Below the pieces are notes generated by a model, which was given only the letters and a program-made list of their open reading frames with translations, had not been told where the DNA came from and made no database searches. Shown one piece after another: positions 1-64,000 of a stretch of DNA of 64,000 nt. Origin of the DNA: Asterochloris sp. CNOR1 (taxonomy: Eukaryota > Chlorophyta > Trebouxiophyceae > Trebouxiales > Trebouxiaceae); NCBI GenBank assembly GCA_963969365.1, contig OZ017746.1, forward strand, positions 4,278,001 through 4,342,000, written 5' to 3'. Every line of letters starts with the position of its first letter. Position 1 is the first letter of the stretch. The position numbers and the translations under genes are program-made.

Positions 1-96
1 GCAGAGTCAAGCACAGCTGCCTCTGATCAAGGTCAGAACCAGGCTGGGCAGTTTTGCTGAGTAGAAGGGCATCCAGGGGCCGGCACTGCTGTGATC

Positions 97-487
97 CTAG
101 CACTGAGCAATGTGCAGCGGCGCTGCAGCAGTTAAAGTGTGGTGAGCAGCAAGACCTGCTTGGGGTTTGTGGGGCAGCAGATTGGGTGTCTTGAGGCGGC
201 TTTGCAGGCCCGGCACAGGACTGACCTGCCAGAGGCGCAGGTCCCCGTTGGTGAGGCCTGCATAGACCCTGCAGCCCTCAGGCTCATAGGCCACAGCAGC
301 GATCTCAAGAGCCCTTGTAGCCTGTGGCCTCTGGCTGGCTGGAGGCGCCCTGGCTCTGGTGACAGACTGGCGCTCCGCAGGCAGCGTGAGGGGGACGTTG
401 CTCTGTTGGCGAATCTCCAGAGCGTGGTCCTCTTCAATGCCATAGCAGTTGGCCGCTGTCATGACAGCCGCCGCAAGTTGCCTGGGG
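97..487 (-). CDS. 3'-terminal exon of a probable WD40-repeat protein (partial)
   Basis: The minus-strand open frame ends at a stop at 97 and can be entered from an acceptor-like ggcag at about 488-492. The segment IAAVAYEPEGCRVYAGLTNG followed by DLRLW reads like one WD40 blade (hydrophobic strand, small turn, G-D-L-R-L-W end). The rest is Pro/Ala/Arg-rich with no recognisable domain. Only one blade is visible; upstream exons would lie at higher coordinates but none could be placed with confidence. A chance open frame cannot be excluded. The WD40 assignment is inference from one repeat. Confidence 0.4.
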
Positions 488-2363
488 CTGCCTTCATGGT
501 GCTGTCTGCCTCATTGGGAGGGGAGTTCTGACACCCTGCACAGGCCCATCAATTGCAAGTGCAGCCCTGCTGTTTGTAGTGCAATCATCCTTGCCTGCTG
601 AATCATACCATGATGGTGGGGTCCGGCAATGGCAAAGCCAATCATAAGCTGCAATCTTGGACAGGGACTGCATCATCGATACATTAGTAAAACTGATTGA
701 CTTCCGGCATGGGCTCACAGGCACTGCTGCAACAAATGCAGCAGCTATGCTAGGTCACATCCGGAACCCAATGTTTGACCTACACACAGCATGGCGCCAG
801 CAACATCACACCTCTTATTGATGTATCCTTACGTGCATATCAGCATGCCACAGCGTGCCTTGAAGGAATCAAACTGGTGCAGTGGCATGAGGAGTGACAT
901 GCAGCATATATTCCAGAGGAGACCTGAGTGCCACGCAGTTTGAGAGGTGTGTATGCAAGGGATGGAAGCTGTTGGCTCGGCAGATGATCAAGCCTCACAA
1001 TGGCACGGCAGGTATACAGCATGATGACGGCTTGGTCAGCATGGCCAAGGCATTTCAGAGATTTGAGTGCATATTGTGAGTCAAGGTTTGCTAGACATGG
1101 CGTTGTGGTGATCTATGTCCATAATTTGTGAAACCCTCTCCACCACTCTGCGGCCACATGCCATGTCTTCTTGTTGGAAAGATGGGGTCATGGAGCATTT
1201 CAATGTTGAATCTGCTGCAAAGGCTGGTCGAGCTTGCATGCCGGCACAAATACCAAGACCAAGGTGAAGACAGAGCCATGCTAGATGTTGCAGTGCATTT
1301 GCAAGCCTGACAATGCCAATGTTGGTCGCTTTGTAGCAGCTCATGTGATGTTTTGCTTGGCTGCAACGCCCTGTGCTCTGGCAGACATGTCAGAACTGGC
1401 ACCTTCAGCTTGTCTGGTTGACATGCAGAGCTGGGCCCTCAAGACTGTCTCTGGCGAGGCTCTAGAGCTTTGGGGGCTGCCCCTCATTTCAAGCAGCTTC
1501 AAAACATGCTGCTTGTCTGCAACAAGCAATGTCGCTGAGCAGCCTTCAAGTCAGGCTTTAGATCATCTCAACTGGAGAGGCCACTGGTGGAAGTGGTGGA
1601 CATGCTGGTGGAGGTTACGGTATGTGACCAGGTCTAGCAAGAAGCTCTAAGGGGTGCTGGAGTACAAGCAATGACAGAGGGCAATGTTGAAGCTGAATCA
1701 GAGCTGCCCGTTGCAGTCCTTTGCCCCGTGTACTAGCCTCGCGAGCATAGATGTAGATTACAGGTTGGCGCCCAACTCCCGCAATGTGGATTTCAGCTTG
1801 TGACAGTCAGGTATGGCAGGACCCTGCATAGCATCGTTGTCAAAGACGCCTGGAGATGTCAACCTCCAATGCTGAGGAGCTGGCCTAGAGCTGCCAATGC
1901 TGCCCAACATGCAACCGTGGAGGTCGCGCGCCATAAAGATGAATAAGACATTGACTGCGAAGCGGGGGCAGCTGGATGCGAGGCTGCATGGGAACCTCCA
2001 CATCACTTCAATTCCTGTACAAGAGCACCTCCATGCCAACTTCCAGTTCCTGCATCTGCACAAACACTGCTTGGATGACGCACGTTCAAGGTGGGAAGTC
2101 TCCAGCTGCAAGCACCCGAAGCCGCTGCTGCCCAGGCCTAAACGTTTGCAGTGTGACTGCAGACAACTTCAGGGGTGTCTGGCAGGTTATGGCAGCGTTG
2201 CCTGCGCATGTCAGGGTTCAGAAGATCTGCATGCATGCCAAACAAGCAAGTGATGGTTTGTAGCTTGCTCGATGTCTTGTTGAACTGAAAGTCTTGAGCA
2301 GCTCCTGTTTAGCTAGTTGACTCTGTCCCTGGCAGGCTTGGTCCAAGCATAATCTCCACAGCT
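488..2363. other. Region without a supported gene
   Basis: I see no exon chain with consistent phases here. Short open frames exist on both strands (for example plus-strand 1897-2253 and the overlapping minus-strand frame 1758-2111), but neither shows a recognisable domain. The region may hold upstream exons of the minus-strand gene ending at 97 and the 5' region of the reductase gene starting at or after 2364. Confidence 0.4.
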
Positions 2364-5300
2364 GTGCTGTCACTTCACTTCTCTCTTGTACAAATGATCG
2401 GCTGTGCATCACTCAACATGCAGCTTAGTAAAGCCCCCTTAGGGGCCCCCTGCTTATGTCAGCTGTGCTTGATTGACAGAAGGCCTTTGGCGATCCTCTC
2501 TCCCCAATCGCATCAGCACAGCTGCAGGAGCTCTTGCAGTTTGAGAACCACCAAAAAGTCAGCCAGGCTCAAAGCCCTCACAGCTGGCACCACATCTCTT
2601 GTCAGAGCGATGGCAGCATCGAATGAGCAGCAACCCAAGGTTGGCTTTGCAGGCCTGGTAAGGCATCTCCATCTTCTTTGACCGTGAGCTAATGGCAGCA
2701 ATGTCAATGTCCCAACGACCCTGCCTGCAGGGCATCATGGGCCTAGCAATGGTGAGCGCATTTGCGGCAGGCAATTCAAGTACATGTGCTGCAGAGATGC
2801 ATGTCCTTTAAATAATATGTGCATGATGCAGGCAAGAAACCTTATTAAAGCTGGATATCCTGTGACTGTCTGGAACAGGTCCAGCAGCAAGTGCGAGCAG
2901 CTGCAGTCAGAAGGCGCGCAGGTGAGCTGCCCGTATTGCTGTTCCTTCGCCCTTCAGCCGGCCCCAAGACACGTCTTGCACCACCTTGTGACTGATCCAG
3001 TCCCAAGATGGGTGTGCAATGGCAAGCTTCTGCCATCTGCTCGGCACAAGCTCTCTGCTGTTGTGTGCTGTGTTCCCACCTGTGTCAGGTTTAATTGGGA
3101 AGAGAGAGGCAGCAGGCGGAGTTGAGGAGTTCCCCAATCTGCAGGTCGCTCCCACTGCAAGAGCTCTTCGTCCAGCAGCGCAGCAATACTCCGCGCATCA
3201 TTGTAGCCTCCCCTGACATGCTGCAGGTGGCCCCCACAGCTAAGGCACTTGCGGAGCAGTGCGAGATCGTGCTGGCCATGGTTGCAGACCCTGAGGCAGC
3301 GCTGCAGTTGGCCACTGGCCCGGACGGCATTGCCGCTGGCATGGGCGCTGGCAAGGGCTATGTGGATGCCTCCACCATTGATGCTGGCACAGCTCAGAAA
3401 ATCAATGAGGTGAGCATTCACAGCCACGTTGAAGTCATGTTGAATCCCACAGACATCCCTGTGGGACTGTCCAGTGCAGTCTGTGGCGCTGGCTCTGCCC
3501 AGTCCCCTGGTGGGCACCAGTTGCTGAAGTGCTGCACCACTGCAATGCGTCACAGCTGCATGAGGTGCTGCACCATTGTCATCCCTCACAGCTGCATGAG
3601 GTGCAGCACCACTAAGGTTCCTCACAGCTGCATGAGGTGCTGCACCACTGTAATGCCTGACTCCCTCACAGCTGCATGAGGTGTTGCACATCCAGACGCG
3701 CATGATGATTGCAAAGGCCACTTCAGCCATGAAGCCCCTGCCTCTGGCCTTGCCTCTGGCACTGCCTCTGGCAGCAAACAGCCTGCTGTCAAAGCGCCTG
3801 ATTGTGCTTGCAGGCCATCACAGCCACAGGCATTGACTGCTTGGCCGCATCTGCTGCTGACAGCGAGCCCCTGCGGTCAAAGCGACTGCCTGATTCTGCA
3901 TGCAGGCCACCACAGCCACAGGAATGGACTGCTTGGAAGCTTCTGTTGCTGACAGCGAGCCCCTGCTGTCAAATCGACTGCCTGCGTCTGCATGCAGGCC
4001 ATTACAGCGTCAGGAGCCCAGTACTTGGAAGCCCCTGTCTCTGGCAGCAAGCAGCCTGCTGAGCAGGGGCAGCTCATCTTCCTGTGCGGCGGCAGCAGGG
4101 AGCTCTTTGACAAGAGCATCCCCCTGCTGGAGGTCATGGGCAAGGCCCAGTTCTTCCTTGGGAAAGTGGGCAACGGCGCCAACATGGTGCGTTGTCTGAC
4201 CTCAGTGAATCTCTGGGGGCACAGGGCAGTACTGCTACTGCTCTCCTGAAGACACCTTGCATTTGCAGCCTGCAAGCAGGTGTCGGCGCAGGTTATGGCT
4301 GCTCTCCTGCAGACGATTGTGCATGCAGCATGCAAGCAAGTGCGGGCTGTACAGGCTGCAGGACGCAGCCCAGCTGGGCAGCCGCCGCCGCAGGGGCAGC
4401 TCAAGAGCCTACGCCTTGCCCGCTTTGTCCACAGGTGCAGGCATCTTTGCCGTGGCCTACGAGCCACCAAAAGGGATCAAAGGAACCCAGGCCGGCATGA
4501 CGCTCTGCCTCAAATTTGGCTGACTCATCTGATCCGTCTCGCCCTGCCCTGCCGCTGAAGCCGATCAGCCTGCAAACTTTGGCTCACCCCTGCTGTGAGC
4601 TGGGGGGTGTAGAGCCCAGGCAGCAGATGTGGGCTGGGCAAGCTGCAAAAGTGAGGCCTGCAACCGCTTCTGGGAAAGGGCGGGAGCCCGGCCATCACCA
4701 GCTGCAACGCTGCAGGCAGGGCCAATTGCAGCGGTGACCGGGCATGCAGAGGCTTGGGCATGTCCCGACTGCATGATGCTCTGCCTCAGGGCCAGAACAG
4801 CCCTGGCCATGCCTGATGCGCAGGTGTGCCCGCCCTGTTGCAGGTTGACAAGCTGGTGAGCTGCATGATGGTTGGCGCCAGTTGAGCTGTGGCTGCTGAA
4901 CTTGGTGGCGTGTCCTGCTGCAGAAGCTGGTGGTCAACAAGCTGATGGGAAGCATGATGGTGGCCTTCTCAGAGGCGCTCGCCCTGGCAGAGGTGTCGGG
5001 TCTGCAGCAGAAGGACGTCGTCGAGATTGCTGGCCTTGGGGCTTATGCTGCCCCCATGTACAAACTGAAGGCAAGCTCTTTCTTGGATCTGACTCAGTTG
5101 CCTGCTTGTGGGAAGCCATCAAACGGACTTGCAGGCTGGTGTGCAGCAGGGCCTATCAACTTTGCTGTGTCCTGCTGTCCTGCTTCGCAAAACATTGTTG
5201 TTGTTGCCCCACACAAAAGTGGGGACACCGGGGTGTGCCTGTATCCCCTGCTTGTCTCAGTCGTGGCTTGCCTGTCAGCAGGAGGGGGTTCCCAGGGTTC

Positions 5301-5815
5301 CGGGGGTGCCTGCAAGGCAGGCAAGCACGCCTGACTTACAGGTGGCCCCTGCTCAAACAAGCTTGGCGGTTGCAGACAGGCTCGGCTTTTGATGCAGGCT
5401 GTGTCGCTGCAGACGTGAAAGGCAGGCCTACCTATCAGGGTTGAAGGAAGGCCTGCTGCATTGGGACCTGTATTCCTGGTGCAGGGGCCATCCATGGTGG
5501 AGCAGAAGTTCCCAACAGCCTTTCCCTTGAAGCACCAGCAGAAGGATATGCGCCTTGCTCTGGAGCTGGGCAAGCAGCATGGGCTGACAATGCCCGTCGC
5601 AGAGGCTGCAAACGACATGTACATCAAGGTAACCTGTAACCATCAATCGAGCTCAAATGATGTCCTGCATCAGCCAGTGTCTTGCAAGGACTAAGCCTTT
5701 AGAATGGATGCAGGCAAAGGAGGGGGGCCAGGCAGATGCAGACTTCAGTGCTGTGTTCAGTTCGGTCCTGCAGCAGGTTCAGCACAACAAAAACAACTTG
5801 GAAAATAGCCACTGA
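2364..5815 (+). CDS. GLYR: Glyoxylate / succinic-semialdehyde reductase (beta-hydroxyacid dehydrogenase family)
   Basis: Exons: 2364(or 2610)-2657, 2731-2751, 2832-2921, 3227-3409, 3998-4186, 4924-5070, 5485-5628, 5714-5815. All introns are phase 0; intron 6 has a GC donor at 5071. The product is 389 aa from 2364 or 307 aa from 2610. The first ~80 residues are basic, Ser/Arg-rich and without acidic residues, as in a plastid or mitochondrial transit peptide; the catalytic part then starts at MAASNEQQPKVGFAGL. Family marks: Rossmann motif GFAGLGIMGLAMARN, substrate-site VSGSKQPAEQGQL, the catalytic-lysine region VGNGANMKLVVNKL and the C-terminal FPLKHQQKDMRLAL. The enzyme reduces glyoxylate (and succinic semialdehyde) with NADPH, a detoxification step linked to photorespiration and the GABA shunt. 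Plants have a cytosolic and an organellar form; the extension suggests the organellar one. The choice between the two starts is inference. Confidence 0.93.
3530..3690. repeat. ~41-bp minisatellite in GLYR intron 4
   Basis: About four to five head-to-tail copies of a unit containing cagctgcatgaggtgctgca followed by a variable ~20-bp spacer. It lies between GLYR exons 4 and 5, just upstream of the 92-bp exon-edge repeats, and has no coding role that I can see. Confidence 0.75.
3814..4060 (+). repeat. Three tandem copies (92-bp spacing) of the 5' edge of GLYR exon 5
   Basis: The first ~60 bases of exon 5, together with the preceding intron end and its tgcag acceptor, occur three times, beginning at 3814, 3906 and 3998. 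Both steps are exactly 92 bp. The copies translate as AITATGIDCLAASAADSEPL, ATTATGMDCLEASVADSEPL and AITASGAQYLEAPVSGSKQP. Only the last matches the enzyme family (SGS substrate motif) and continues into the full exon. The two upstream copies keep a gcatgcag or gcttgcag acceptor, so three competing 3' splice sites are present. Using an upstream copy would add 92 or 184 bases and shift the frame. Confidence 0.93.
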
Positions 5816-5918
5816 AGGAGTAATGCCTCTGGACTGATAGGGTCAGAAGCGGTGGGAAAGTGCTCTCGCTGCATTGCTTTCACTCTAGCCTCTAGATTGC
5901 CGCGCGTTGTACAAGCGA

Positions 5919-6584
5919 TCAAGCCTTCTCCTCATCTTTGCTGCCTCCTCCCATGCGCATTGCAATGGCTCCCACAACCAGTTTGCTAGACCTGCTGCCC
6001 AGCTCATGTGCTGTCTTGAAGTAATCATCATTCACCAGGTCCTGAGCAACTGCGGTTGAAGGACACCGCAGAGTGACTGAATGAGTGCCCTGCAATGAAG
6101 TCACACAACTGTGTGACCGACTGCTCAGGTGCAACCACCCAAAAGAATGGCTTACCTGTTGCTTGTTCCTGCTTATGGGTCCCAGCACAATGTTACTGCT
6201 CTCAAACTTCGTGCTGGAGAAGTCAAAGTGCTGTTGCACTGCCAGTGGATGCCAGTTCATGGGCAGGCTTGAGGCCACCACCTGCAGCAGGAAGCATCTG
6301 GTATGAGCTGACTGCAAGGGCACGGGGAAAGTGTTGGCGAGCATGCATGACCTCAACTAATCACCAGGCATGGCAGTGAACAGGCAGCTGCCATCAGCCC
6401 AGAGCAGTCAGCAGCCAACTTCTGTCGGACCAACGTCGTACTCTTTGAAAAGCTATCCTTGTGCCTCACCTTCACGCCGTGGTCCAGGTCCTTGCGCTTC
6501 TTGCCGCTGCCTGTCAGGCCATGATGAACCCTCTGGGGGCTGTACTCCTTGCGGGGCTGCTGAAGCTGCACTTTTCTGGTAGGC
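5919..6584 (-). CDS. Unrecognised small protein, 3' part (three exons)
   Basis: Exons on the minus strand: 6584-6470, 6281-6156, 6041-5919, with canonical ctgcag and ctcag acceptors, GT donors and compatible phases. The sequence reads PTRKVQLQQPRKEYSPQRVH (basic), then VVASSLPMNWHPLAVQQHFD, later NKQQDLVNDDYFKTAHELG, and ends GGGSKDEEKA. The first exon begins in phase 2, so at least one upstream exon is missing; a frame between 6600 and 6790 on the same strand could supply it but no join was convincing. I do not recognise the family. It converges tail-to-tail with GLYR, with 103 bp between stop codons. Confidence 0.55.
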
Positions 6585-6945
6585 CTGCAGGCATAATGGT
6601 GGGGCGCAGCTTCAAGCTTGTAGATCTGAAAGTGTGCTCCCTGACAAGTTTCAGCATGCCACTGCCCATGTCTGTGGGTTGCGGATCGCCTCTCGGATTA
6701 CAAAATAGACGTCCCAGCATGAAGAACCTCCTATGTCCGCACAGTGCCGGTCTCAAAGGCGCCCTGACCACTACGTCGGACAACCATTCCAAAACCAGGT
6801 TGAGCCCTGAGAGGGGCTAGCCTACTCAGGGTCAACAGGAATGAAAGAGGTGCCCCACTTTAGGTGCAACTAGGCCTTGTTCATCCTACGTGTCAGCCAG
6901 CAGCTTGAGACACAGTGCTTCAAGGGCAGGCATTGCCCTGGACGT

Positions 6946-7887
6946 CTACTTTGAGCTGATGCTGATGCTATGTGCAGGAGCGTGAAGAACCCAGATTACG
7001 ACGGTCATCAGGCGCTCACGCCCAGCGTTGTCACAACCATCGGGCCTGCCTAATATGCACAGCTTGAGTGATGGGCACCGCAGCTGGGCCGTCAGCCAGA
7101 GTAGGACCTCACCTCAGGTGGGTGGTGCAGCGGGGCCGTCAGCCCAGGGGGTTAAGCTCACCTGACAGGCAACGCAGGTGGGCTTGCAGCCACCACTGGG
7201 CTCACTGAGGCGAGTGTCAAGCTCTGCATCCCCTCCAGCAGCGTCAGCTCGTGGGCGTGAGGCAGGATGGGGCCTGCCTGCCCTGTGTCGACCACTGGAG
7301 CTGCTGCGGAGGTGTGGCTCTGCAGCAGGCCGACCCTGTGAACGGATGCTGTCTTCGCCCGGTACTGATGCAATCATGGGGTAGGGTGATGCTTCGAGCT
7401 GCTGCAGACATGAACTTTCAGCTCTGTGGGGATGGCACACTGCCATGGCATCCTGCCGCACTTGTGGGCCCATGATGGCACTGACATGAAGAGATCGCTG
7501 CCACAGAGGGCCTGGCCACGGTCCAGGGCACAGCAGACATGCCATGATTCTAGTGCGATGATCTCGCACCTGCCAAGGACTTGCCTGATGTTGCTGAGGG
7601 CTGCTGCCAAATGCCTCGCTGACTGTCTCCACCAGCATACCATCCACGAGTGCGTCAGGGCTGCCAAGCAGGAGCTGAGTGGTTGGCTGCTGCAATGAAT
7701 CGAAGTTGTGGTGCTGCAGGGCCAGGTCAAAGGCCTCCAGCCCAGAACTGGCCAGAACGGGATCGGATGCTTGAACATGGCCAGCATTGCTGCTCGGGCC
7801 ATTGGGGAAGTCCAGCAGAACAGCCAGGTAAGGTGCATCAGGATCTACATCGGGGTCAGATGGCATTGCAGCGGAGGATTTGGGCAT
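6946..7887 (-). CDS. Unrecognised 201-aa protein (three exons)
   Basis: Exons 7887-7585, 7364-7162 and 7045-6946 sum to 606 bases with consistent phases. Intron 1 uses a GC donor (CAG|GCAAGT), intron 2 a GTGAGC donor. It starts MPKSSAAMPSDPDVDPDAP, followed by YLAVLLDFPNG, and has a middle segment HELTLLEGMQSLTLASV. No domain is recognised. The start at 7887 is the first Met of a frame that stays open a little further upstream, so an additional 5' exon is possible. It is divergent from SEN34, with 245 bp between start codons, so a shared promoter region is likely. The alternative is that only parts of this model are real. Confidence 0.45.
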
Positions 7888-8132
7888 GCTGTGTGAACTG
7901 CTCGTACGTTTCAGGCTGGATGTCAGTTAGCCACAGGGATCATCCGGATCATGGCATCAACGGCAGCAGACCGCAAGCCTTGGATGCCCTTTCTGCAGCA
8001 ATTGAGATGTGCATCTCTGCAATGCATGGCCATGTCGTGGGAAACAGCCCAGGGGGCGAAAGTGCTTCTGCTGAAGTCACTATCAGATAGGTCTGTGAGA
8101 CTACTCAGATCACTGCGCGAAACTTGGTGCTG
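7888..8132. promoter_or_regulatory. Candidate bidirectional promoter between the 6946-7887 gene and SEN34
   Basis: The interval separates a minus-strand start at 7887 from a plus-strand start at 8133. No TATA box or other element was identified; the call rests only on the head-to-head arrangement and depends on the less certain minus-strand model. Confidence 0.35.
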
Positions 8133-11100
8133 ATGGCACAGACAGAGGGCAATGCAGCCCCTGGGACTGCCCCAGACGAGCAGCCTGATTCCATGGCGCC
8201 TCAGGTGTTTGACGGCAGGGGCTACCTCTGGATCCCAAGAGGTGAGTGCCATATGCCTGCTGTTCACTGCTCTGCGCACCGTCACATTGTACAGCCAAAC
8301 TCCATATCACATGCCACCCGGCAACTGCAGAGGCACGGTGGATGCGGGAGAAGTGTCGTATGGTTGGTGCCACAGTGGGCGGCGTGGCAGGTACACTGCT
8401 GCGTCCACAAAGTGAGGCCCCGCCTGTTGTGATGCCCACAAGTCAGCCGATCTGTCTGCGTTTTGCTGTGCCTGCTTTGCCTGGGCACAGCCACAGTGCC
8501 GCCTCTCTGGCCAGCATGTCTCCTGCTGAGCACCAGCGTGTGCACAAGCCTGCTAACAACAGTCTTCGCATGTACAGGCTACCAGGCGCAGAATGCGGTG
8601 ACTGGGCTGCCCCTCCAGATGTGCGCTGAGGAACTGCGGCTGGCAGAGAGCCAGGGTCAGTGCTGCTGCCTTCCCCTGGCCTACATGCTGTCGGCCTGCA
8701 CATTTGTGGCACCCAGCACCCATTGCCCACCGCTCCCAAATGTTGACCTTCACCGACATTTAGCCTTGTCAGCTATTTTGGCAGCCACATTCATGCAATG
8801 CTGGGAGCACCTACAATCAGGGCCCTTGCCCAAATTTCCCTGGTCTTCTCACTGAGTTGTCAGCATGGTTCATGGATTCACCAGCCATGGTGCCTTGCTG
8901 CGAGCACCTGTTTCCAGGCTCATTGCCTCCTGAACCAAGGTTCTTACCAGCACCAGACTGTCAACCCCTACCCTACGGTCAGCAGCCACACCGTTCTGCT
9001 GCGAGCACCTGCAACCAGCATCATTGCCCCGCCTTTCCCAGACTTGCACCTCCACCAAGCAGTCAGTCTTGTCCATTGCTCCAGCAGCCATGGCCCTTTG
9101 CCGGGAGCATCTTCAGGCAATGAGTGTTTGTGTGGCTGTTGCCATTGTCACATGTGACCTTGGCCAGGCATTGGGTGAGCTGACAGGAGAATCCCCTTAT
9201 CCCGTTTTTGAGGTTTGCCCTCATGAAACTGTTGGTGGCTGCAGGCTGGCTGAGGGATTACAGCGCTGCAGACCAGCAGGCAAGTGCCAGCAAGTGGGAG
9301 GCAGTGGCCCAGAAGGACGATGCAGTGCGGGCAGCTGCCAATGCAGGTGAGCGTCTGCTCACGTTGCATCACTGACTGCTGATTGGCGCAGCTATGGGGT
9401 GACCAGCATTGTCCTCATGCATCATGCATCTGCAGTCGCCTGGCGAGCACTGGGCAGCTGCCGATGCAGGTGCCGAAGTGCTCATGCTGCATCACCGGCT
9501 GGTGGTCTGAGCAGGACCAACACTGTCTGTGTGCATCCTGCAGCAACTTGGCGAGCCTGCTGCGCACACGAGAGACTGCTGCAGATGCAGGCATTGGCAG
9601 GGCCGCAGCTGCATGCATCTCTGAGTTGTGCCAGATGAGCATGCACTGATGTATTTTGTGTAGCATATCAAGCCCGCAGGGGCTTCATCTTTGCTGACTG
9701 TATCACGCCTCATGCCTCATGCAGAGCTGGCAGCCGCAGCTGCAGCAGAGGCCGCCACTGCTGCAGCCAAGGCAGCTGCCGAGGCTGCAACACCCAAGGA
9801 AGCAGATGGCAAGAGATTGAGCGGGGATGTGGACGGCAAGGACACAGAGAAGAGGGCAGCAGAGGAGGCTGCCCCTGCACCTGCTCCCAAGCGTCCAAGA
9901 AGCGGGCCGGGGCAGTTTGCCATTGAAGCAGCCGAGGAGGAGGGAGCGCGAGCTGCAGGGGAAGGGGCCTCTGTGGCGCAGGGGCCGGCCAATGGGGAGG
10001 CTGGCGCTGCCGTGGCTGATGGGGATGAGGGCGCACAGGACGACCAGCCGCAGTGGCTGCACAAGGTGAGGCCAGCAGGGAGTAAGGGCGGAAGGGCTTG
10101 GCGCGGCTGATTTTGACAGGCGGTACTGGTGTCACTGCGGGGCTGACCAGCTGCAGCATACATCTAGATTGGCTGCATGTGGGCAGCGCTGCTACATGAG
10201 GTAGTGCTGCTGGTGTGGTCTGGGCGCAAGTGCAAGGGCTGGGCCGCGCCAGCACAGCCGCAGAAGGGCTGTGCAAGGCAAGGCCAGCAGTGAGAGTTTT
10301 CAGTTTTGCTTCACTGCATTGCCGCCCTACACTTGCCCTTGCCACTGCCATCTGCAGCCACAAGCATGGGTGCTGTTGTTTGAGGCTGTCGGCAGACTGT
10401 GCCCAGCCTCCAGGTCGATTCTGCAGCTTGAGGGCTGCCTTTCTGTTGCTGCAGGGGCTGCTGATCGGGCAGAGAGGCTCTATCTGCCCTGATGGGCTGC
10501 AATGCCTAAGCTGCAGTACCGCCTGCAGAAACCACAGAGCAACATGCCTTGCTTGCTAAATGCAGGTCAAGCGCAAGAAAATTCTGCACCTGCCAGTCTA
10601 CCCTACAACCTCAGAGCCCATTCCAGACTCTGTGTGGCTGCAAGAGGATGCTGCAGAGCCCAAGGCGGCGGACACAGCCATGGCTGCAGCAGATGAGCAT
10701 GTGCGCCATTTTGACTGCGCCGAGTCCCGTGCTGTCACCTTCCAGCGTGTGCACGAGAAGGGGTGAGTCTGGGGGCTGTGTCATGCAATCAAGGCGTGCT
10801 TGGAGCCGGCATGGGCTGTGCTCACTGTCACAATGTGTGGCTTGCCTTCCAGTGGGTGCTTGAGAGAAAGAGATGAGGTGAGACAGGGGGGCAGGACTGC
10901 CTCCCGCACTGTGAGCTGTAAGCATGCCCACTGTATGGCTGCCTGTCAGCATGATAGGGTTGAGCTCATGTCAGCGCTGCATACTTTGGGGCATGTTGCT
11001 TGACGCTGTCCACCCCGGCACCTCACACCCCGGCCAGCACTTGGGCGCATGTGAGCGTTCGGTGCCTGCCCAGTACACTGACAAGGATTGAACAATGAAT

Positions 11101-11871
11101 GAGGCCACATGTGCAGCTGCATCTTGCCCTCTGTTGGTGGTGGCCAGCACCCTGCCACCTGCAGCACCAACGACTGACAGCACTGCAGTTACTCCCTCAC
11201 CAGTGGCTCCATCTCCAGCCACACTCGGGCCCTCCTGTTGAGCTGGCCAGCATCTGCAACACAACCTGCAGCCGCTGTGATGCACTGCTGCAGATACTAC
11301 CTCACCAGTGGCTCCAAATTTGGGGCAGAGTACCTGGTCTACCCTGGGGACCCCTTTCTGTTCCACGCCCAGTTCACAGGGCACCTGGTCGACGAGAGCG
11401 AGGTCCTGCGGCCCTGCCTGCTGGCTGGGACGGCTCGTGGCAGCCACTCGGCGCGCAAGCACCTGCTCTTCCTCATCAAGGGCAAGGTGAACTGGGAGCT
11501 GGTCTTCCCCGCCAGACGCAGTGTCAGCCAGTTGAACTGTGGCATGGCCCAGTTGGTGTTGGCACAAGCAGCAATGTGTGCATGAAATCATGCTGCCATG
11601 TGGGCAGCTACATGAACAGCACAAAGCCCTGTTCTTCCATTCCTGCTTACAGCTTGCTCTACCTGGTTGTTGAGGGATGCGCTACGCTGCGATGCCTTGT
11701 GCAGTGCCTGCAACAGCATTTCTTGCAGGCGTCACAGCATTGCTTGCTGCCATGCAGGATGGCAGCCACTCTCCCGATGGGCTGAAATACCTGTCTTTTG
11801 CACCGGAAGCTGGGTTTGGGACGGCCTCTAAAGACGAAGATGCTGACAATGCTCAAAAGGAAAACCCCTAG
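8133..11871 (+). CDS. SEN34: tRNA-splicing endonuclease subunit SEN34 (catalytic)
   Basis: Eight exons: 8133-8241, 8331-8390, 8578-8655, 9245-9346, 9725-10065, 10566-10762, 11294-11486, 11758-11871; 1194 bases, 397 aa. The N-terminal domain (REARWMREKCRMVGATVGG, then QNAVTGLPLQMCAEELRLAE) matches the SEN34 N-domain. A ~140-residue Ala/Glu-rich linker with the basic patch PKRPRSG (a possible nuclear signal) follows. The nuclease domain carries FGAEYLVYPGDPFLFHAQF and later SARKHLLF, which supply the Tyr-His-Lys triad of SEN2/SEN34 enzymes, all present. It then ends DGLKYLSFAPEAGFG plus an acidic tail. The enzyme is expected to cut precursor tRNA at the 3' splice site as part of the SEN2-SEN15-SEN34-SEN54 tetramer. 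The last acceptor (11757) was chosen over an upstream one at about 11728 because only it keeps the frame. Confidence 0.92.
8781..9115. repeat. Four degenerate ~101-bp tandem units in SEN34 intron 3
   Basis: Copies begin at about 8781, 8881, 8982 and 9084 (steps of 100, 101 and 102 bp). Each starts like gcagccaca or ccagccatgg and continues tgcgagcacct or a variant. Unlike other arrays here I could not tie the unit to an exon edge. Confidence 0.7.
9325..9592 (+). repeat. Tandem copies of the 3' edge of SEN34 exon 4 (~122 bp, x3)
   Basis: Exon 4 ends gcagctgccaatgcag at 9346, followed by gtgagcgtctgctcacgttg. A copy ends gcagctgccgatgcag at 9469, followed by gtgccgaagtgctcatgctg. A weaker third ends ctgctgcagatgcag at 9590. 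Steps are 123 and 121 bp. The second copy keeps a GT after CAG and so is a possible decoy donor. Confidence 0.8.
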
Positions 11872-12253
11872 TTGCCGCTTGCCTCGCCTATCACCCCTGG
11901 CTGAGTCTACCAGTTGTATCAGTGTCATATTTGATGATATTGTACAGGGTACTGGGATCGTCCTGAGCCTTATTCAGTTCACTACTCACCAGGTAGTTGT
12001 GAACTGCACTTGAGGGCTGGCGTTTAAATGATGCCAGTATTCAAGCTGTGCTTCACCTCTGTTTGGAGCGCCTTTCTTGTTGCTGATGACCTTACCTTTC
12101 TTCCCCGCAAGCCTTACCGAACCGTTATGGCTGGGATCCCTGATGTCTTGTTGCTGGCCCAGGGAACACCATAATCATAGGAGGCATGTATTTAGTGAAA
12201 GAGTGAGTGCTGGAGTTGACACCTGCAGGTGTAGCCTCGTCAGTAGCTCAAGG
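11872..12253. other. Intergenic stretch between SEN34 and the ankyrin-type gene
   Basis: No supported exon. An open frame beginning at 12077 runs into the ankyrin-type gene but has no repeat-like sequence before about 12295, so the 5' part may be leader or a missed exon. Confidence 0.4.
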
Positions 12254-13007
12254 ATGGGACCCCAATTTCGTATGCTTCATGAGTGCTCTTGCAGGTGCAG
12301 TGACGCCGCGAGTGCAGGGGATCTGAAGTTCCTGCAGTCGAGGAATCACCCTCTTGATCGATCTCTGTGTATCCTGATCGGATATTACGCAGCCGGAGGA
12401 GGCCACCTGGCAGTGCTTCAGTGGTTACGCCTCCAGAGCCCTGCTCTAGACACTAGAGGCCAGCATATATGCAGACAGGCAGCAGCAGGAGGCCACCTGG
12501 TTGTGCTCCGGTGGGCACGGGGGCAGGGCTGTGCATGGGACTCAAGCACGTGCGGCTGCAGCCGGAGGAGGCCACCTGGCAGTGCTGCAGTTCGCCCGTC
12601 AGAACGGCTGTGAATGGGGTCCAAATGTCTGCAGTGCAGCTGCTAGACATGGCAACCTCAGCATTCTGAAGTGGCTGCGCCAACATGGGTGCCCATGGGA
12701 TGGCCGCACGAGTTGTGGGGCAGCTACTTACAACCACCTTGAAGTTTTTAAGTGGATATGTCAGCAGCAACCTGCATGCCCTTGGTGGTCGCACGGAAAC
12801 ATAGAGACATTGGAGGGGCACAACATCCGCCCCAGTGTGCTTGTATTCCTTCGGCAGCAGCAAGCGCCCTTGAGTGCCAGCCTCCTTGCGCAGGCCCGTG
12901 CTGCTGCAACAAAAATGACGTTTGCAGTTCTTGCACTCCAAGCAGCTCTCCCTAACAGGACCCCCCACGAAGTTGTGCTAAACATTGTGAGTTTGGCAAT
13001 GTCCTAG
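12254..13007 (+). pseudogene. Ankyrin-type repeat protein with a reading-frame break
   Basis: The frame shows the algal/protist ankyrin variant in which each unit reads GGHLAVLQWLR...GCPWD...CAAAA. Units are visible at GGGHLAVLQWLRLQ, GGHLVVLRWARGQGCAWD, GGGHLAVLQFARQNGCEW, HGNLSILKWLRQHGCPWD and NHLEVFKWICQQQ. The frame changes between the second and third of these, near 12549-12556, where the repeat consensus continues one frame over. As read this truncates the protein to the first repeats. A recent pseudogene, a sequencing error or a tiny unseen intron are all possible. The C-terminal ~50 residues look helical. The start is uncertain; Met at 12254 is the last in frame before the repeats. 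Such proteins usually act as protein-binding scaffolds, and no specific partner is indicated. Confidence 0.6.
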
Positions 13008-14567
13008 ACATGCTCTTCTTGCTTGAGCAGACTTTCAGGACTTCAGTAAATTGCATTTGGCTTCGTCAGCAAAATTGAGAAACGCTGTTCAAAATGCATT
13101 TCACTGAATGGAAGCCCTTGATGAATGCTCCACAGACAGAGCTGGGAGGCACACAAGAATCTCAGGACTTGGGCAACCAGAGTGAGGCGTTACAGAGTGC
13201 TACATGGGCAGGTTTGGCGTCTCATTCAGCAAGCTGGGCTGTGATGGTCACTGCCACGGCTGAGTATGGGCTGATGATCTCCAGAAGCTTGATCTAGGAG
13301 TCAAGACACTAGCGCCAATGATGCACATCATGGTCAACCCTGTACAGGTCACAGAGCGGCACCATGAGAAGTGCTCATGGGACACTGTCTGACAGACGTT
13401 TTGCCAGCCTAATGCTGCCTGCTCTAGCAGCAGGTAGCTGAGGTGGCTGTGGCACACTCCAGTGTCCTGGAGCAGGGACGCTCCGCAGCGCATGACATGC
13501 CAGCAGGGGCGCGGTTTTTGCATGCACCTGGACATGCATGCAGTTGATATCCTGACTGGCCACGCAAGCCCGGCAGCACATGGAACGCCAGCAGGGGCGT
13601 GGTCGCTGCATGCACCTGGACATGCATGCAGCTGATGTCCTGACCCAGCAAAATACCGAGGAAAGGTGTTGATGGTGCACGCACCTGGACGTCCTGATAC
13701 ACCGGGCGGCAGAGGAATCCTGTTGGTGGTGGATGCACCTGGACATGCATGCAGATGACTTACTGGGCAACTGCGGAAAGCCCTTTTGCAGGAGCCAGAG
13801 CTCAGCAGACAGGTCCTGGGACGCCAAAAGTGCACTCTGCACCCATGATCAGGAGGCTGTGAACAGCTAGCTGCTGCAGTCTGCTTGTGCGCAAGGGCCT
13901 CCACCCCCTCCAAGGCACAGAGGCATCCCAGCCAGGTGCAAACTTGTGGTGTCTTGCATCTCCTACCTGCTGGTCCTCAAGCCTTGCCTGCAGACTGGTA
14001 GGGCAGCTTTAGCCGGTTATTGAACTTGGTTCTGCATCCATGTTGAATGAAGACAAGCATCAAAGAGAAACAGAAAAGCTGCTGGGGTCTGCCAGGACAA
14101 TTCCTTGCCAGCTGATGCATAGCAGGAGAACCTCTGGAGAGGCCACTTACACAGTACCATTCAAATTGCTGATAGGGTACTCAGCTGGGAATAATTGCAA
14201 TGTGCAGAACAAGTCAATTTTCAGGCACATCGTCAGTGACATTGCTGTCTGGTGGGTGGAATCCACCGCCTGCAGCCGAAACCAAAAAGCTCAGGTTGAG
14301 GCTGAAGTGCATGCTCAGATTGTTGCTGTCTGGGCTTTGGCTTACCATGTGAGACTGGTAGGGTGTGAGAAGGGTCTGAGAGCGAATTGAGGACAGGATC
14401 TTGCTGGGCATTGTTATCTGCAGCAACATTCAGACAGTCACACATGCAGCCCCAGAAGAGGCAGGGCAAGCAGAAATTGTTGTGCCATTCTGAAGACCTC
14501 ATGCCAAGCAGGCATGGTGGGTGTTCATGGGAAGCCTTCACAGGCTGTCCAGCTACGCTCGTGCATG
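13008..14567. other. Region without a supported gene, containing a degenerate repeat
   Basis: No exon chain was found. The minus-strand open frame 13913-13248 is produced by the repeat at 13495-13760 and shows no family resemblance. Plus- and minus-strand frames from 14040 to 14567 are also unrecognised. Confidence 0.45.
13495..13760. repeat. Degenerate tandem repeat built on atgcacctggacatgcatgc
   Basis: Copies of the core begin at about 13521, 13609, 13678 (degenerate) and 13732. The first two are embedded in longer similar blocks (gcaggggcgyggtyg... upstream, ctgatatcctgac-like downstream) spaced 88 bp apart. The third and fourth are shorter. Confidence 0.7.
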
Positions 14568-16173
14568 TCAAACAGAGGGCAGCAGCACAAGCGCTGCAGA
14601 ACGGCGGAGAATCAGGCATGGGGCAGAGCTGCTCAGCCTCTCACCCTCGGCACAGTCCTGGCAGATTGTGCTGTTGCCTGCGGACTGCGCCAGTCCTGCT
14701 GGCGGCCCAAACCGTCTGTGACAGCTGCTACAGGCATCATTCCCCGGCTGCGTGCTTTGGAGTCCAGAGCTGGCCACTTGGCGAGAATTTTCTGGCCGCA
14801 TCATACGAAGAGGCAGAGCTGCAGAGGGAGAGGCACAGCTTTGTTTGGGAGGGCGGGCTGCAGAAGGAGGGACACAGCTTCATCTGAATGTGCAGATGCT
14901 CTCGGGCTGCAGGGCACATCGAGGCCCTGAAGTGCAGCTGGGCGCGCGGTGATTCTCTGGGCAAACCCTAGCACCGCAAGGAGCGCAGTCTGCACGAGCA
15001 GGGTCGCTGTCTCACCCACTGTGAGGACTTGGTAGCTCCTGTACGCGTGCTCCTTCCCACTCCATGGAAGGTACAAGCAGTGATCTGCAATGCACGCTGA
15101 GACGTGTGTGACCAAACACCTGTGCGGTGCAGTGCCAGTGCCGACACAACAGTTGCGCGGACCAGTGCAAGAGCCATTGCAACTTCATGAGCAGCGGCGC
15201 AGATGCCCCTCTGCACAGTTCATTGCCTTAGCCACTGGAGTGGACAAGCCCTTAAGGAAGCATAGCCTGCATTACTCACGCCAGGGGACCACTTTGCCGG
15301 ACATGTAGGTGCCATGGTGCTCTGCCCGCCCCACGAACTCCTGTTCCCCCGGGCGGTCAGGAGATGGGCACCCCACTGCATGTGCTGGCACTGCGCCGTC
15401 TGCAGCATCCACCCAGATGGGCATCTGCAGCAGACAGGACAGTGCAGCTGAGAGGTAGCTGCTCTCAGCTGCAGCCGCCATGTGATGGGCAGGCACTATC
15501 TCCTAAAGATTGTGCCCGAATTCCTGCCTGCACCACGTGGCACCACTTTGGCAGCTTATTGGCACCTGCCCACCTAGCAGAGCGCTGTCTCAGTGCCCTC
15601 TCAGCTTGCCACCACAAAGGAAACTTGCATACGGCTTAAGCAGTTTGTCTTATCTTAACAAAAAAGTGCTTTCCTTGCTTGTGCTCATCTTTGGTGCTAG
15701 TGCAACAGCTCAGTGCATGCTGACCTGGTCGCCAGAGAGAACCAGCAGCTCCCCTGAGGTGTACTGATGCTCCTTCCCACCATAGCTGGCAGCAACCCTG
15801 CCCGCGCTGGCCCTCACCTGTGCATTCAGTCAGCAATTAGCATCAGATGAGGTGTTTATCCCAAGGACGCCGCCGCAATGCAATCTTGAAAGGGGACCAC
15901 TTCCGCCTTGCATATGGCAAGCGTCAGCGGGCTTGCCTTGCCCAACAGCCAGCCTTTCTTGTGCTTCACCCTGCCCACATAGACTGGCTTCCCATCCTCA
16001 TCTGCAGCATGGCATCTGGGGCCTCGGACTTCATCTCTGTGCACACATAGCAGCTGGTAGAGTAGCCAGCTGGCTCCCTCACCCCCGGCAAGCACTGCCC
16101 TTTCAGATACTGTGGTGTCTCCTGCTCTAAAGGGGTCCCACTGCAAGGAGTCCTGGACTGTGCTGAACTGCAT
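14568..16173 (-). CDS. DM9-repeat (DUF3421) protein with a C-terminal Cys-pair motif
   Basis: Exons: 16173-16083, 16001-15937, 15817-15725, 15424-15280, 15084-15016, 14818-14568; 714 bases, 237 aa, all phases compatible. Intron 2 has a GC donor. Two DM9 units are visible. In the first, WDPFRAGDTT leads to DEDGKPVYVGRVKHKKGWLL and then AASYGGKEHQYTSGELLVL. In the second, PIWVDAADGAVPAHAVG leads to EFVGRAEHHGTYMSGKVVPW and then LPWSGKEHAYRSYQVL. The alternating 'YVGR-H--G---GK' and 'YGGKEH---YEVL' signatures are those of DM9. DM9 proteins are often carbohydrate-binding (mannose-specific lectins in animals); a lectin-like role here is inference. The last exon, with CSSC and CQDC pairs resembling a small zinc-binding site, is less certain than the rest. 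A stop lies in frame just upstream of Met 16173. Divergent from Lon. Confidence 0.8.
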
Positions 16174-16438
16174 GTCCAGTCAGCAAGCCTTGTTTGCAGC
16201 AGGGGGTTAAGCTCCTGGTTGGACAAGACCCAGAGCTGTCAAAACTGACGAGGAGGGTGACAGCCAAAACTCAACATGCAAATCATCTCAGTTTCCAATA
16301 GCGGGCACTCGAGTTGTTCACTAAGTCCAGATCACCATAATTGGTTGGGCCTGCAAGTCTGATGCGCTCTCATACAAAGTTCCTGTCGCAGAGATGAAGG
16401 TGCAATGCAGATCGACCTCCAATAGTCAGGCCTAAGTT
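16174..16438. promoter_or_regulatory. Candidate bidirectional promoter between the DM9 gene and LON
   Basis: 265 bp separate the two start codons in head-to-head orientation. No TATA box or other known motif was recognised; the role is inferred from position. Confidence 0.5.
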
Positions 16439-19400
16439 TTGGACATAAAACCAGCAGCCATGCTTGGGCCACGGCTGTGGCTGGCAGCCAGACAGAGCCA
16501 GGCCAGCCTGACTGGCAAGGGGCGCCATAACGTGCTGTCTCTCAGAACATTTGCAGACAAAGGAGATGGAGGTGATGGAGAGCGCAATGCGCCCTCCATC
16601 CTTGGACGTCTCCTGCGGGGGTAGGCCAGTCAATCAACAGTGCCTCTGTTTATGACACAAGATCCTGACATGTCTACAGCGTTCTCCTATGCCTGACCAT
16701 GGCAATGTGCACTTGCACAGGACTCTGCAGCACAAAAGCCCAGTCTGCATGTGGCACTACTGTGCTGTGGAATGCACAGGTCTGCCCCCTGAGAGATCGC
16801 TTGCATCTCTGCTGCAGCGTAGGGGTTGGGGAAGCAGAGAAGGAGACATCATCGGCAGCAGCAGGCGTCCTTGTGCCGTCCAGCCCTGAGGCTCGCTATA
16901 GAGAGGTGCAGACATCTCCTGCAGCACATCGTAATTTTTGACAATGAGAACGGCCCAAGATGTGAAGCTGCTTTGGTAGCTGATGTCAGCTGCTGCCAGC
17001 AGGTCATGGCTTGCTGTTGTGTTGTCCCTGCCGGCCATGGCGGCTTGCTGCTGCACCGTTTGTGCTGCGTCTGGCCACATCACGCTGCGTCCTGGCATGG
17101 AGTGGTGCCCGCCATCCCACTCTGCATGCAGCATCACAGCTGGCTGAGCTGACTGCTGAGGGGCTGGGCCGCAGCTGCGAAAGCTGGGGCGATATCACCC
17201 CCACCCAACTGGCCTGATCGTTCTGCAGGTGTTTGCTGTTGCCATGCCCAGGCGGCCACTGTTCCCAGGTACCACATTTCCCGTCAGCATTAGGGACGCC
17301 AAGCTTATTGAGGAGATCGAGCAGATACAGCGCAGCGGGTGAGATGCTGCTGCATTGAGCGGCATTTGCGCAATCCCTGCTGCAGCTGGTTGCTCCTTCG
17401 GCATGGCGGCCTCTGCAGCCCGTGCAATGGCGGCTCCTGAGCGCTGTCAGCAAGCCTTGCTCCACCTGTTCAGAGTCCTCAAATCTGGGCACTGTGCTAC
17501 TTAGAATCCTGGCAGCAGCATGACATGCCTGACTGCAGGGGCCAAGCCCACGTTGGCGCTTTCCTGCGAATCCCTGCCTCTGAGGAGGCTGATGCGTCAG
17601 ACCGTGCGGAGGCAGCGGCAGCTGATGCCGCTGCAGCGCAAGCTGCAGCAGACAGGGGGTCTGGCAATGACTCAGAAGGTGGTTGGGCACTCCTGCTGCA
17701 GACAGGCCTGCTTGTAGTCCAGGCCATGGGGTCTCCTGTTCTGCACACGTCTTTGCACTTGGGCAGGCACCCATGTGAGTCCCACCGCAAAGACAAGATG
17801 TTTGACTGGACAGCTGCACAGGGCAGTTCAATTGTTCTGCTCCTGTGCATCTGCCCGGTGCAAGCCGTCACTGGCGCAGGCACAGGCCTGCTGAGTCCCT
17901 CCCCTCAGCTCAGCAACAGCTGATGGGCTGCCTGCAGCAGACTAGCTAGTGCACAGCTGCTGCCAAGCCGCCTCAGATGGTTGACATGTGTGTGCAGTGA
18001 AAGGCAATATCCCACGTCAAACTCTGCGCTATTTGCTGCAGAGGAGCCGGAACACCGCCGAAGCCAGCCTGCAGATGAGACCGCAACGGCCTCCACCAGC
18101 GGGCAGGACGGGAAGGCGGGTGCAGGGGAGGGCAAGGAGCAGCAGAAGCCTGAGGAGCAGCTTGCAGACCACGAGCTGCACCAGATAGGCACCTTTGCGC
18201 AGGTCAGCGCAGTGCCATCTGGAGCCGTCGTTTTGCCTGCGATGGCTGCCGGTGCTCCTCTTGAGATGCCCTCAGTGGACTTTGAGCTGACACCTCAAGA
18301 GGGGTGCTAGGACGAGGCAGCTGGCAGTCAGCCCCTGCCGTCTGCTCATCATGCTCCATACAATCGTGGTTTGGCTGTGTCTGCAGGTGGTCGTCATGGC
18401 GCCGCATGCTGGCGGGGCCCAGCTGCTGCTGAGAGGCCACCGCAGGCTCAAACGCACCCACACGGTGAGTCTATGTCCTCGCCCTGCCCAGCTACACCTG
18501 CGTTAGGCACAGCTGGCATGCGAGCTTCTCCGCAGTTAGGACTGTTCTGCTGACCCCATCTGGACACCTCAGAGGCTGCAGAGGGGTCTCCAGAGGCACC
18601 CTGCAGACTCTTCTGTTGTTCCTTGGCCCTGTCCACGCCCCTGCCAGCTTCTCTGCAGTGGGGTTTGCCTCAAGTGCAGGGTCGAACCTGTGTCACACAA
18701 GACCTGTGCAGGTTGCAGAAGGTTTCCACCTCCCTGCAAGCCTCCTTACCTCCTTGTCCCTTAAAAACGGGAAAGGGCTGGGTCTCCCTAGATGCGCCAG
18801 GGGTGGGCACTGATCACCCCTTCATTGTGCCTGTAGGTGGACCCCTCACCCCTGAAAGTGGCCGTGCAGCACCTCAAAGATGAGCCTTATGACTCAGACG
18901 ATGATGTGCTGAAGGCAACAGTCATGGAGATTGTGCAGACAATGAAGGAGCTGGTGGCGCAGAACCCCCTGTACAGAGAGCAGATGCAGGCAAGCAAGGG
19001 CTGCGCGCTGCTGCCTGCCTGTCAGTGAGTCCTGGGGCTAAGAGAAGCAGGCTGCCTACCGGCCCTTTCAGGGTTTTACCAAGCAGTCTTGTGGCCCCAG
19101 CAAGACACAACTTGGGTTCGCGGGCCGCCATGCCTGAGCCTCCACCATAATAGGACTTCAGGGTGCGCTCAAGCAAAAGATTGCTGACCTCACCCCATCA
19201 CTGCCCTGCAGGTGTATGCTCAATTCGGTACAGACTTCCATGACCCCAGCCAGCTGTCAGACATCGCGGCCTGCCTGACGAGCGCCAAGGCCAGCACCCT
19301 GCAGGACGTGCTGGAGCAGCTGAACATAAGGGACAGGTGAGCGCTGCTGCCCATGGCGTGCTCCTGCACCAGCATGCCCGCATGACTAGAGCCATGTTGC

Positions 19401-22400
19401 TAGGTGGAGTCACTCATCGACTGGCAGGAGTTTGCGCAGTCCAAGGGGTAAGCTTGACATGCTTATGCGCCAGGCCCACTTGCAGGCCCTTGCGCAGTTC
19501 AAAGGGCATGCTTGACATACTTCAGCCCCGGGCGCACCTACTGGCCATCAGTGGCATGAGTGCCTGCTCACTCACATGCAAAAGCCACTAGTGGCCTGCC
19601 ATGCCAGCTGGTCACCGTATCACAATTCAGCAGGCAGGTGCATCTCTGGGCTGAGCTTCTTTCACAGCAAGCTGTGTGCATGTTGCACGCCTCTCCCTGC
19701 GGCTGTGCAGGCCGTTCAAAGCTGTGCAGCCGCCATGCTTGCTCACTGAGTAGCCTCACTGCAGTGCCTCATCATCAAGTTGGCGCTGCCTTGTAAGCAT
19801 CTGCCCTTCCATCCCTGTGCAGGGCGTCCATGGTTCTGGAGCTCCTCAAGAAGGAGCTGGAGCTGTGCAAGCTGCAGGCTGACATCGGAAAGCGCGTGGA
19901 GCAGAAGATCAGCGCCGATCAGCGTCGCTACTTCCTGATGGAGCAGCTGCGCAGCATCAAGAAGGAGCTTGGGATGGAGAAGGATGACAAGAGCGCGCTG
20001 GTTCAAAAGTGAGCTTTAGAGGTCAGCCTGCCTTAGACTGTGATGGGTGCAGTTACACCTAGGCCGGGGGTGGAAGTGAGACAGACAACAGGGACCAGAG
20101 GCTGCAGGAGATGTGTGCGCAGGGTTTTTAGGTGACTGGCGTTGCAAGCTGGGGTCTCAGGTGACTCGCAACCGGGATCAGAGGCTGTCAGGAGATATAT
20201 GCGCAGGGGTTTCCCATGCCTGGCATTGGATGCTGTGGTTTGGGATGAGTGGCAGTCCTGACCGGAGGCTGCAGGCGATGTGTGCGCAGGAGTTTCAGGC
20301 AAGACTAGCATCAAGAGCTGGGGTGTCGGGTGACTGGCAACTGGGTTCGGAGGCTGGAGGAGATGTGCCGTCCATTTCGTCGCCTCCCACAATTCTGCAG
20401 CTTCCCTCAAGATGGTCCCTGGGCCACCTCAAGTCCCTTTCCTGCTGCTGTCGCAGGTTCCGGGAGCGCATCGAGCCCGTGCGCTCCCACGTCCCCCCAG
20501 CCGCCCTGAAGGTCATCGATGAGGAGCTCGACAAGCTCCAGGGGCTCGAGCAGGCCAGCAGCGAGTTCAACGTGACGCGCAACTACCTGGACTGGCTCAC
20601 CCAGATGCCCTGGGGGAAGCACACCCAGGAGCGGCTGGAGATCGAGCATGCGCAGCAGGTGGGGCAGGCAGGCAGGCTACGACGGTCTGGTCTGCAGAGG
20701 GCTCCTGTACCTCAGGCATGCAGGCTGCCATGGTCTGCACAGGGCGTCTGTGCAGCAAGCGTGTGCAGCAAGGCGTGGACAGGTTTCTTTGCATGTTGGG
20801 TAAAGCACACTCAGGGGATTGAGCACGCCGAGCACTCTGCTCCACTGCCACTACACACATCGCCAACGCAGCCCAGCAAAAAGTGTCAAATGAGTGGTGG
20901 TGCCAAGCAGCTGCTTCAGGCATTCCTCTTGACTCCCTGCTCGACGAAGTGTAGATTCTAACTAAGTGCTACCTGGTCACCATTGCAGCCCAGTGCTACG
21001 GCACTGCTCGCACTCTGAGAGCCACCGATTGTTAGCTCTGCAATTGCTGCAGGTGCTTGATGAGGACCACTATGGCCTGAGTGACGTCAAGGACCGCATC
21101 TTGGAGTTCATTGCTGTGGGCAACCTGCGGGGGAGTACCCAGGGCAAGATCCTGTGCCTGGTTGGGCCCCCTGGGGTTGGGAAGACTAGCATTGGCAAGA
21201 GCGTCGCCCGTGCGCTGGATAGGAAGTACTACCGCTTCAGTGTGGGGGGCCTGAGCGACGTGGCAGAGATCAAAGGTGTGGGGCTGAGCTTCAGCTATGG
21301 TATTGGGACTGCTGCAAGGCTGGGGACCTTCAGTGGCTGTCAGCTCTCAGGATTCAGTGTCAGCCAGGCCATGCATCTCAACCAGGGCCCACAGCCTGTG
21401 CTACCAGGATCTTCAGCAGCATGTCACCCCAGTGGCCTCTGCATGCAACTTGTATGCACCATGACAGTCGTTTTGGCGAACTGGGTCTGTCAAGCAATCT
21501 GCTGCTGGCTGAGCATCACGCACTAGCACATCATATACACTCTGTATGGCTCAATGATGAGTCGAGGGCACCAGCGTTCAGCACCCTGCTTGTGCAAGTC
21601 ACGGGCAAACATCTGTTGGGGCCCTTCCTGCAAACATTGGCTTAGTGCTCAAGACACTACCAAGCTCTGATTAGCTCTGTTCTGCAGGCCACAGGCAAAG
21701 CTCATGGCAGTTCTGCAGAACATTTTTGTGCCGGACAACATCAAAGCTCCAGGGCTCTACGTTGTTGAAAGCTACAGGCAAAAGCATGGAAGCCAGTACC
21801 TGCGCAGGATGACTCAGTGCTGTAGATGACCAAACCTGTAGCGCCCTGCTTCCTGCAGGTCACCGGCGAACGTATGTGGGAGCCATGCCCGGCAAAATGG
21901 CGCAGTGCCTGAAGACAACAGGCACAGCCAACCCCCTGGTCCTCATTGACGAGATAGACAAGCTGGGCAGAGGTGATTCTGTGGTTTGTTCAGATGTTGT
22001 TCTGGTTGAGGTGACTTGCTGCATAACGCTGTGCGTAAGCAAGAAGAGCGGCCACGCAGACGGGTGTGGCATGGCCTGCCTGGACTGCCGCTCCTGTCGT
22101 CTGCTGGTGCTGTGTGCAGAGGCTGCTGCATGGCTGCCACTGATCTTGCTGAAGCTCCTAGACTGAGTGTGCTCCAAGCTACCAAGGGGGCTATGCAAGC
22201 AGCCAATTGAGCCCATGCTGCCTGCACTGCAGGCTACCAAGGGGACCCTGCCAGCGCATTGCTGGAGCTGCTAGACCCTGAGCAGAACGGCGGCTTTGTA
22301 GACCACTACTTGGACGTGCCCATAGACCTCAGCAAGGTGAACGGGCCTGGGTTCTGTGCATGCATCTCCTGTAGCTCTTCTTGTGGATGCCAAGCCTGTC

Positions 22401-25400
22401 GGTCATAGGTATCAAGCACGCATGAAAGCAGCCCCAGGATCGCCAATTCTTTGGCTTCCACCGTCTCTGCCACACATGCGTGCCCCCCAACACATCAGCA
22501 AACAGCACTGCCACGCAGGCAAGCAGCTGTGATGTAGGCAACCTCACAGGCTGATCTCCTGGCTCCTTGCCCTTGCAGGTGCTGTTCATGTGCACAGCCA
22601 ATGTGCTGGATACCATCCCAGGGCCATTGCTGGACCGTATGGAGGTGAGTGCTGTCTCATGTGTAGGTTGCTGTGCAAAGTCTGCAGTTGATGATGGTCT
22701 GTGTGTCACTCTCAGGCGGTTGGCAGCCTGGGGCTGAGCACCTGCGTGATGGCACCAGCTGTATTTTTGTGACGGGCCTGGCTGCTTAAAAGTGCTGACG
22801 CTGCTCGTCAATGGTGGGGCCGCCACCACAGACAATTGCATATTGACATCATCTTCCCCAACTGCGACTAGCGTGTGACCCAACTCAAACCGCAAAGCTC
22901 TACTGGAGTCTGCCTGCGAAGAGAAGTTTCTCAGAATGCTGCGCTTGTCCTGCTGTACCACATCAAGAGAACTTTCGTAGCCTCAACGCCTGCCCTCTGG
23001 ATACCTCTGCAGTGACATGTCGGGAGGCTTGCACAGCCACCCTGATGGCTTGAGCACCCGCCTGCCTGTGGGTTGCTCACAGCTCCCGCGGCGCTTTTCC
23101 CCAGCGGACTTTGCAGATGATGAGCGCACCATAGGGTTGCAGCACATTCTTTCACTGCAGGACCAGTCCACGGCCCACCCTGCAGGTTCCTGTTGCAGGT
23201 TGTTGGCTCAAGACATGCTCGGCGGCGCCATCATGCAGTTATACATTGTCAGAAATTCTTGCGACCACCTGCCTTCTTGGGGCGCTCCCCAGCCCCCTGC
23301 ACTGCATGCTTAGCGTACAACAATAAGAGGTTTTGCCGCTTCCTGCAGAGTAATGTTCAAGGACATCAGCTTTAAGCATGCTCAGCAGCAGCGCTGCATG
23401 GAGGTCACTGTGTCTGTACACCTGCCTGCAGGTCATCCGCATTTCGGGCTACATTGCAAGCGAGAAGGTCAACATTGCTCGCCAGTATCTGGAGCCTCAG
23501 GCGCGCCAGGCCACAGGAGTCCCCGCTGAGGCCGTCACTATCACTGACCCTGCCATGAAGACGCTCATCAGCGAGTATGCCAGGTGGGGCCCTGCCTCTA
23601 GTTGTTGTGACATGACTCCCATTCAGAATCCTGGACACAACTGAAATTTTCGAGCATGCGAGCGCCACTTTGAACACCTGCTGGACTGCTCCAGCAGAGC
23701 GGGTGGCTGCCGCCGCCTGCAAGGAGGCTGGGGCTTGACAATTTGGAAGGAGCTGCTGGAGACAGCATGCAGTGGCAATCCAACACGGCCATGAATTGCG
23801 TCTGTCTTAGGCAGGGAACGCAGGGGCAAGCACCTCAGCACCACTGCCATGTGGCCCCACACTCTGAGTGCTGTGCACACCAGCCTGACATGCACCTTTG
23901 TGCACGCAGGGAAGCAGGCGTCAGGAATCTGAAGAAGCTGCTAGAGAAGGCGTACCGCAAGGTGGCCCTCAAGCTGGTCAAGCAGGGCCTGCAGGGGCCA
24001 CAGGTGGCAGCAGCCACTGAGGGCGGCGAGCAGCAGGCACAGCCGGGGGAGACTGTGCTTGATGGGCCTCAGCCGTCGCCGCCTGAGGCTGGGCAGCCAC
24101 CACCCAGTGAGCACTGATTGTGGCCATTTCAGGCATGAGGTTGCTGATCTCTCAACATGCAGGCTGTGGCCTTGGGCAGGGTTCTGATGAGCCTAAGCCG
24201 GCGCCCCTGTGGCTGGGCAGCCTCCAGTCAGAGACTATTGCCTGGCTGGCTGTGCTCATGGCATTGGAGGTGGCCACTCGGCTCCTGGCACAGCAATGTG
24301 GCGACCCACGCATGGCAGTGGCCCAACTGCACATGGTGTGTCGAGCCGATCCTCAGTCAGCTGTGGGCTGCCGACCCTGTCAGCTGTTGACACCTCCCTG
24401 CAAGTGCCAGATGCGCAGGGTCAGCACCACACAGAAACTGTGCCCAGGCCCCCACCTGGAACAAGGAGTAAAATCCCTTGCAGGCAACAAGCCCGAGGAC
24501 GTGCACGCCGCGACTGGTGGCGGCAGCCAGGGCCCGCGCATGGCCGACCCCTCGCAGCCCATCCCCCACGTGGACATCGAGGAGGGCGCCCTGAAGGACT
24601 ATGTGGGGCAGCCCCCCTTCACCAGCGACCGCATCTACGACGTGACCCCCGTGGGGGTGGTCATGGGCCTGGCGTGGACTGCCATGGGGGGAAACAGCCT
24701 GTACATTGAGGCTGCCAGTGTGGAGGAGGGGGACGGCAAGGGAGGACTGCGCACCACGGGTAGGCGGGGCTAGACTACATGCTCGTGGTGGCCCTCAGTG
24801 TATGTGAGTAAAGCAAGGCTACCTGCATGAAGGTGGGGAATGGCAGTGTGGGGATGTCAAGGTGTGTTAATCACCACAGGTGGGGCCTGTTGCTAGATTT
24901 GTTTAGGGGACTATAGGCTGGGGGATGCTCTGGGGGCCGGGGGCTGATGGGCTCTTGCCACAACCTCGTGCACACCCTGCAGTCCTGGTGGTGCTCAGCT
25001 GCACAGCTTGCAGTGGCCATGTGCTGCCGTCCAATCTCAGTCATGATAGACTCGAGCAGGCACACCATCTTGCAGTGAACTGAAAGGCGTGGAGTGCTTT
25101 AGGTCTGTCAGGCTGTGTCCCTGCTTGGCTATCTAGCACTCAGTCCTCTGGAGTGACCAGTCACCTAGCACCTCTTGACTTCATTGCTTTCCTGCATCAT
25201 GAAGGAGAGTGCCGCTGCAGCATCCATCTTCCCAGCACAGCCCAGCAGGCAATGACCCTTCATTCAGCCACACAATACAGCTGTGCTGCATGCTGCACAT
25301 GGGCAGACGCTGATCTGAGGAATGCCACTATCAGCGGCTGTGAGTTGCAGGCAGATGCTTTTTCTGTGCTGGACTATGACATGTTTTTGTGACTCAGCAT

Positions 25401-26388
25401 CGTCCAGTTTGCAGTGCAGCTGCGTCTGCTGTGGGCCACTGCAGTAGCGTAGTACCCTTCTGAGCTACTCAGGCAATGGCAGATTGCATGTCGTATGACC
25501 TGCAGGGCAGTTGGGCGACGTGATGAAAGAGAGCGCGAGCATAGCCCACACTTTTGCCCGCGCCTTCCTGGCGCGTGTGGACCCTCACAGCAGCTACTTT
25601 GCCCGCCACAGCCTGCACGTCCACGTGCCAGCAGGTGGCACCCCCAAGGATGGCCCCAGTGCAGGGTGCACCATCATCACCGCCCTTCTCTCCCTGGCCA
25701 TGAACAAGCCGGTCAGGCCCGACCTGGCCATGACAGGTGGGTGGCTAGTGTTCTGGGGGCTACCCCTGCTTGTACACAGCTACCATTCAGGTTGCTGGCT
25801 GCAGTTGCGGGTCTGTCCCTGACGAGTGTTGCTGGTGCAAGTCCTTGCCAGAAGTATATGTCACTCCTCAACATATAGAGAGTGGTGACTGCCGCGTGGC
25901 ATACAACTGGCAGGTACAACACAATGAAGAGAGAGAGGGGCCTTGATAGAGCAGTCCTTGCTTGCGCGCAGGTGAGGTGAGCCTAACAGGACGCATCTTG
26001 CCGATTGGCGGCGTGAAGGAGAAGCTGCTCGCCGCGCGGCGCAGCGACGTGAAGACTGTGCTCTTCCCTGAGGACAACCGCAAGGACTATGATGAGCTCA
26101 AAGGTGCGCTGGCAGTCTGAACATGTGTGAGGCTTGGTGTTCTGCTGTTTTGCAGCCGATGCCAGCCCTGCAGGCTCTGCTGTTGCTGTTCAAGACCAAC
26201 CCCAGAATGCTTGTGAGGTCCCAGGACTCCTGGATGGAAACCTTTGCATGCCCTGAAGGCCCCAATCTGCTGTGCAGCTGCAACGCTCACACTCTGACTG
26301 TTTGATTGCAGATGATGTCAAGGAGGGCATCCAGGCCGAATTCATGAAAACATATGATGATGTGTACTGGCATGCATTTGATCCCTAA
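16439..26388 (+). CDS. LON: ATP-dependent Lon protease, organellar
   Basis: Twenty exons: 16439-16620, 16818-16905, 17229-17338, 17539-17678, 18042-18202, 18387-18464, 18837-18989, 19212-19336, 19823-20008, 20457-20658, 21053-21275, 21859-21972, 22233-22336, 22579-22644, 23432-23583, 23910-24106, 24484-24759, 25506-25736, 25972-26103, 26312-26388; 2997 bases, 998 aa. The N-terminus [20 protein letters not shown] is a likely mitochondrial (or dual) presequence, with no peroxisomal C-terminal tripeptide (ends WHAFDP). Order: N-domain ([30 protein letters not shown]), coiled helical region ([13 protein letters not shown]), AAA+ domain with Walker [10 protein letters not shown] and Walker B LVLIDEID, then the protease domain with the catalytic Ser in [11 protein letters not shown] and Lys in [12 protein letters not shown]. 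All key residues are present. Lon degrades damaged and regulatory matrix proteins. Intron 7 has a GC donor (18990). Convergent with the next gene, 172 bp between stops. Confidence 0.96.
20085..20370. repeat. ~84-bp tandem repeat in LON intron 9
   Basis: Four degenerate copies with the core gaggctgcaggagatgtgtg, near 20097, 20181, 20264 and 20349, each followed by cgcaggrgtttc-like sequence and a ggtgactggcaa-like block. It lies immediately upstream of exon 10. Confidence 0.8.
21598..21920 (+). repeat. Tandem decayed copies of the 5' edge of LON exon 12
   Basis: Exon 12 begins GTCACCGGCGAACGTATGTG at 21859. Upstream in intron 11 the same start recurs as gtcacgggcaaacatctgtt (21598), gccacaggcaaagctcatgg (21688, after a tctgcag acceptor) and gctacaggcaaaagcatgga (21771). 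Steps are 90, 83 and 88 bp. Only the last encodes the invariant Lon sequence after 'DVAEIK' ([12 protein letters not shown]), so the direction of decay is clear: the copies are relics, the exon is functional. Confidence 0.85.
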
Positions 26389-26560
26389 GCTGATCCCCCA
26401 TAACTAAGCTCACCCACTCCTGAGCCTTTCATGTACTTCCTGCTGCTCTTACTCTGCATTCCCATTGAATGCTTGTTTTGCGGTGCTGCTTTGCAAGGCC
26501 TCTAATTCATTTGACAGCGTTCATCTGGTGGATCACAGCAGTCTGAGCAAACTGCTTACT

Positions 26561-29500
26561 TCAGCGCGTGGTCATGGCTTTGGACGAGGAGACAGCTCCT
26601 GCCATGTCCTCATTCTCATCTGCAAACCGGAATGAGGCCACCTGCTTGCCAGATGTCTTGCTGCCACCGCTGGAGGCCTGACCGCTCACGAGGCTGCCCA
26701 GGGGGAGGTGCAGCGCAAACCTGCTGCCCTTGCGCTGTGCCTCCTGCACCCAAAGTCACCATGTCAGCATTGGTCCGAGCCATGCCACTTTCAGGCCTAT
26801 TCATATCACCAGCCCTCAGCGCTGAGGGTGTTGACAGCCTTGCAACAACGTGCAGAGACCACAAATGCTTCGAAGTGTGATGCTGTGCATGGGCCCGTCA
26901 TATATTGCCAAGCAGCAGAGCCAGCTCAAAATTGAATCTCAAAGCCTGCTCCTGTGCCCCATCAGTGTATGTCTGGGCCTGCAAAATCTGGCAAGTTCTG
27001 GCAGCTCAGCAGCAGCATTATCCCTTCAAGAATGTTGAGAGATTTAATGTTGAGCTCCCCAGACATGCGCACCGCTCAGGTGCACCCTGGTCCAAGACCT
27101 CTTACACTGCTGAAGGCTCAGGTCCTGGGCATGATAGTCCACGCCTCCTGACTGCTCACCCTCAGCGCAAACATTTCTGCTCATACTCTAGGCTCTGGGC
27201 CCCTTGACAAGGCAACTGTTCATGTGCACACGTCATCTTGATGCTGGACGTGTCACATTGCTCAAAGGGCTGCTCACCTTCCTGGGCTGCTGGTGGAAGT
27301 GAATGGCGTCCTTGGACGGCAATGCCTTGGCCTGGGTGGGCCTCAAAGCCTCCTTGGCTGGCGACACCGCAGCTGCAGCGCTTCCTGTGTCTGCCAAGGC
27401 CTGCAGGAGAGCCACAGGGCCTGAGAGCCTTCCTTGCTGGCGACGCCGCTGCTGCAGCGCCTGCTGTGTCTGCGAGGACGTGCAGGAGCCCTGAAAGAAG
27501 ACCCTGCTGATGTCATGCAGATGTGGTCGTGGCAGTGGCAGCCTGAGTTCCTCCAGAGCATGTGGGTGCTCCCCATTTGCTGTGGGCTGGGAAAGCTGAC
27601 TGAGAGAGCTTTGTATCACGGCCTGGTGGATGCTGGAGATAAGTCAGAGCTGAGTCATGCAAGCCGTGGCAGCCTGCTGTTGCTGAAAGCCAGGGGTTGC
27701 AGGCTTGCAGGGAGGGTCTGCCAGCTGCCGTGTGGTTGCTGCCTGAGGCGTGATGGGCTGCCGGAAGTGCACTGTCGGCATGCGCTGTCAGTGCTGGCAA
27801 CTGGGAGGGCCCCAGCAGGCAGGGTCACATGGCTGCTTGTGTCCCAGATGAGCGTATGCAGCACAGTGACCATCCAGCTCTGCAGGACGGAGCAAAGACG
27901 ACCAACGGCAAACGGGAGCAGCTCTGCTGCCTGTTGATGCTGCCAGCATGACCCCAGCTGACCACCATGACCCCGTCTGACCAGAACTACATCCTGCATG
28001 TGGCATGAACATGGACATCCGGAGTTTGACCGCTCCCCGCATATGGCACCAGCATGGGCGTCCAGCACTGATTCACACACACACTGCATGTGACACCGAC
28101 ATGGGCATCCAGCACTCTACTGCGCCCTGCATTTGGCACAAGCTAGGGCACCCAGGCCCAAGCCTGGATACAGTACACTCTGCATGTGGCACCCGCATGC
28201 ACCTCCAGCATTGGCTCCTGCCGTCTGCAGAGAGTGAAACAACCAGCAATGCCTGATAGATGCATAGGCAAGAAGGTGGCGTCAACACCAGTACAAAAGA
28301 TCCAGATGTGACCTTGCCCCAGTGTCTCTGGGATGCTGCCCTGCCTGAGGCTGCCGTTGGAGGCCACATAGAGCTTGCCTGGTGGGGTGCCGCGCAATCC
28401 TCCTGCCCCCTGCTGCGCGGCGTCATGGCCTCCAGAGTCAGGTTGGACAGCCCGCTGAAAATCCTGTGCTCCGGGTTGAGCTGCTTGGGCGGCGTCCTCA
28501 GGCGGGGCACCTGCCCAGGGCGGGCAGTGGCGCCGCCATGAGCCAGGCTGCAGGCAATGGGTTGCACTCCTCTCACGGTGAGCCCTAGCTCAGGATGCGG
28601 CAGGGACGTGCTCCTCTCACAAGGAATGTTGCAGCGGTGCCAGGCTGCCGACAGTAACATGGTCTCCGCTCACACAGGGCGGAGGGAGCGGAGGTGTCAC
28701 TTTCACAAACAGCGGTGGCAGCGCCTTGCGCTGGGCTGCAGGCAATGTAGGACCCCTCTCACAAACAACACATGCCCAGAAGTAGGGGAGGGCAGTGTCT
28801 GTGCCGCTTGCTGGAATAGAAGCAGCATAGGTGACTCAGCTTGGTGATAGCCACAGGACATCGTTGTGGTGGCAGCAGCAGAGAATGGGGACCACCAGCG
28901 CTTGAAGCGCTGAGCATAATATAGAGGGTCTTGCGCCATGCTGCAGCTTTGCTTGGCGGCCTGGCCAATGGGGCAGAGTTTCGTCACCAAGGGCAAAGGG
29001 GTGAGCATGGTGGCCACAATCAAATGAAGACGACAGCTGCCAGACGCCGATGGGAATGCAGATGCGCTGCCTGCCCAGCATAGCAATGGCAGGCCACTAA
29101 CCTGAGGTCTGCACCAACACAGCCTGTTCCCTGGGGTCTCGCATTGTCTCGAAGGCCGTGCTCTGTGTTGAGCACTTGCCAAACAATGCACAGGGGCACC
29201 AATGGGACCGCAGCCCAGACCTCACCTTGCATCGGGCAGGGCTAGGGGGGCGTCGCTGTGGGCTACGTTTGCCAGCAGGCGAGCCAGACGCTCTGGGGAG
29301 TCTGACACCAGGCGCAGCTGCAGGCAGGCAGGGGTTGTGTGTGTCAGCTTCTGGCAGCGACACTGGGGAGGTGACACTCTGCCCCAAGGGGGTGGCACTG
29401 CCACTTGCCAGGTGCGTCCCCAGTGGGTCTGATGCCGGCGGTGAAGACAGAAGGTAGGCTCTAGGGTGTGTGGTGTGCGTGAAAAGGTGCAGCTGCACAG

Positions 29501-32500
29501 GTGCGAGGTGCTCTATGAGGCTGCCTGCCCCTGTTCAGGGATGTAGCCAGGGCATCGGACACAGGGACCACACCAGGCTGCAGCCATGCAGAGCAAAATC
29601 CCTGTGGACTCTTCGTCAACAGCAATGACTAAGGCTAAACCTTGAGGATTGGGTGTGCAGATGACAGCATTCTACATTGCACAACCCACCTGCTTGCTGA
29701 AGTCCTCGTCCACCTGCGCATGCAGCGACTCCACATTCCTGCAGCATGGAGGGACACAGGCCTGAACATCGACAAAAGTCAGCTTGGCAGAGGCTTGGCA
29801 TTGCCGCCTGCCTCTCCCAGCACAGCCAGGCAGGGTGCACGATGTGCTGCAGCACCTGCATGGCAAACAGGCAGACAGGTCAACTGACTGGACCCACCCA
29901 CTAGCCATTCAAAAAGTCTGTTGTGATTTCATTGGCAAAGCCACATGGGCAAATGGATGCGTGGCTGCTGGCATGCGGAGGCCTGATGCTCAATGTGCTG
30001 CACTGCTACCTGAACGTAAATGCCAACTCACAAATGCATGTCTCAGCGCAGGCCAGGCCAGGGGCATTAGACCTTATGTTGCTCAGCATGCGATGCATCT
30101 CAACATCATTCAGGGAGGCACAAGCAGCCGCACAGGCAGAACACGTCGCTGTGCAACACAGCTCACCTGCTCAAGACATCTCGCTGCTCAGGCCGAGCAT
30201 GCAGAATTACTGGCTACACTGCAGATGGGAGGTTGTGAAGGCATGCCTCACCGTAAGCCAGGCTGCCCCTCCACCTCAGGCAGGTTCTCCAGGCTGTCTG
30301 CTGTGATGTCAACATCCACACCTGCACCAGGGAGCAGATAATATGGGGAGAATATCGCATTGCACATGTCTGTAACACATGTCTGGCTAAAACCGCTTCC
30401 TAGGCACAGGCAGAGAGGCGGCACATAACTCTCATCCTCTCATTGGAAGTTCCGTTTTTGCCTGCTCTTTCCGGCCCCTGAGCTTCTCCAGCAGCAATTC
30501 CGCCAAAATCGCTCCCTGGGCACAGGCAGAGGCACCAAAGAATCCCTTGCCCCCACACGCCATCTGCGCTTCCATCTATGTCTGCTCACCCAGGCCCTTC
30601 AGCTTGTCCAGCAGCGTTCCAGCCGCCATGACCCCCTCGGCAAAGGCTTGGAAGGCCTCGGTCACCTCCTCCTTCAGACGCTCCAGGTGAGTGGCATAGG
30701 CCAGCGCCGCCTCCTTGTTTATCACCTTGAGCTGCTCCACCTGCAGCAGATGTGAGAGATGGGTGCCAGTGCACATGGGCCGGCCTCCTTGTTCATGTGT
30801 GCCTCACTGCACTGTGCTGGGTGTTTGCCTCTGCACTGACAGCCTGGATGCGTCCTGCATCGCTCTCGCACCCAGCCTGTCCGGCAGCGCACTCCCCTTC
30901 TGTTGCAGAGCCTGCTTGAGGTGCACAGTGCTGGCAGTGTCCACTACGACCTCTGCGCTGACAACAAACCAGCCGCTGGTGCTGGCAGACCTGCAGGAGG
31001 GCGCACAACTTGCGGGCAGAGCTGTGGCCTCGCGCAGGGGTGCTCAGCTCGGTGGCTGTCACATCCACTGCTCTTCTCAAGTTCACCGCTACCTTTCTGT
31101 ACCCACCTCCAGCTGCTCCACCAGCAGGCTGACCAGTGAGAGCTAACAGGGCAGGCTCATGTCTAGACTTTAACTGCTGTGTGACATTGCTGCTACACTG
31201 AGGGGGCAGATGTCAGCGGAAACAGCTTGCTCATATGAAAAGTTGAAGAGCAGTGTTGCTGCTTCACCTGCAGGTGGAGTGCAAACTGTCAGCAAAGCTC
31301 GTACATGCGCCAGCATGCCAAGTGTTGACGCATGGCCCATTCTGGAGGGCCAGATCGCAAGTGCGCCTCTGAGTTGATCCACCCCTTCACAGCCTACCTG
31401 CTGCTGGCGCAGCATTCTGCATGGTGAGGCCAGCTGCCTGTGGCTCCACTGCAGCCTGAGCATCACGGCTGCTGATATATGTCCCAGATCGCAGGTGCAC
31501 CCCTACAGCACATCCTTCCATGCCCTTACAGTTACCAAGCCTGCGCAGCCTCTCATGGTGGCAGGCCAGCACCTCAAGGCTGGGCTGCACAACCCCGCCT
31601 CCCACCTGCTGGTGCAAGGGGCCAATCTTGGGCCACCGCCAAGCTCTGGGTACAGCCTATAGAGGGCTGTCAGGTACAGTGCAGGTAGGACTGCAGATGC
31701 GCTCCCTGGAAGTTGTCAATGGCTTGTTTGCCAGTGCACAGCAAGCAGGCGCCCCCCAGCAATAGAGTCTTCGCACGTGGTGCATGGTGCCTCTCACGCC
31801 CGGCAGGCCCTGCAGGAATAGGTCAGGGACTCGTGACACAGTCGCCATAATGGCCCACCTGCTGGCGCAGCGTCCCGTTCTGGGAGGCCAGCTCCTCATG
31901 GCTCTGCTGCAGGCCCATGTGGCGCTCCTCGAGGCTGGCATGCTGGGTGGTCAGCGCCGCCATGCGCTCCCTGACCTGGGCAGCGTCCTCAGCCAGAGCC
32001 TCCTTGGCGCTGCTCAGCTGCTGGGCCATGGCCTCCAGCTCCTGCACCTTCTGCGTCTCGCTGCTGTGGGCCTCCCTCTCAGCCTGCAGGGCTCGTTGGA
32101 CATCCTGCATGAGACGAAAAGGACGATGAGCTTGGGCCAGCAGGGACCTACTGTTGCAATCTTTGCTGTGGGCCTCCTACTTGGCCTGCAGGCCTCGCTG
32201 AACCTCCTGCATGAGAAATGGCTGGAGTGGTGAGATGTGGCCAGCGGCGATGAGGCTGCAGGGCGCAGCTGTGGGACTTGGTGGCCTAAGACTTTCGATC
32301 GCAGACTGCGCTGAAAGCAGCATTGCCGCCCTGGGCCTCCACGGTTTGCGAAGCTTGTTGGATACCCTGCAGACATAGAGCACAACTAAGCTCATCAAGT
32401 GCCAGCACAGGTGTGACAATGCTTTTGAAGGCCTACTTCTTGGCCTGCGGGTTCCAGGAGTGCGTGGTGCGACCGCTTGCTAGAGGCAGCGCCCTTGCAG

Positions 32501-33386
32501 AGCCTGCTTGCTGCGTGCCCTGCATGCAGAGGCAAGCTCTTGTAATGGTTGGATGCAAACTTGATAGTTTTGCAGGCTGGGGGGTTGGACAAGGCCACAG
32601 CTGCTGCTGCTGTCCTCTTTTGCATCTGTAGGGGTTGGGGAACGGCCTGCATGGGGCCTGTGTGTGAAACATAGGGCTCGCAAGATGTGCTGCACAAAGC
32701 TTGGGTGTTAACAAAGGTTTCAAGAATACAAGCCGTCGCTGCCATGCATTTTCCTCAGTATCAAGCTGTCTGGGCGCTCCTGCAATGATTGACATTGCCG
32801 CTTTGCTGACTCACCGGTCTCACCACTTTCACAATGACGTGCAGCAGTGACAAAGCTCAAAGGACTGCCACAGAACTTGATCCCTCAGGCTTGCTTAGCC
32901 CAGCCTGTCCAGCGCTGTGCAGTTGAATGACTTGTGTCCCGTAGGGGGATGTGCAGGAAGTGCAGGAATTGACGGCGCACGCTGCCAGCACAAAGTTGTT
33001 GCCTGAAGCCTGGCTAGATCAATCTTTGGACCACTTTGCGCTGTGAAGTCGCAGCAGTCAGCAGTGGAGCGCAGAAGGTTGTCCTGCGCAGGCAGTCAGC
33101 CTCAGCACCAATTCGTTCTGTGCGTTGGGATTAGTAGCATCATACCTTGCAGCAATGACGCATACAGGAGCCTGGGAGCGGTGGCGCACATTCAGATGGT
33201 GCAGACAGGAAAGCTGCGACACTCTGCAGCCAGTCCTGCACGAACATGTACCTGCAGCAGCCTCTGCAGCTCGTGCTGCCGCCTGAGCACCTCGTTCTCG
33301 TCCTGCACAGGCTCTTCTCTGCCTGAGATCCGCTTCACCAGCTCCACTGCAGCAGCGCCTCCCATGACAGCCAGCAGGAAGGCCAT
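26561..33386 (-). CDS. Unrecognised membrane-anchored coiled-coil protein
   Basis: Exons placed on the minus strand: 33386-33252, 32104-31859, 31142-31107, 30740-30590, 30321-30252, 29738-29690, 29317-29226, 29160-29102, 28510-28379, 27400-27278, 26743-26561. Phases agree throughout except between 29102 and 28510, where one exon is missing. It begins MAFLLAVMGGAAAVELVKR, a single hydrophobic segment, then a long coiled coil (VQELEAMAQQLSSAKEALAE and following). A helical region (KEAALAYATHLERLKEEV), segments such as LRLVSDSPERLARLLANV and a low-complexity tail ending SSSKAMTTR follow. The intron after 28379 uses a GC donor (CAG|GCAAGC). An N-terminal anchor with a cytoplasmic or stromal coiled coil suggests a tether or scaffold; this is inference. 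No known family was recognised. Confidence 0.65.
27278..27490 (-). repeat. Duplicated 5' edge of the exon at 27400
   Basis: The exon starting at 27400 (ALADTGSAAAAVSPAKEALR) is preceded on its own strand, 79 bp upstream, by a copy reading LADTAGAAAAASPARKALRP in a different frame. The step of 79 is not a multiple of three, and the copy's ctcctgcac has lost the AG acceptor that the real exon keeps (ctcctgcag). Confidence 0.8.
32080..32370 (-). repeat. Two decayed upstream copies of the coiled-coil exon starting at 32104
   Basis: The exon begins DVQRALQAEREAHSSE after tcatgcag. Upstream on the same strand a copy starting at 32206 reads EVQRGLQAK, stop, EAHSK, also after tcatgcag. A third starting at 32366 reads GIQQASQTVEAQGG after tctgcag. 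Spacings are 102 and 160 bp. Both copies keep an AG acceptor. Confidence 0.82.
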
Positions 33387-34253
33387 GATGGCTGATCGCC
33401 ACTCGGGAATGTGCAGGAAGCGCCAACAGTGAAGATTTGACTGGCAAGGTTGACTTGTGGTCTTGCATATCCCTGTAATTGAAATCTCAGATCAGGCTCT
33501 GTTGCAACAGTAACAAAACTGCCTGGACCAGCAGGGCAACTGCAGTCAAGAGTCGAGAAAAAGCTTTTGCCCTTACAAATGCAAAATGGTGTAATGATGT
33601 ATGCATTGTCTATCATCATTCAGGTGTGTCTGATAGCACTTGGCATTCTGCGCACAGGGTACACTTTGAGCACTTGGCAGATTCAGCATTTGGGGAAGCG
33701 ATAGCTGCTCATGTCTCTGCAAATCAAGGCTCTCCGCTGGGAACAGGTAACATAACAATGCATGCTGGGGGGCCTAAAGGGGTAGCTAGACTGTAGATGG
33801 GAACTAGTGTATGGCAAAAGGTTGAGTCTCCGGTCAATCAGTGATCATCACCCAGGGGCAAAAAGTGTCTCCATGACGAAATCGTTGTGAGGGGGCATGC
33901 CTGGGATCACTGAAAGACTGACCTTTAGCTGTCTATGCTATACTTTCACTTGCAGTGCTGACTGAGCAATACTAAGTGGGACATGTCGCAACATGGTGCC
34001 AGGCTCGGAGGGACGTCTGAGACATGACACTGGAGTGGGTGTGCGTTCGACTGTGTCCATTGGCTACCTGGGAGGCTGCATGTAGTGCACAAGTAGACTA
34101 ATATTGCTTCGGCTGACTGAGGGTGGTGGTTTGTTGCCAGGAGCCAGAGGCGTGCCGGTGCACATGGTGGCAGGTTTCCTTTGGATGGCTCATGCTGTGC
34201 TCCCATAGCCCTGTTGAGCCCACTGCGCTCCTGGTGGTGATCTGGATTTGTGT
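33387..34253. other. Intergenic stretch between two same-strand genes
   Basis: No supported coding exon. It should contain the promoter of the coiled-coil gene starting at 33386 and the 3' end of the ALBA gene ending at 34254. A short frame upstream of 33386 is continuous with the first exon (HIPEWRSAI before the Met), so an extra 5' exon is possible. Confidence 0.45.
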
Positions 34254-36732
34254 TCACTTCCTGCCGTCATCGCCTGGCAGGTCGCTGCTGCCGCCGCTGG
34301 GCAGGCCGTCGGGAGGCAGCTCGGGGCTGCCTTCATCGCTGCCATCCCCAGGTAGCTCTGGAATGCCAGAGGACGGAAGAGAGCCCTTTGGCGCGAGCTG
34401 CGGGCGACCATCGTCGCCCGGCGACTCGGGACTGCCGTTAGCGCTGCTGTCGCCAGGCAGCGCTGGCTCCCTTGAGGAGGCAGGCGAGTCTTTCAGCGCC
34501 TGCTGGTCACCCCCCAGAGAGCTAGAGGAGTGGCGCGAGGGCGGAAGCCACCCCACGTCCTCGTCTGGCAGCAGGCTGGCGTCCTGACTGGCAGCCATGA
34601 GCTCCTCGAACTCGATGGTCTTGACGAGCACGATGTCCACTTTGGGCTTCTGCCGCATCCTGCAGAGCGCAAGGGAGTAGGATCATCACTTGACAGGGCA
34701 CAGTGCATCGTAACCCATGTGTCCACCTTGGGCCAATGGCTGCACTCCCCAAAAGGCGTCAGTCGGGACGAGGGGTAGACAGGGCCAGAGGCCCTGTCTG
34801 TGTTGGGCAGGGCTGCTGGAATTCAGGTACCACTCCAACAAATTCTTGACTGATGCTGCTGCGTCTGCAGCCTGCAAACGGGAGCTTGACTTCAGCAGTA
34901 GAGCTTGATTTGTACATCCTTCTGCTGGGTCACTGCCTGCAGAGCATCTTAACAAGGTAAAGGCTCAGTGGCTGGTACAACACGATGTCCGTCTCAAATT
35001 CAATTATTTTGGCTGCATTCTGCAGGGTGAGGGTGGGTAGCTGCAGGGGAAAGGCGTAACACGTTTCAAGTTAGGGCAGGAGTAGTACTGGCCAGGACGA
35101 GGGCTGATGGTTGTTTGCCATATACTGCAGAGCAGCACATGACAGTGTGGGTACTCACAGGTCATTAGCACAAACTGGACTAAAACTTGGCAGAACCTGC
35201 AGCACAGGTCTCCAGGCTGGGGAGAACACAGTGACGTCTCCTGAGGCCCCTGCCAGACCCTGCAGAGTAACAAGCAGTATGAGCATGGATAGAAGTTTGG
35301 CAGTCAGGAACGCAAGTGGGCCCCTTGAGATTGAGCTGCGCCCTGTAGGGTTTGGGCAAGGATTTCTGAGAGGCATGGCTTTTAATGTGAACGCAGAACT
35401 TTCCTTTGACCCACTGTTGTATCCTGCAGCACTGGGAGCCAGCTGATTAGCGACACCAATAAGCTCTGGGTGACTGAGCCTTGTTGACTTCCTGTAAAGG
35501 GGACTCAGCTGCTGCAAAAGCCTGAATGCCCACCCTGAGCTTGAGCCAAACGCTTTGCGAAGGCAATTTGAGAGGCGTAATCAGCTTTTGTGGGCGCTCA
35601 GCAGCCTCTGTATGGCAGCACAGGGGGCTGGGTTCATCTTTGGTGGATGCCCGGCAAAAACGCAGTGTAGATAGCGTCATGTGCCTCAGCAGGTGCATCC
35701 AGGCTGCTGTCTTGTGTACTGCCTGCTGTCTAAAATGGGATGGCAGCAAAACCTGGGTGGAGTTGCAGATGAGAGCTGCAGAGCTAGCAGGGTGCATGAC
35801 AGGCAGAATGAACAGCAGGCGCTGCTGGCAGTGGGTCGCTGACAAAACCCTCCCACCAGTCAGGCGGGCAATACACGCCAACAGAGTGGACCTGTTGCGG
35901 CAGCAGCTTGTGGCACTGCCAGCCCCAGACAAGACAAAGCGCGCCACAGCTGTGCGCCATCATGCCCGAGAGATTTGATGCCGATGCACTGGGAGGCTGG
36001 CAACCACCAGGCGCATGCACTTTGAAGCCTGTGAGGCTGCTGCGGCAAAGCCAGGTGCTCATGGCAGCAGTGCATGTCCCCACCTGTGCTCGTCCCCAAA
36101 AACACCCAGCGCCGTTCTTATGCTCTCCTCACGAGCGAACCCTCTGGCCTTCAGAATCTCAGCCACTGCAGCAGGCAGCCATTGCTTACTGTTGGGCTGT
36201 GGATCCTGCTTTGCCTGCCTTCCAGCGGGGCAGTACAAGTTGTAGTCGTGCAGAAGCTCGTCAAAGTTGCAGGTCAAGCACCTCTGCACAGCGATGTGAG
36301 GGCTGCTTGCCAGTTGGGGCGCCCACCTGTGACCATTGCAGAGATGGCTGTCCCCAGCGCCGACAGCTGCACCTGACCATGGTCCTGCAAGCACCTCTTG
36401 GCCTTATTCAGGTAAGAGGTTGGCCAGTGGCCGCTGGACACCAGGATCCTGCAGCAGCAGGGGAAAGTGCAACCCTGGCCCTGGATCACAACACAGCAGA
36501 AGTGGACACCAGCGGGTGCGCAATGGGTCAACTCTTCGTGGCTTCACGCTGGGCTGTAAGTGTGCAGGCACCTGGGGCAGTGTTCTGCATCCAGCTCCAG
36601 GGCGTCCACACCATCAGCCAGAGGCTGAACCTCCCCCTTCAGAGGGCAGGTTTCAGCCTGCTGCTGTGCTGGCTCCTTGCCGGCGGCAGTGCTGCTGCCT
36701 GCCCGCCCACCCTTATTGCCCTCTTCCTCCAT
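34254..36732 (-). CDS. ALBA-domain nucleic-acid-binding protein, long paralogue
   Basis: Exons: 36732-36572, 36448-36327, 36165-36084, 34659-34254; 771 bases, 256 aa. After a ~50-residue Gly/Glu/Gln-rich N-terminus, the ALBA fold is complete: RILVSSGHWPTSYLNKAKRC, then VQLSALGTAISAMVTVAEIL, KARGFAREESIRTALGVFG and RMRQKPKVDIVLVKTIEFEE. The C-terminal ~110 residues are acidic, Pro/Ser/Gly-rich and disordered (repeats of the type LPGDGSDEGSPELP), not the RGG tail common in plant long ALBAs. ALBA proteins bind RNA and DNA, in eukaryotes often as mRNA-regulating or RNase P/MRP-related factors. Intron 3 is long (1424 bp). The donor and acceptor phases (2, 1, 2) match those of the paralogue at 38506. 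An in-frame Met at 36762 would add ten residues. Confidence 0.9.
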
Positions 36733-36813
36733 GCCAGCCCTAGCCTGCCTTGGGCTCTGCATATGTGTACGTCATGAAATATCTCACGAATGCAGCAGAC
36801 ACACGGCAGGCGA

Positions 36814-38310
36814 TCAGGGCTGCCCAAGCTGCAGCCTGGCCTCACCTGGACATCCAACTGCAGCCGCTCCACCAATTTTTCCGTACTTGCGCCCTGCCTT
36901 TGACTGTTGACCAGCACCGACGATGTGGGCTCACAGCACTTGCCCTTTGCACTTGAGCAGCTTTCTGAGAGGTTTGAACTGCTTTTATTTGTGAAGGACG
37001 ATCGCCCACAGCTGTAGCTGGCATGCCGAGCAATAGGTCCAATCTGCGGGGTACGCTCTGTGCCTGAGCTTGCTTGACTGCAGGCTGGTCATCCAAGATA
37101 ATCGCCAGCGCTTTCAGGCAAAATCTCGCTGCAGCCAAGCTCTTCACAGACCTGGTGGCCTCAATGCAGAGGCCCAAGATCTGGTGCAGGCGGCCACTGC
37201 GCTTCGCAGCTTGTCCCCATCAGGCTCAACAGCCATCAAGCGGGGCTAGCAGGGGGATCCGGGGAGGGCGGCCAGGCCCACAATCTGCCTCCCTACAGCT
37301 TGCCACTGCTGGGCTCAATAGCCAACCATTGCCAATACCAGCCATGTTGGGTGCCGTCAGCTGTAATCTCTGTGTGTACGGGCAACGCATGCATGGCTGC
37401 ACAGTGTTGAGCTGCTGCTGGTGGGGGTACCTAAGCTGTGCTCCCTGTAGACTGGACAGGTCAACGCTTGAGGGGCCTGCACCGCATGTGCATTGGACAG
37501 TTCTGGAATTTTTGGGGAGTTTCTAGATGTGTGTTCTGGACGCAAGAATAGGCCTGAAACTTGGTAGGCACACAGCGCCTTCTTCTGAAAGAGGACTGCC
37601 TCCTACAGCTTTGACAAAGGAGCCCTGGCGCTCTCTCTCTCCATCCTGCGCCTGCAGTATGGGGGTGAGAGTCCTGCATTCTCACGCAGCCCCACCAGGT
37701 GCTACAGCTTGCTCCCTTGAGCTCTCCCATCAGCAGCCGCACTGTGAGGCATTTGATGCTGCCCTGTAGGGCGGCCAAGCCAGACGCTGCAGCTCAAGCT
37801 GGCACGGAGCCTTGGGTGTTTACACTGGCGTCTGCGTTGCAAGGCGTCTGCGGTACAGGCTGCAGCTTGTTCACAGGATGAGCCACTGGACACAGACAGT
37901 GTCTTCATTGCAAGGTGACCCAATCAGGTGCCGCAGCTTGCTCAGGGCCAGAGATCTGGGCACGTGGGGTCCACTGCAACTCTTGCTGGCTGCCCAGCTG
38001 TGGCCTAACAGCTTTGCTGCTTCCGGCCTCGCCTACATTGACGTCACATAGTTGCCTCTGCCCAATCCATGCAAGGCATGAGGTGGCTGTGCTGAGGTGA
38101 TCTAGGGGCAAATACGTGCATCGTGCCAACTGCAAGGCAGCACCCTCACAGACAGAAGAACAGCCACAAAACCAGGGAAGGCGCCTTATCAGCTCTCCCA
38201 GCATCAGGCTGAAAGCCTGTGGGCAGTTGCCTGTAAAGTGTCGCCCAGAATACATTTTGCAGTCTGATGTTTCCAGCTCAAGGATCAGGATAAGGTTTGT
38301 CAGGGACCTC
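36814..38310 (-). CDS. Poorly resolved minus-strand gene between the ALBA pair
   Basis: Two linked exons are reasonably supported: 37180-37074 (ILGLCIEATRSVKSLAAARF, then ALAIILDDQPAV) with a GC donor, and 36903-36846 (QRQGASTEKLVERLQLDVQ). A short last exon to a stop at 36814 is possible. Further upstream, ALSKLRHLIGSPCNEDTVC (near 37930) and SIKCLTVRLLMGELKGASC (near 37740) look coding, but I could not join them. If the model is right the gene ends only about 80 bp before the ALBA start on the same strand. No family is recognised, and the exact extent is uncertain. Confidence 0.35.
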
Positions 38311-38505
38311 ATCCAGACAGGAGAGGCAAGTCAGCTCATTGATAACAGTCTCAGGACTGAGAAGACTTCTTCAGCTTTCTTACTTGATTCTGCCAATCGA
38401 ATATTACATTGGCAGCAATCAAGGTTGTGGAGAGCCTTAATGGGAAGCTAAATCTCCTGAACGCGAGTCCTGCACTTCACCTGCGAGTCCTGCACTCCAG
38501 GGGAC

Positions 38506-40920
38506 ATGCTCGCCGCTCGGAACGATGCGAGGACTAACGGGCGCATCGAGGAGGAAGATGGACAGGGGACAAGCAGCAGGTTGGTTTGCAGCCCTCTTGG
38601 AAGCTGCACAATGGTGTATTGCATGTCAATGTGCACGCTGTTGCCCTGCAGCAGTCAGCTTGAGGTGCTTACGTACAACTCTTTGTGCATACTTGTTGAT
38701 ATGGGATGAGGCTCAGTCAGCCCGCAGGGCGGCATACTCACCGTGACCAACAAGAAGCAATGACTGCACCTGCCAAGCTCCAACTTGTCCAGTTGCCGCC
38801 CTGATTGCTGTGTGCAGGCCATGGATCCAGGTGGCCACAACTCAGAGCCCCCTGAGCTATGTCAACATGGCCAGAAACATCTTCCATTGCCATGAGGAAG
38901 CGACTGTGTCAGCTCTGGGCAATGCGATCGACCCTCTGATCACTGGTGCGCGCACAGCCGGATGCCAGATGCAGCGGCTGACGCTGGCCTGCACATGCTG
39001 CTGTCTGCTGCAGCATGTCTATTCGGGCCACAGCCCTCTGCATCTCGCCACATGCATGCATTGTTGTTGCACACGGCCAGGCGCCTTGGCCGTGCCAGGC
39101 CTGCCCACCTGCCATGCATGAGCGCTGCCATTGTGCTGCACCTGTCGCAGTGCAGCTGCCTGCAGCACATCAAAGCTGGCCAGCCCATGGGCTGAAGCCT
39201 CAGCAGCCCAGTCATTGCCTTCTGGCACAGGCGTTGCTGTTGGTCAACAGCATTGCCGTCTGTCATCGGGTGTGGCAAGCTGTGCCTGTTTGCCACTACA
39301 TTGCAGCCATGCCATTAGCCTGCTGTTGTGACCTGGCTGTTGTTGTACTGATTGCCTCCTATCCCATGTTGTAGTGGTCCAGATCCTGAAGACCCGGGGC
39401 TATGCAGAGGAGGTCAGCATCAGCACTGGTCTGGTGCGCCATACTGGGGACCGCAGGTAAGCACAAGAGGAAGGTCACAAAGGGAGGTCTGTGAAAACTT
39501 GCAGAGATGTGACTGATTGTGTTCAGCTGGAAGGATGTCTGCACCCTGCTGCACTGAATATGCTGGCCTGGCAGCAATGGTGGCTGTGCAGGATGATGCC
39601 TGCACCTGTGCCTCTGTTTGCGGCTCATGAGGCGCCAATGTTCATCACATCATGATTCTGCAGGTGGCACTTATGCAGCTGAGCCTGTCTTCTGCTGAGC
39701 AGCCTGTGTCCCAAAGGTTAGCCTGATGACAGGTTCCGCTGGACTGGCTGGCAGCCCAACCCATTTGCAGTCTCCCAGCAGCTGACTGGCTTGCGGTTTC
39801 ATCACCTCACTCCAGGTGCAAGCCAGGTCTTCACTTCCCTGCAGGAATCAACCCCACCCTGAGATCTCACAGAGACACACTGCTCCAGCTGCAAGCCAGC
39901 TCTCCACTTGCCGACAAGACCTGACCTAGACCCCAACAGCTAACTAGCTCTCACAGAGGCACACTGCTCCAGCTGCGAGCCAGCTCCCCACCTGCCTGCA
40001 GGGACCACCCATACCCCAGCAGCTGACAAGCTCTTGCAGAGGTGCACTGCTCCAGCTGGGAGCCAGCTCCCCACCTGCCTGCAGGGACCACCACCACCCC
40101 AGCAGCTGACAAGCTCTCACAGAGGCACACTGCTCCAGCTGCAAGCCAGCTCCCCACCTGCCTGCAGGAACCACCACCACCCCAGCAGCTGACTGGCCCT
40201 CACACAGACACACAGCTCCTTCTGAAGAGGCAGCTCCTCACCTGCCTGCAGGAATCACCCAGACCCCAGCAGCTGACTGGCTCTCACAAAGGCACACAGC
40301 TCCATCCGCAAGGGCCAGCTCCCCACCTGCCTGCAGGAATCACCACCACCCGAGCAGCTGACAAGCTCTCACAGAGACACACTGCTCCATCTGGAGAGGC
40401 AGCTCCTCACCTGCCTGCAGAACCCGCAGCCCATCAAGCTCCTCAGCACACAGGGCAGCATGGGGCTAAGCCATCACACTACTCCTGCTTCAAACTCAAG
40501 ACCTTTGAATGACCTGCAAGGCCTTTCAGAACACTCGCTCATGAACCCTGCCCTGCAGATGGGTGCAAGCCTCCACAGAAGCTTTCACAGAACCTGCAAG
40601 TGAACATCTGAGCCTTGCAAGCCTGCCAGGAGCTCCATCGGCAGCTTTGAACTGCTGAAAAGCTTCAGGCCGAATATTGTCTTGGCCCTTGCAGGGCCCG
40701 TCAGAAGCCAAAGATGGAGATTCTTTTAGCACGGGCAGCGGGCTTCTTTGAGGCAGTGGCCGGGGAGGGGCGTAGCACAAACGCCACTATCCCAAATGGC
40801 CCAGTGTATGATGAGCTCGACGGGAATGGAGCAGCCTCTGAGGACAGTGTGGCAGGCTCTGGGGAGGATGATGATGGTGCCAACCAGGTAGCCAGCGCCG
40901 CCAGCCTGCGGCGCAACTGA
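38506..40920 (+). CDS. ALBA-domain nucleic-acid-binding protein, short paralogue
   Basis: Exons: 38506-38579, 38818-38945, 39375-39456, 40695-40920; 510 bases, 169 aa. The domain runs WIQVATTQSPLSYVNMARNI, ATVSALGNAIDPLITVVQIL, KTRGYAEEVSISTGLVRHTG and RARQKPKMEILLARAAGFFE, followed by an acidic Gly/Asp/Asn-rich tail ending ASAASLRRN. Intron phases (2, 1, 2) and the 82-base third exon match the long paralogue, so the two descend from one gene. The loop that usually carries basic residues (KKPL in plants) reads TQSPL here, so RNA affinity may differ. The first donor is GTTGGT, weaker than the others, and the first exon is therefore the least certain part. Confidence 0.87.
39840..40430. repeat. 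~83-bp minisatellite, about seven copies, in ALBA intron 3
   Basis: Head-to-tail units containing cacactgctccagctgc..ag, ctccccacctgcctgcagg and accaccaccccagcagctga occur with starts near 39876, 39960, 40043, 40126, 40210, 40291 and 40376. Every unit carries a pyrimidine-rich tract ending cctgcag, a good 3' splice-site look-alike, ahead of the real acceptor at 40694. Confidence 0.9.
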
Positions 40921-42017
40921 CCCCAAAGGCTATGCTTGCCTTCAGAAGCCAGATCAGCTTCCACACGGAGGCTACAGACTCTCAGATGATCACTGGTTTG
41001 AGATGCAGCCCACTTCTTCCCCACAAGATGCAGCAGTCCCAGAAACCCCACAGCAGATCAGTCTCTGTGTTGGCAGCGCCCTCTGCACTGCCACGTGTCT
41101 TCTCAGCCTCATGTCAATCTGTGGGCAGGCACTTTCCTTAGTTTCTGCCACCTGCCAGCAGCTAAGTGGTTATAGTTATGCCCCACCGCAAAGAAACCCC
41201 CTCCCTTCCAGAACCGCTTGCTGCCCCCGCCTATGGCACCAGGCACTTCCTCGTGGCACAGCCCACTTGCCTGGACCACCAGACTAGGGCAACCGCAATG
41301 CTGAACCTCAACCCAACATGCTGAACAAGTGCTGCACTGTTGTACACATTCCCGTCCCTATTTTTGTGCTCTCATTGAGCATGACCAGAAGCACACCCCT
41401 GGCAGCACCAACCTTCTTGCTGACTGTGCTTTGACAGCATCGGAGGGACCATGCAGGCCCTCGTAGACACATGCAGCACAATAAGCAGCACACATACTGG
41501 GTCGCATTGCATTTTTGTGGTACCGACTAGGATGGGCACACAGACACATGTAATGGAAGTGAGTCTACCTGTTGAGGCCAGCTGGTGTCGCTCTTCATTT
41601 CGAGAAAACGTGGGCTGTCCATGCTCCAGCTGCTCCTGGACTGGGGCTTTCCTTTCAGCACTTGTGTCTTCTTGTTGATGAAAGAGGTAGACCTTTAAGG
41701 CAATAGTCAGAACACCTGCCCTTGTGACCTCAGGGATCGATCGGAGGATATCCCCTCTAATGCAGAGCAGAAGGCTGAAAGTCGCCTCCATGCAAATCAA
41801 AGCAGGAGTGGTTCCTGTAAAGGGGCCCACTGAAGTGCCACTGATGGCAATTGCATGCTGGGTCAGCCCTCTTGGTAGTCTGCCAGAAGGGGCTGGCAGT
41901 GTACCTGGATCTGGCGGTGAGGAAGCTGGTGATCCCCAGTGCAGTGGTGCACAGCCCGTCAGGGCGCTGTGCCAGTGTGGCTTGTCAGAGGCTTGTTCAA
42001 ACGTCCAGTTGCTGCAG
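40921..42017. other. Stretch without a resolved gene; probable 5' exons of the following gene
   Basis: No exon chain was fixed. A plus-strand segment near 41891-41980 (KGLAVYLDLAVRKLVIPSAV) looks coding and may be an upstream exon of the AT-hook/HMG gene, but its phase does not join simply. A 152-residue minus-strand frame (41830-41372) has no recognisable domain. Confidence 0.4.
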
Positions 42018-42137
42018 ACGTGAGCCCATTCACTGGTGCCGCTGTCCTGCCTCAGAACTTGCCATCACATGAGCTGATGCTGTGGGTCCAGCAGAAAGCG
42101 GAAGGCGCACTGGTGTTGGAGGTGTTGTCATGAGCCC

Positions 42138-42169
<32 letters not shown>

Positions 42170-45100
42170 TGTGTGAAGGTTGTGATGAGTCAGTAATCCA
42201 TGTTCACATCTTCCTGTGAGTATTGCGTCATGGGCTGCCTCTGCAGAATAATGGGAAAGACCTGGAGAGGCTCGGCAAGGAGCTGGTGAGCCAGAAACAG
42301 GGCGTTGCAGCTGTCCACAGCCTGAAGGTGGACCTGCCTGAGAACGGCACCCTTCCTACCGGTCATGCATATCCTCAGCCCACCCAGAATGCCTATCGGC
42401 ATCTCCTCTGTGGGAATCAAGCTGCATTCCCGACCTAAACCTGTTGACCTACAAGTTGAGTTCAAGACCGCTGCGCAGCACAGCAAAGCCAGCATGGCAG
42501 GTGAGATTCTGCTGAACACCTTGTCGGCATGCGTACTGCATGACAGCACGGTCACAGCACCCCTGTCTTGCCTGCAGGGGACGGTGCTGTTCAGCTGGCG
42601 CACTACATTGCTGTGGAGCAGACAAAATTCCACCAGCGACTCACGGCTGCTATTGAGCAATACCAAAGCACAGGGGAGTTGCCGCCCTCTGTGTTCACAG
42701 AGGGCCTCAGTATGCCACATGGTGGCCCTGACAGCCCCAAAAGAGGCCCTGGGCGCCCCAAGAAGAAGGACAATGGCGACAAGCGGAAGCGCAATGTGAG
42801 TCCCCAAGCAGATTGCACGCCAGGCGGGCTGACGTGCAAGCCCTTGCACTGCACTGCATTGCTCTGCAGCACTCTGTCCTTATCAGCAGTGCTGCTGAGG
42901 ATCCTGCGTATGGAAAGCAGGAAGGGATAGCAGCATGACCATGCGCCCCATGTGGTGCAGATCAAGGTCCACTCCTGGGCACACGGCACTTATTCAGTCT
43001 TGCTCCTGACACCCCAGCGTCTCTTAGCGCCTACATTTGCCCTGTGACCTGCCCTGCTACCCTGCTGCAGCGCAGCTCCAACCTACCTGCCCTGCTTCCC
43101 TGCTGCAGCACAGCTCCAACCTGGTATGTTTGTCACAGAGCTACTCTGTGTACCTATCTCCGCCCTGCCACCTGCTCCACCTGCAGCTGCAGCACTTGAT
43201 AATTTAGCATGATGATCAGGGAGCCGCTCTGTGCACTTGCCTCTGCCCAGTGACCCGCTCTGTTCTCGTCCGCTGCTGTAGCATGCGTCTACAGCCTTTA
43301 GTATTCAGGAAGCCTCTGCCTCTTGCATCAGTCCGTACACAAAAGTTGGAGCATCTCGCAGCCACCCTCATCCACCAAACATGCTGCCGACTGTTCCCTC
43401 CTGTTATCACCTCATAGTGTAGCTTTTGCTGCCCCGCAGCGATCAGTCGTTGACCTGCTGGTCAAGAGCAAACCTCAATGCAGAAGTCCGCTGCCCTCTG
43501 CTGCTGCAGCCCTCAGCGTTCAACATGTTCGTCAAGGAGCGCATGGCGGAGCTGAAGGCTGCAGGGGTGCATGCTGAGGGGGATGAGCGCAACCCCCTGT
43601 TCACTCTGGCGGCCCAGCAGTGGAAGCAGTTGCCAGAAGGGGAGAGGCAGGAGCGAGTCGCCAAGCACAAGGCGGGTGATGTCAACTGTTCCTTTGTGGA
43701 AAAGTCGAGCTTTATTGTTGCTTTGGGCTGCTCTGACAGCGCAGCCTGCAGCGACCAGATGCACGAGAGGGGGGCGCTGCCCCACCACAGGCGCTCCCCA
43801 TGCACCTATCTGCAAAGGCTGCATGTCCAATCTCAGGCCACTTGCACAGTGTGGGTCAGCAGGGTGGGACGCCAGGGTCATTGAGGCGTCTTGGGCTTGT
43901 GTGGCTTGCATGCTCTGCATGCAGCTCAGGATCTGACTGCCTGCAGGCTGCCCAAACACCATGCATTGCTTGCATATCAGGCCACCTAGCTGTGCACAGC
44001 ACTTACTCATCCAGCATGTCAGGCTGGCAGCAGAGCAACAGGCACGATGTGTCAAATTTTCTTGCCTGCTGCTGTCGACTGCCTCTGCTGCGTTGCGTGA
44101 CCCACCTGCCGCCCGAAAGGTCACCTGTTCGGAACCAGTGTCCCGTTATGGCTTGACCTCACACAAATGGCATGCCCAGGCACTGCCTGTGCTGTGCAGT
44201 GTTTGCCATGCTGCAGAATATGTAAGACATTTCGCAGGCACGACGATGGGTTCGAGTAGTTTTTGGCCGACCGCAGACAGATGTCTGACCTCATCTACAA
44301 AGCGTGCTCAGATGCTTAAACGATAGAGCAACAACATATTCATGCGGAAACTCTCAAGCATGTCTTGCAACTCCAGGACCCCAACAATCCTGATGCAGGG
44401 TCAGCCATTCAGACAACGCAGCAGCAGAATGCCCAAGGCTGCAGAATAGCATGTTTCGCCAAGCCACCATGCACCACAGCTTGCACCATGCCCACACTCT
44501 GTGATCTACCTGCTGCATGCATCACATCCTGTATTGCAGAGTGGATTCACGCATCAGGCATGCACATTTGCCAAAGGCGGTATTGCAGCAGCCAGATCCT
44601 GACGAGGCAGCCAGCAACCACAAATTCATGCTGAACTTAGTGTATTTCATGCTGATCTTAGTGTTTATCACTGCAGGCGCATCTGGAGCAGGCAGGTGTC
44701 GACGAGCTGGCCGGCCACGCAGATGACACCCCCCAGCAGATTGACACGCTGCCAGCCGCTGCCAAGCCAGCCCCTGCAGCTGCTGCTGCGCCAGCGCCGT
44801 CAGCCAATGGGGATTCAGCGGCACCACCAGCTGCAGCTGAGCTACCAGTCAAAAAGGAGAAGAAGCGGAAGCACAAGGAGAAGACAGAGGGGGCTGCTGC
44901 AGCGTCTGCAGATGTGAGTGCCCAGTCCTGCGCTGCTGTCGGCTGTGGCTTGTGGGCTTGGTCAAGACGAGCCTGCTTTGCAGCTCAGATGCCATGCCAG
45001 ATATTCTTGCATTGCTCGATGGGCTCCATGCTGGATAATGGCCAAATGGGTTTGCAAAGGAACAGTTGAGGCTGTTGCAGGCAAAATCCAGAGGGCTGTG

Positions 45101-45499
45101 CTGCTGTTGTGCTTTGTCTCATGCTGCGGCGCCAGGTTATCAGGCTTCGGCATGGCTGAGGTCCAGGTTTTGCACTGTGCTGCTTACCTCATGTTATGTG
45201 CTGGAGGGTCAGGAAAGGTTTGCAGTGGGGCAGAAGCAGTCTTATTTGCAGAAACTGAGGCTGTCTGGAGCTTTAGCATTGGCCTTTACAAGCGTGCTAG
45301 GCCTAAAAAGCTATGAGTCACACGACACTTCATGTGTGCACTGACAAGCTGCTTCGGTGTATAACTGCAAGCTCACATGCTTGTGGTGCAGGTGCCCATG
45401 GGAGAGCTGGCAGCAGCTGCCCAGCTTGGGGGAGAGGGGTTAAAGAAGAAGAAGAAGAAAAAGAAGAAGCACCAGATAGCAGAAGGCGCAGAGTCCTGA
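42018..45499 (+). CDS. AT-hook plus HMG/YABBY-like chromatin protein (5' end not resolved)
   Basis: Exons: 42018-42121, 42247-42361, 42578-42795, 43510-43675, 44677-44913, 45392-45499. The product includes LPSHELMLWVQQKAEGALVL, NNGKDLERLGKELVSQKQ, a helical stretch (LAHYIAVEQTKFHQRL), the AT-hook SPKRGPGRPKKKDNG, then PSAFNMFVKERMAELKAAG with PLFTLAAQQWKQLPEGE, which resembles the HMG-box-like YABBY domain (PSAYN-F-KEE...F--AAKNW). The tail is Ala/Pro-rich with the lysine clusters KKEKKRKHKEK and LKKKKKKKKK. Minor-groove binding through AT-hook and HMG elements is the likely activity; the role is inferred to be chromatin-linked. The join after 43675 (phase 1) to 44677 (phase 0) does not match, so a small exon is missing there. 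Convergent with the DUF1350 gene, 44 bp between stops. Confidence 0.72.
42139..42176. repeat. (TA)n/(TG)n microsatellite
   Basis: A run of alternating ta that passes into tg repeats. It lies in the intron between the exons ending at 42121 and starting at 42247. Confidence 0.95.
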
Positions 45500-45543
45500 A
45501 GTTGTTCTGAGTCACACTGAGAACGCATCCAGTCTGACAAGCG

Positions 45544-48500
45544 TCAGGCATCCAGCCACGCGATCATCTGGTCTGCCGCCCTGCGTATGTCCCTCTGCGT
45601 AAAGGCCTTGGCTGCCAGCCTGAGAGCATCTACCGGCGAGAAAGTGCTGCCCACCTGCAGCATGACACTTCTGACCCTTGACAAAAGTGTAGGTGCAGTG
45701 TACATACAGCACATGAAGGCTACGTTGAAGTTGCTACATGACCATGTTGATCTGTTTTTGAGTGTCACCTGCCAGACACTGTCTGTGCCACAGGGCGTGA
45801 TGTGGTTGCCTGGCAAGGTCACGTCCACTGTGCCTACAGCATCAGAACGCATGTGCTGTAAGCAGGTTGACGGGCCAGGTCCTTACACAGGTCAAGGTGG
45901 TGCCTGCCTGAAGTCTGTCTATGGGGTGTTGCATGCACCTGTGACCTGTTGGCGCACTTCATGACGGTGGTGTACGGACACCTTCATGGCAGACATACCA
46001 GACTAGTCTGCCTCATTGGCTCAGCTCTCAATGACAAGTAGCGCACCAGCTTGTCAACTGCGTTTGAAACTGTAGTGATTGCCCTGAGAGATGTACTGTT
46101 TCGCTTGTGGGAGAGGTGTAACCCTGCGTTTGCCAGTGCATCACAGAAGGCAGGTAGCACATGGAATGCGGCCCAGAGCCCTGTTGCTGGTCAGAAGGCA
46201 GCCAGACCTCTTTCCCTTGCAGGCAAAACATCAGCCCGGCAGTGTTGTGGCTCGGACACCCACCTTCAGGATGTCGCAGCTTCAGGACTGGAGCAATGTC
46301 AGCAGTGGCATCGATGCTGTCATCAACGAAGCGGACAAGCAGCGTCCGTGGGACGCTGTAGCTCCGGGAGATGAGAGCCCTGCTCTCAGAAGGCGTGGGG
46401 GTGAACTCTGTGGTGCCGGCCTCAATCTGCAGGCATGGAGCAGAAGTCCTGCAGAGCTTCCTGCTGCTTGAGATATGACTTTTATTTGGGAGCAGCAGGT
46501 CTGGGCCAGGCTTGACAACCACAGGCTTTCTTCCTTCGCTTGCCCTTGCATGAAAGGGCAATGTCCAGCCTTGCAGGGCGCAGCCAGCTTACTGATGATC
46601 GTACTGTATTTGTACATATTGAGACTGGCTACTCACAAGCAGCAGCCATCAGTCCTGTGCGCACTGTCCAGCTGCACAACTTGATTGCATCAGATGCTAC
46701 TCTCTGTTCTTGCCTCAGTAGCAGGCAAGCACACAATTACACTCACATGTCTGCATGGCCACCCGCTAGTCTCCCACAACCCAGACAAAGACAGCCTTGC
46801 CTGTGCCTGGCAGCTTCCTTTCCTGGCCCCAAACTCAGAGACAAGAGAACAGCGACTGACCTCACTGAAAACCGTGTCCAGCTGCGCAAGTGAGGTCGAC
46901 AAGCCATCCCGCGTGAACGCGTCCATGCCCCCCAGCGGCCCAGGAACGGCAGCTGCTCTGCAGACAGGGCAGCACTGGGCAGCAGAGGCCTCTACAGCAT
47001 ACCGTGGAGAGACACTGTGTACAATGGCCACAATGTTGTAGTCTGGCCCTGCCATAAATGGGCAGGCCAGACTGCTGTCTTTAGACTAGGCTGGCAGGCT
47101 CACCCTTGCAGAGCATCCTTGACCTATGCAGCTGGCTGGCGGGTCTCTTTGACATGCAACAGGGCAGGCCGGACTGCTGGCTGCACGTAATGCTGGCAGG
47201 CCCACCTTTGGAGCAGCACCTCTGGCCGTGGCAGCTGCCTGGCCAGCCCCCGCGCCTGGCTGCTCCTGAGGGCGTCCTGCAGCCCCGTGAGGGGCACAGG
47301 GATTGCCGCCTTCACCTGCCTGCAGCAATGCAGAATGCTCTCTTGAGTCTGGGCACATGTGAATACGTTGTTCTGCTTTGCTCCATTGAGTTACGCATCT
47401 CTAAGCACTGGCGCTGGCGCAAAGCACCAGATGCGTGGCCTTCTGCCTGCACACTGCTGCTCAACTCCCAGAAAGGGAAGGCTCAAACAAGTAGACGACG
47501 TGCATGTGCCCCCAAAACAGTGCCTGAGCTGTTTTCCTTGCTAGACCCTAGCAAAGAGCTGTCACCATACATGTAAGCAAGAAACGCAGCAGCTAGCATG
47601 CATCTACCTGCCACCATCTGGGCACACACATGCATCCATACTGGCCACCCAGCAGCAGCAGCTACTGGCACTGGCCCATCGCAGGCTTGTATGCATGCAA
47701 TCAGGCGAATCGGTTGCCAAGCACCCAGCAGAGCAATATGGAGATGTCCCTCTCTGCACTTGGTGGGAGACTGGAGGACGGTCGAGAGGGATCTGAGGGA
47801 AATACAATTTTTCTTAACTGATCCTTCGCTAGCTGCTAATCCTGCACAGCTGCAAGAGGATTGGAATGGCGACAATAATTGCCATGTTGATGGCGATGTC
47901 TGCAGCCTCCACTTCTTTGTGCAAGGCCTTGGGATGGACACACCCTGAGCCATGCAGGGCCCTGTGTGTGCCCTCATGTTAGCAGACAGCACCAAGCTGG
48001 CAGCAGCTGGCACTGCCCCACAGCTGGGGCTTTCCTTGCAGACGGCATCACACAGGTTGGGCTCACTGGTTGTTGAAGCTCATGAGAATGTTGGACTTGT
48101 TGTTGATTGGAAACTGAGATCCTATGAGCAAGTGCAGCAGCGCTCCATTGCTGTGTCCCACCCCGTGCACAGGCAGCTGCTCCTCGACGAGGAAGCCTTG
48201 CCCGCTTTGGCGCAGCTGCTGCATGCACTGCTGAAATGCCTGCAGGGCAAGGGAAGAGTACTGCAGCTTGCACAATTGCAAGGGCAAATAGCAGAGGTCA
48301 GTCTTGATGATATCCAGAACCGAAGCGCCGGGTGGGCAGAGACCACATCTTGGCTTGCAGTCCCCTGCTCTCGCGCTGGCAGTGCACACACAAACACAAA
48401 ACGACAAGGATGCTGTCTGTGACCAGGATCAAGGTAAGGCGGGGCTTGATGGTGGCAAGGTGCACAAAGTTGAGCTGTACACCTGATCCACAGTCTAGAG

Positions 48501-49073
48501 GAGCAGGACAGCACAAGAGGGAGGGGCCCTGGGCAGGGCAGGAATCAAAACCCCAAGCCTGTGCGCACTCTCAGCATGGTAGCCTGGCATGGCAACACAT
48601 GCAGTGCCAAGGTTGTCCCCTCACCGCATGTGTGGCTGCTGCACAGTCAATGTGGCGGAAGGTGACGGCATAGGGAGTGGCAATCACCTGCACGACAGCA
48701 CACATTCAGAGTCAGCACCCCGGTCGATGGGTGGGATGAAGGGGGGTGTGTGTGTCTCTGCCTGCGCTGCGCCATCAGCAGAGTTGCTGCCACAGAGCCG
48801 ACATTGTAGATGATGCTTGAGGCCCAAATCGCTCAAATAACACGTAAAATAGCCATCAGGGCAACTGTCACTGGCACAGACATGATGCCTTGACCACTAC
48901 AGCATGCACCCTCAGGTGCAGCAGAGCACACCCACTGTGTAGCCAGCGCCCGAGAGTAGCTGAATGAGCAGCTGGTAGGTCAGCTGGGGGGCCGCCCCCA
49001 CGAACGCTCCTGGCTCAAAATGGATCACTCCCCGTGGCTTGCCTGGAGGGGCAGTCACCCAGCTGGTGCCGAC
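45544..49073 (-). CDS. DUF1350 family protein, alpha/beta-hydrolase-like (5' end not resolved)
   Basis: Exons: 49073-48936, 48687-48625, 48239-48067, 47319-47206, 46957-46861, 46426-46264, 45833-45769, 45654-45544; 307 aa visible, all phases compatible. Family marks in order: VGTSWVTAPPGKPRGVIHF, FVGAAPQLTYQLLIQLLSG, VIATPYAVTFRHIDCA, LPVHGVGHSNGALLHLLIGS (the GHSxGA nucleophile-elbow region), KSNILMSFNNQQVKAAIPVP and, at the end, STFSPVDALRLAAKAF. DUF1350 proteins occur in cyanobacteria, algae and plants, usually plastid-targeted in the eukaryotes; their substrate is unknown to me. The elbow serine is present, so hydrolase chemistry is possible, but this is inference. The first exon(s), expected to carry a transit peptide, lie above 49073 and were not identified. 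Confidence 0.88.
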
Positions 49074-50733
49074 CTGCAAACATCCAATGCTGGCTTTGTC
49101 CCTGCTGGTGGTGCATCGCTCTGAGAAGCTGTCGTGGGGAAACCATCCTGCTGCTGGAGCACAGCAGAGCAGCAGACGCGACACTCGAAATGTGTAAGGC
49201 GCTGGCTGTGGTGCTGCGCATGGCACATTTCTGTAAGGATTGAGGCAGGTATGAGACGAGCAGCAGGCTGGACATTTGCCGACCTTGCTCGCACAAGGCT
49301 CTGCCAATGCTGTTGTCAGACTGTAAAATGGAGCAGCGAAGTGCAGTGGCCAACCCACCCTGGAGCTGCAGCACGACATGAGCAGCCGGCAGCAGTTGGG
49401 GATGAGTACCTTTGGCAGCATGCAATCAGTGACCTGGTGCACACACCTGTGTCTGGAACAGGGCAGCCATGGGGGCACAGCCACGGTGTCTGCATTGCAC
49501 TTTTGGCGTCCTGCAGCTGCAGGTAGACAGGCAGCATGAGCCTGAGCGCCTCTCAAAAGCTTGGCCACTGCCAATGGCTTGATCACCTGCTGCCAGCAGG
49601 GTTGCATTGCCAGCTTGGTGCAGCAAGCCATCTGGCATTGCCCTGGAGATGCTGCATGCTCGAATGATCTGATTGACGTGGCAGGTGATCTCGCGACTGT
49701 CAACCTCAGCAGCAGTTCGACCTGCTGCAACGGAAGCCCTATGGCAACTTATGGTATTGAGAGGCAGATTGCACAGGTGTCATATAGGCGCCTGAAGGTC
49801 TATTGGTTTTTAAGTTAGTGAGGCCCTGCAGGCTGCTGAAGTCTCGATGCGGCCCTACCGTCAGGGAGAGGACAGCATGTGAGCCCTTGCCCTCCCATTC
49901 TTTGTTTTTGCATCTGCTCAATCAACTAACATATTGATAGCTTTGAGCAGTTCAACCAGCTTAGTCTGAACTGAATTGAATACGGAAATCAAACAATGCA
50001 ATCTGCCTGACTGCCAGCCCATAGATCAAGAGGGGATGCCAGGCAGTGTTGCTGGCTCCAGGCCATCGGACAGCCAGATCACAGGCTGACAGCTGACCTG
50101 GATGTCCTGCAGATGGCGCATCCTTGATCAAAACTCACCAGTCACTCCACCCCTGAAGCGTGAGGGGATCCGAACAACTGTGGGGGCAGGTCAGTGTGCA
50201 TGGGTCAGTCTGCGCTGCTTGTCAGATATGGCTGACAGCAGGAAGCTCTCAGCAGAGCCACATCTCCCTGCACGGGGTCAGATGCTATCAGGCCTCATCA
50301 AGCATGCTGACCTTCACTGATGACGTGCACAGCATGGCCATGAGGCCGTCAAGGTAGCTGTAAAGGAGGCGGACCCTGACCATGACATAGTCAGTGTGCA
50401 GCTGCACTCCAGCAAGCCCCTGCCAGACCTTGTACTGTGTGCCCTGCGCAGGACGACCTGTTCCCACCAGGGCCGCGCATGTCTGCACCACATGAGCCCA
50501 GCACGTTCTGAGCTGGCTGCAGCAGCTACCACATGAGTCCTGCCCACTCTGGGCTCACCCCAGCAGCCTCGTGCTAGGCCTCTCCACTGCTTGCTTCCCG
50601 ACAGGGGCACGCACCCTGCAGCAGGAGGCTTGCTCTCGCCCAAAGCTGCAGTTTGCATAGCCTCAGGTGTGCTGGGCTCCCCTTCAGCAGCCTCCTGCCA
50701 GGCCTCTCACTGTCGCTGTGTACCTGGCTGCAG
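49074..50733. other. Region with unresolved 5' exons of the two flanking genes
   Basis: It must hold the start of the minus-strand DUF1350 gene and possibly the start of the plus-strand coiled-coil gene. A plausible plus-strand first exon is 50102-50190 (MSCRWRILDQNSPVTPPLKR, donor gcag|gtcagt), but it could not be linked to the exon ending at 51011 by sequence alone. Confidence 0.35.
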
Positions 50734-53700
50734 TGGAGGCCATCCCAGCAGTCTACCCACCACCTGGAGATCCTGCAAGGCGGGGCCTGCCTTCTAAGGG
50801 CCGCGCCCAGGATGGAGCCTTCCTGCCCCCCTTGTCCCCTGCAAACGCAGATGCCACAAAGGCAGATGGGCCTGGTGCAGATTCGATCTGGGGCAGAGGC
50901 GACCCAGGGCGGTCGGTGTTTGCGGACAGCTGGGAGTTGAGGGCGCAGCTGGAGGCGGTGGCCAAGGCTGCTGCAGGGGCCCAGGCCCTGGCTGCAGAAG
51001 CCGTCAAGCAGGTGACCAATGGTTTAGGGGGCTGTGACACTGATGGAAGAGTGTTGAGGGCAGAGCAGGGGCCCAGACCCTGGCAGACTGTCGTGCAGGT
51101 GCTTGGTTTGGTCTGCTGTGTGCAGCTGGGGCCGCAGCTGCTACAGCGCAGGCTGCCCCGCAGCTGGGGGCTTCCTGGGCCTGTAATCACTTGAGAGGTG
51201 ATGCAGGGGCCAACAGGAGCTGTCGAGCAGGTGTAGAGGCTGTCAAGTGTATCTGCCAAGGCAGAGGTCGAGACATTGGAGTAAGGCTGCTGTGTTGAAG
51301 CACATCAAGGTGCTGGGCACCGCCAGCTGTGAGCGCCATGCAGGTGTTCCAAGAACGTTGCCTCATTGCAGAAGGCAGAGACACAGCAAACTCCAAGAGG
51401 AATGGTGGAGCACCCACCTTCCCAAGCTCTGCAGTTTGGCTCCTGTCAGCAGCCTTAAGACCAGCAGTGCTCCCATGCTGACCACTCTGAGAGTGGATGG
51501 TGCATTTAGGCTTCCTGTTCACTGCCTCTGCAGCACCAGCCGCTGAAGCAGCCAGCAGACAGGCAGCCCCCATCTGCTGCAGGTGGCAGGCCATTCAGTC
51601 AAGATCTCAGCCCTGTCATCAGGGCTGGGAGGGGCCGACGCCATGCTGGAGGAGATGCGTGCACTTGGCCGCCAGCAGGCAGGGGAGCGCCAGCACCTCC
51701 ACCAACAGGTGTGCTGCAGTCCTGGGCTTGATCCAAGCGTCCATAGCTGAGCCCAGCAGGGTACTTAGTCCATGCCGTCGGCAGGCAAGAGGGCGCCAGC
51801 ACCTCCACCAACAGGTGTGCTGCGGCTCTGGGCTTGATTCCTAGTGGGGGTTTTGGGCCATTTCCCATCATTGACCAGCAGAGTATGCAATCCAGGCCGC
51901 TGGCAGGCAAGGATCCAACAGCACTGCCACCAGCAGGTGTCCAGCAGTCCTGTGCTTGATTCCTAGAATGTTTTCTGGGCAGTTTTGCATCATTGACCAG
52001 CAGAGTATACGATCCAGGCTGCTCGCAGGCAGGGGAGCACCACCACCTCCACATGCAGGTACGCTGCCTGCAAATGACAGGTGCCATCTTGCATGGTGTT
52101 GGGCTGCACAGCGCAGCTCTGGGTTCAGGACCAGGCGCACATCCCTGAACGGCTGTTGTGCTCGCCAGGACCTGACCGGGTAGCGCCAGCACCTCCACCA
52201 GCAGATCCGACATTGCCTGACAGCAGGCTCTCTGCATGTGCACCCTGCACCCTGTTGCCAGGCTTTGAAGCTCTGCCATGGCATGCTGGCTGCCTCGCCA
52301 TCCCTGACTGGCGGCCTACCTGACTGGCGGCATACCCGCTGGTGCTAAACAGGTGCCAGGAGCTGTGTCTGGTGGAGTGATGCGGGGTGCAGCTGCAGGT
52401 GGGTGCCCTCACTTTGGCCCCCCATAGCTGCTAGCCAGCACATGTTACAATTGGGTGACCCCTCAGCCACATGGTGTTGATCTGCACACAGCTGATGTCG
52501 AGTTCATTGCCAGTCCTGTTGTACTGCCGGATGGCTACGAAGAGGACACACCTCAGCCAGATGGAATCGCCTGATGTCTTGCCCACAGCTGCGTTTGACC
52601 AATTTCACAGAGCCATATCAGGTGGCAGCCTTCATGCACTGCAGGTGGCTGCCCTCACAGATGCCCTCCAGCGCTCGCAAACGGAGGTGGCTGAGCTGCA
52701 GCACCTCCAGCAGTCGACTGCCCAGCAAGCCGCGGAGAGTGCAGCTGAGGTGCGCCGTCTGGGGGGGGCCGTGCAGCAGGCCACCGCCAGCAACGCTGCA
52801 GAGCTGCGCGCGCAGGAGGAGCAGGGGGCTGTACTGCGAGAGGAGACCCGGAAGCGGCAGGTGGGCAGCTCCAAGAGTCTGGCCCTTTGAGGGGACAGGC
52901 TTGGTGTGTAGTGGAAGAGGGGGGCGTTTGGGAGGGACACTGGTAGGTGGGCAGCTTGAACACATTGGTCGCCTGAGGGGAAGGGGTTGCTGTGATGGAG
53001 AAGAGGGGGTTTTGGGAGAGACATTGGCAAGCCGCTGGCATGGGTCAGACAGCTGGCGGGAGCAGACTTCATGCAGTGTGGCGATGCACAAGTGTGACTG
53101 CGCCCAGGCATGGCTCGTACTTCTGGTCATGCTGAGCTGCGGCACAGGAGGGCAGGCTGAGGGGAGTTACGCGTAGAGCCAAAATGGCTGCAGCATATTG
53201 CAGTGCATGCTTGGTCTGTCCATTCCGCAAGGCCTGATGCAGGCTTTGCTGCAGCCGGTTGACTTTGGCGAGCTCCCTGTCCTGGATATCTGATGCAGCT
53301 TGTGGCCGCCAGGGAGCCTGCCAGGTGACAATGACCTCACCACAACTGCTGTGCACCACAGCATGATTGTGCGAAGGCTGCTGTCACCATGTGCAGGCTG
53401 CTGTCACTGCTGAAGGTCTGGCCCAAAGCACAGATGTTGAATTCTGGAAAGGGGAGGCTTGTTCAAGCAGCTGGAAGCAGCCTGGTCCGTGCAGGCTGCC
53501 GTGAGGAGGTGCTGGCTCTGGGCATTGATGTGCATTTCTGCAGGGAATAGGCTCCTTTGAGTGGCTGACAGTAGCCTTGTCCCCGGAGGCTGCTGTGCTT
53601 GCAGAGGTGCTGGCTCTCCACTGAAATGGAACGCTGGAGGGGAAAGGCTCCTTCAAGGGGCTGACAGTAGCCTGGTCCCTACAGGCTGCTGTAATTGCGG

Positions 53701-56700
53701 AGGTCTGGCTCTGGGTCCTCATGTCAGCTGCTGGAGAGTGGAGGCTCCTTTGAGCAGCTGACCAGTAGCCTGGTCACTGCAGGCTGCTGTGATCGCGGAG
53801 GTGCTGGCCCTGGGCACTGATGTGGAGCGCTGGAGGGGGGAGGCAACTGCAGCCCGCGCTGAGATCACTGGCGCAGTCGACCGCCTGGCCGCACGTGTCC
53901 AGGGGGATGAGAAGGTGGGCAGTCAAAGCCCAGAGGGTTTGTGCTGGGTGGCAGACCTGCTGATGGGGGCAACAAGCAGTGAGCTGCAGCAGCTTGCTGT
54001 CTGTGCTGGGTCTTTGGAGGCTGTTGTGGGCGTGGGTGGACAGGACTGCACCGTTTCCAGAAGGCCCACTTACAGATCATGAGAGCTAGAAGCTTGTGCC
54101 CCAACAAGGCAGCTTGCAGCAGTGCCTGGTCTGTTGCTGCTGGACACCCAAAAGGTTGGGCAAAGCATGTGCCTGTGTGGAGCTGTTGCCCGCTTCCATG
54201 ATGAAGTTGACAAGCCTTGTCATCTGCTGGGCAAGCGGTGTTGGCCCTGCAGCAGGCTGGTCAGGCTTCAGGCCCCGGTACTTCTGCTTGTTTCCTGCTG
54301 GGCTGCAGGTGTTGGTAGCCCTGCAGCAGGCTGGCCAGGCTTCAGGCTCTGGAACTTCTGCCCGCCTGGACAGCCTACAGGGAGAGCTGGGGGACGCGCA
54401 GCAGGCCCTCGCGCAGCAGGCACAGCAGCATGCCACCGAGAAAGCCTCCCGCTTACAGGATGCAGCTGCCACTGCCAGGAGGCTGCAGGTGGGGTTCCCT
54501 GCAAGCTTGTGCACAGTGGCTCATGTGTTGCATTGAGTCCGCACCCAGGTTCCTGCTGGCGCTGGTTGCCATGTTGCTGCCAGGCTCAGGACTGCCAGAC
54601 ATGTGCCAAGCTGAAGGCATGCAGCTGCCGCTGCCAGGAGGCGGCAGCTTCTACTTGCCAAGAGTGGTGGCACTTTGATCAGGCAGTGGGCAACCAGAGA
54701 ATTATCTGACGGGAGCTGCTGCAGCCTTTGGAGGCAGTAAAGGCAGCACTGACGGCTTCAGAGACGTGTGCTGTCTGCAGCCCGTATCTCTGCGCTGCGA
54801 GCAGCGGTGGCCTGTGTGTTCAACCAGCAACCGGTACACTGTCTGAGAGGAGCTGCTGCACCCTGTGCAGGCAGTGGAGGCAACGGTGGCGGCTGCAGAG
54901 GACTCTGCCGTGCGCCGCAGCTTGCAGGCGGTGGAGGGGCAGGCAAGCGAGGTCAGAAGGGCCCTGCAGGCCCTCAGGACTCAAGTGGATGGCCTGGACA
55001 GCGCCAACAGGTGGGCTTCAGTGGTCTTCAGGGGGCCAGCATTCGAGTGTTTTCACATAAAAACCCTGCAGGCTCTGAGGACTCTGGTGCAGGGAATAGA
55101 CGGCACCAACAGGTGGGCTTCAGTGGTCTTCAGAAGGCTAGCGTCTACGTAGTCTCAGAGAGGAGCCCTGCAGGCCCTCGGGACTCAAGTGAATGGGATA
55201 GCAGCATCAACAGGTGGGCTCTATACCCTTCGTTGGGGCAGAGCAACATTGCAATGTTAAACGCCCTACAGGCCCCCAGGACTCGGGTGGATGCAATGGA
55301 GAGCACCATCATGACAGCATGGGCTGAGATGCACCTTTGCAGGGCAGCAGCAGGGGCTTTTGTATGAAAAGGCGGGCTCAAGCCCAATGGTGCACAAGAT
55401 TGCTGAACTGGCTCAACAAGTGGTGTGCACATGCAGGCAGGAGGTGGCCGATCGGCTGTCAGCCCTGGCTCAGGCAGACTCTGGGCGCACCCAAGAGCTC
55501 TCTGCCAGGCAGGACGCCCTGGAGCGTTCCCTGCGAGAGGTGGGCGCTAGCTGCCTTTCACACAATTCTGCACAAAGGCATGTCATCTCACAGGGGCTCA
55601 GGATCAGTCAGCCGGTGTCAGTGCAGCAGCAAGTGGCTTCTGGGGCCTGCTCAAGCCTCCAAGCCGTGCTCCTGTCATGGCCTGCATAGCAGCCCAGCTC
55701 CTGCTCGACTGGTGTGTTCTTACATCGCAGGCTGGTACGTCAAGCTCCGCCAAGAAGCATGAACCACTGCTGCCCATCTGTCAGGGCTGTGGCATGCTGA
55801 CACACCAGCATCATGCATTGCTGCTGCTCTGGGCTGTGTGTTGGATGTGGCCGTGTGGAGACAACTGGCCGCAGGGAGGTTCAGCCTGGATGCTTTCACC
55901 AGATATCTCAGTCACCACCCTTTCAGGCAGTATGACGCTGGCCTCCCCTCCTCCCAGCTGTTGTCAGGCCAGAGCATTTCCGCTGCAGGTTGCTGGCCTG
56001 GTGACAGCCTCCGACAGGACTGTGAGCCGCCGCGTGGATCTGGCAATGCATGAGCTGGCGGGGGCCATGGCAGATGACAGGGCCACTGCAGCAGTGAGTG
56101 CCTGCAGCTCTACACATTCCAGGCAGTCTTGGGCGGTATCTGGATGGCACAATGGCTCTGCTTTCAGTCATGAGCTGCCAGGAGCTGTGGGTGGGGAGAG
56201 GGTTACTGCAGCAGTGGACAGCCAGCAGCTCTGCATATCTGAAGCAATATTATGCATTGTCCGGGCAGCACAGAGCCTGCATCGGTTGCTGGCAGGGGGC
56301 TATGGCAGAAGACAACGCTGCTGCAGGCAGAGACTGTTGGCAGGTCTGCAGCTTTGACAGGGTCCTGTGAGGTGTGTGGATGGGTCAATGCCTGCACCAT
56401 GCATATGCTGGCAGAAGCTAAGTAGAGGGCCGCTGCTGAGTGACTGCTGGCAGCTGTCTAGTATTTTAGGTTCTTGTGTGTTTGTTGTACTGTAAGACTG
56501 GTGCTTCAACCAGCTGGGCACAGGTTGCACAGTTTGCAAGTTGAAACAGCTGCAACCCAGCAACCGATGCTCTTCATTTGATATGCTAAGCATCTGCAGG
56601 GCATGGTTCTGTGACTTGCCTTGCAGCGTCCTGCAGCTTTAGAGATCAGTGCTACAAATCAATCCAGCGCCCAACATGTTTGCAGCCCACAGGCAGCTGT

Positions 56701-59700
56701 CTGAAGCGCCACTGGAAGAGGAACATGAGGCTTGTCGACCATGACAGATTAAAACCCTTCTCCAGCGTCTTTACTCACAGATGTGTGGTGCTGAACAAGA
56801 CCAAAAGCTGCCTCCAAGCCTGCCTGCCTTACAGGCTAGGGCTGAGGAACTGGCTTTAAATCTGGCACCCTGGTCTTGCAGACCCTGTGCCGCTGGCCAA
56901 CAGCTGCAAGCTGTTCTTTTCCCCCTATAACCTACAGGCTAGGGCTGAGGAACTCGCGGAAGACCTGGCATCGCTGCAGACCCTGTGCCGAGACGTGGAG
57001 CAGCACAGCGAGCAGATGCACGCCCGACTGAGCCACAAGCTTCAGGGGGAACTCCAGGTGGGGCACAACAGGACTGCAGCCCTGATCTGCTCTGGGCTCA
57101 GGCAGCGTCATGGATCTCATAAGGGCACTGGCTTGACTGCTTCCAAGCTGGCGGGCTGCCGTTGATGTGGAGATCTGGATGTGTGAAAGCTGGGAAACCC
57201 TTGATCCTCGGGCCCCCCGCCCGGCAGGAGCTGGTGCAGCTGCAGCGCCAGCAGGCTGAGGATGCCCCATACTGCAGGCAATTGGCTGAGCTCTGCCAAC
57301 CGCCTGGGCTGCCCACTTGACCAGCTCAAGATCCCTGATTGATTCACTTGCGTCCGCTCTGCAGGCAGCTGGCAGAGTTACCGCCGAGCGTCTGGCTGCC
57401 CACACAGACCAGGCCCGGCAGGAGATGGTGCAGCTGCAGCGCCAGCAGGCTGGGGACGCGGCTGAGGCCGCAGAGCAGGGCGAGCTGCTGCTGGCCGGGC
57501 AGCGGGACATCTGGGATGCAGTGGAGAGCCAGCAGCTGCAGTTGGAGCAGCTGAGGAGGGAGCTGGCCGACTCCACTGTGGAGCATGTGCTGCAGGTTAA
57601 TGGGAACCTATGAGCCCAGGGTAACAAGCGCCTCATGTCAGACCAGAAGTGTTCTGAAGCTGACCTGACTTGTCTTCAACTGTAGCAAAATGCAGGTTGG
57701 CTAGTGCCTGATGCAAAGGTGCTCTGAATGGGGCTGCAAGTTGTGCTGAGTGTGAACGCTGGAGTTTTGCTGGCAGGGCGGCACCAACTGCAAGAGAGGC
57801 AGCAGCTGCAGCACAAACAGCTCACAAAGGCGCTGGCTGTCTGCACTTTGGAGCATGTGCGTCTGTTTGGTAGGGCACTGGCCCCCAGTGACTTGCTGCC
57901 AGGTCATTTCCAGGTCATTGTCAAGACTCCAGCAGGGTACACAACGGCAGGTCAAGCTGAACGGCCATGAGGCAGTTGTGAGAGCCCAGATGCCGCGTGG
58001 ACATGCAGCATCTGCTTGCATACACCCTGCAGGACAGTGTGGCCAAGGAGGACACCGGTGACAAGCTGCGCGCTCTGGGACAGCATCAGTAGCACAGCCA
58101 CCGGCAACATTCCTTGTGTGTGCCCTGCTAGCTGCGCGCTCTGGTAGAGCGCGTCAATAGCACAGCCACCGGCAGCATTCCTTTTGTGCGCCGTGCAGGA
58201 GAGCTTAGCCAAGGAGGACACCGATGACAAGCTGCACGCCCTGGGGGAGCGCATCCACAGCGCAGCCGCTGCAACGGCTGCAAGGCAGCATGCCAGCATG
58301 GCAGAGGCGCAGGGGCAGGTGCAAAGGCTGACAGCCCGCATGGACCAGGCGCATGCGCAGGCTGTGAGTCAGCAAGAGGCTGCTGCACAGGCAGTGCAAA
58401 GCCAGCTGGCTCAGCTTCTGCAAGAGCTGCAGGAGGATGTGGCAGCTGTCAGCCAGGATCTTCAGGTGCAGCTGTGTCCCTACGCCACGGTGCACTGAGG
58501 CTGGTGCTTCCGCGTGGAATGCTGTCATTACTGGATGTTTCAGGGTTTCTGGCGTGAGTCTGCCCGTTGGCTGCGGCCTACCTTGCGAGGTGGCAGCCTA
58601 TGTGAGTGGGCCCTTGCTGAGGTGTGCCACATGGGCCCTAGGCGATTTTGCGCCATACGCAGGACATGAATACCATCAGCAAGGTGCTTCAGGTCAGCCG
58701 CTGGCTGCACGAGTGTGGTATGCAAGGGCGTCTGTGCATGGCTTACTGATGGCGTGTCGCTTTGCAGGTCGTCCTGGCTGCTTGCTGCCCCAGCTCTGGT
58801 ACTGTGGCTGGCAGATGGACCTAAGCTTGCTGCTGTGCCTGCAAGCCTTTCTCTGCCTGGTTGCTGGTAGGGGGGTCTGCGACAAGCTGTGTCAGCCATA
58901 GGCACCCAGCAAATACAACACCATTGGCATCATCTTGCGTCAGCTACAGGAACATAGCAAGATCATTTACAGCAACAGCTGACATCACAGGCTACTGCCC
59001 ACTGAAGTCCCTGGGAGTGCTTAAATTTGCAGTCCTGTACTGATTATTTTGTTTGTAATGAGTTTGCAAGGCCATGCACCTCCAACGCTGGCAGAGATGG
59101 TACTGAGGCAGTTGTTGCTGTCCAGACATGTGCACCGCCAGGCTTTTCTGGAACGCTGCTGAGAACCCCTGGATGCCTGATGCAGGCCCACAAGCAGGCA
59201 ACTACTGAGAAGGTGGGCGAGACAGTGCGCCAGCAGAGTGCTGCTGCAGCAGCCAACCAGGCACAGCTGCAGACCAGCCTGCAGGCAAGTCACCCTGTGC
59301 CCCCCAGTCGCCAAATGGTGGCGGGCTTGATTCTGTTACATCCCACCAAGCGGTTGCCTCCTCCTCCTCAGCGCCCAAATTCTGGCTCACCATGCCCTGC
59401 ACCTGGCTGCCTCTCTGCAGCAGGATATGCTGGCATGCAACATGCTACAGCTGACAGTGAACGAGCTGCGATCAAATTTTTTTAATTAGCCTGGCACCAC
59501 CCCTGTCCAAGACATTAAGCGGCAGTTTGTCTGCTGCTGCTGCTGCTGCTGCAGGGGCTGCAGCAGCAGGTCCAGGATCTTGAGACGGCAATGGCTCAGG
59601 AGACTGCTGTGCGGCAGCAGGAGGTTGTCGATGCCAAGGTTGCCACCGAGCGCAGCCTGCAGGTAAGCAAGGTCATTGATTTGCATGTGCCTGCAGTTGA

Positions 59701-62700
59701 ATAGGCTATTCTGCAAACCCTGCACACCCATTAGGACGCAGGCCTGCAGCACTGTGGCTGCTCATGTGTCTGCCTGGCACCAGTGGAGTCAAGGCACACA
59801 ACTATTTACTGCAGGCTGTGCAGACCCACCTGGAAGCTGGCCTGCAGCACTGCGCTGCTGATGTGAAGCTGGCAGAGGAGCTGCTGCGTGCTGAGCACGC
59901 TGTGCAGGACCAGGCGGCATGGGATGCTGCGGAGCGCTTGGCAGCACAGCAGCATGAGGTGGGGTGGCGAGAATGTCCCCTGCATGGAGCTTGCAGGGCC
60001 ATGTGTAGCAACAAATGCGTACCCGTTCTCTGCATCGTTTGTGTGTTCTCTGCGCGCAGAGCAGAGCCACACAGGCTTTCCGACTATTCCAGCCTGGGAA
60101 AGGGTGTGTTGTTGGTTGCGTATCCAGAGCTGCCAGAGGTGGGTTGGCAGGTTTCGCAGGGGGCCCAGCCCGGGTAAGCCTGATATTACCCTGTGAACCT
60201 GTGCTGAGAGATTGTCAAGTATTGATTACCCTATGCCTGTGGCAGAGCAGTATGTCCTACCATTGCCTGTTGGAGGTCCATCCCTGTTGGGGACCAAGGG
60301 TCGTCAGCAGCCATCACTATCTACCCGCCTGCATCCACGGTGATGCAGAGGGACGCCCAACACGTCCGCTGGGGCAATATGATGAAGAAGCCAAACAAGA
60401 ACACTGCTGCAAGCAACCGTCAATGGTACCTGTGCAGGCGCTGGCTGAGTCTCGAGCAAGGGCAGATGCCCTGGCAGCGTCCCTCAAGGGCACCCAGATA
60501 TCAGTGCAGAAGCTGGAGCAGGAGGTGACTCATGGAGAGCAGCAGCGTGAGGAGAGGCAGCACACCTCAGCCCAGGTGTGGGCGTGCAGCAGAGTTGCCT
60601 GGGCTGCACATGCACCCTCCAAGTGCGGCACATACCTGTTCCATCTTGGCAACATCCAGCAGTACACCTCAGCCCAGGGGTGTGCCAAAATTAAAACGTC
60701 TCCAGAAGAGGGATGTGTTTACTAGACCCACAGATGGCCAAACCGGCAGTCACTGTATTAGGTGGTGCTGTGAGCCGCCAATGCCTGGATTGTTGGGCTT
60801 TGAGAAATAATGTCGCTGGCTTGTGTGGATTCTACGCGAGCCTTGCATGCTGCTGGCAGGTGTGCAAAAGCTAGGGGCGGCCTGCATGGTGCAAGCCTGC
60901 CATGCGTCAGCATGGTGAACAACATGTGGCGAAGCTAGGGGAAAGGAAAATGACTGGGTCGCCTACAGGCAGGATTATGGCTTCCTGCTGTAGGCTGTCA
61001 CTGTCAACATCCTGGGGTGCCTCACTAAAGGAGTGGTGCAGCCCCGTTCAAGCCTGTTGATTGCCGAAGCCGTCACTTTCCAGTTGCCGGTCAGTCCTGC
61101 CCTTAAGTACATTGACCTGAGGGTTTTGCTGCAGATGGGAGAGGAGCAGCTGGCTCGTCTGGCCGCCCGAGTGCAGCAGCAGGCGGCAGCGCAGGCAGAC
61201 CTGCAAGCCAGCCTGACGGGGCAGCTGAGGCAAGTCGGCAAGAATTTTTCCAGATTGCCTTCTGGGTGAATCAGGGGTTGTATGAGTATGCGGTCCACAT
61301 ATTGGACTTTGAACATGCTGCCATGCAGCATTCCAAACAGGCAATCAGCAGGCGGCAGCGCAGGCTGGCCTGCGTGCCAGCCTGGCGGGGCGTTTGAGGC
61401 TGGTTGCTCAGGCGGAGCCTGACTGCACTTCGTGCGGCCACTTGCTGTGAAGTTGCGGCCCTGACCAGAGCACACTGACGTGCTGGTGTCTCATGTTCTG
61501 TTTGTCCGAAGGAAAGGCAAGGGGTCAGCAAGCTGCCTGGAGCCTCTGCTACCAACCCCTACTTACATGCTTATGTCTTACACTGTGTGATCCCGGTGAC
61601 ATGCTGCCTGTGGCTTGCGTGGCACAGCAGAGGCAGCTGCAGCAGATTTGCTGACATCTGCTTGGTGTTGTTTGCTGCAGGCAGCTGCAGGAAGCAGCAG
61701 CAGCGCAGTCTGAAGCTGCCAGTGCCCAGTCCGCTGGTCACAGGCAGGACATGGCTGACCTGCAGCAGCAGGCAAGGCCGTGGGTCCTCCTCCTCTGCCA
61801 TCCTTTTTGGCATGCACTTTGCCCAATGTGAAACCTGTTGATCTGGGAGGGCAGCTGCTGTAGGGCTTCTTGCCCTGCCCGCCTTCAGTCAAGGGCTACC
61901 GCAGTCATTGAGTGTGTTCATGTGTACTCTAGGCACCTCCGCATGTTGTTCCTGTCCAGCTTTGGACCTGCGAGCACCCACTGACCACAGGTCTGCACAG
62001 GACTGAACTCTGCGGCCACACTACACCATGGTTCAGGATGTGCACCTGTCTCCCTCTGCATGTGAGCAGCTTGTGAGATATGCATTCTGTGCTCAGGACC
62101 TTACGGGATGGCACTGCAAGGTGCTTTCCTGACGTGACATCTGTCTGCCTCTGCCTGTGCACTGCTCATTTGAGCCTCCTGTGACCAGTGCCGTCCCTGT
62201 GGCAGGCAGCCACCCTGCAGGAGCAGTTGGCGGCCATGGCGCCCGCCAGCAGCCTCCTTGAGGTGCGGCACCAGTTTCAGGCTCTGACTGCTGACTTGGA
62301 AGGCAGGGCCCCAGGGAGTGCGCTGCTGGAGGTGCAGCGGCAGGTGCAGGCCCAGGGTGCACAGCTGGCAGCCCTGCAGCAGGCTGAGCAGATGGCTGCA
62401 GCTGCTGCCTTGCTGGAGGTGCAGCAGCAGGTGCAGGCCATGGCAGGCCAGGTTGCTGCTCTGCAGCAGGCTGAGCAGATGGCTTCAACTGTTGCCTTGC
62501 TCGAGGTGCAGCAGAAGGTTCATACGCTAGACGCCCAGGTCGCTGCCATGCAGCAAGCACAGCAGGCCAGCACTGAGGATGGAAAGCGGGCAGGCAGCCA
62601 GGTGCAGGCAGTGGCAGTCGAACTGGCTGCCCTGCAGAAGGATCAGCAGGCCAGCGCTGAGACACGGCGGCAGGCAGGCAATGAGCTGGCACAGCTGCAG

Positions 62701-64000
62701 GAGCAGGTGCAGGGTCTGGGGCGCGACCTAGCGGTGTGGCGGGAGCGGCAGCACATGGTTGCGGGGATGACCAGTTCAGAGCAGGTGAGTTGCTCTGCAG
62801 ACTGTACACAGCATGCGTGGCAGTTGTGGCGGGAGTGGCAGCACAGGAGCTGTGGGGATGAAGCAGGTGGTTTGCCACCAGCGTGTGACAGTTCAACTCT
62901 CTGGTCTTCTTGAGCTTCTTGAGCTGGAGTGAACTGCTGCAGCTGGTACTGCAGGCATGCCCAGGGGTTGCTGTGCTTATCATGGCACCCTCTGCTGGCA
63001 CAATGGATGCCAGAGCAGCAGCAAGCCTTTTAAAACTGGCCCTAGCTTGGATGATCTGGTGTAGTGTTGGTCAAGGTTCCACCTGATGGCCCACTGCTTG
63101 CCAGAGTGGTGTTCAGCCACCGACTGGCCTTGACAGGTCTGACGCTCGTTGCTTGGTGCAGGCTGAGCGGACCGTGCAGGTGGAGAGGGCACTGCGGGAG
63201 GTGCAGCAGGCAGTGGAGGCCGTCCAGGCGCAGCTGCCTCTCCTGGTGCAGGCACAGCTCCAGGAAGGCCTGCCCAGGGTTCAGGTGCATTGCAGGCGCA
63301 CTGTTGAGGTGCCTGCATGGCTTGTCACTCTGGATGTGTGGGCCTGCGTGGCCTGAGCTACATCTGCGACTGCATGCTGACTGCTGCAAGCAGCACCCCG
63401 CTGTCTTCAACCCTTTGAGAACATTGTGCACCCCAAGATGTGAGGTGCACTCCAAGTCAGACTGCGGAAAGCCCAGGCCTGCAGATAACTAAAGTCCCCA
63501 TGTGCTTCCTTTCCGTTTGCTACAGGAGATGGTGGCCGCCCAGGTGGAGGCCAGCCAGGGGAAGCTGGCGGCCCAGCAGGCAGAGGCGATGGCCAGCCTG
63601 CAGCAGCTGTGCGCAGCCACTGTCGGCGCCCAGGCGGCCACTGCTGCGGACCTGGAGGCTCATGTGTTGCAGCAGCAGCAGGCAGCTGCAGTAGATGCTG
63701 AGCAGGCGGCAGGCCTCAAGTCCCAGGTGGACGCCCTGGCCGCCAGCCTGGCAGTGCAGAAGGTCTCCTTGCAGGCTGCCCAGCAGCAGCTTGAGAAGAA
63801 GCAGGCCGACAAGCTGCACGGGCAGGCCGGCCTTCTGGAGCCCATGCAGGGCGCTCTGGAGCAGCTCGATGCGCTGCAAACCCAGGTAAAGAGGGCCTCA
63901 ATCTAAACTCAAGCCATGTGGCCAGGCACATAGCTGCAAAAACGCCCTTTGACTACAGCTCCATGAGCACTGGCATTGTCCCAAAGCAGGTCACGCAGCA
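50734..64000 (+). CDS. Very long Gln/Ala-rich coiled-coil protein (partial, continues past the window)
   Basis: Exons: 50734-51011, 51583-51708, 52645-52860, 53783-53914, 54309-54488, 54871-55010, 55437-55539, 55989-56093, 56938-57057, 57365-57595, 58199-58465, 58663-58692 (tentative), 59186-59284, 59555-59662, 59815-59958, 60438-60575, 61135-61229, 61681-61771, 62206-62784, 63162-63284, 63526-63885. Except for the 54871/55437 and 61135/61681 joins, all are phase 0, so nearly any exon can be skipped without a frameshift. Introns after 59284, 61229 and 61771 use GC donors. More than 1,150 residues are coded here, almost entirely heptad-like and rich in Gln, Ala, Glu and Leu (for example LQAVEGQASEVRRALQALRT). 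The N-terminal part is Pro/Gly-rich. Exon 62206-62784 holds about four internal ~32-residue repeats. No motor, GTPase or membrane domain is visible. A structural role (Golgi, centrosome, nuclear envelope) is only a guess. Confidence 0.78.
51669..52204 (+). repeat. Five tandem copies of a 3' exon edge with donor sites
   Basis: The exon ending at 51708 finishes gcgccagcacctccaccaac ag, followed by gtgtgc. Copies of this end lie at 51814 (gtgtgc retained), 51936 (gtgtcc), 52058 (gtacgc) and 52204 (donor lost). Steps are 106, 122, 122 and 146 bp. Four of the five keep a GT directly after CAG, so four competing 5' splice sites are present. Confidence 0.88.
53397..53860 (+). repeat. Five tandem ~97-bp copies of a 5' exon edge
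   Basis: The exon starting at 53783 (AAVIAEVLALGTDVERWRGE) is preceded by copies beginning at 53397, 53495, 53589 and 53685 (steps 98, 94, 96 and 98 bp). Peptides such as AAVTAEGLAQSTDVEFWKGE and AAVLAEVLAL are still readable but are interrupted or out of frame. Most copies keep gcag or acag in front; the third has ggag. Confidence 0.92.
54238..54380 (+). repeat. Duplicated 5' edge of the exon at 54309
   Basis: The start GTGTTGGTAGCCCTGCAGCA at 54309 is matched by gtgttggccctgcagcaggc at 54238, 71 bp upstream. The following ~35 bases (gctggccaggcttcaggc) are also shared. A weaker copy of the exon's 3' edge (gcagctgccgctgccaggag) lies downstream at about 54618. Confidence 0.82.
54960..55320 (+). 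repeat. Four tandem ~102-bp copies of a 3' exon edge
   Basis: The exon ending at 55010 (RALQALRTQVDGLDSANR) is followed by copies ending at 55112, 55213 and about 55317; steps are 102, 101 and ~104 bp. The first two copies keep CAACAG|GTGGGCT, identical to the real donor; the last has atgacag without GT. The real downstream exon is at 55437. Confidence 0.92.
56045..56326 (+). repeat. Copies of the 3' edge of the exon ending at 56093
   Basis: The exon end catgagctggcgggggccat...gccactgcagca|gtgagt is repeated with its end at 56213 (gttactgcagca|gtggac, 120 bp further) and, more decayed, near 56325 (gctgctgcag|gcagag). The second copy keeps a GT, and the third has a GC that could serve as a weak donor. 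Confidence 0.82.
56835..56990 (+). repeat. Duplicated 5' edge of the exon at 56938
   Basis: GCTAGGGCTGAGGAACTCGC at 56938 is preceded 103 bp upstream (56835) by gctagggctgaggaactggc, with its own ccttacag acceptor. The copy runs on to cagaccctgtgccg, as in the exon, but contains an early stop. Confidence 0.92.
57208..57470 (+). repeat. Two partial upstream copies of the exon at 57365
   Basis: The exon's 5' edge is matched at 57278 (after actgcag), 87 bp upstream, by gcaattggctgagctctgcc. An internal segment (cccggcaggagctggtgcag, continuing ctgcagcgccagcaggctg) recurs at 57220, 194 bp before its exonic position at 57414. Confidence 0.85.
58033..58260 (+). repeat. Decayed upstream copies of the exon at 58199
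   Basis: The exon start GAGAGCTTAGCCAAGGAGGA is preceded at 58033 by gacagtgtggccaaggagga (after ccctgcag) and at about 58130 by a shorter copy of the region agctgcgcgctctggtagag. Each copy is followed by an agcacagccaccggca block that resembles exon bases agcgcagccgctgca. Confidence 0.8.

Follow-up and report, generated by a model that had tools for sequence, protein, structure and literature searches.

Exon-edge copies in the introns of a green alga as probable remnants of ordinary local tandem duplications

The window analyzed here, a 64-kb stretch of the genome of Asterochloris sp. CNOR1, carries local direct repeats at the predicted exon edges of its GLYR, SEN34, and LON genes, of a minus-strand coiled-coil gene, and of its last gene, as the first-pass annotation had pointed out (Table 1). 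These repeats raise the question of whether a dedicated process copies exon borders into introns, or whether duplications that fall irrespective of gene structure are most readily recognized at exon edges. We favor the second answer, with a probability of about three in four: the arrays would be the remnants of ordinary local tandem duplications that were filtered by selection and placed without special regard to gene structure.

The sample, which comprised the window and 260 kb of the same genome (324 kb in total), was scanned for arrays by self-BLAST and by a separate ungapped search, with order-3 simulated sequence as the control. Exon edges were taken from a gene finder trained on the sampled sequence and were checked by homology in some of the genes. 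Some of the predicted exons are false, which inflates the edge counts. The ungapped scan returned 104 arrays of local direct repeats, including 36 within the window, but none in the simulated sequence; self-BLAST yielded 54 arrays across the 324 kb, 27 of which lie in the window. Hits near the diagonal are dropped by blastn, and the self-BLAST arrays include no step below 60; steps below 50 occur in 18 of the 104 arrays from the ungapped scan. The step distribution peaks at 80–89 bp, although this is partly a detection effect because short units escape detection once divergence is higher. The range of 70–125 bp originally proposed for most steps fits 21 of the 36 window arrays but only 41 of the 93 arrays in the whole sample that involve noncoding sequence. 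The best-preserved arrays consist of full head-to-tail units, for example two 86-bp copies at a step of 86 that are 87% alike.

Table 1. Positions of repeat arrays in the 64-kb window; exons and introns are as predicted.
Gene	Array	Positions	Strand	Remark
GLYR	three copies at ~89-bp steps	3762..4061	+	last copy is acceptor and start of exon 3998-4186; upstream copies intronic
SEN34	copy of 3′ end and donor of exon 9245-9346, step 123	9329..9504	+	
SEN34	exon 11294-11486 with acceptor and exon start copied in intron, step 105	11183..11316	+	
LON	84-bp array wholly in intron, without exon edge	20086..20367	+	
LON	copy of 3′ end of exon 23910-24106, step 125	24060..24234	+	exon end in linker outside homology
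minus-strand coiled-coil gene	acceptor-side copy of exon 27278-27400, step 79	27338..27488	-	
minus-strand coiled-coil gene	step 102	32062..32216	-	99-bp intron 32105-32203
	biggest array of the window, 83-bp unit, ~6.7 copies (TRF)	39810..40424	+	
last gene	~106-122 bp units with short segment, acceptor-like and donor-like ends	51667..52067	+	
last gene	4-5 units, ~98-bp steps, around exons 53544-53606 and 53783-53914	53391..53844	+	
last gene	acceptor-side copy of exon 54309-54488, step 71	54216..54361	+	
last gene	~2.7 units, 102-bp steps, around exon 55134-55213	54955..55311	+	
last gene	donor-side copies of exon 55989-56093	56049..56326	+	one reaches acceptor of same intron
last gene	copy of interior of exon 57365-57595, step 194	57219..57459	+	
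last gene	donor-side copy of exon 57365-57595, step 270	57524..57860	+	
last gene	copies at 66- and 167-bp steps, up to exon 58199-58465	58005..58267	+	
last gene	donor-side copy of exon 61135-61229, step 169	61177..61400	+	
last gene	87-bp (29-codon) repeat within coding exon 62221-62784, frame kept	62324..62555	+	

The phenomenon had been described as window-wide and as present in most multi-exon genes, and in this respect its distribution is narrower. The last gene, which encodes a coiled-coil protein, holds 19 of the 36 window arrays on its own; elsewhere, 17 of 48 predicted genes have an edge copy in one or more of their introns. Introns with edge copies are correspondingly uneven in their spread (14/28 in the last gene, 37/543 in all other genes), and the last gene is a hotspot of duplication. 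Nor do all arrays involve an exon edge: the LON array at 20086-20367 is confined to a predicted intron, and another, at 12389-12618, coincides in part with a reading frame for ankyrin repeats.

At a score threshold of at least 34, a copy of an adjacent exon edge was detected in 51 of 571 predicted introns. Both edges are affected, as originally stated: the end of the preceding exon is copied in 29/571 introns and the start of the following exon in 26/571, and these frequencies far exceed the rates of 0.0006 and 0.0003, respectively, that were obtained with unrelated introns. Homology backs the exons beside the copies in GLYR and SEN34 and, among genes outside the window, in MCM5. In GLYR, the alignment to a PDB entry runs without a gap over the exon start at residue 94, and in SEN34 the PF01974 match (residues 285–357) covers the junction at residue 296, both junction residues being derived from predicted exon lengths. 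For the minus-strand coiled-coil protein, no homolog was found at an E value of 0.001 among the 7998 candidates scored.

The similarity does not stop at the splice site. Among the 32 of 55 copies taken into an intron-extension test, donor-side copies continue to resemble each other in the intron with a mean score of 8.6, against 0.43 after re-pairing (21 cases), and acceptor-side copies with a mean score of 11.9, against 2.6 (11 cases); 0 of 200 re-pairings reached the observed extension score on either side. The copies are thus local and head-to-tail with the splice site inside the unit, as expected of a tandem duplication across an exon–intron border. Such border-crossing duplications are common on donor and acceptor sides and must add to intron length, so the proposal that introns here have grown in this way holds. 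Median intron length is 441 bp with copies and 264 bp without, although longer introns are also larger targets.

A simple sequence of events could generate this pattern. Local tandem duplications, with steps mostly of 60–330 bp, would land irrespective of gene structure, the DNA step being, for example, slippage or the filling-in of staggered breaks, and selection would retain those that leave the protein unchanged. A duplication spanning only one exon border would be tolerated at any unit length because splicing can continue to use the border that adjoins the exon body; wholly coding duplications would be retained only as multiples of three, and intronic ones at any length. The spare copy left in the intron would then decay while selection holds the exon copy, so that exon-edge pairs would stay recognizable for longer than intron–intron pairs and edge duplication would appear to be the rule. 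The steps are divisible by three in 8/8 exon–exon arrays, compared to 8/32 intron–intron, 10/28 intron–border, and 7/25 exon–intron arrays. Those of the intergenic arrays (three) and exon–border arrays (three) are likewise all divisible by three; the three intergenic arrays are perhaps coding repeats missed by the gene prediction.

The alternative that fares best is a splicing- or transcription-linked process that specifically copies exon borders into introns, in keeping with the shared process first envisaged. The share of arrays that involve an edge is 0.73 (56 of the 77 arrays with a step of at least 50, after removal of four exon–exon, three intergenic, and two exon–border arrays). Simulations that placed duplications uniformly, let selection act against coding ones, and made exon copies decay more slowly gave 0.52–0.67 over six settings; the observed share lies above all six, and clearly above the flat-age ones. 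Since uniform placement nearly reaches the observed share and leaves a small excess, an edge-specific process may exist but is not needed. A probe test in long introns, which covered 90 of the 571 introns and exons of at least 100 bp, also bears on this alternative: exon-edge probes matched in 12/125 cases and tiled intron probes in 20/724, a ratio of ∼3.5, against a simulated lifetime ratio of only 1.4–1.6; intron probes adjoining the edges matched in 10/180. However, the intron portions of the units match too, 32 of the 104 arrays from the ungapped scan are wholly intronic and 8 wholly exonic, and the longer life of exon–intron pairs accounts for part of the excess. We therefore regard a border-copying process as improbable. 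Copies of exons in introns can give the impression of a dedicated process even where constraint on the exons, together with tolerance of duplications that span a border, accounts for most of the pattern.

Somewhat less probable again is that tandem duplication of proto-splice sites has made new introns here, as in the model of Rogers, for which a potato RdRp gene provides a described case (PMC4974935) and for which intron gain by tandem duplication has also been described in Drosophila (PMC2891723). In the cases as presented in those two reports, the tandem unit spans an exon border or includes AG|GT, as it does here; in contrast to them, the extra copy in this genome mostly lies within an existing predicted intron. 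The CAG|G shared by both borders, which had been offered as the basis for intron birth, is real (donors read CAG|GT and acceptors CTGCAG|G) and favors the model, but it is a mere precondition for intron gain. Flanks of donor and acceptor lying no more than 12 nt from register, at a score of at least 38, occur in 4 of 569 introns (0.00 expected), and in a further 9 of 569 the flanks resemble each other out of register (0.10 expected). One intron of the minus-strand coiled-coil gene, at 32105-32203, has its donor and acceptor in near register; its array is most simply read as an acceptor-side copy. The only zero-shift intron, with the exact register that is the classic mark of gain by duplication, is in MCM5, where the predicted protein scores 86 bits and a model with the other copy as exon scores 111 bits, a gain that does not come from the copy alone, as the second model was also hand-trimmed at the next exon. 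This intron is better explained by a donor-side copy with a wrong choice of exon, a likely error of the gene model, than by a gain through duplication. In the near-register WD-repeat case, the extra residues resemble, by eye, a copy of the exon start. For the suggestion that introns arise by these duplications, no convincing newly made intron was found among the 569.

Some or many intronic copies could instead be alternative, mutually exclusive exons under selection, which we judge more doubtful still. Of the 55 copy alignments, 29 are gapped, and in 26 of them at least one gap has a length that is not a multiple of three, so frame-shifting gaps affect 26/55 copies; the earlier statement that copies lose their reading frame holds to this extent, but only 2 of the 26 ungapped copies contain an in-frame stop, leaving 24 free of one, and a few copies were called as exons by the gene finder. 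The values for the three codon positions are 0.138, 0.135, and 0.181 in intronic copies and 0.168, 0.175, and 0.206 in exon-internal repeats (seven repeat pairs). The two patterns are not clearly unlike, and the equally weak bias of the control means that this test is no proof of neutrality of the intronic copies. For GLYR and MCM5, the alignment of the protein to known structures uses one copy only, which argues against alternative exons, as does the low retention of donor GT. Border retention was scored in 32 of 55 copies, namely those that come to within 8 nt of the splice site and whose exons and introns measure at least 40 and 120 bp, respectively. The donor GT survives in 8/20, against ∼12.5 expected from an identity of 0.79, and the acceptor AG in 7/12, not above the expectation from an identity of 0.77; frequent preservation of CAG|GT ends, as first reported, is not borne out. 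A first donor count gave 7/23 against 16.3 expected and is sensitive to alignment ends. Purging of decoy donor sites was considered, and the donor deficit is too weak for such a claim.

That dispersed introner-like or transposon repeats were inserted into introns is very improbable. The repeat units do lie in introns and have splice-like ends, but they match the adjacent exon rather than the introns of other genes, the window contains no far repeats above 60 bits, and no one element was found in the introns of many genes, a result that extends genome-wide for three arrays. In a search of the 56-Mb genome, which skips very common words, the units of these three matched only themselves and their neighbors; the unit of the biggest window array (39810..40424) found further copies only adjoining that array, and the unit at 51667..52067 matched that place only.

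Within-gene duplications that take in splice sites have reportedly been described before; the present ones differ in being dense in one sample of a genome, mostly old, and concentrated in one hotspot gene. In rice, insertions of 10–1000 bp are described as wholly or partly tandem duplications of neighboring sequence, much like the arrays here, and inaccurate break repair is the hypothesis of the authors for their origin (Vaughn and Bennetzen, 2014, as recounted in PMC7407515). That mechanism belongs to the rice study and may apply to the present arrays. Green algae have tandem repeats that are densest in introns and more frequent near intron ends (PMC3887541), a resemblance in both lineage and placement near junctions; the survey was limited to units of 1–50 bp and, among green algae, to Chlamydomonas and Volvox, unlike the arrays treated here. 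Among the matches listed from a partial coverage of the literature, no paper described such arrays in this group. If the pattern were true genome-wide, it would offer a natural series for studying intron lengthening and the tolerance of genes to duplicated splice sites.

The process had also been thought to look still active, and the ages of the copies speak against this. Of the 41 of 104 arrays with a step of at least 50 and a best ungapped segment of at least 40 bp, just one reaches an identity of 0.90 and none reaches 0.95; the highest, 94% over 47 bp, belongs to the array at 57219..57459 in the last gene. Best segments of at least 0.95 occur in 13 of the 104 arrays, 12 of them shorter than 40 bp and the other 43 bp at a step of 29. 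Longer young copies are nearly absent, and the longer duplications that can still be detected are probably for the most part of older date. We tentatively entertain, without holding it probable, that a past burst of ∼100 bp tandem duplications lengthened introns genome-wide and nearly stopped, leaving decaying decoy splice sites in 51/571 introns, with donor copies perhaps purged and half of the introns of one coiled-coil gene hit. A repeat-directed mutation process as the cause of the missing young copies was rejected: there are 186 transitions to 171 transversions, and no excess of GC-to-AT changes was seen (0.092 per GC site and 0.146 per AT site). Gapped alignments add three edge copies of 47–50 bp at identities of 0.91–0.94.

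Local direct repeats are abundant in the sampled sequence. Self-BLAST of 324 kb recovered 54 arrays, 27 of which lie in the window, and an ungapped scan, sensitive to short steps as well, recovered 104 (36 in the window and 68 elsewhere), whereas order-3 simulated sequence yielded no local direct hit by self-BLAST and 0 arrays in the ungapped scan; the tandem arrays described in the first-pass annotation are thus borne out. The comparison set comprised 260 kb of the same genome, taken as 26 stretches of 10 kb from eight contigs, and array density was 0.56 per kb in the window versus 0.26 elsewhere. By the location of their two copies, the 104 arrays are intron-intron (32), intron-border (28), exon-intron (25), exon-exon (8), border-border (5), intergenic-intergenic (3) and exon-border (3). 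The genome totals 56.4 Mb in 21 contigs with a GC content of 0.578, and the window (OZ017746.1:4278001-4342000) lies 133-197 kb from the contig end. An extract of the published account of the lichen alga Asterochloris gives 56 Mb, 56-62% GC over 98% of the genome and ~9 introns per gene (PMC6652019), values with which the size, GC content and intron richness seen here agree.

Exons were predicted with a simple gene finder self-trained on the sampled sequence, which returned 49 genes with 620 exons; the 571 predicted introns have a median length of 274 bp. Homology backs much of the window genes GLYR and LON; for SEN34, a DUF1350 protein and an Alba protein the backing covers parts of the sequence. 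Errors also come to light in this way: GLYR carries extra stretches missing from the best structures, SEN34 and LON are fused into a single predicted gene, and some repeat copies are called as exons. The self-trained consensus is CAG/GTGAGC for donors and CTGCAG/G for acceptors (slash, splice site), the latter very strong across the whole sample, with T 0.91, G 0.94 and C 0.97 ahead of AG.

Introns carry copies of the exon edges beside them. At a score of at least 34, the end of the preceding exon recurs in 29 of 571 introns (unrelated-intron rate 0.0006) and the start of the following exon in 26 of 571 (0.0003), so that the proposed matching of adjacent exon edges holds against control introns; 51 introns contain an edge copy of either kind, counts that hinge on the gene models. 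The copies are local, and three units queried genome-wide matched only themselves and their neighbours in a search that skips very common words. They are also tandem, because intron sequence past the splice site is still alike between copies, with mean scores of 8.6 versus 0.43 for re-paired sequences on the donor side and 11.9 versus 2.6 on the acceptor side. The reading frame is gone in many copies, and 26 of 55 contain a frame-shifting gap. Mismatches are nearly even across codon positions (109/791, 107/792 and 141/779); exon-internal repeats, the coding control, are equally even (23/137, 24/137 and 28/136), and the test therefore cannot part neutral from coding copies. Copies had been said often to keep their splice ends, yet retention of GT (8/20) and AG (7/12) is no better than overall identity predicts.

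Three filters, namely opportunity, selection and detection, suffice to account for most of the link to exon edges. Since introns and exons are short, a duplicated unit would often span a border: a single border fell within 1343-1397 of 4000 random placements, and two or more within a further 291-349. Selection would act on duplications within coding sequence, and steps are divisible by three in 8/8 exon-exon arrays versus 8/32 intron-intron arrays. Finally, a constrained exon copy would keep an exon-intron pair recognisable longer; in simulation such pairs stayed visible 1.4-1.6 times as long because of this constraint, and detection was several times better at the highest divergence simulated. 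With uniform placement and these filters, the predicted edge share is 0.52-0.67, versus 56/77 (0.73) observed, a modest excess of which false exons could be the source. The raw probe comparison counts against an account by filters alone: rates were 12/125 for exon-edge probes versus 20/724 for tiled intron, a gap exceeding the lifetime ratio alone, and 10/180 for intron beside edges, 6/88 for exon-internal and 5/231 for intergenic probes.

To the first-pass annotation the process looked still active, which the ages do not support. Among 41 arrays with a step of at least 50 whose best ungapped segment spans 40 bp or more, identity reaches 0.90 in one and 0.95 in none, whereas simulated units of at least 50 bp at 5% change per copy were detected in 96-100% of cases; from the detection table we estimate that a constant duplication rate would place ~40% of detections at such a young age. 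Short high-identity segments are present (13 of 104 arrays reach at least 0.95, and identity is 0.91-0.94 in three edge alignments with gaps, each 47-50 bp long) and may be the best-preserved bits of older arrays. Repeat-directed mutation bias was looked for in the copies and none was seen. Duplication in this sample is inactive, or far weaker than formerly. A past burst is the bolder reading, drawn from 0.6% of the genome, because young longer arrays are nearly missing and the mutation bias is unseen.

The coiled-coil gene at the window end holds 19 of the 36 window arrays. Edge copies occur in 14/28 of its introns versus 37/543 in all other genes (Fisher P 5e-9), the second-densest predicted gene having 7/31, and its exons match their own introns in 16/56 comparisons versus 9/1404 for non-adjacent introns. 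A chromosome-end effect on this gene is possible.

Coordinates of features in the window and on sequences L018 and L020 outside it
Feature	Position	Step	Remark
Last gene (coiled-coil)	49847-63906		
MCM5 predicted intron	L018:419-498		80 bp; zero shift
MCM5 gene stretch with spare copy of an exon 3' end	L018:342-585	89	donor decayed
Near-register predicted intron	32105-32203		
Near-register predicted intron	56094-56326		
Minus-strand coiled-coil gene	26561-33386		
Ankyrin-repeat reading frame	12389-13007		between SEN34 and LON
Ankyrin-like repeat array	L020 ~6033-6617		by eye
Predicted gene	34254-36732		Alba domain
Predicted neighbour gene	38506-40109		opposite strand

The suggestion that introns may arise by such duplication found no established case. 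When donor and acceptor surroundings were compared in 569 introns, four were alike within 12 nt of register at a score of at least 38 (0.00 expected) and nine more out of register (0.10 expected). The sole zero-shift intron, in MCM5, is better explained otherwise: against the best MCM5 chains in PDB the protein scores 86 bits with the predicted exon, whereas with the other copy as exon it scores 111 bits with an alignment continuous through the junction, in a model whose next exon was also hand-trimmed to a TGCAG acceptor. Under this model the remaining copy is a spare exon end within an intron. A near-register WD-repeat intron resembles a copied exon start by eye; two further near-register introns lie in the window.

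Tandem duplications that cross an exon border are already known, and extracts of earlier work ascribe new introns to them (PMC4974935; PMC2891723); an extract on rice attributes short tandem duplications to faulty break repair (PMC7407515); here, the duplication mechanism is one that we infer. In two other green algae, tandem repeats crowd near intron ends with units of at most 50 bp, according to the portion of that report consulted (PMC3887541), whereas the units here are longer. Our analysis adds this longer-unit case, evidence for a mostly old age of the longer units, and a filter explanation for the exon-edge association.

Neither a homolog at E 0.001 among the scored candidates nor a Pfam match at 0.01 turned up for the minus-strand coiled-coil protein. 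The ankyrin-repeat frame (Pfam Ank families) lies inside a predicted intron and short exon, and the L020 array reads like it. The Alba-domain gene and its neighbour look alike by eye.
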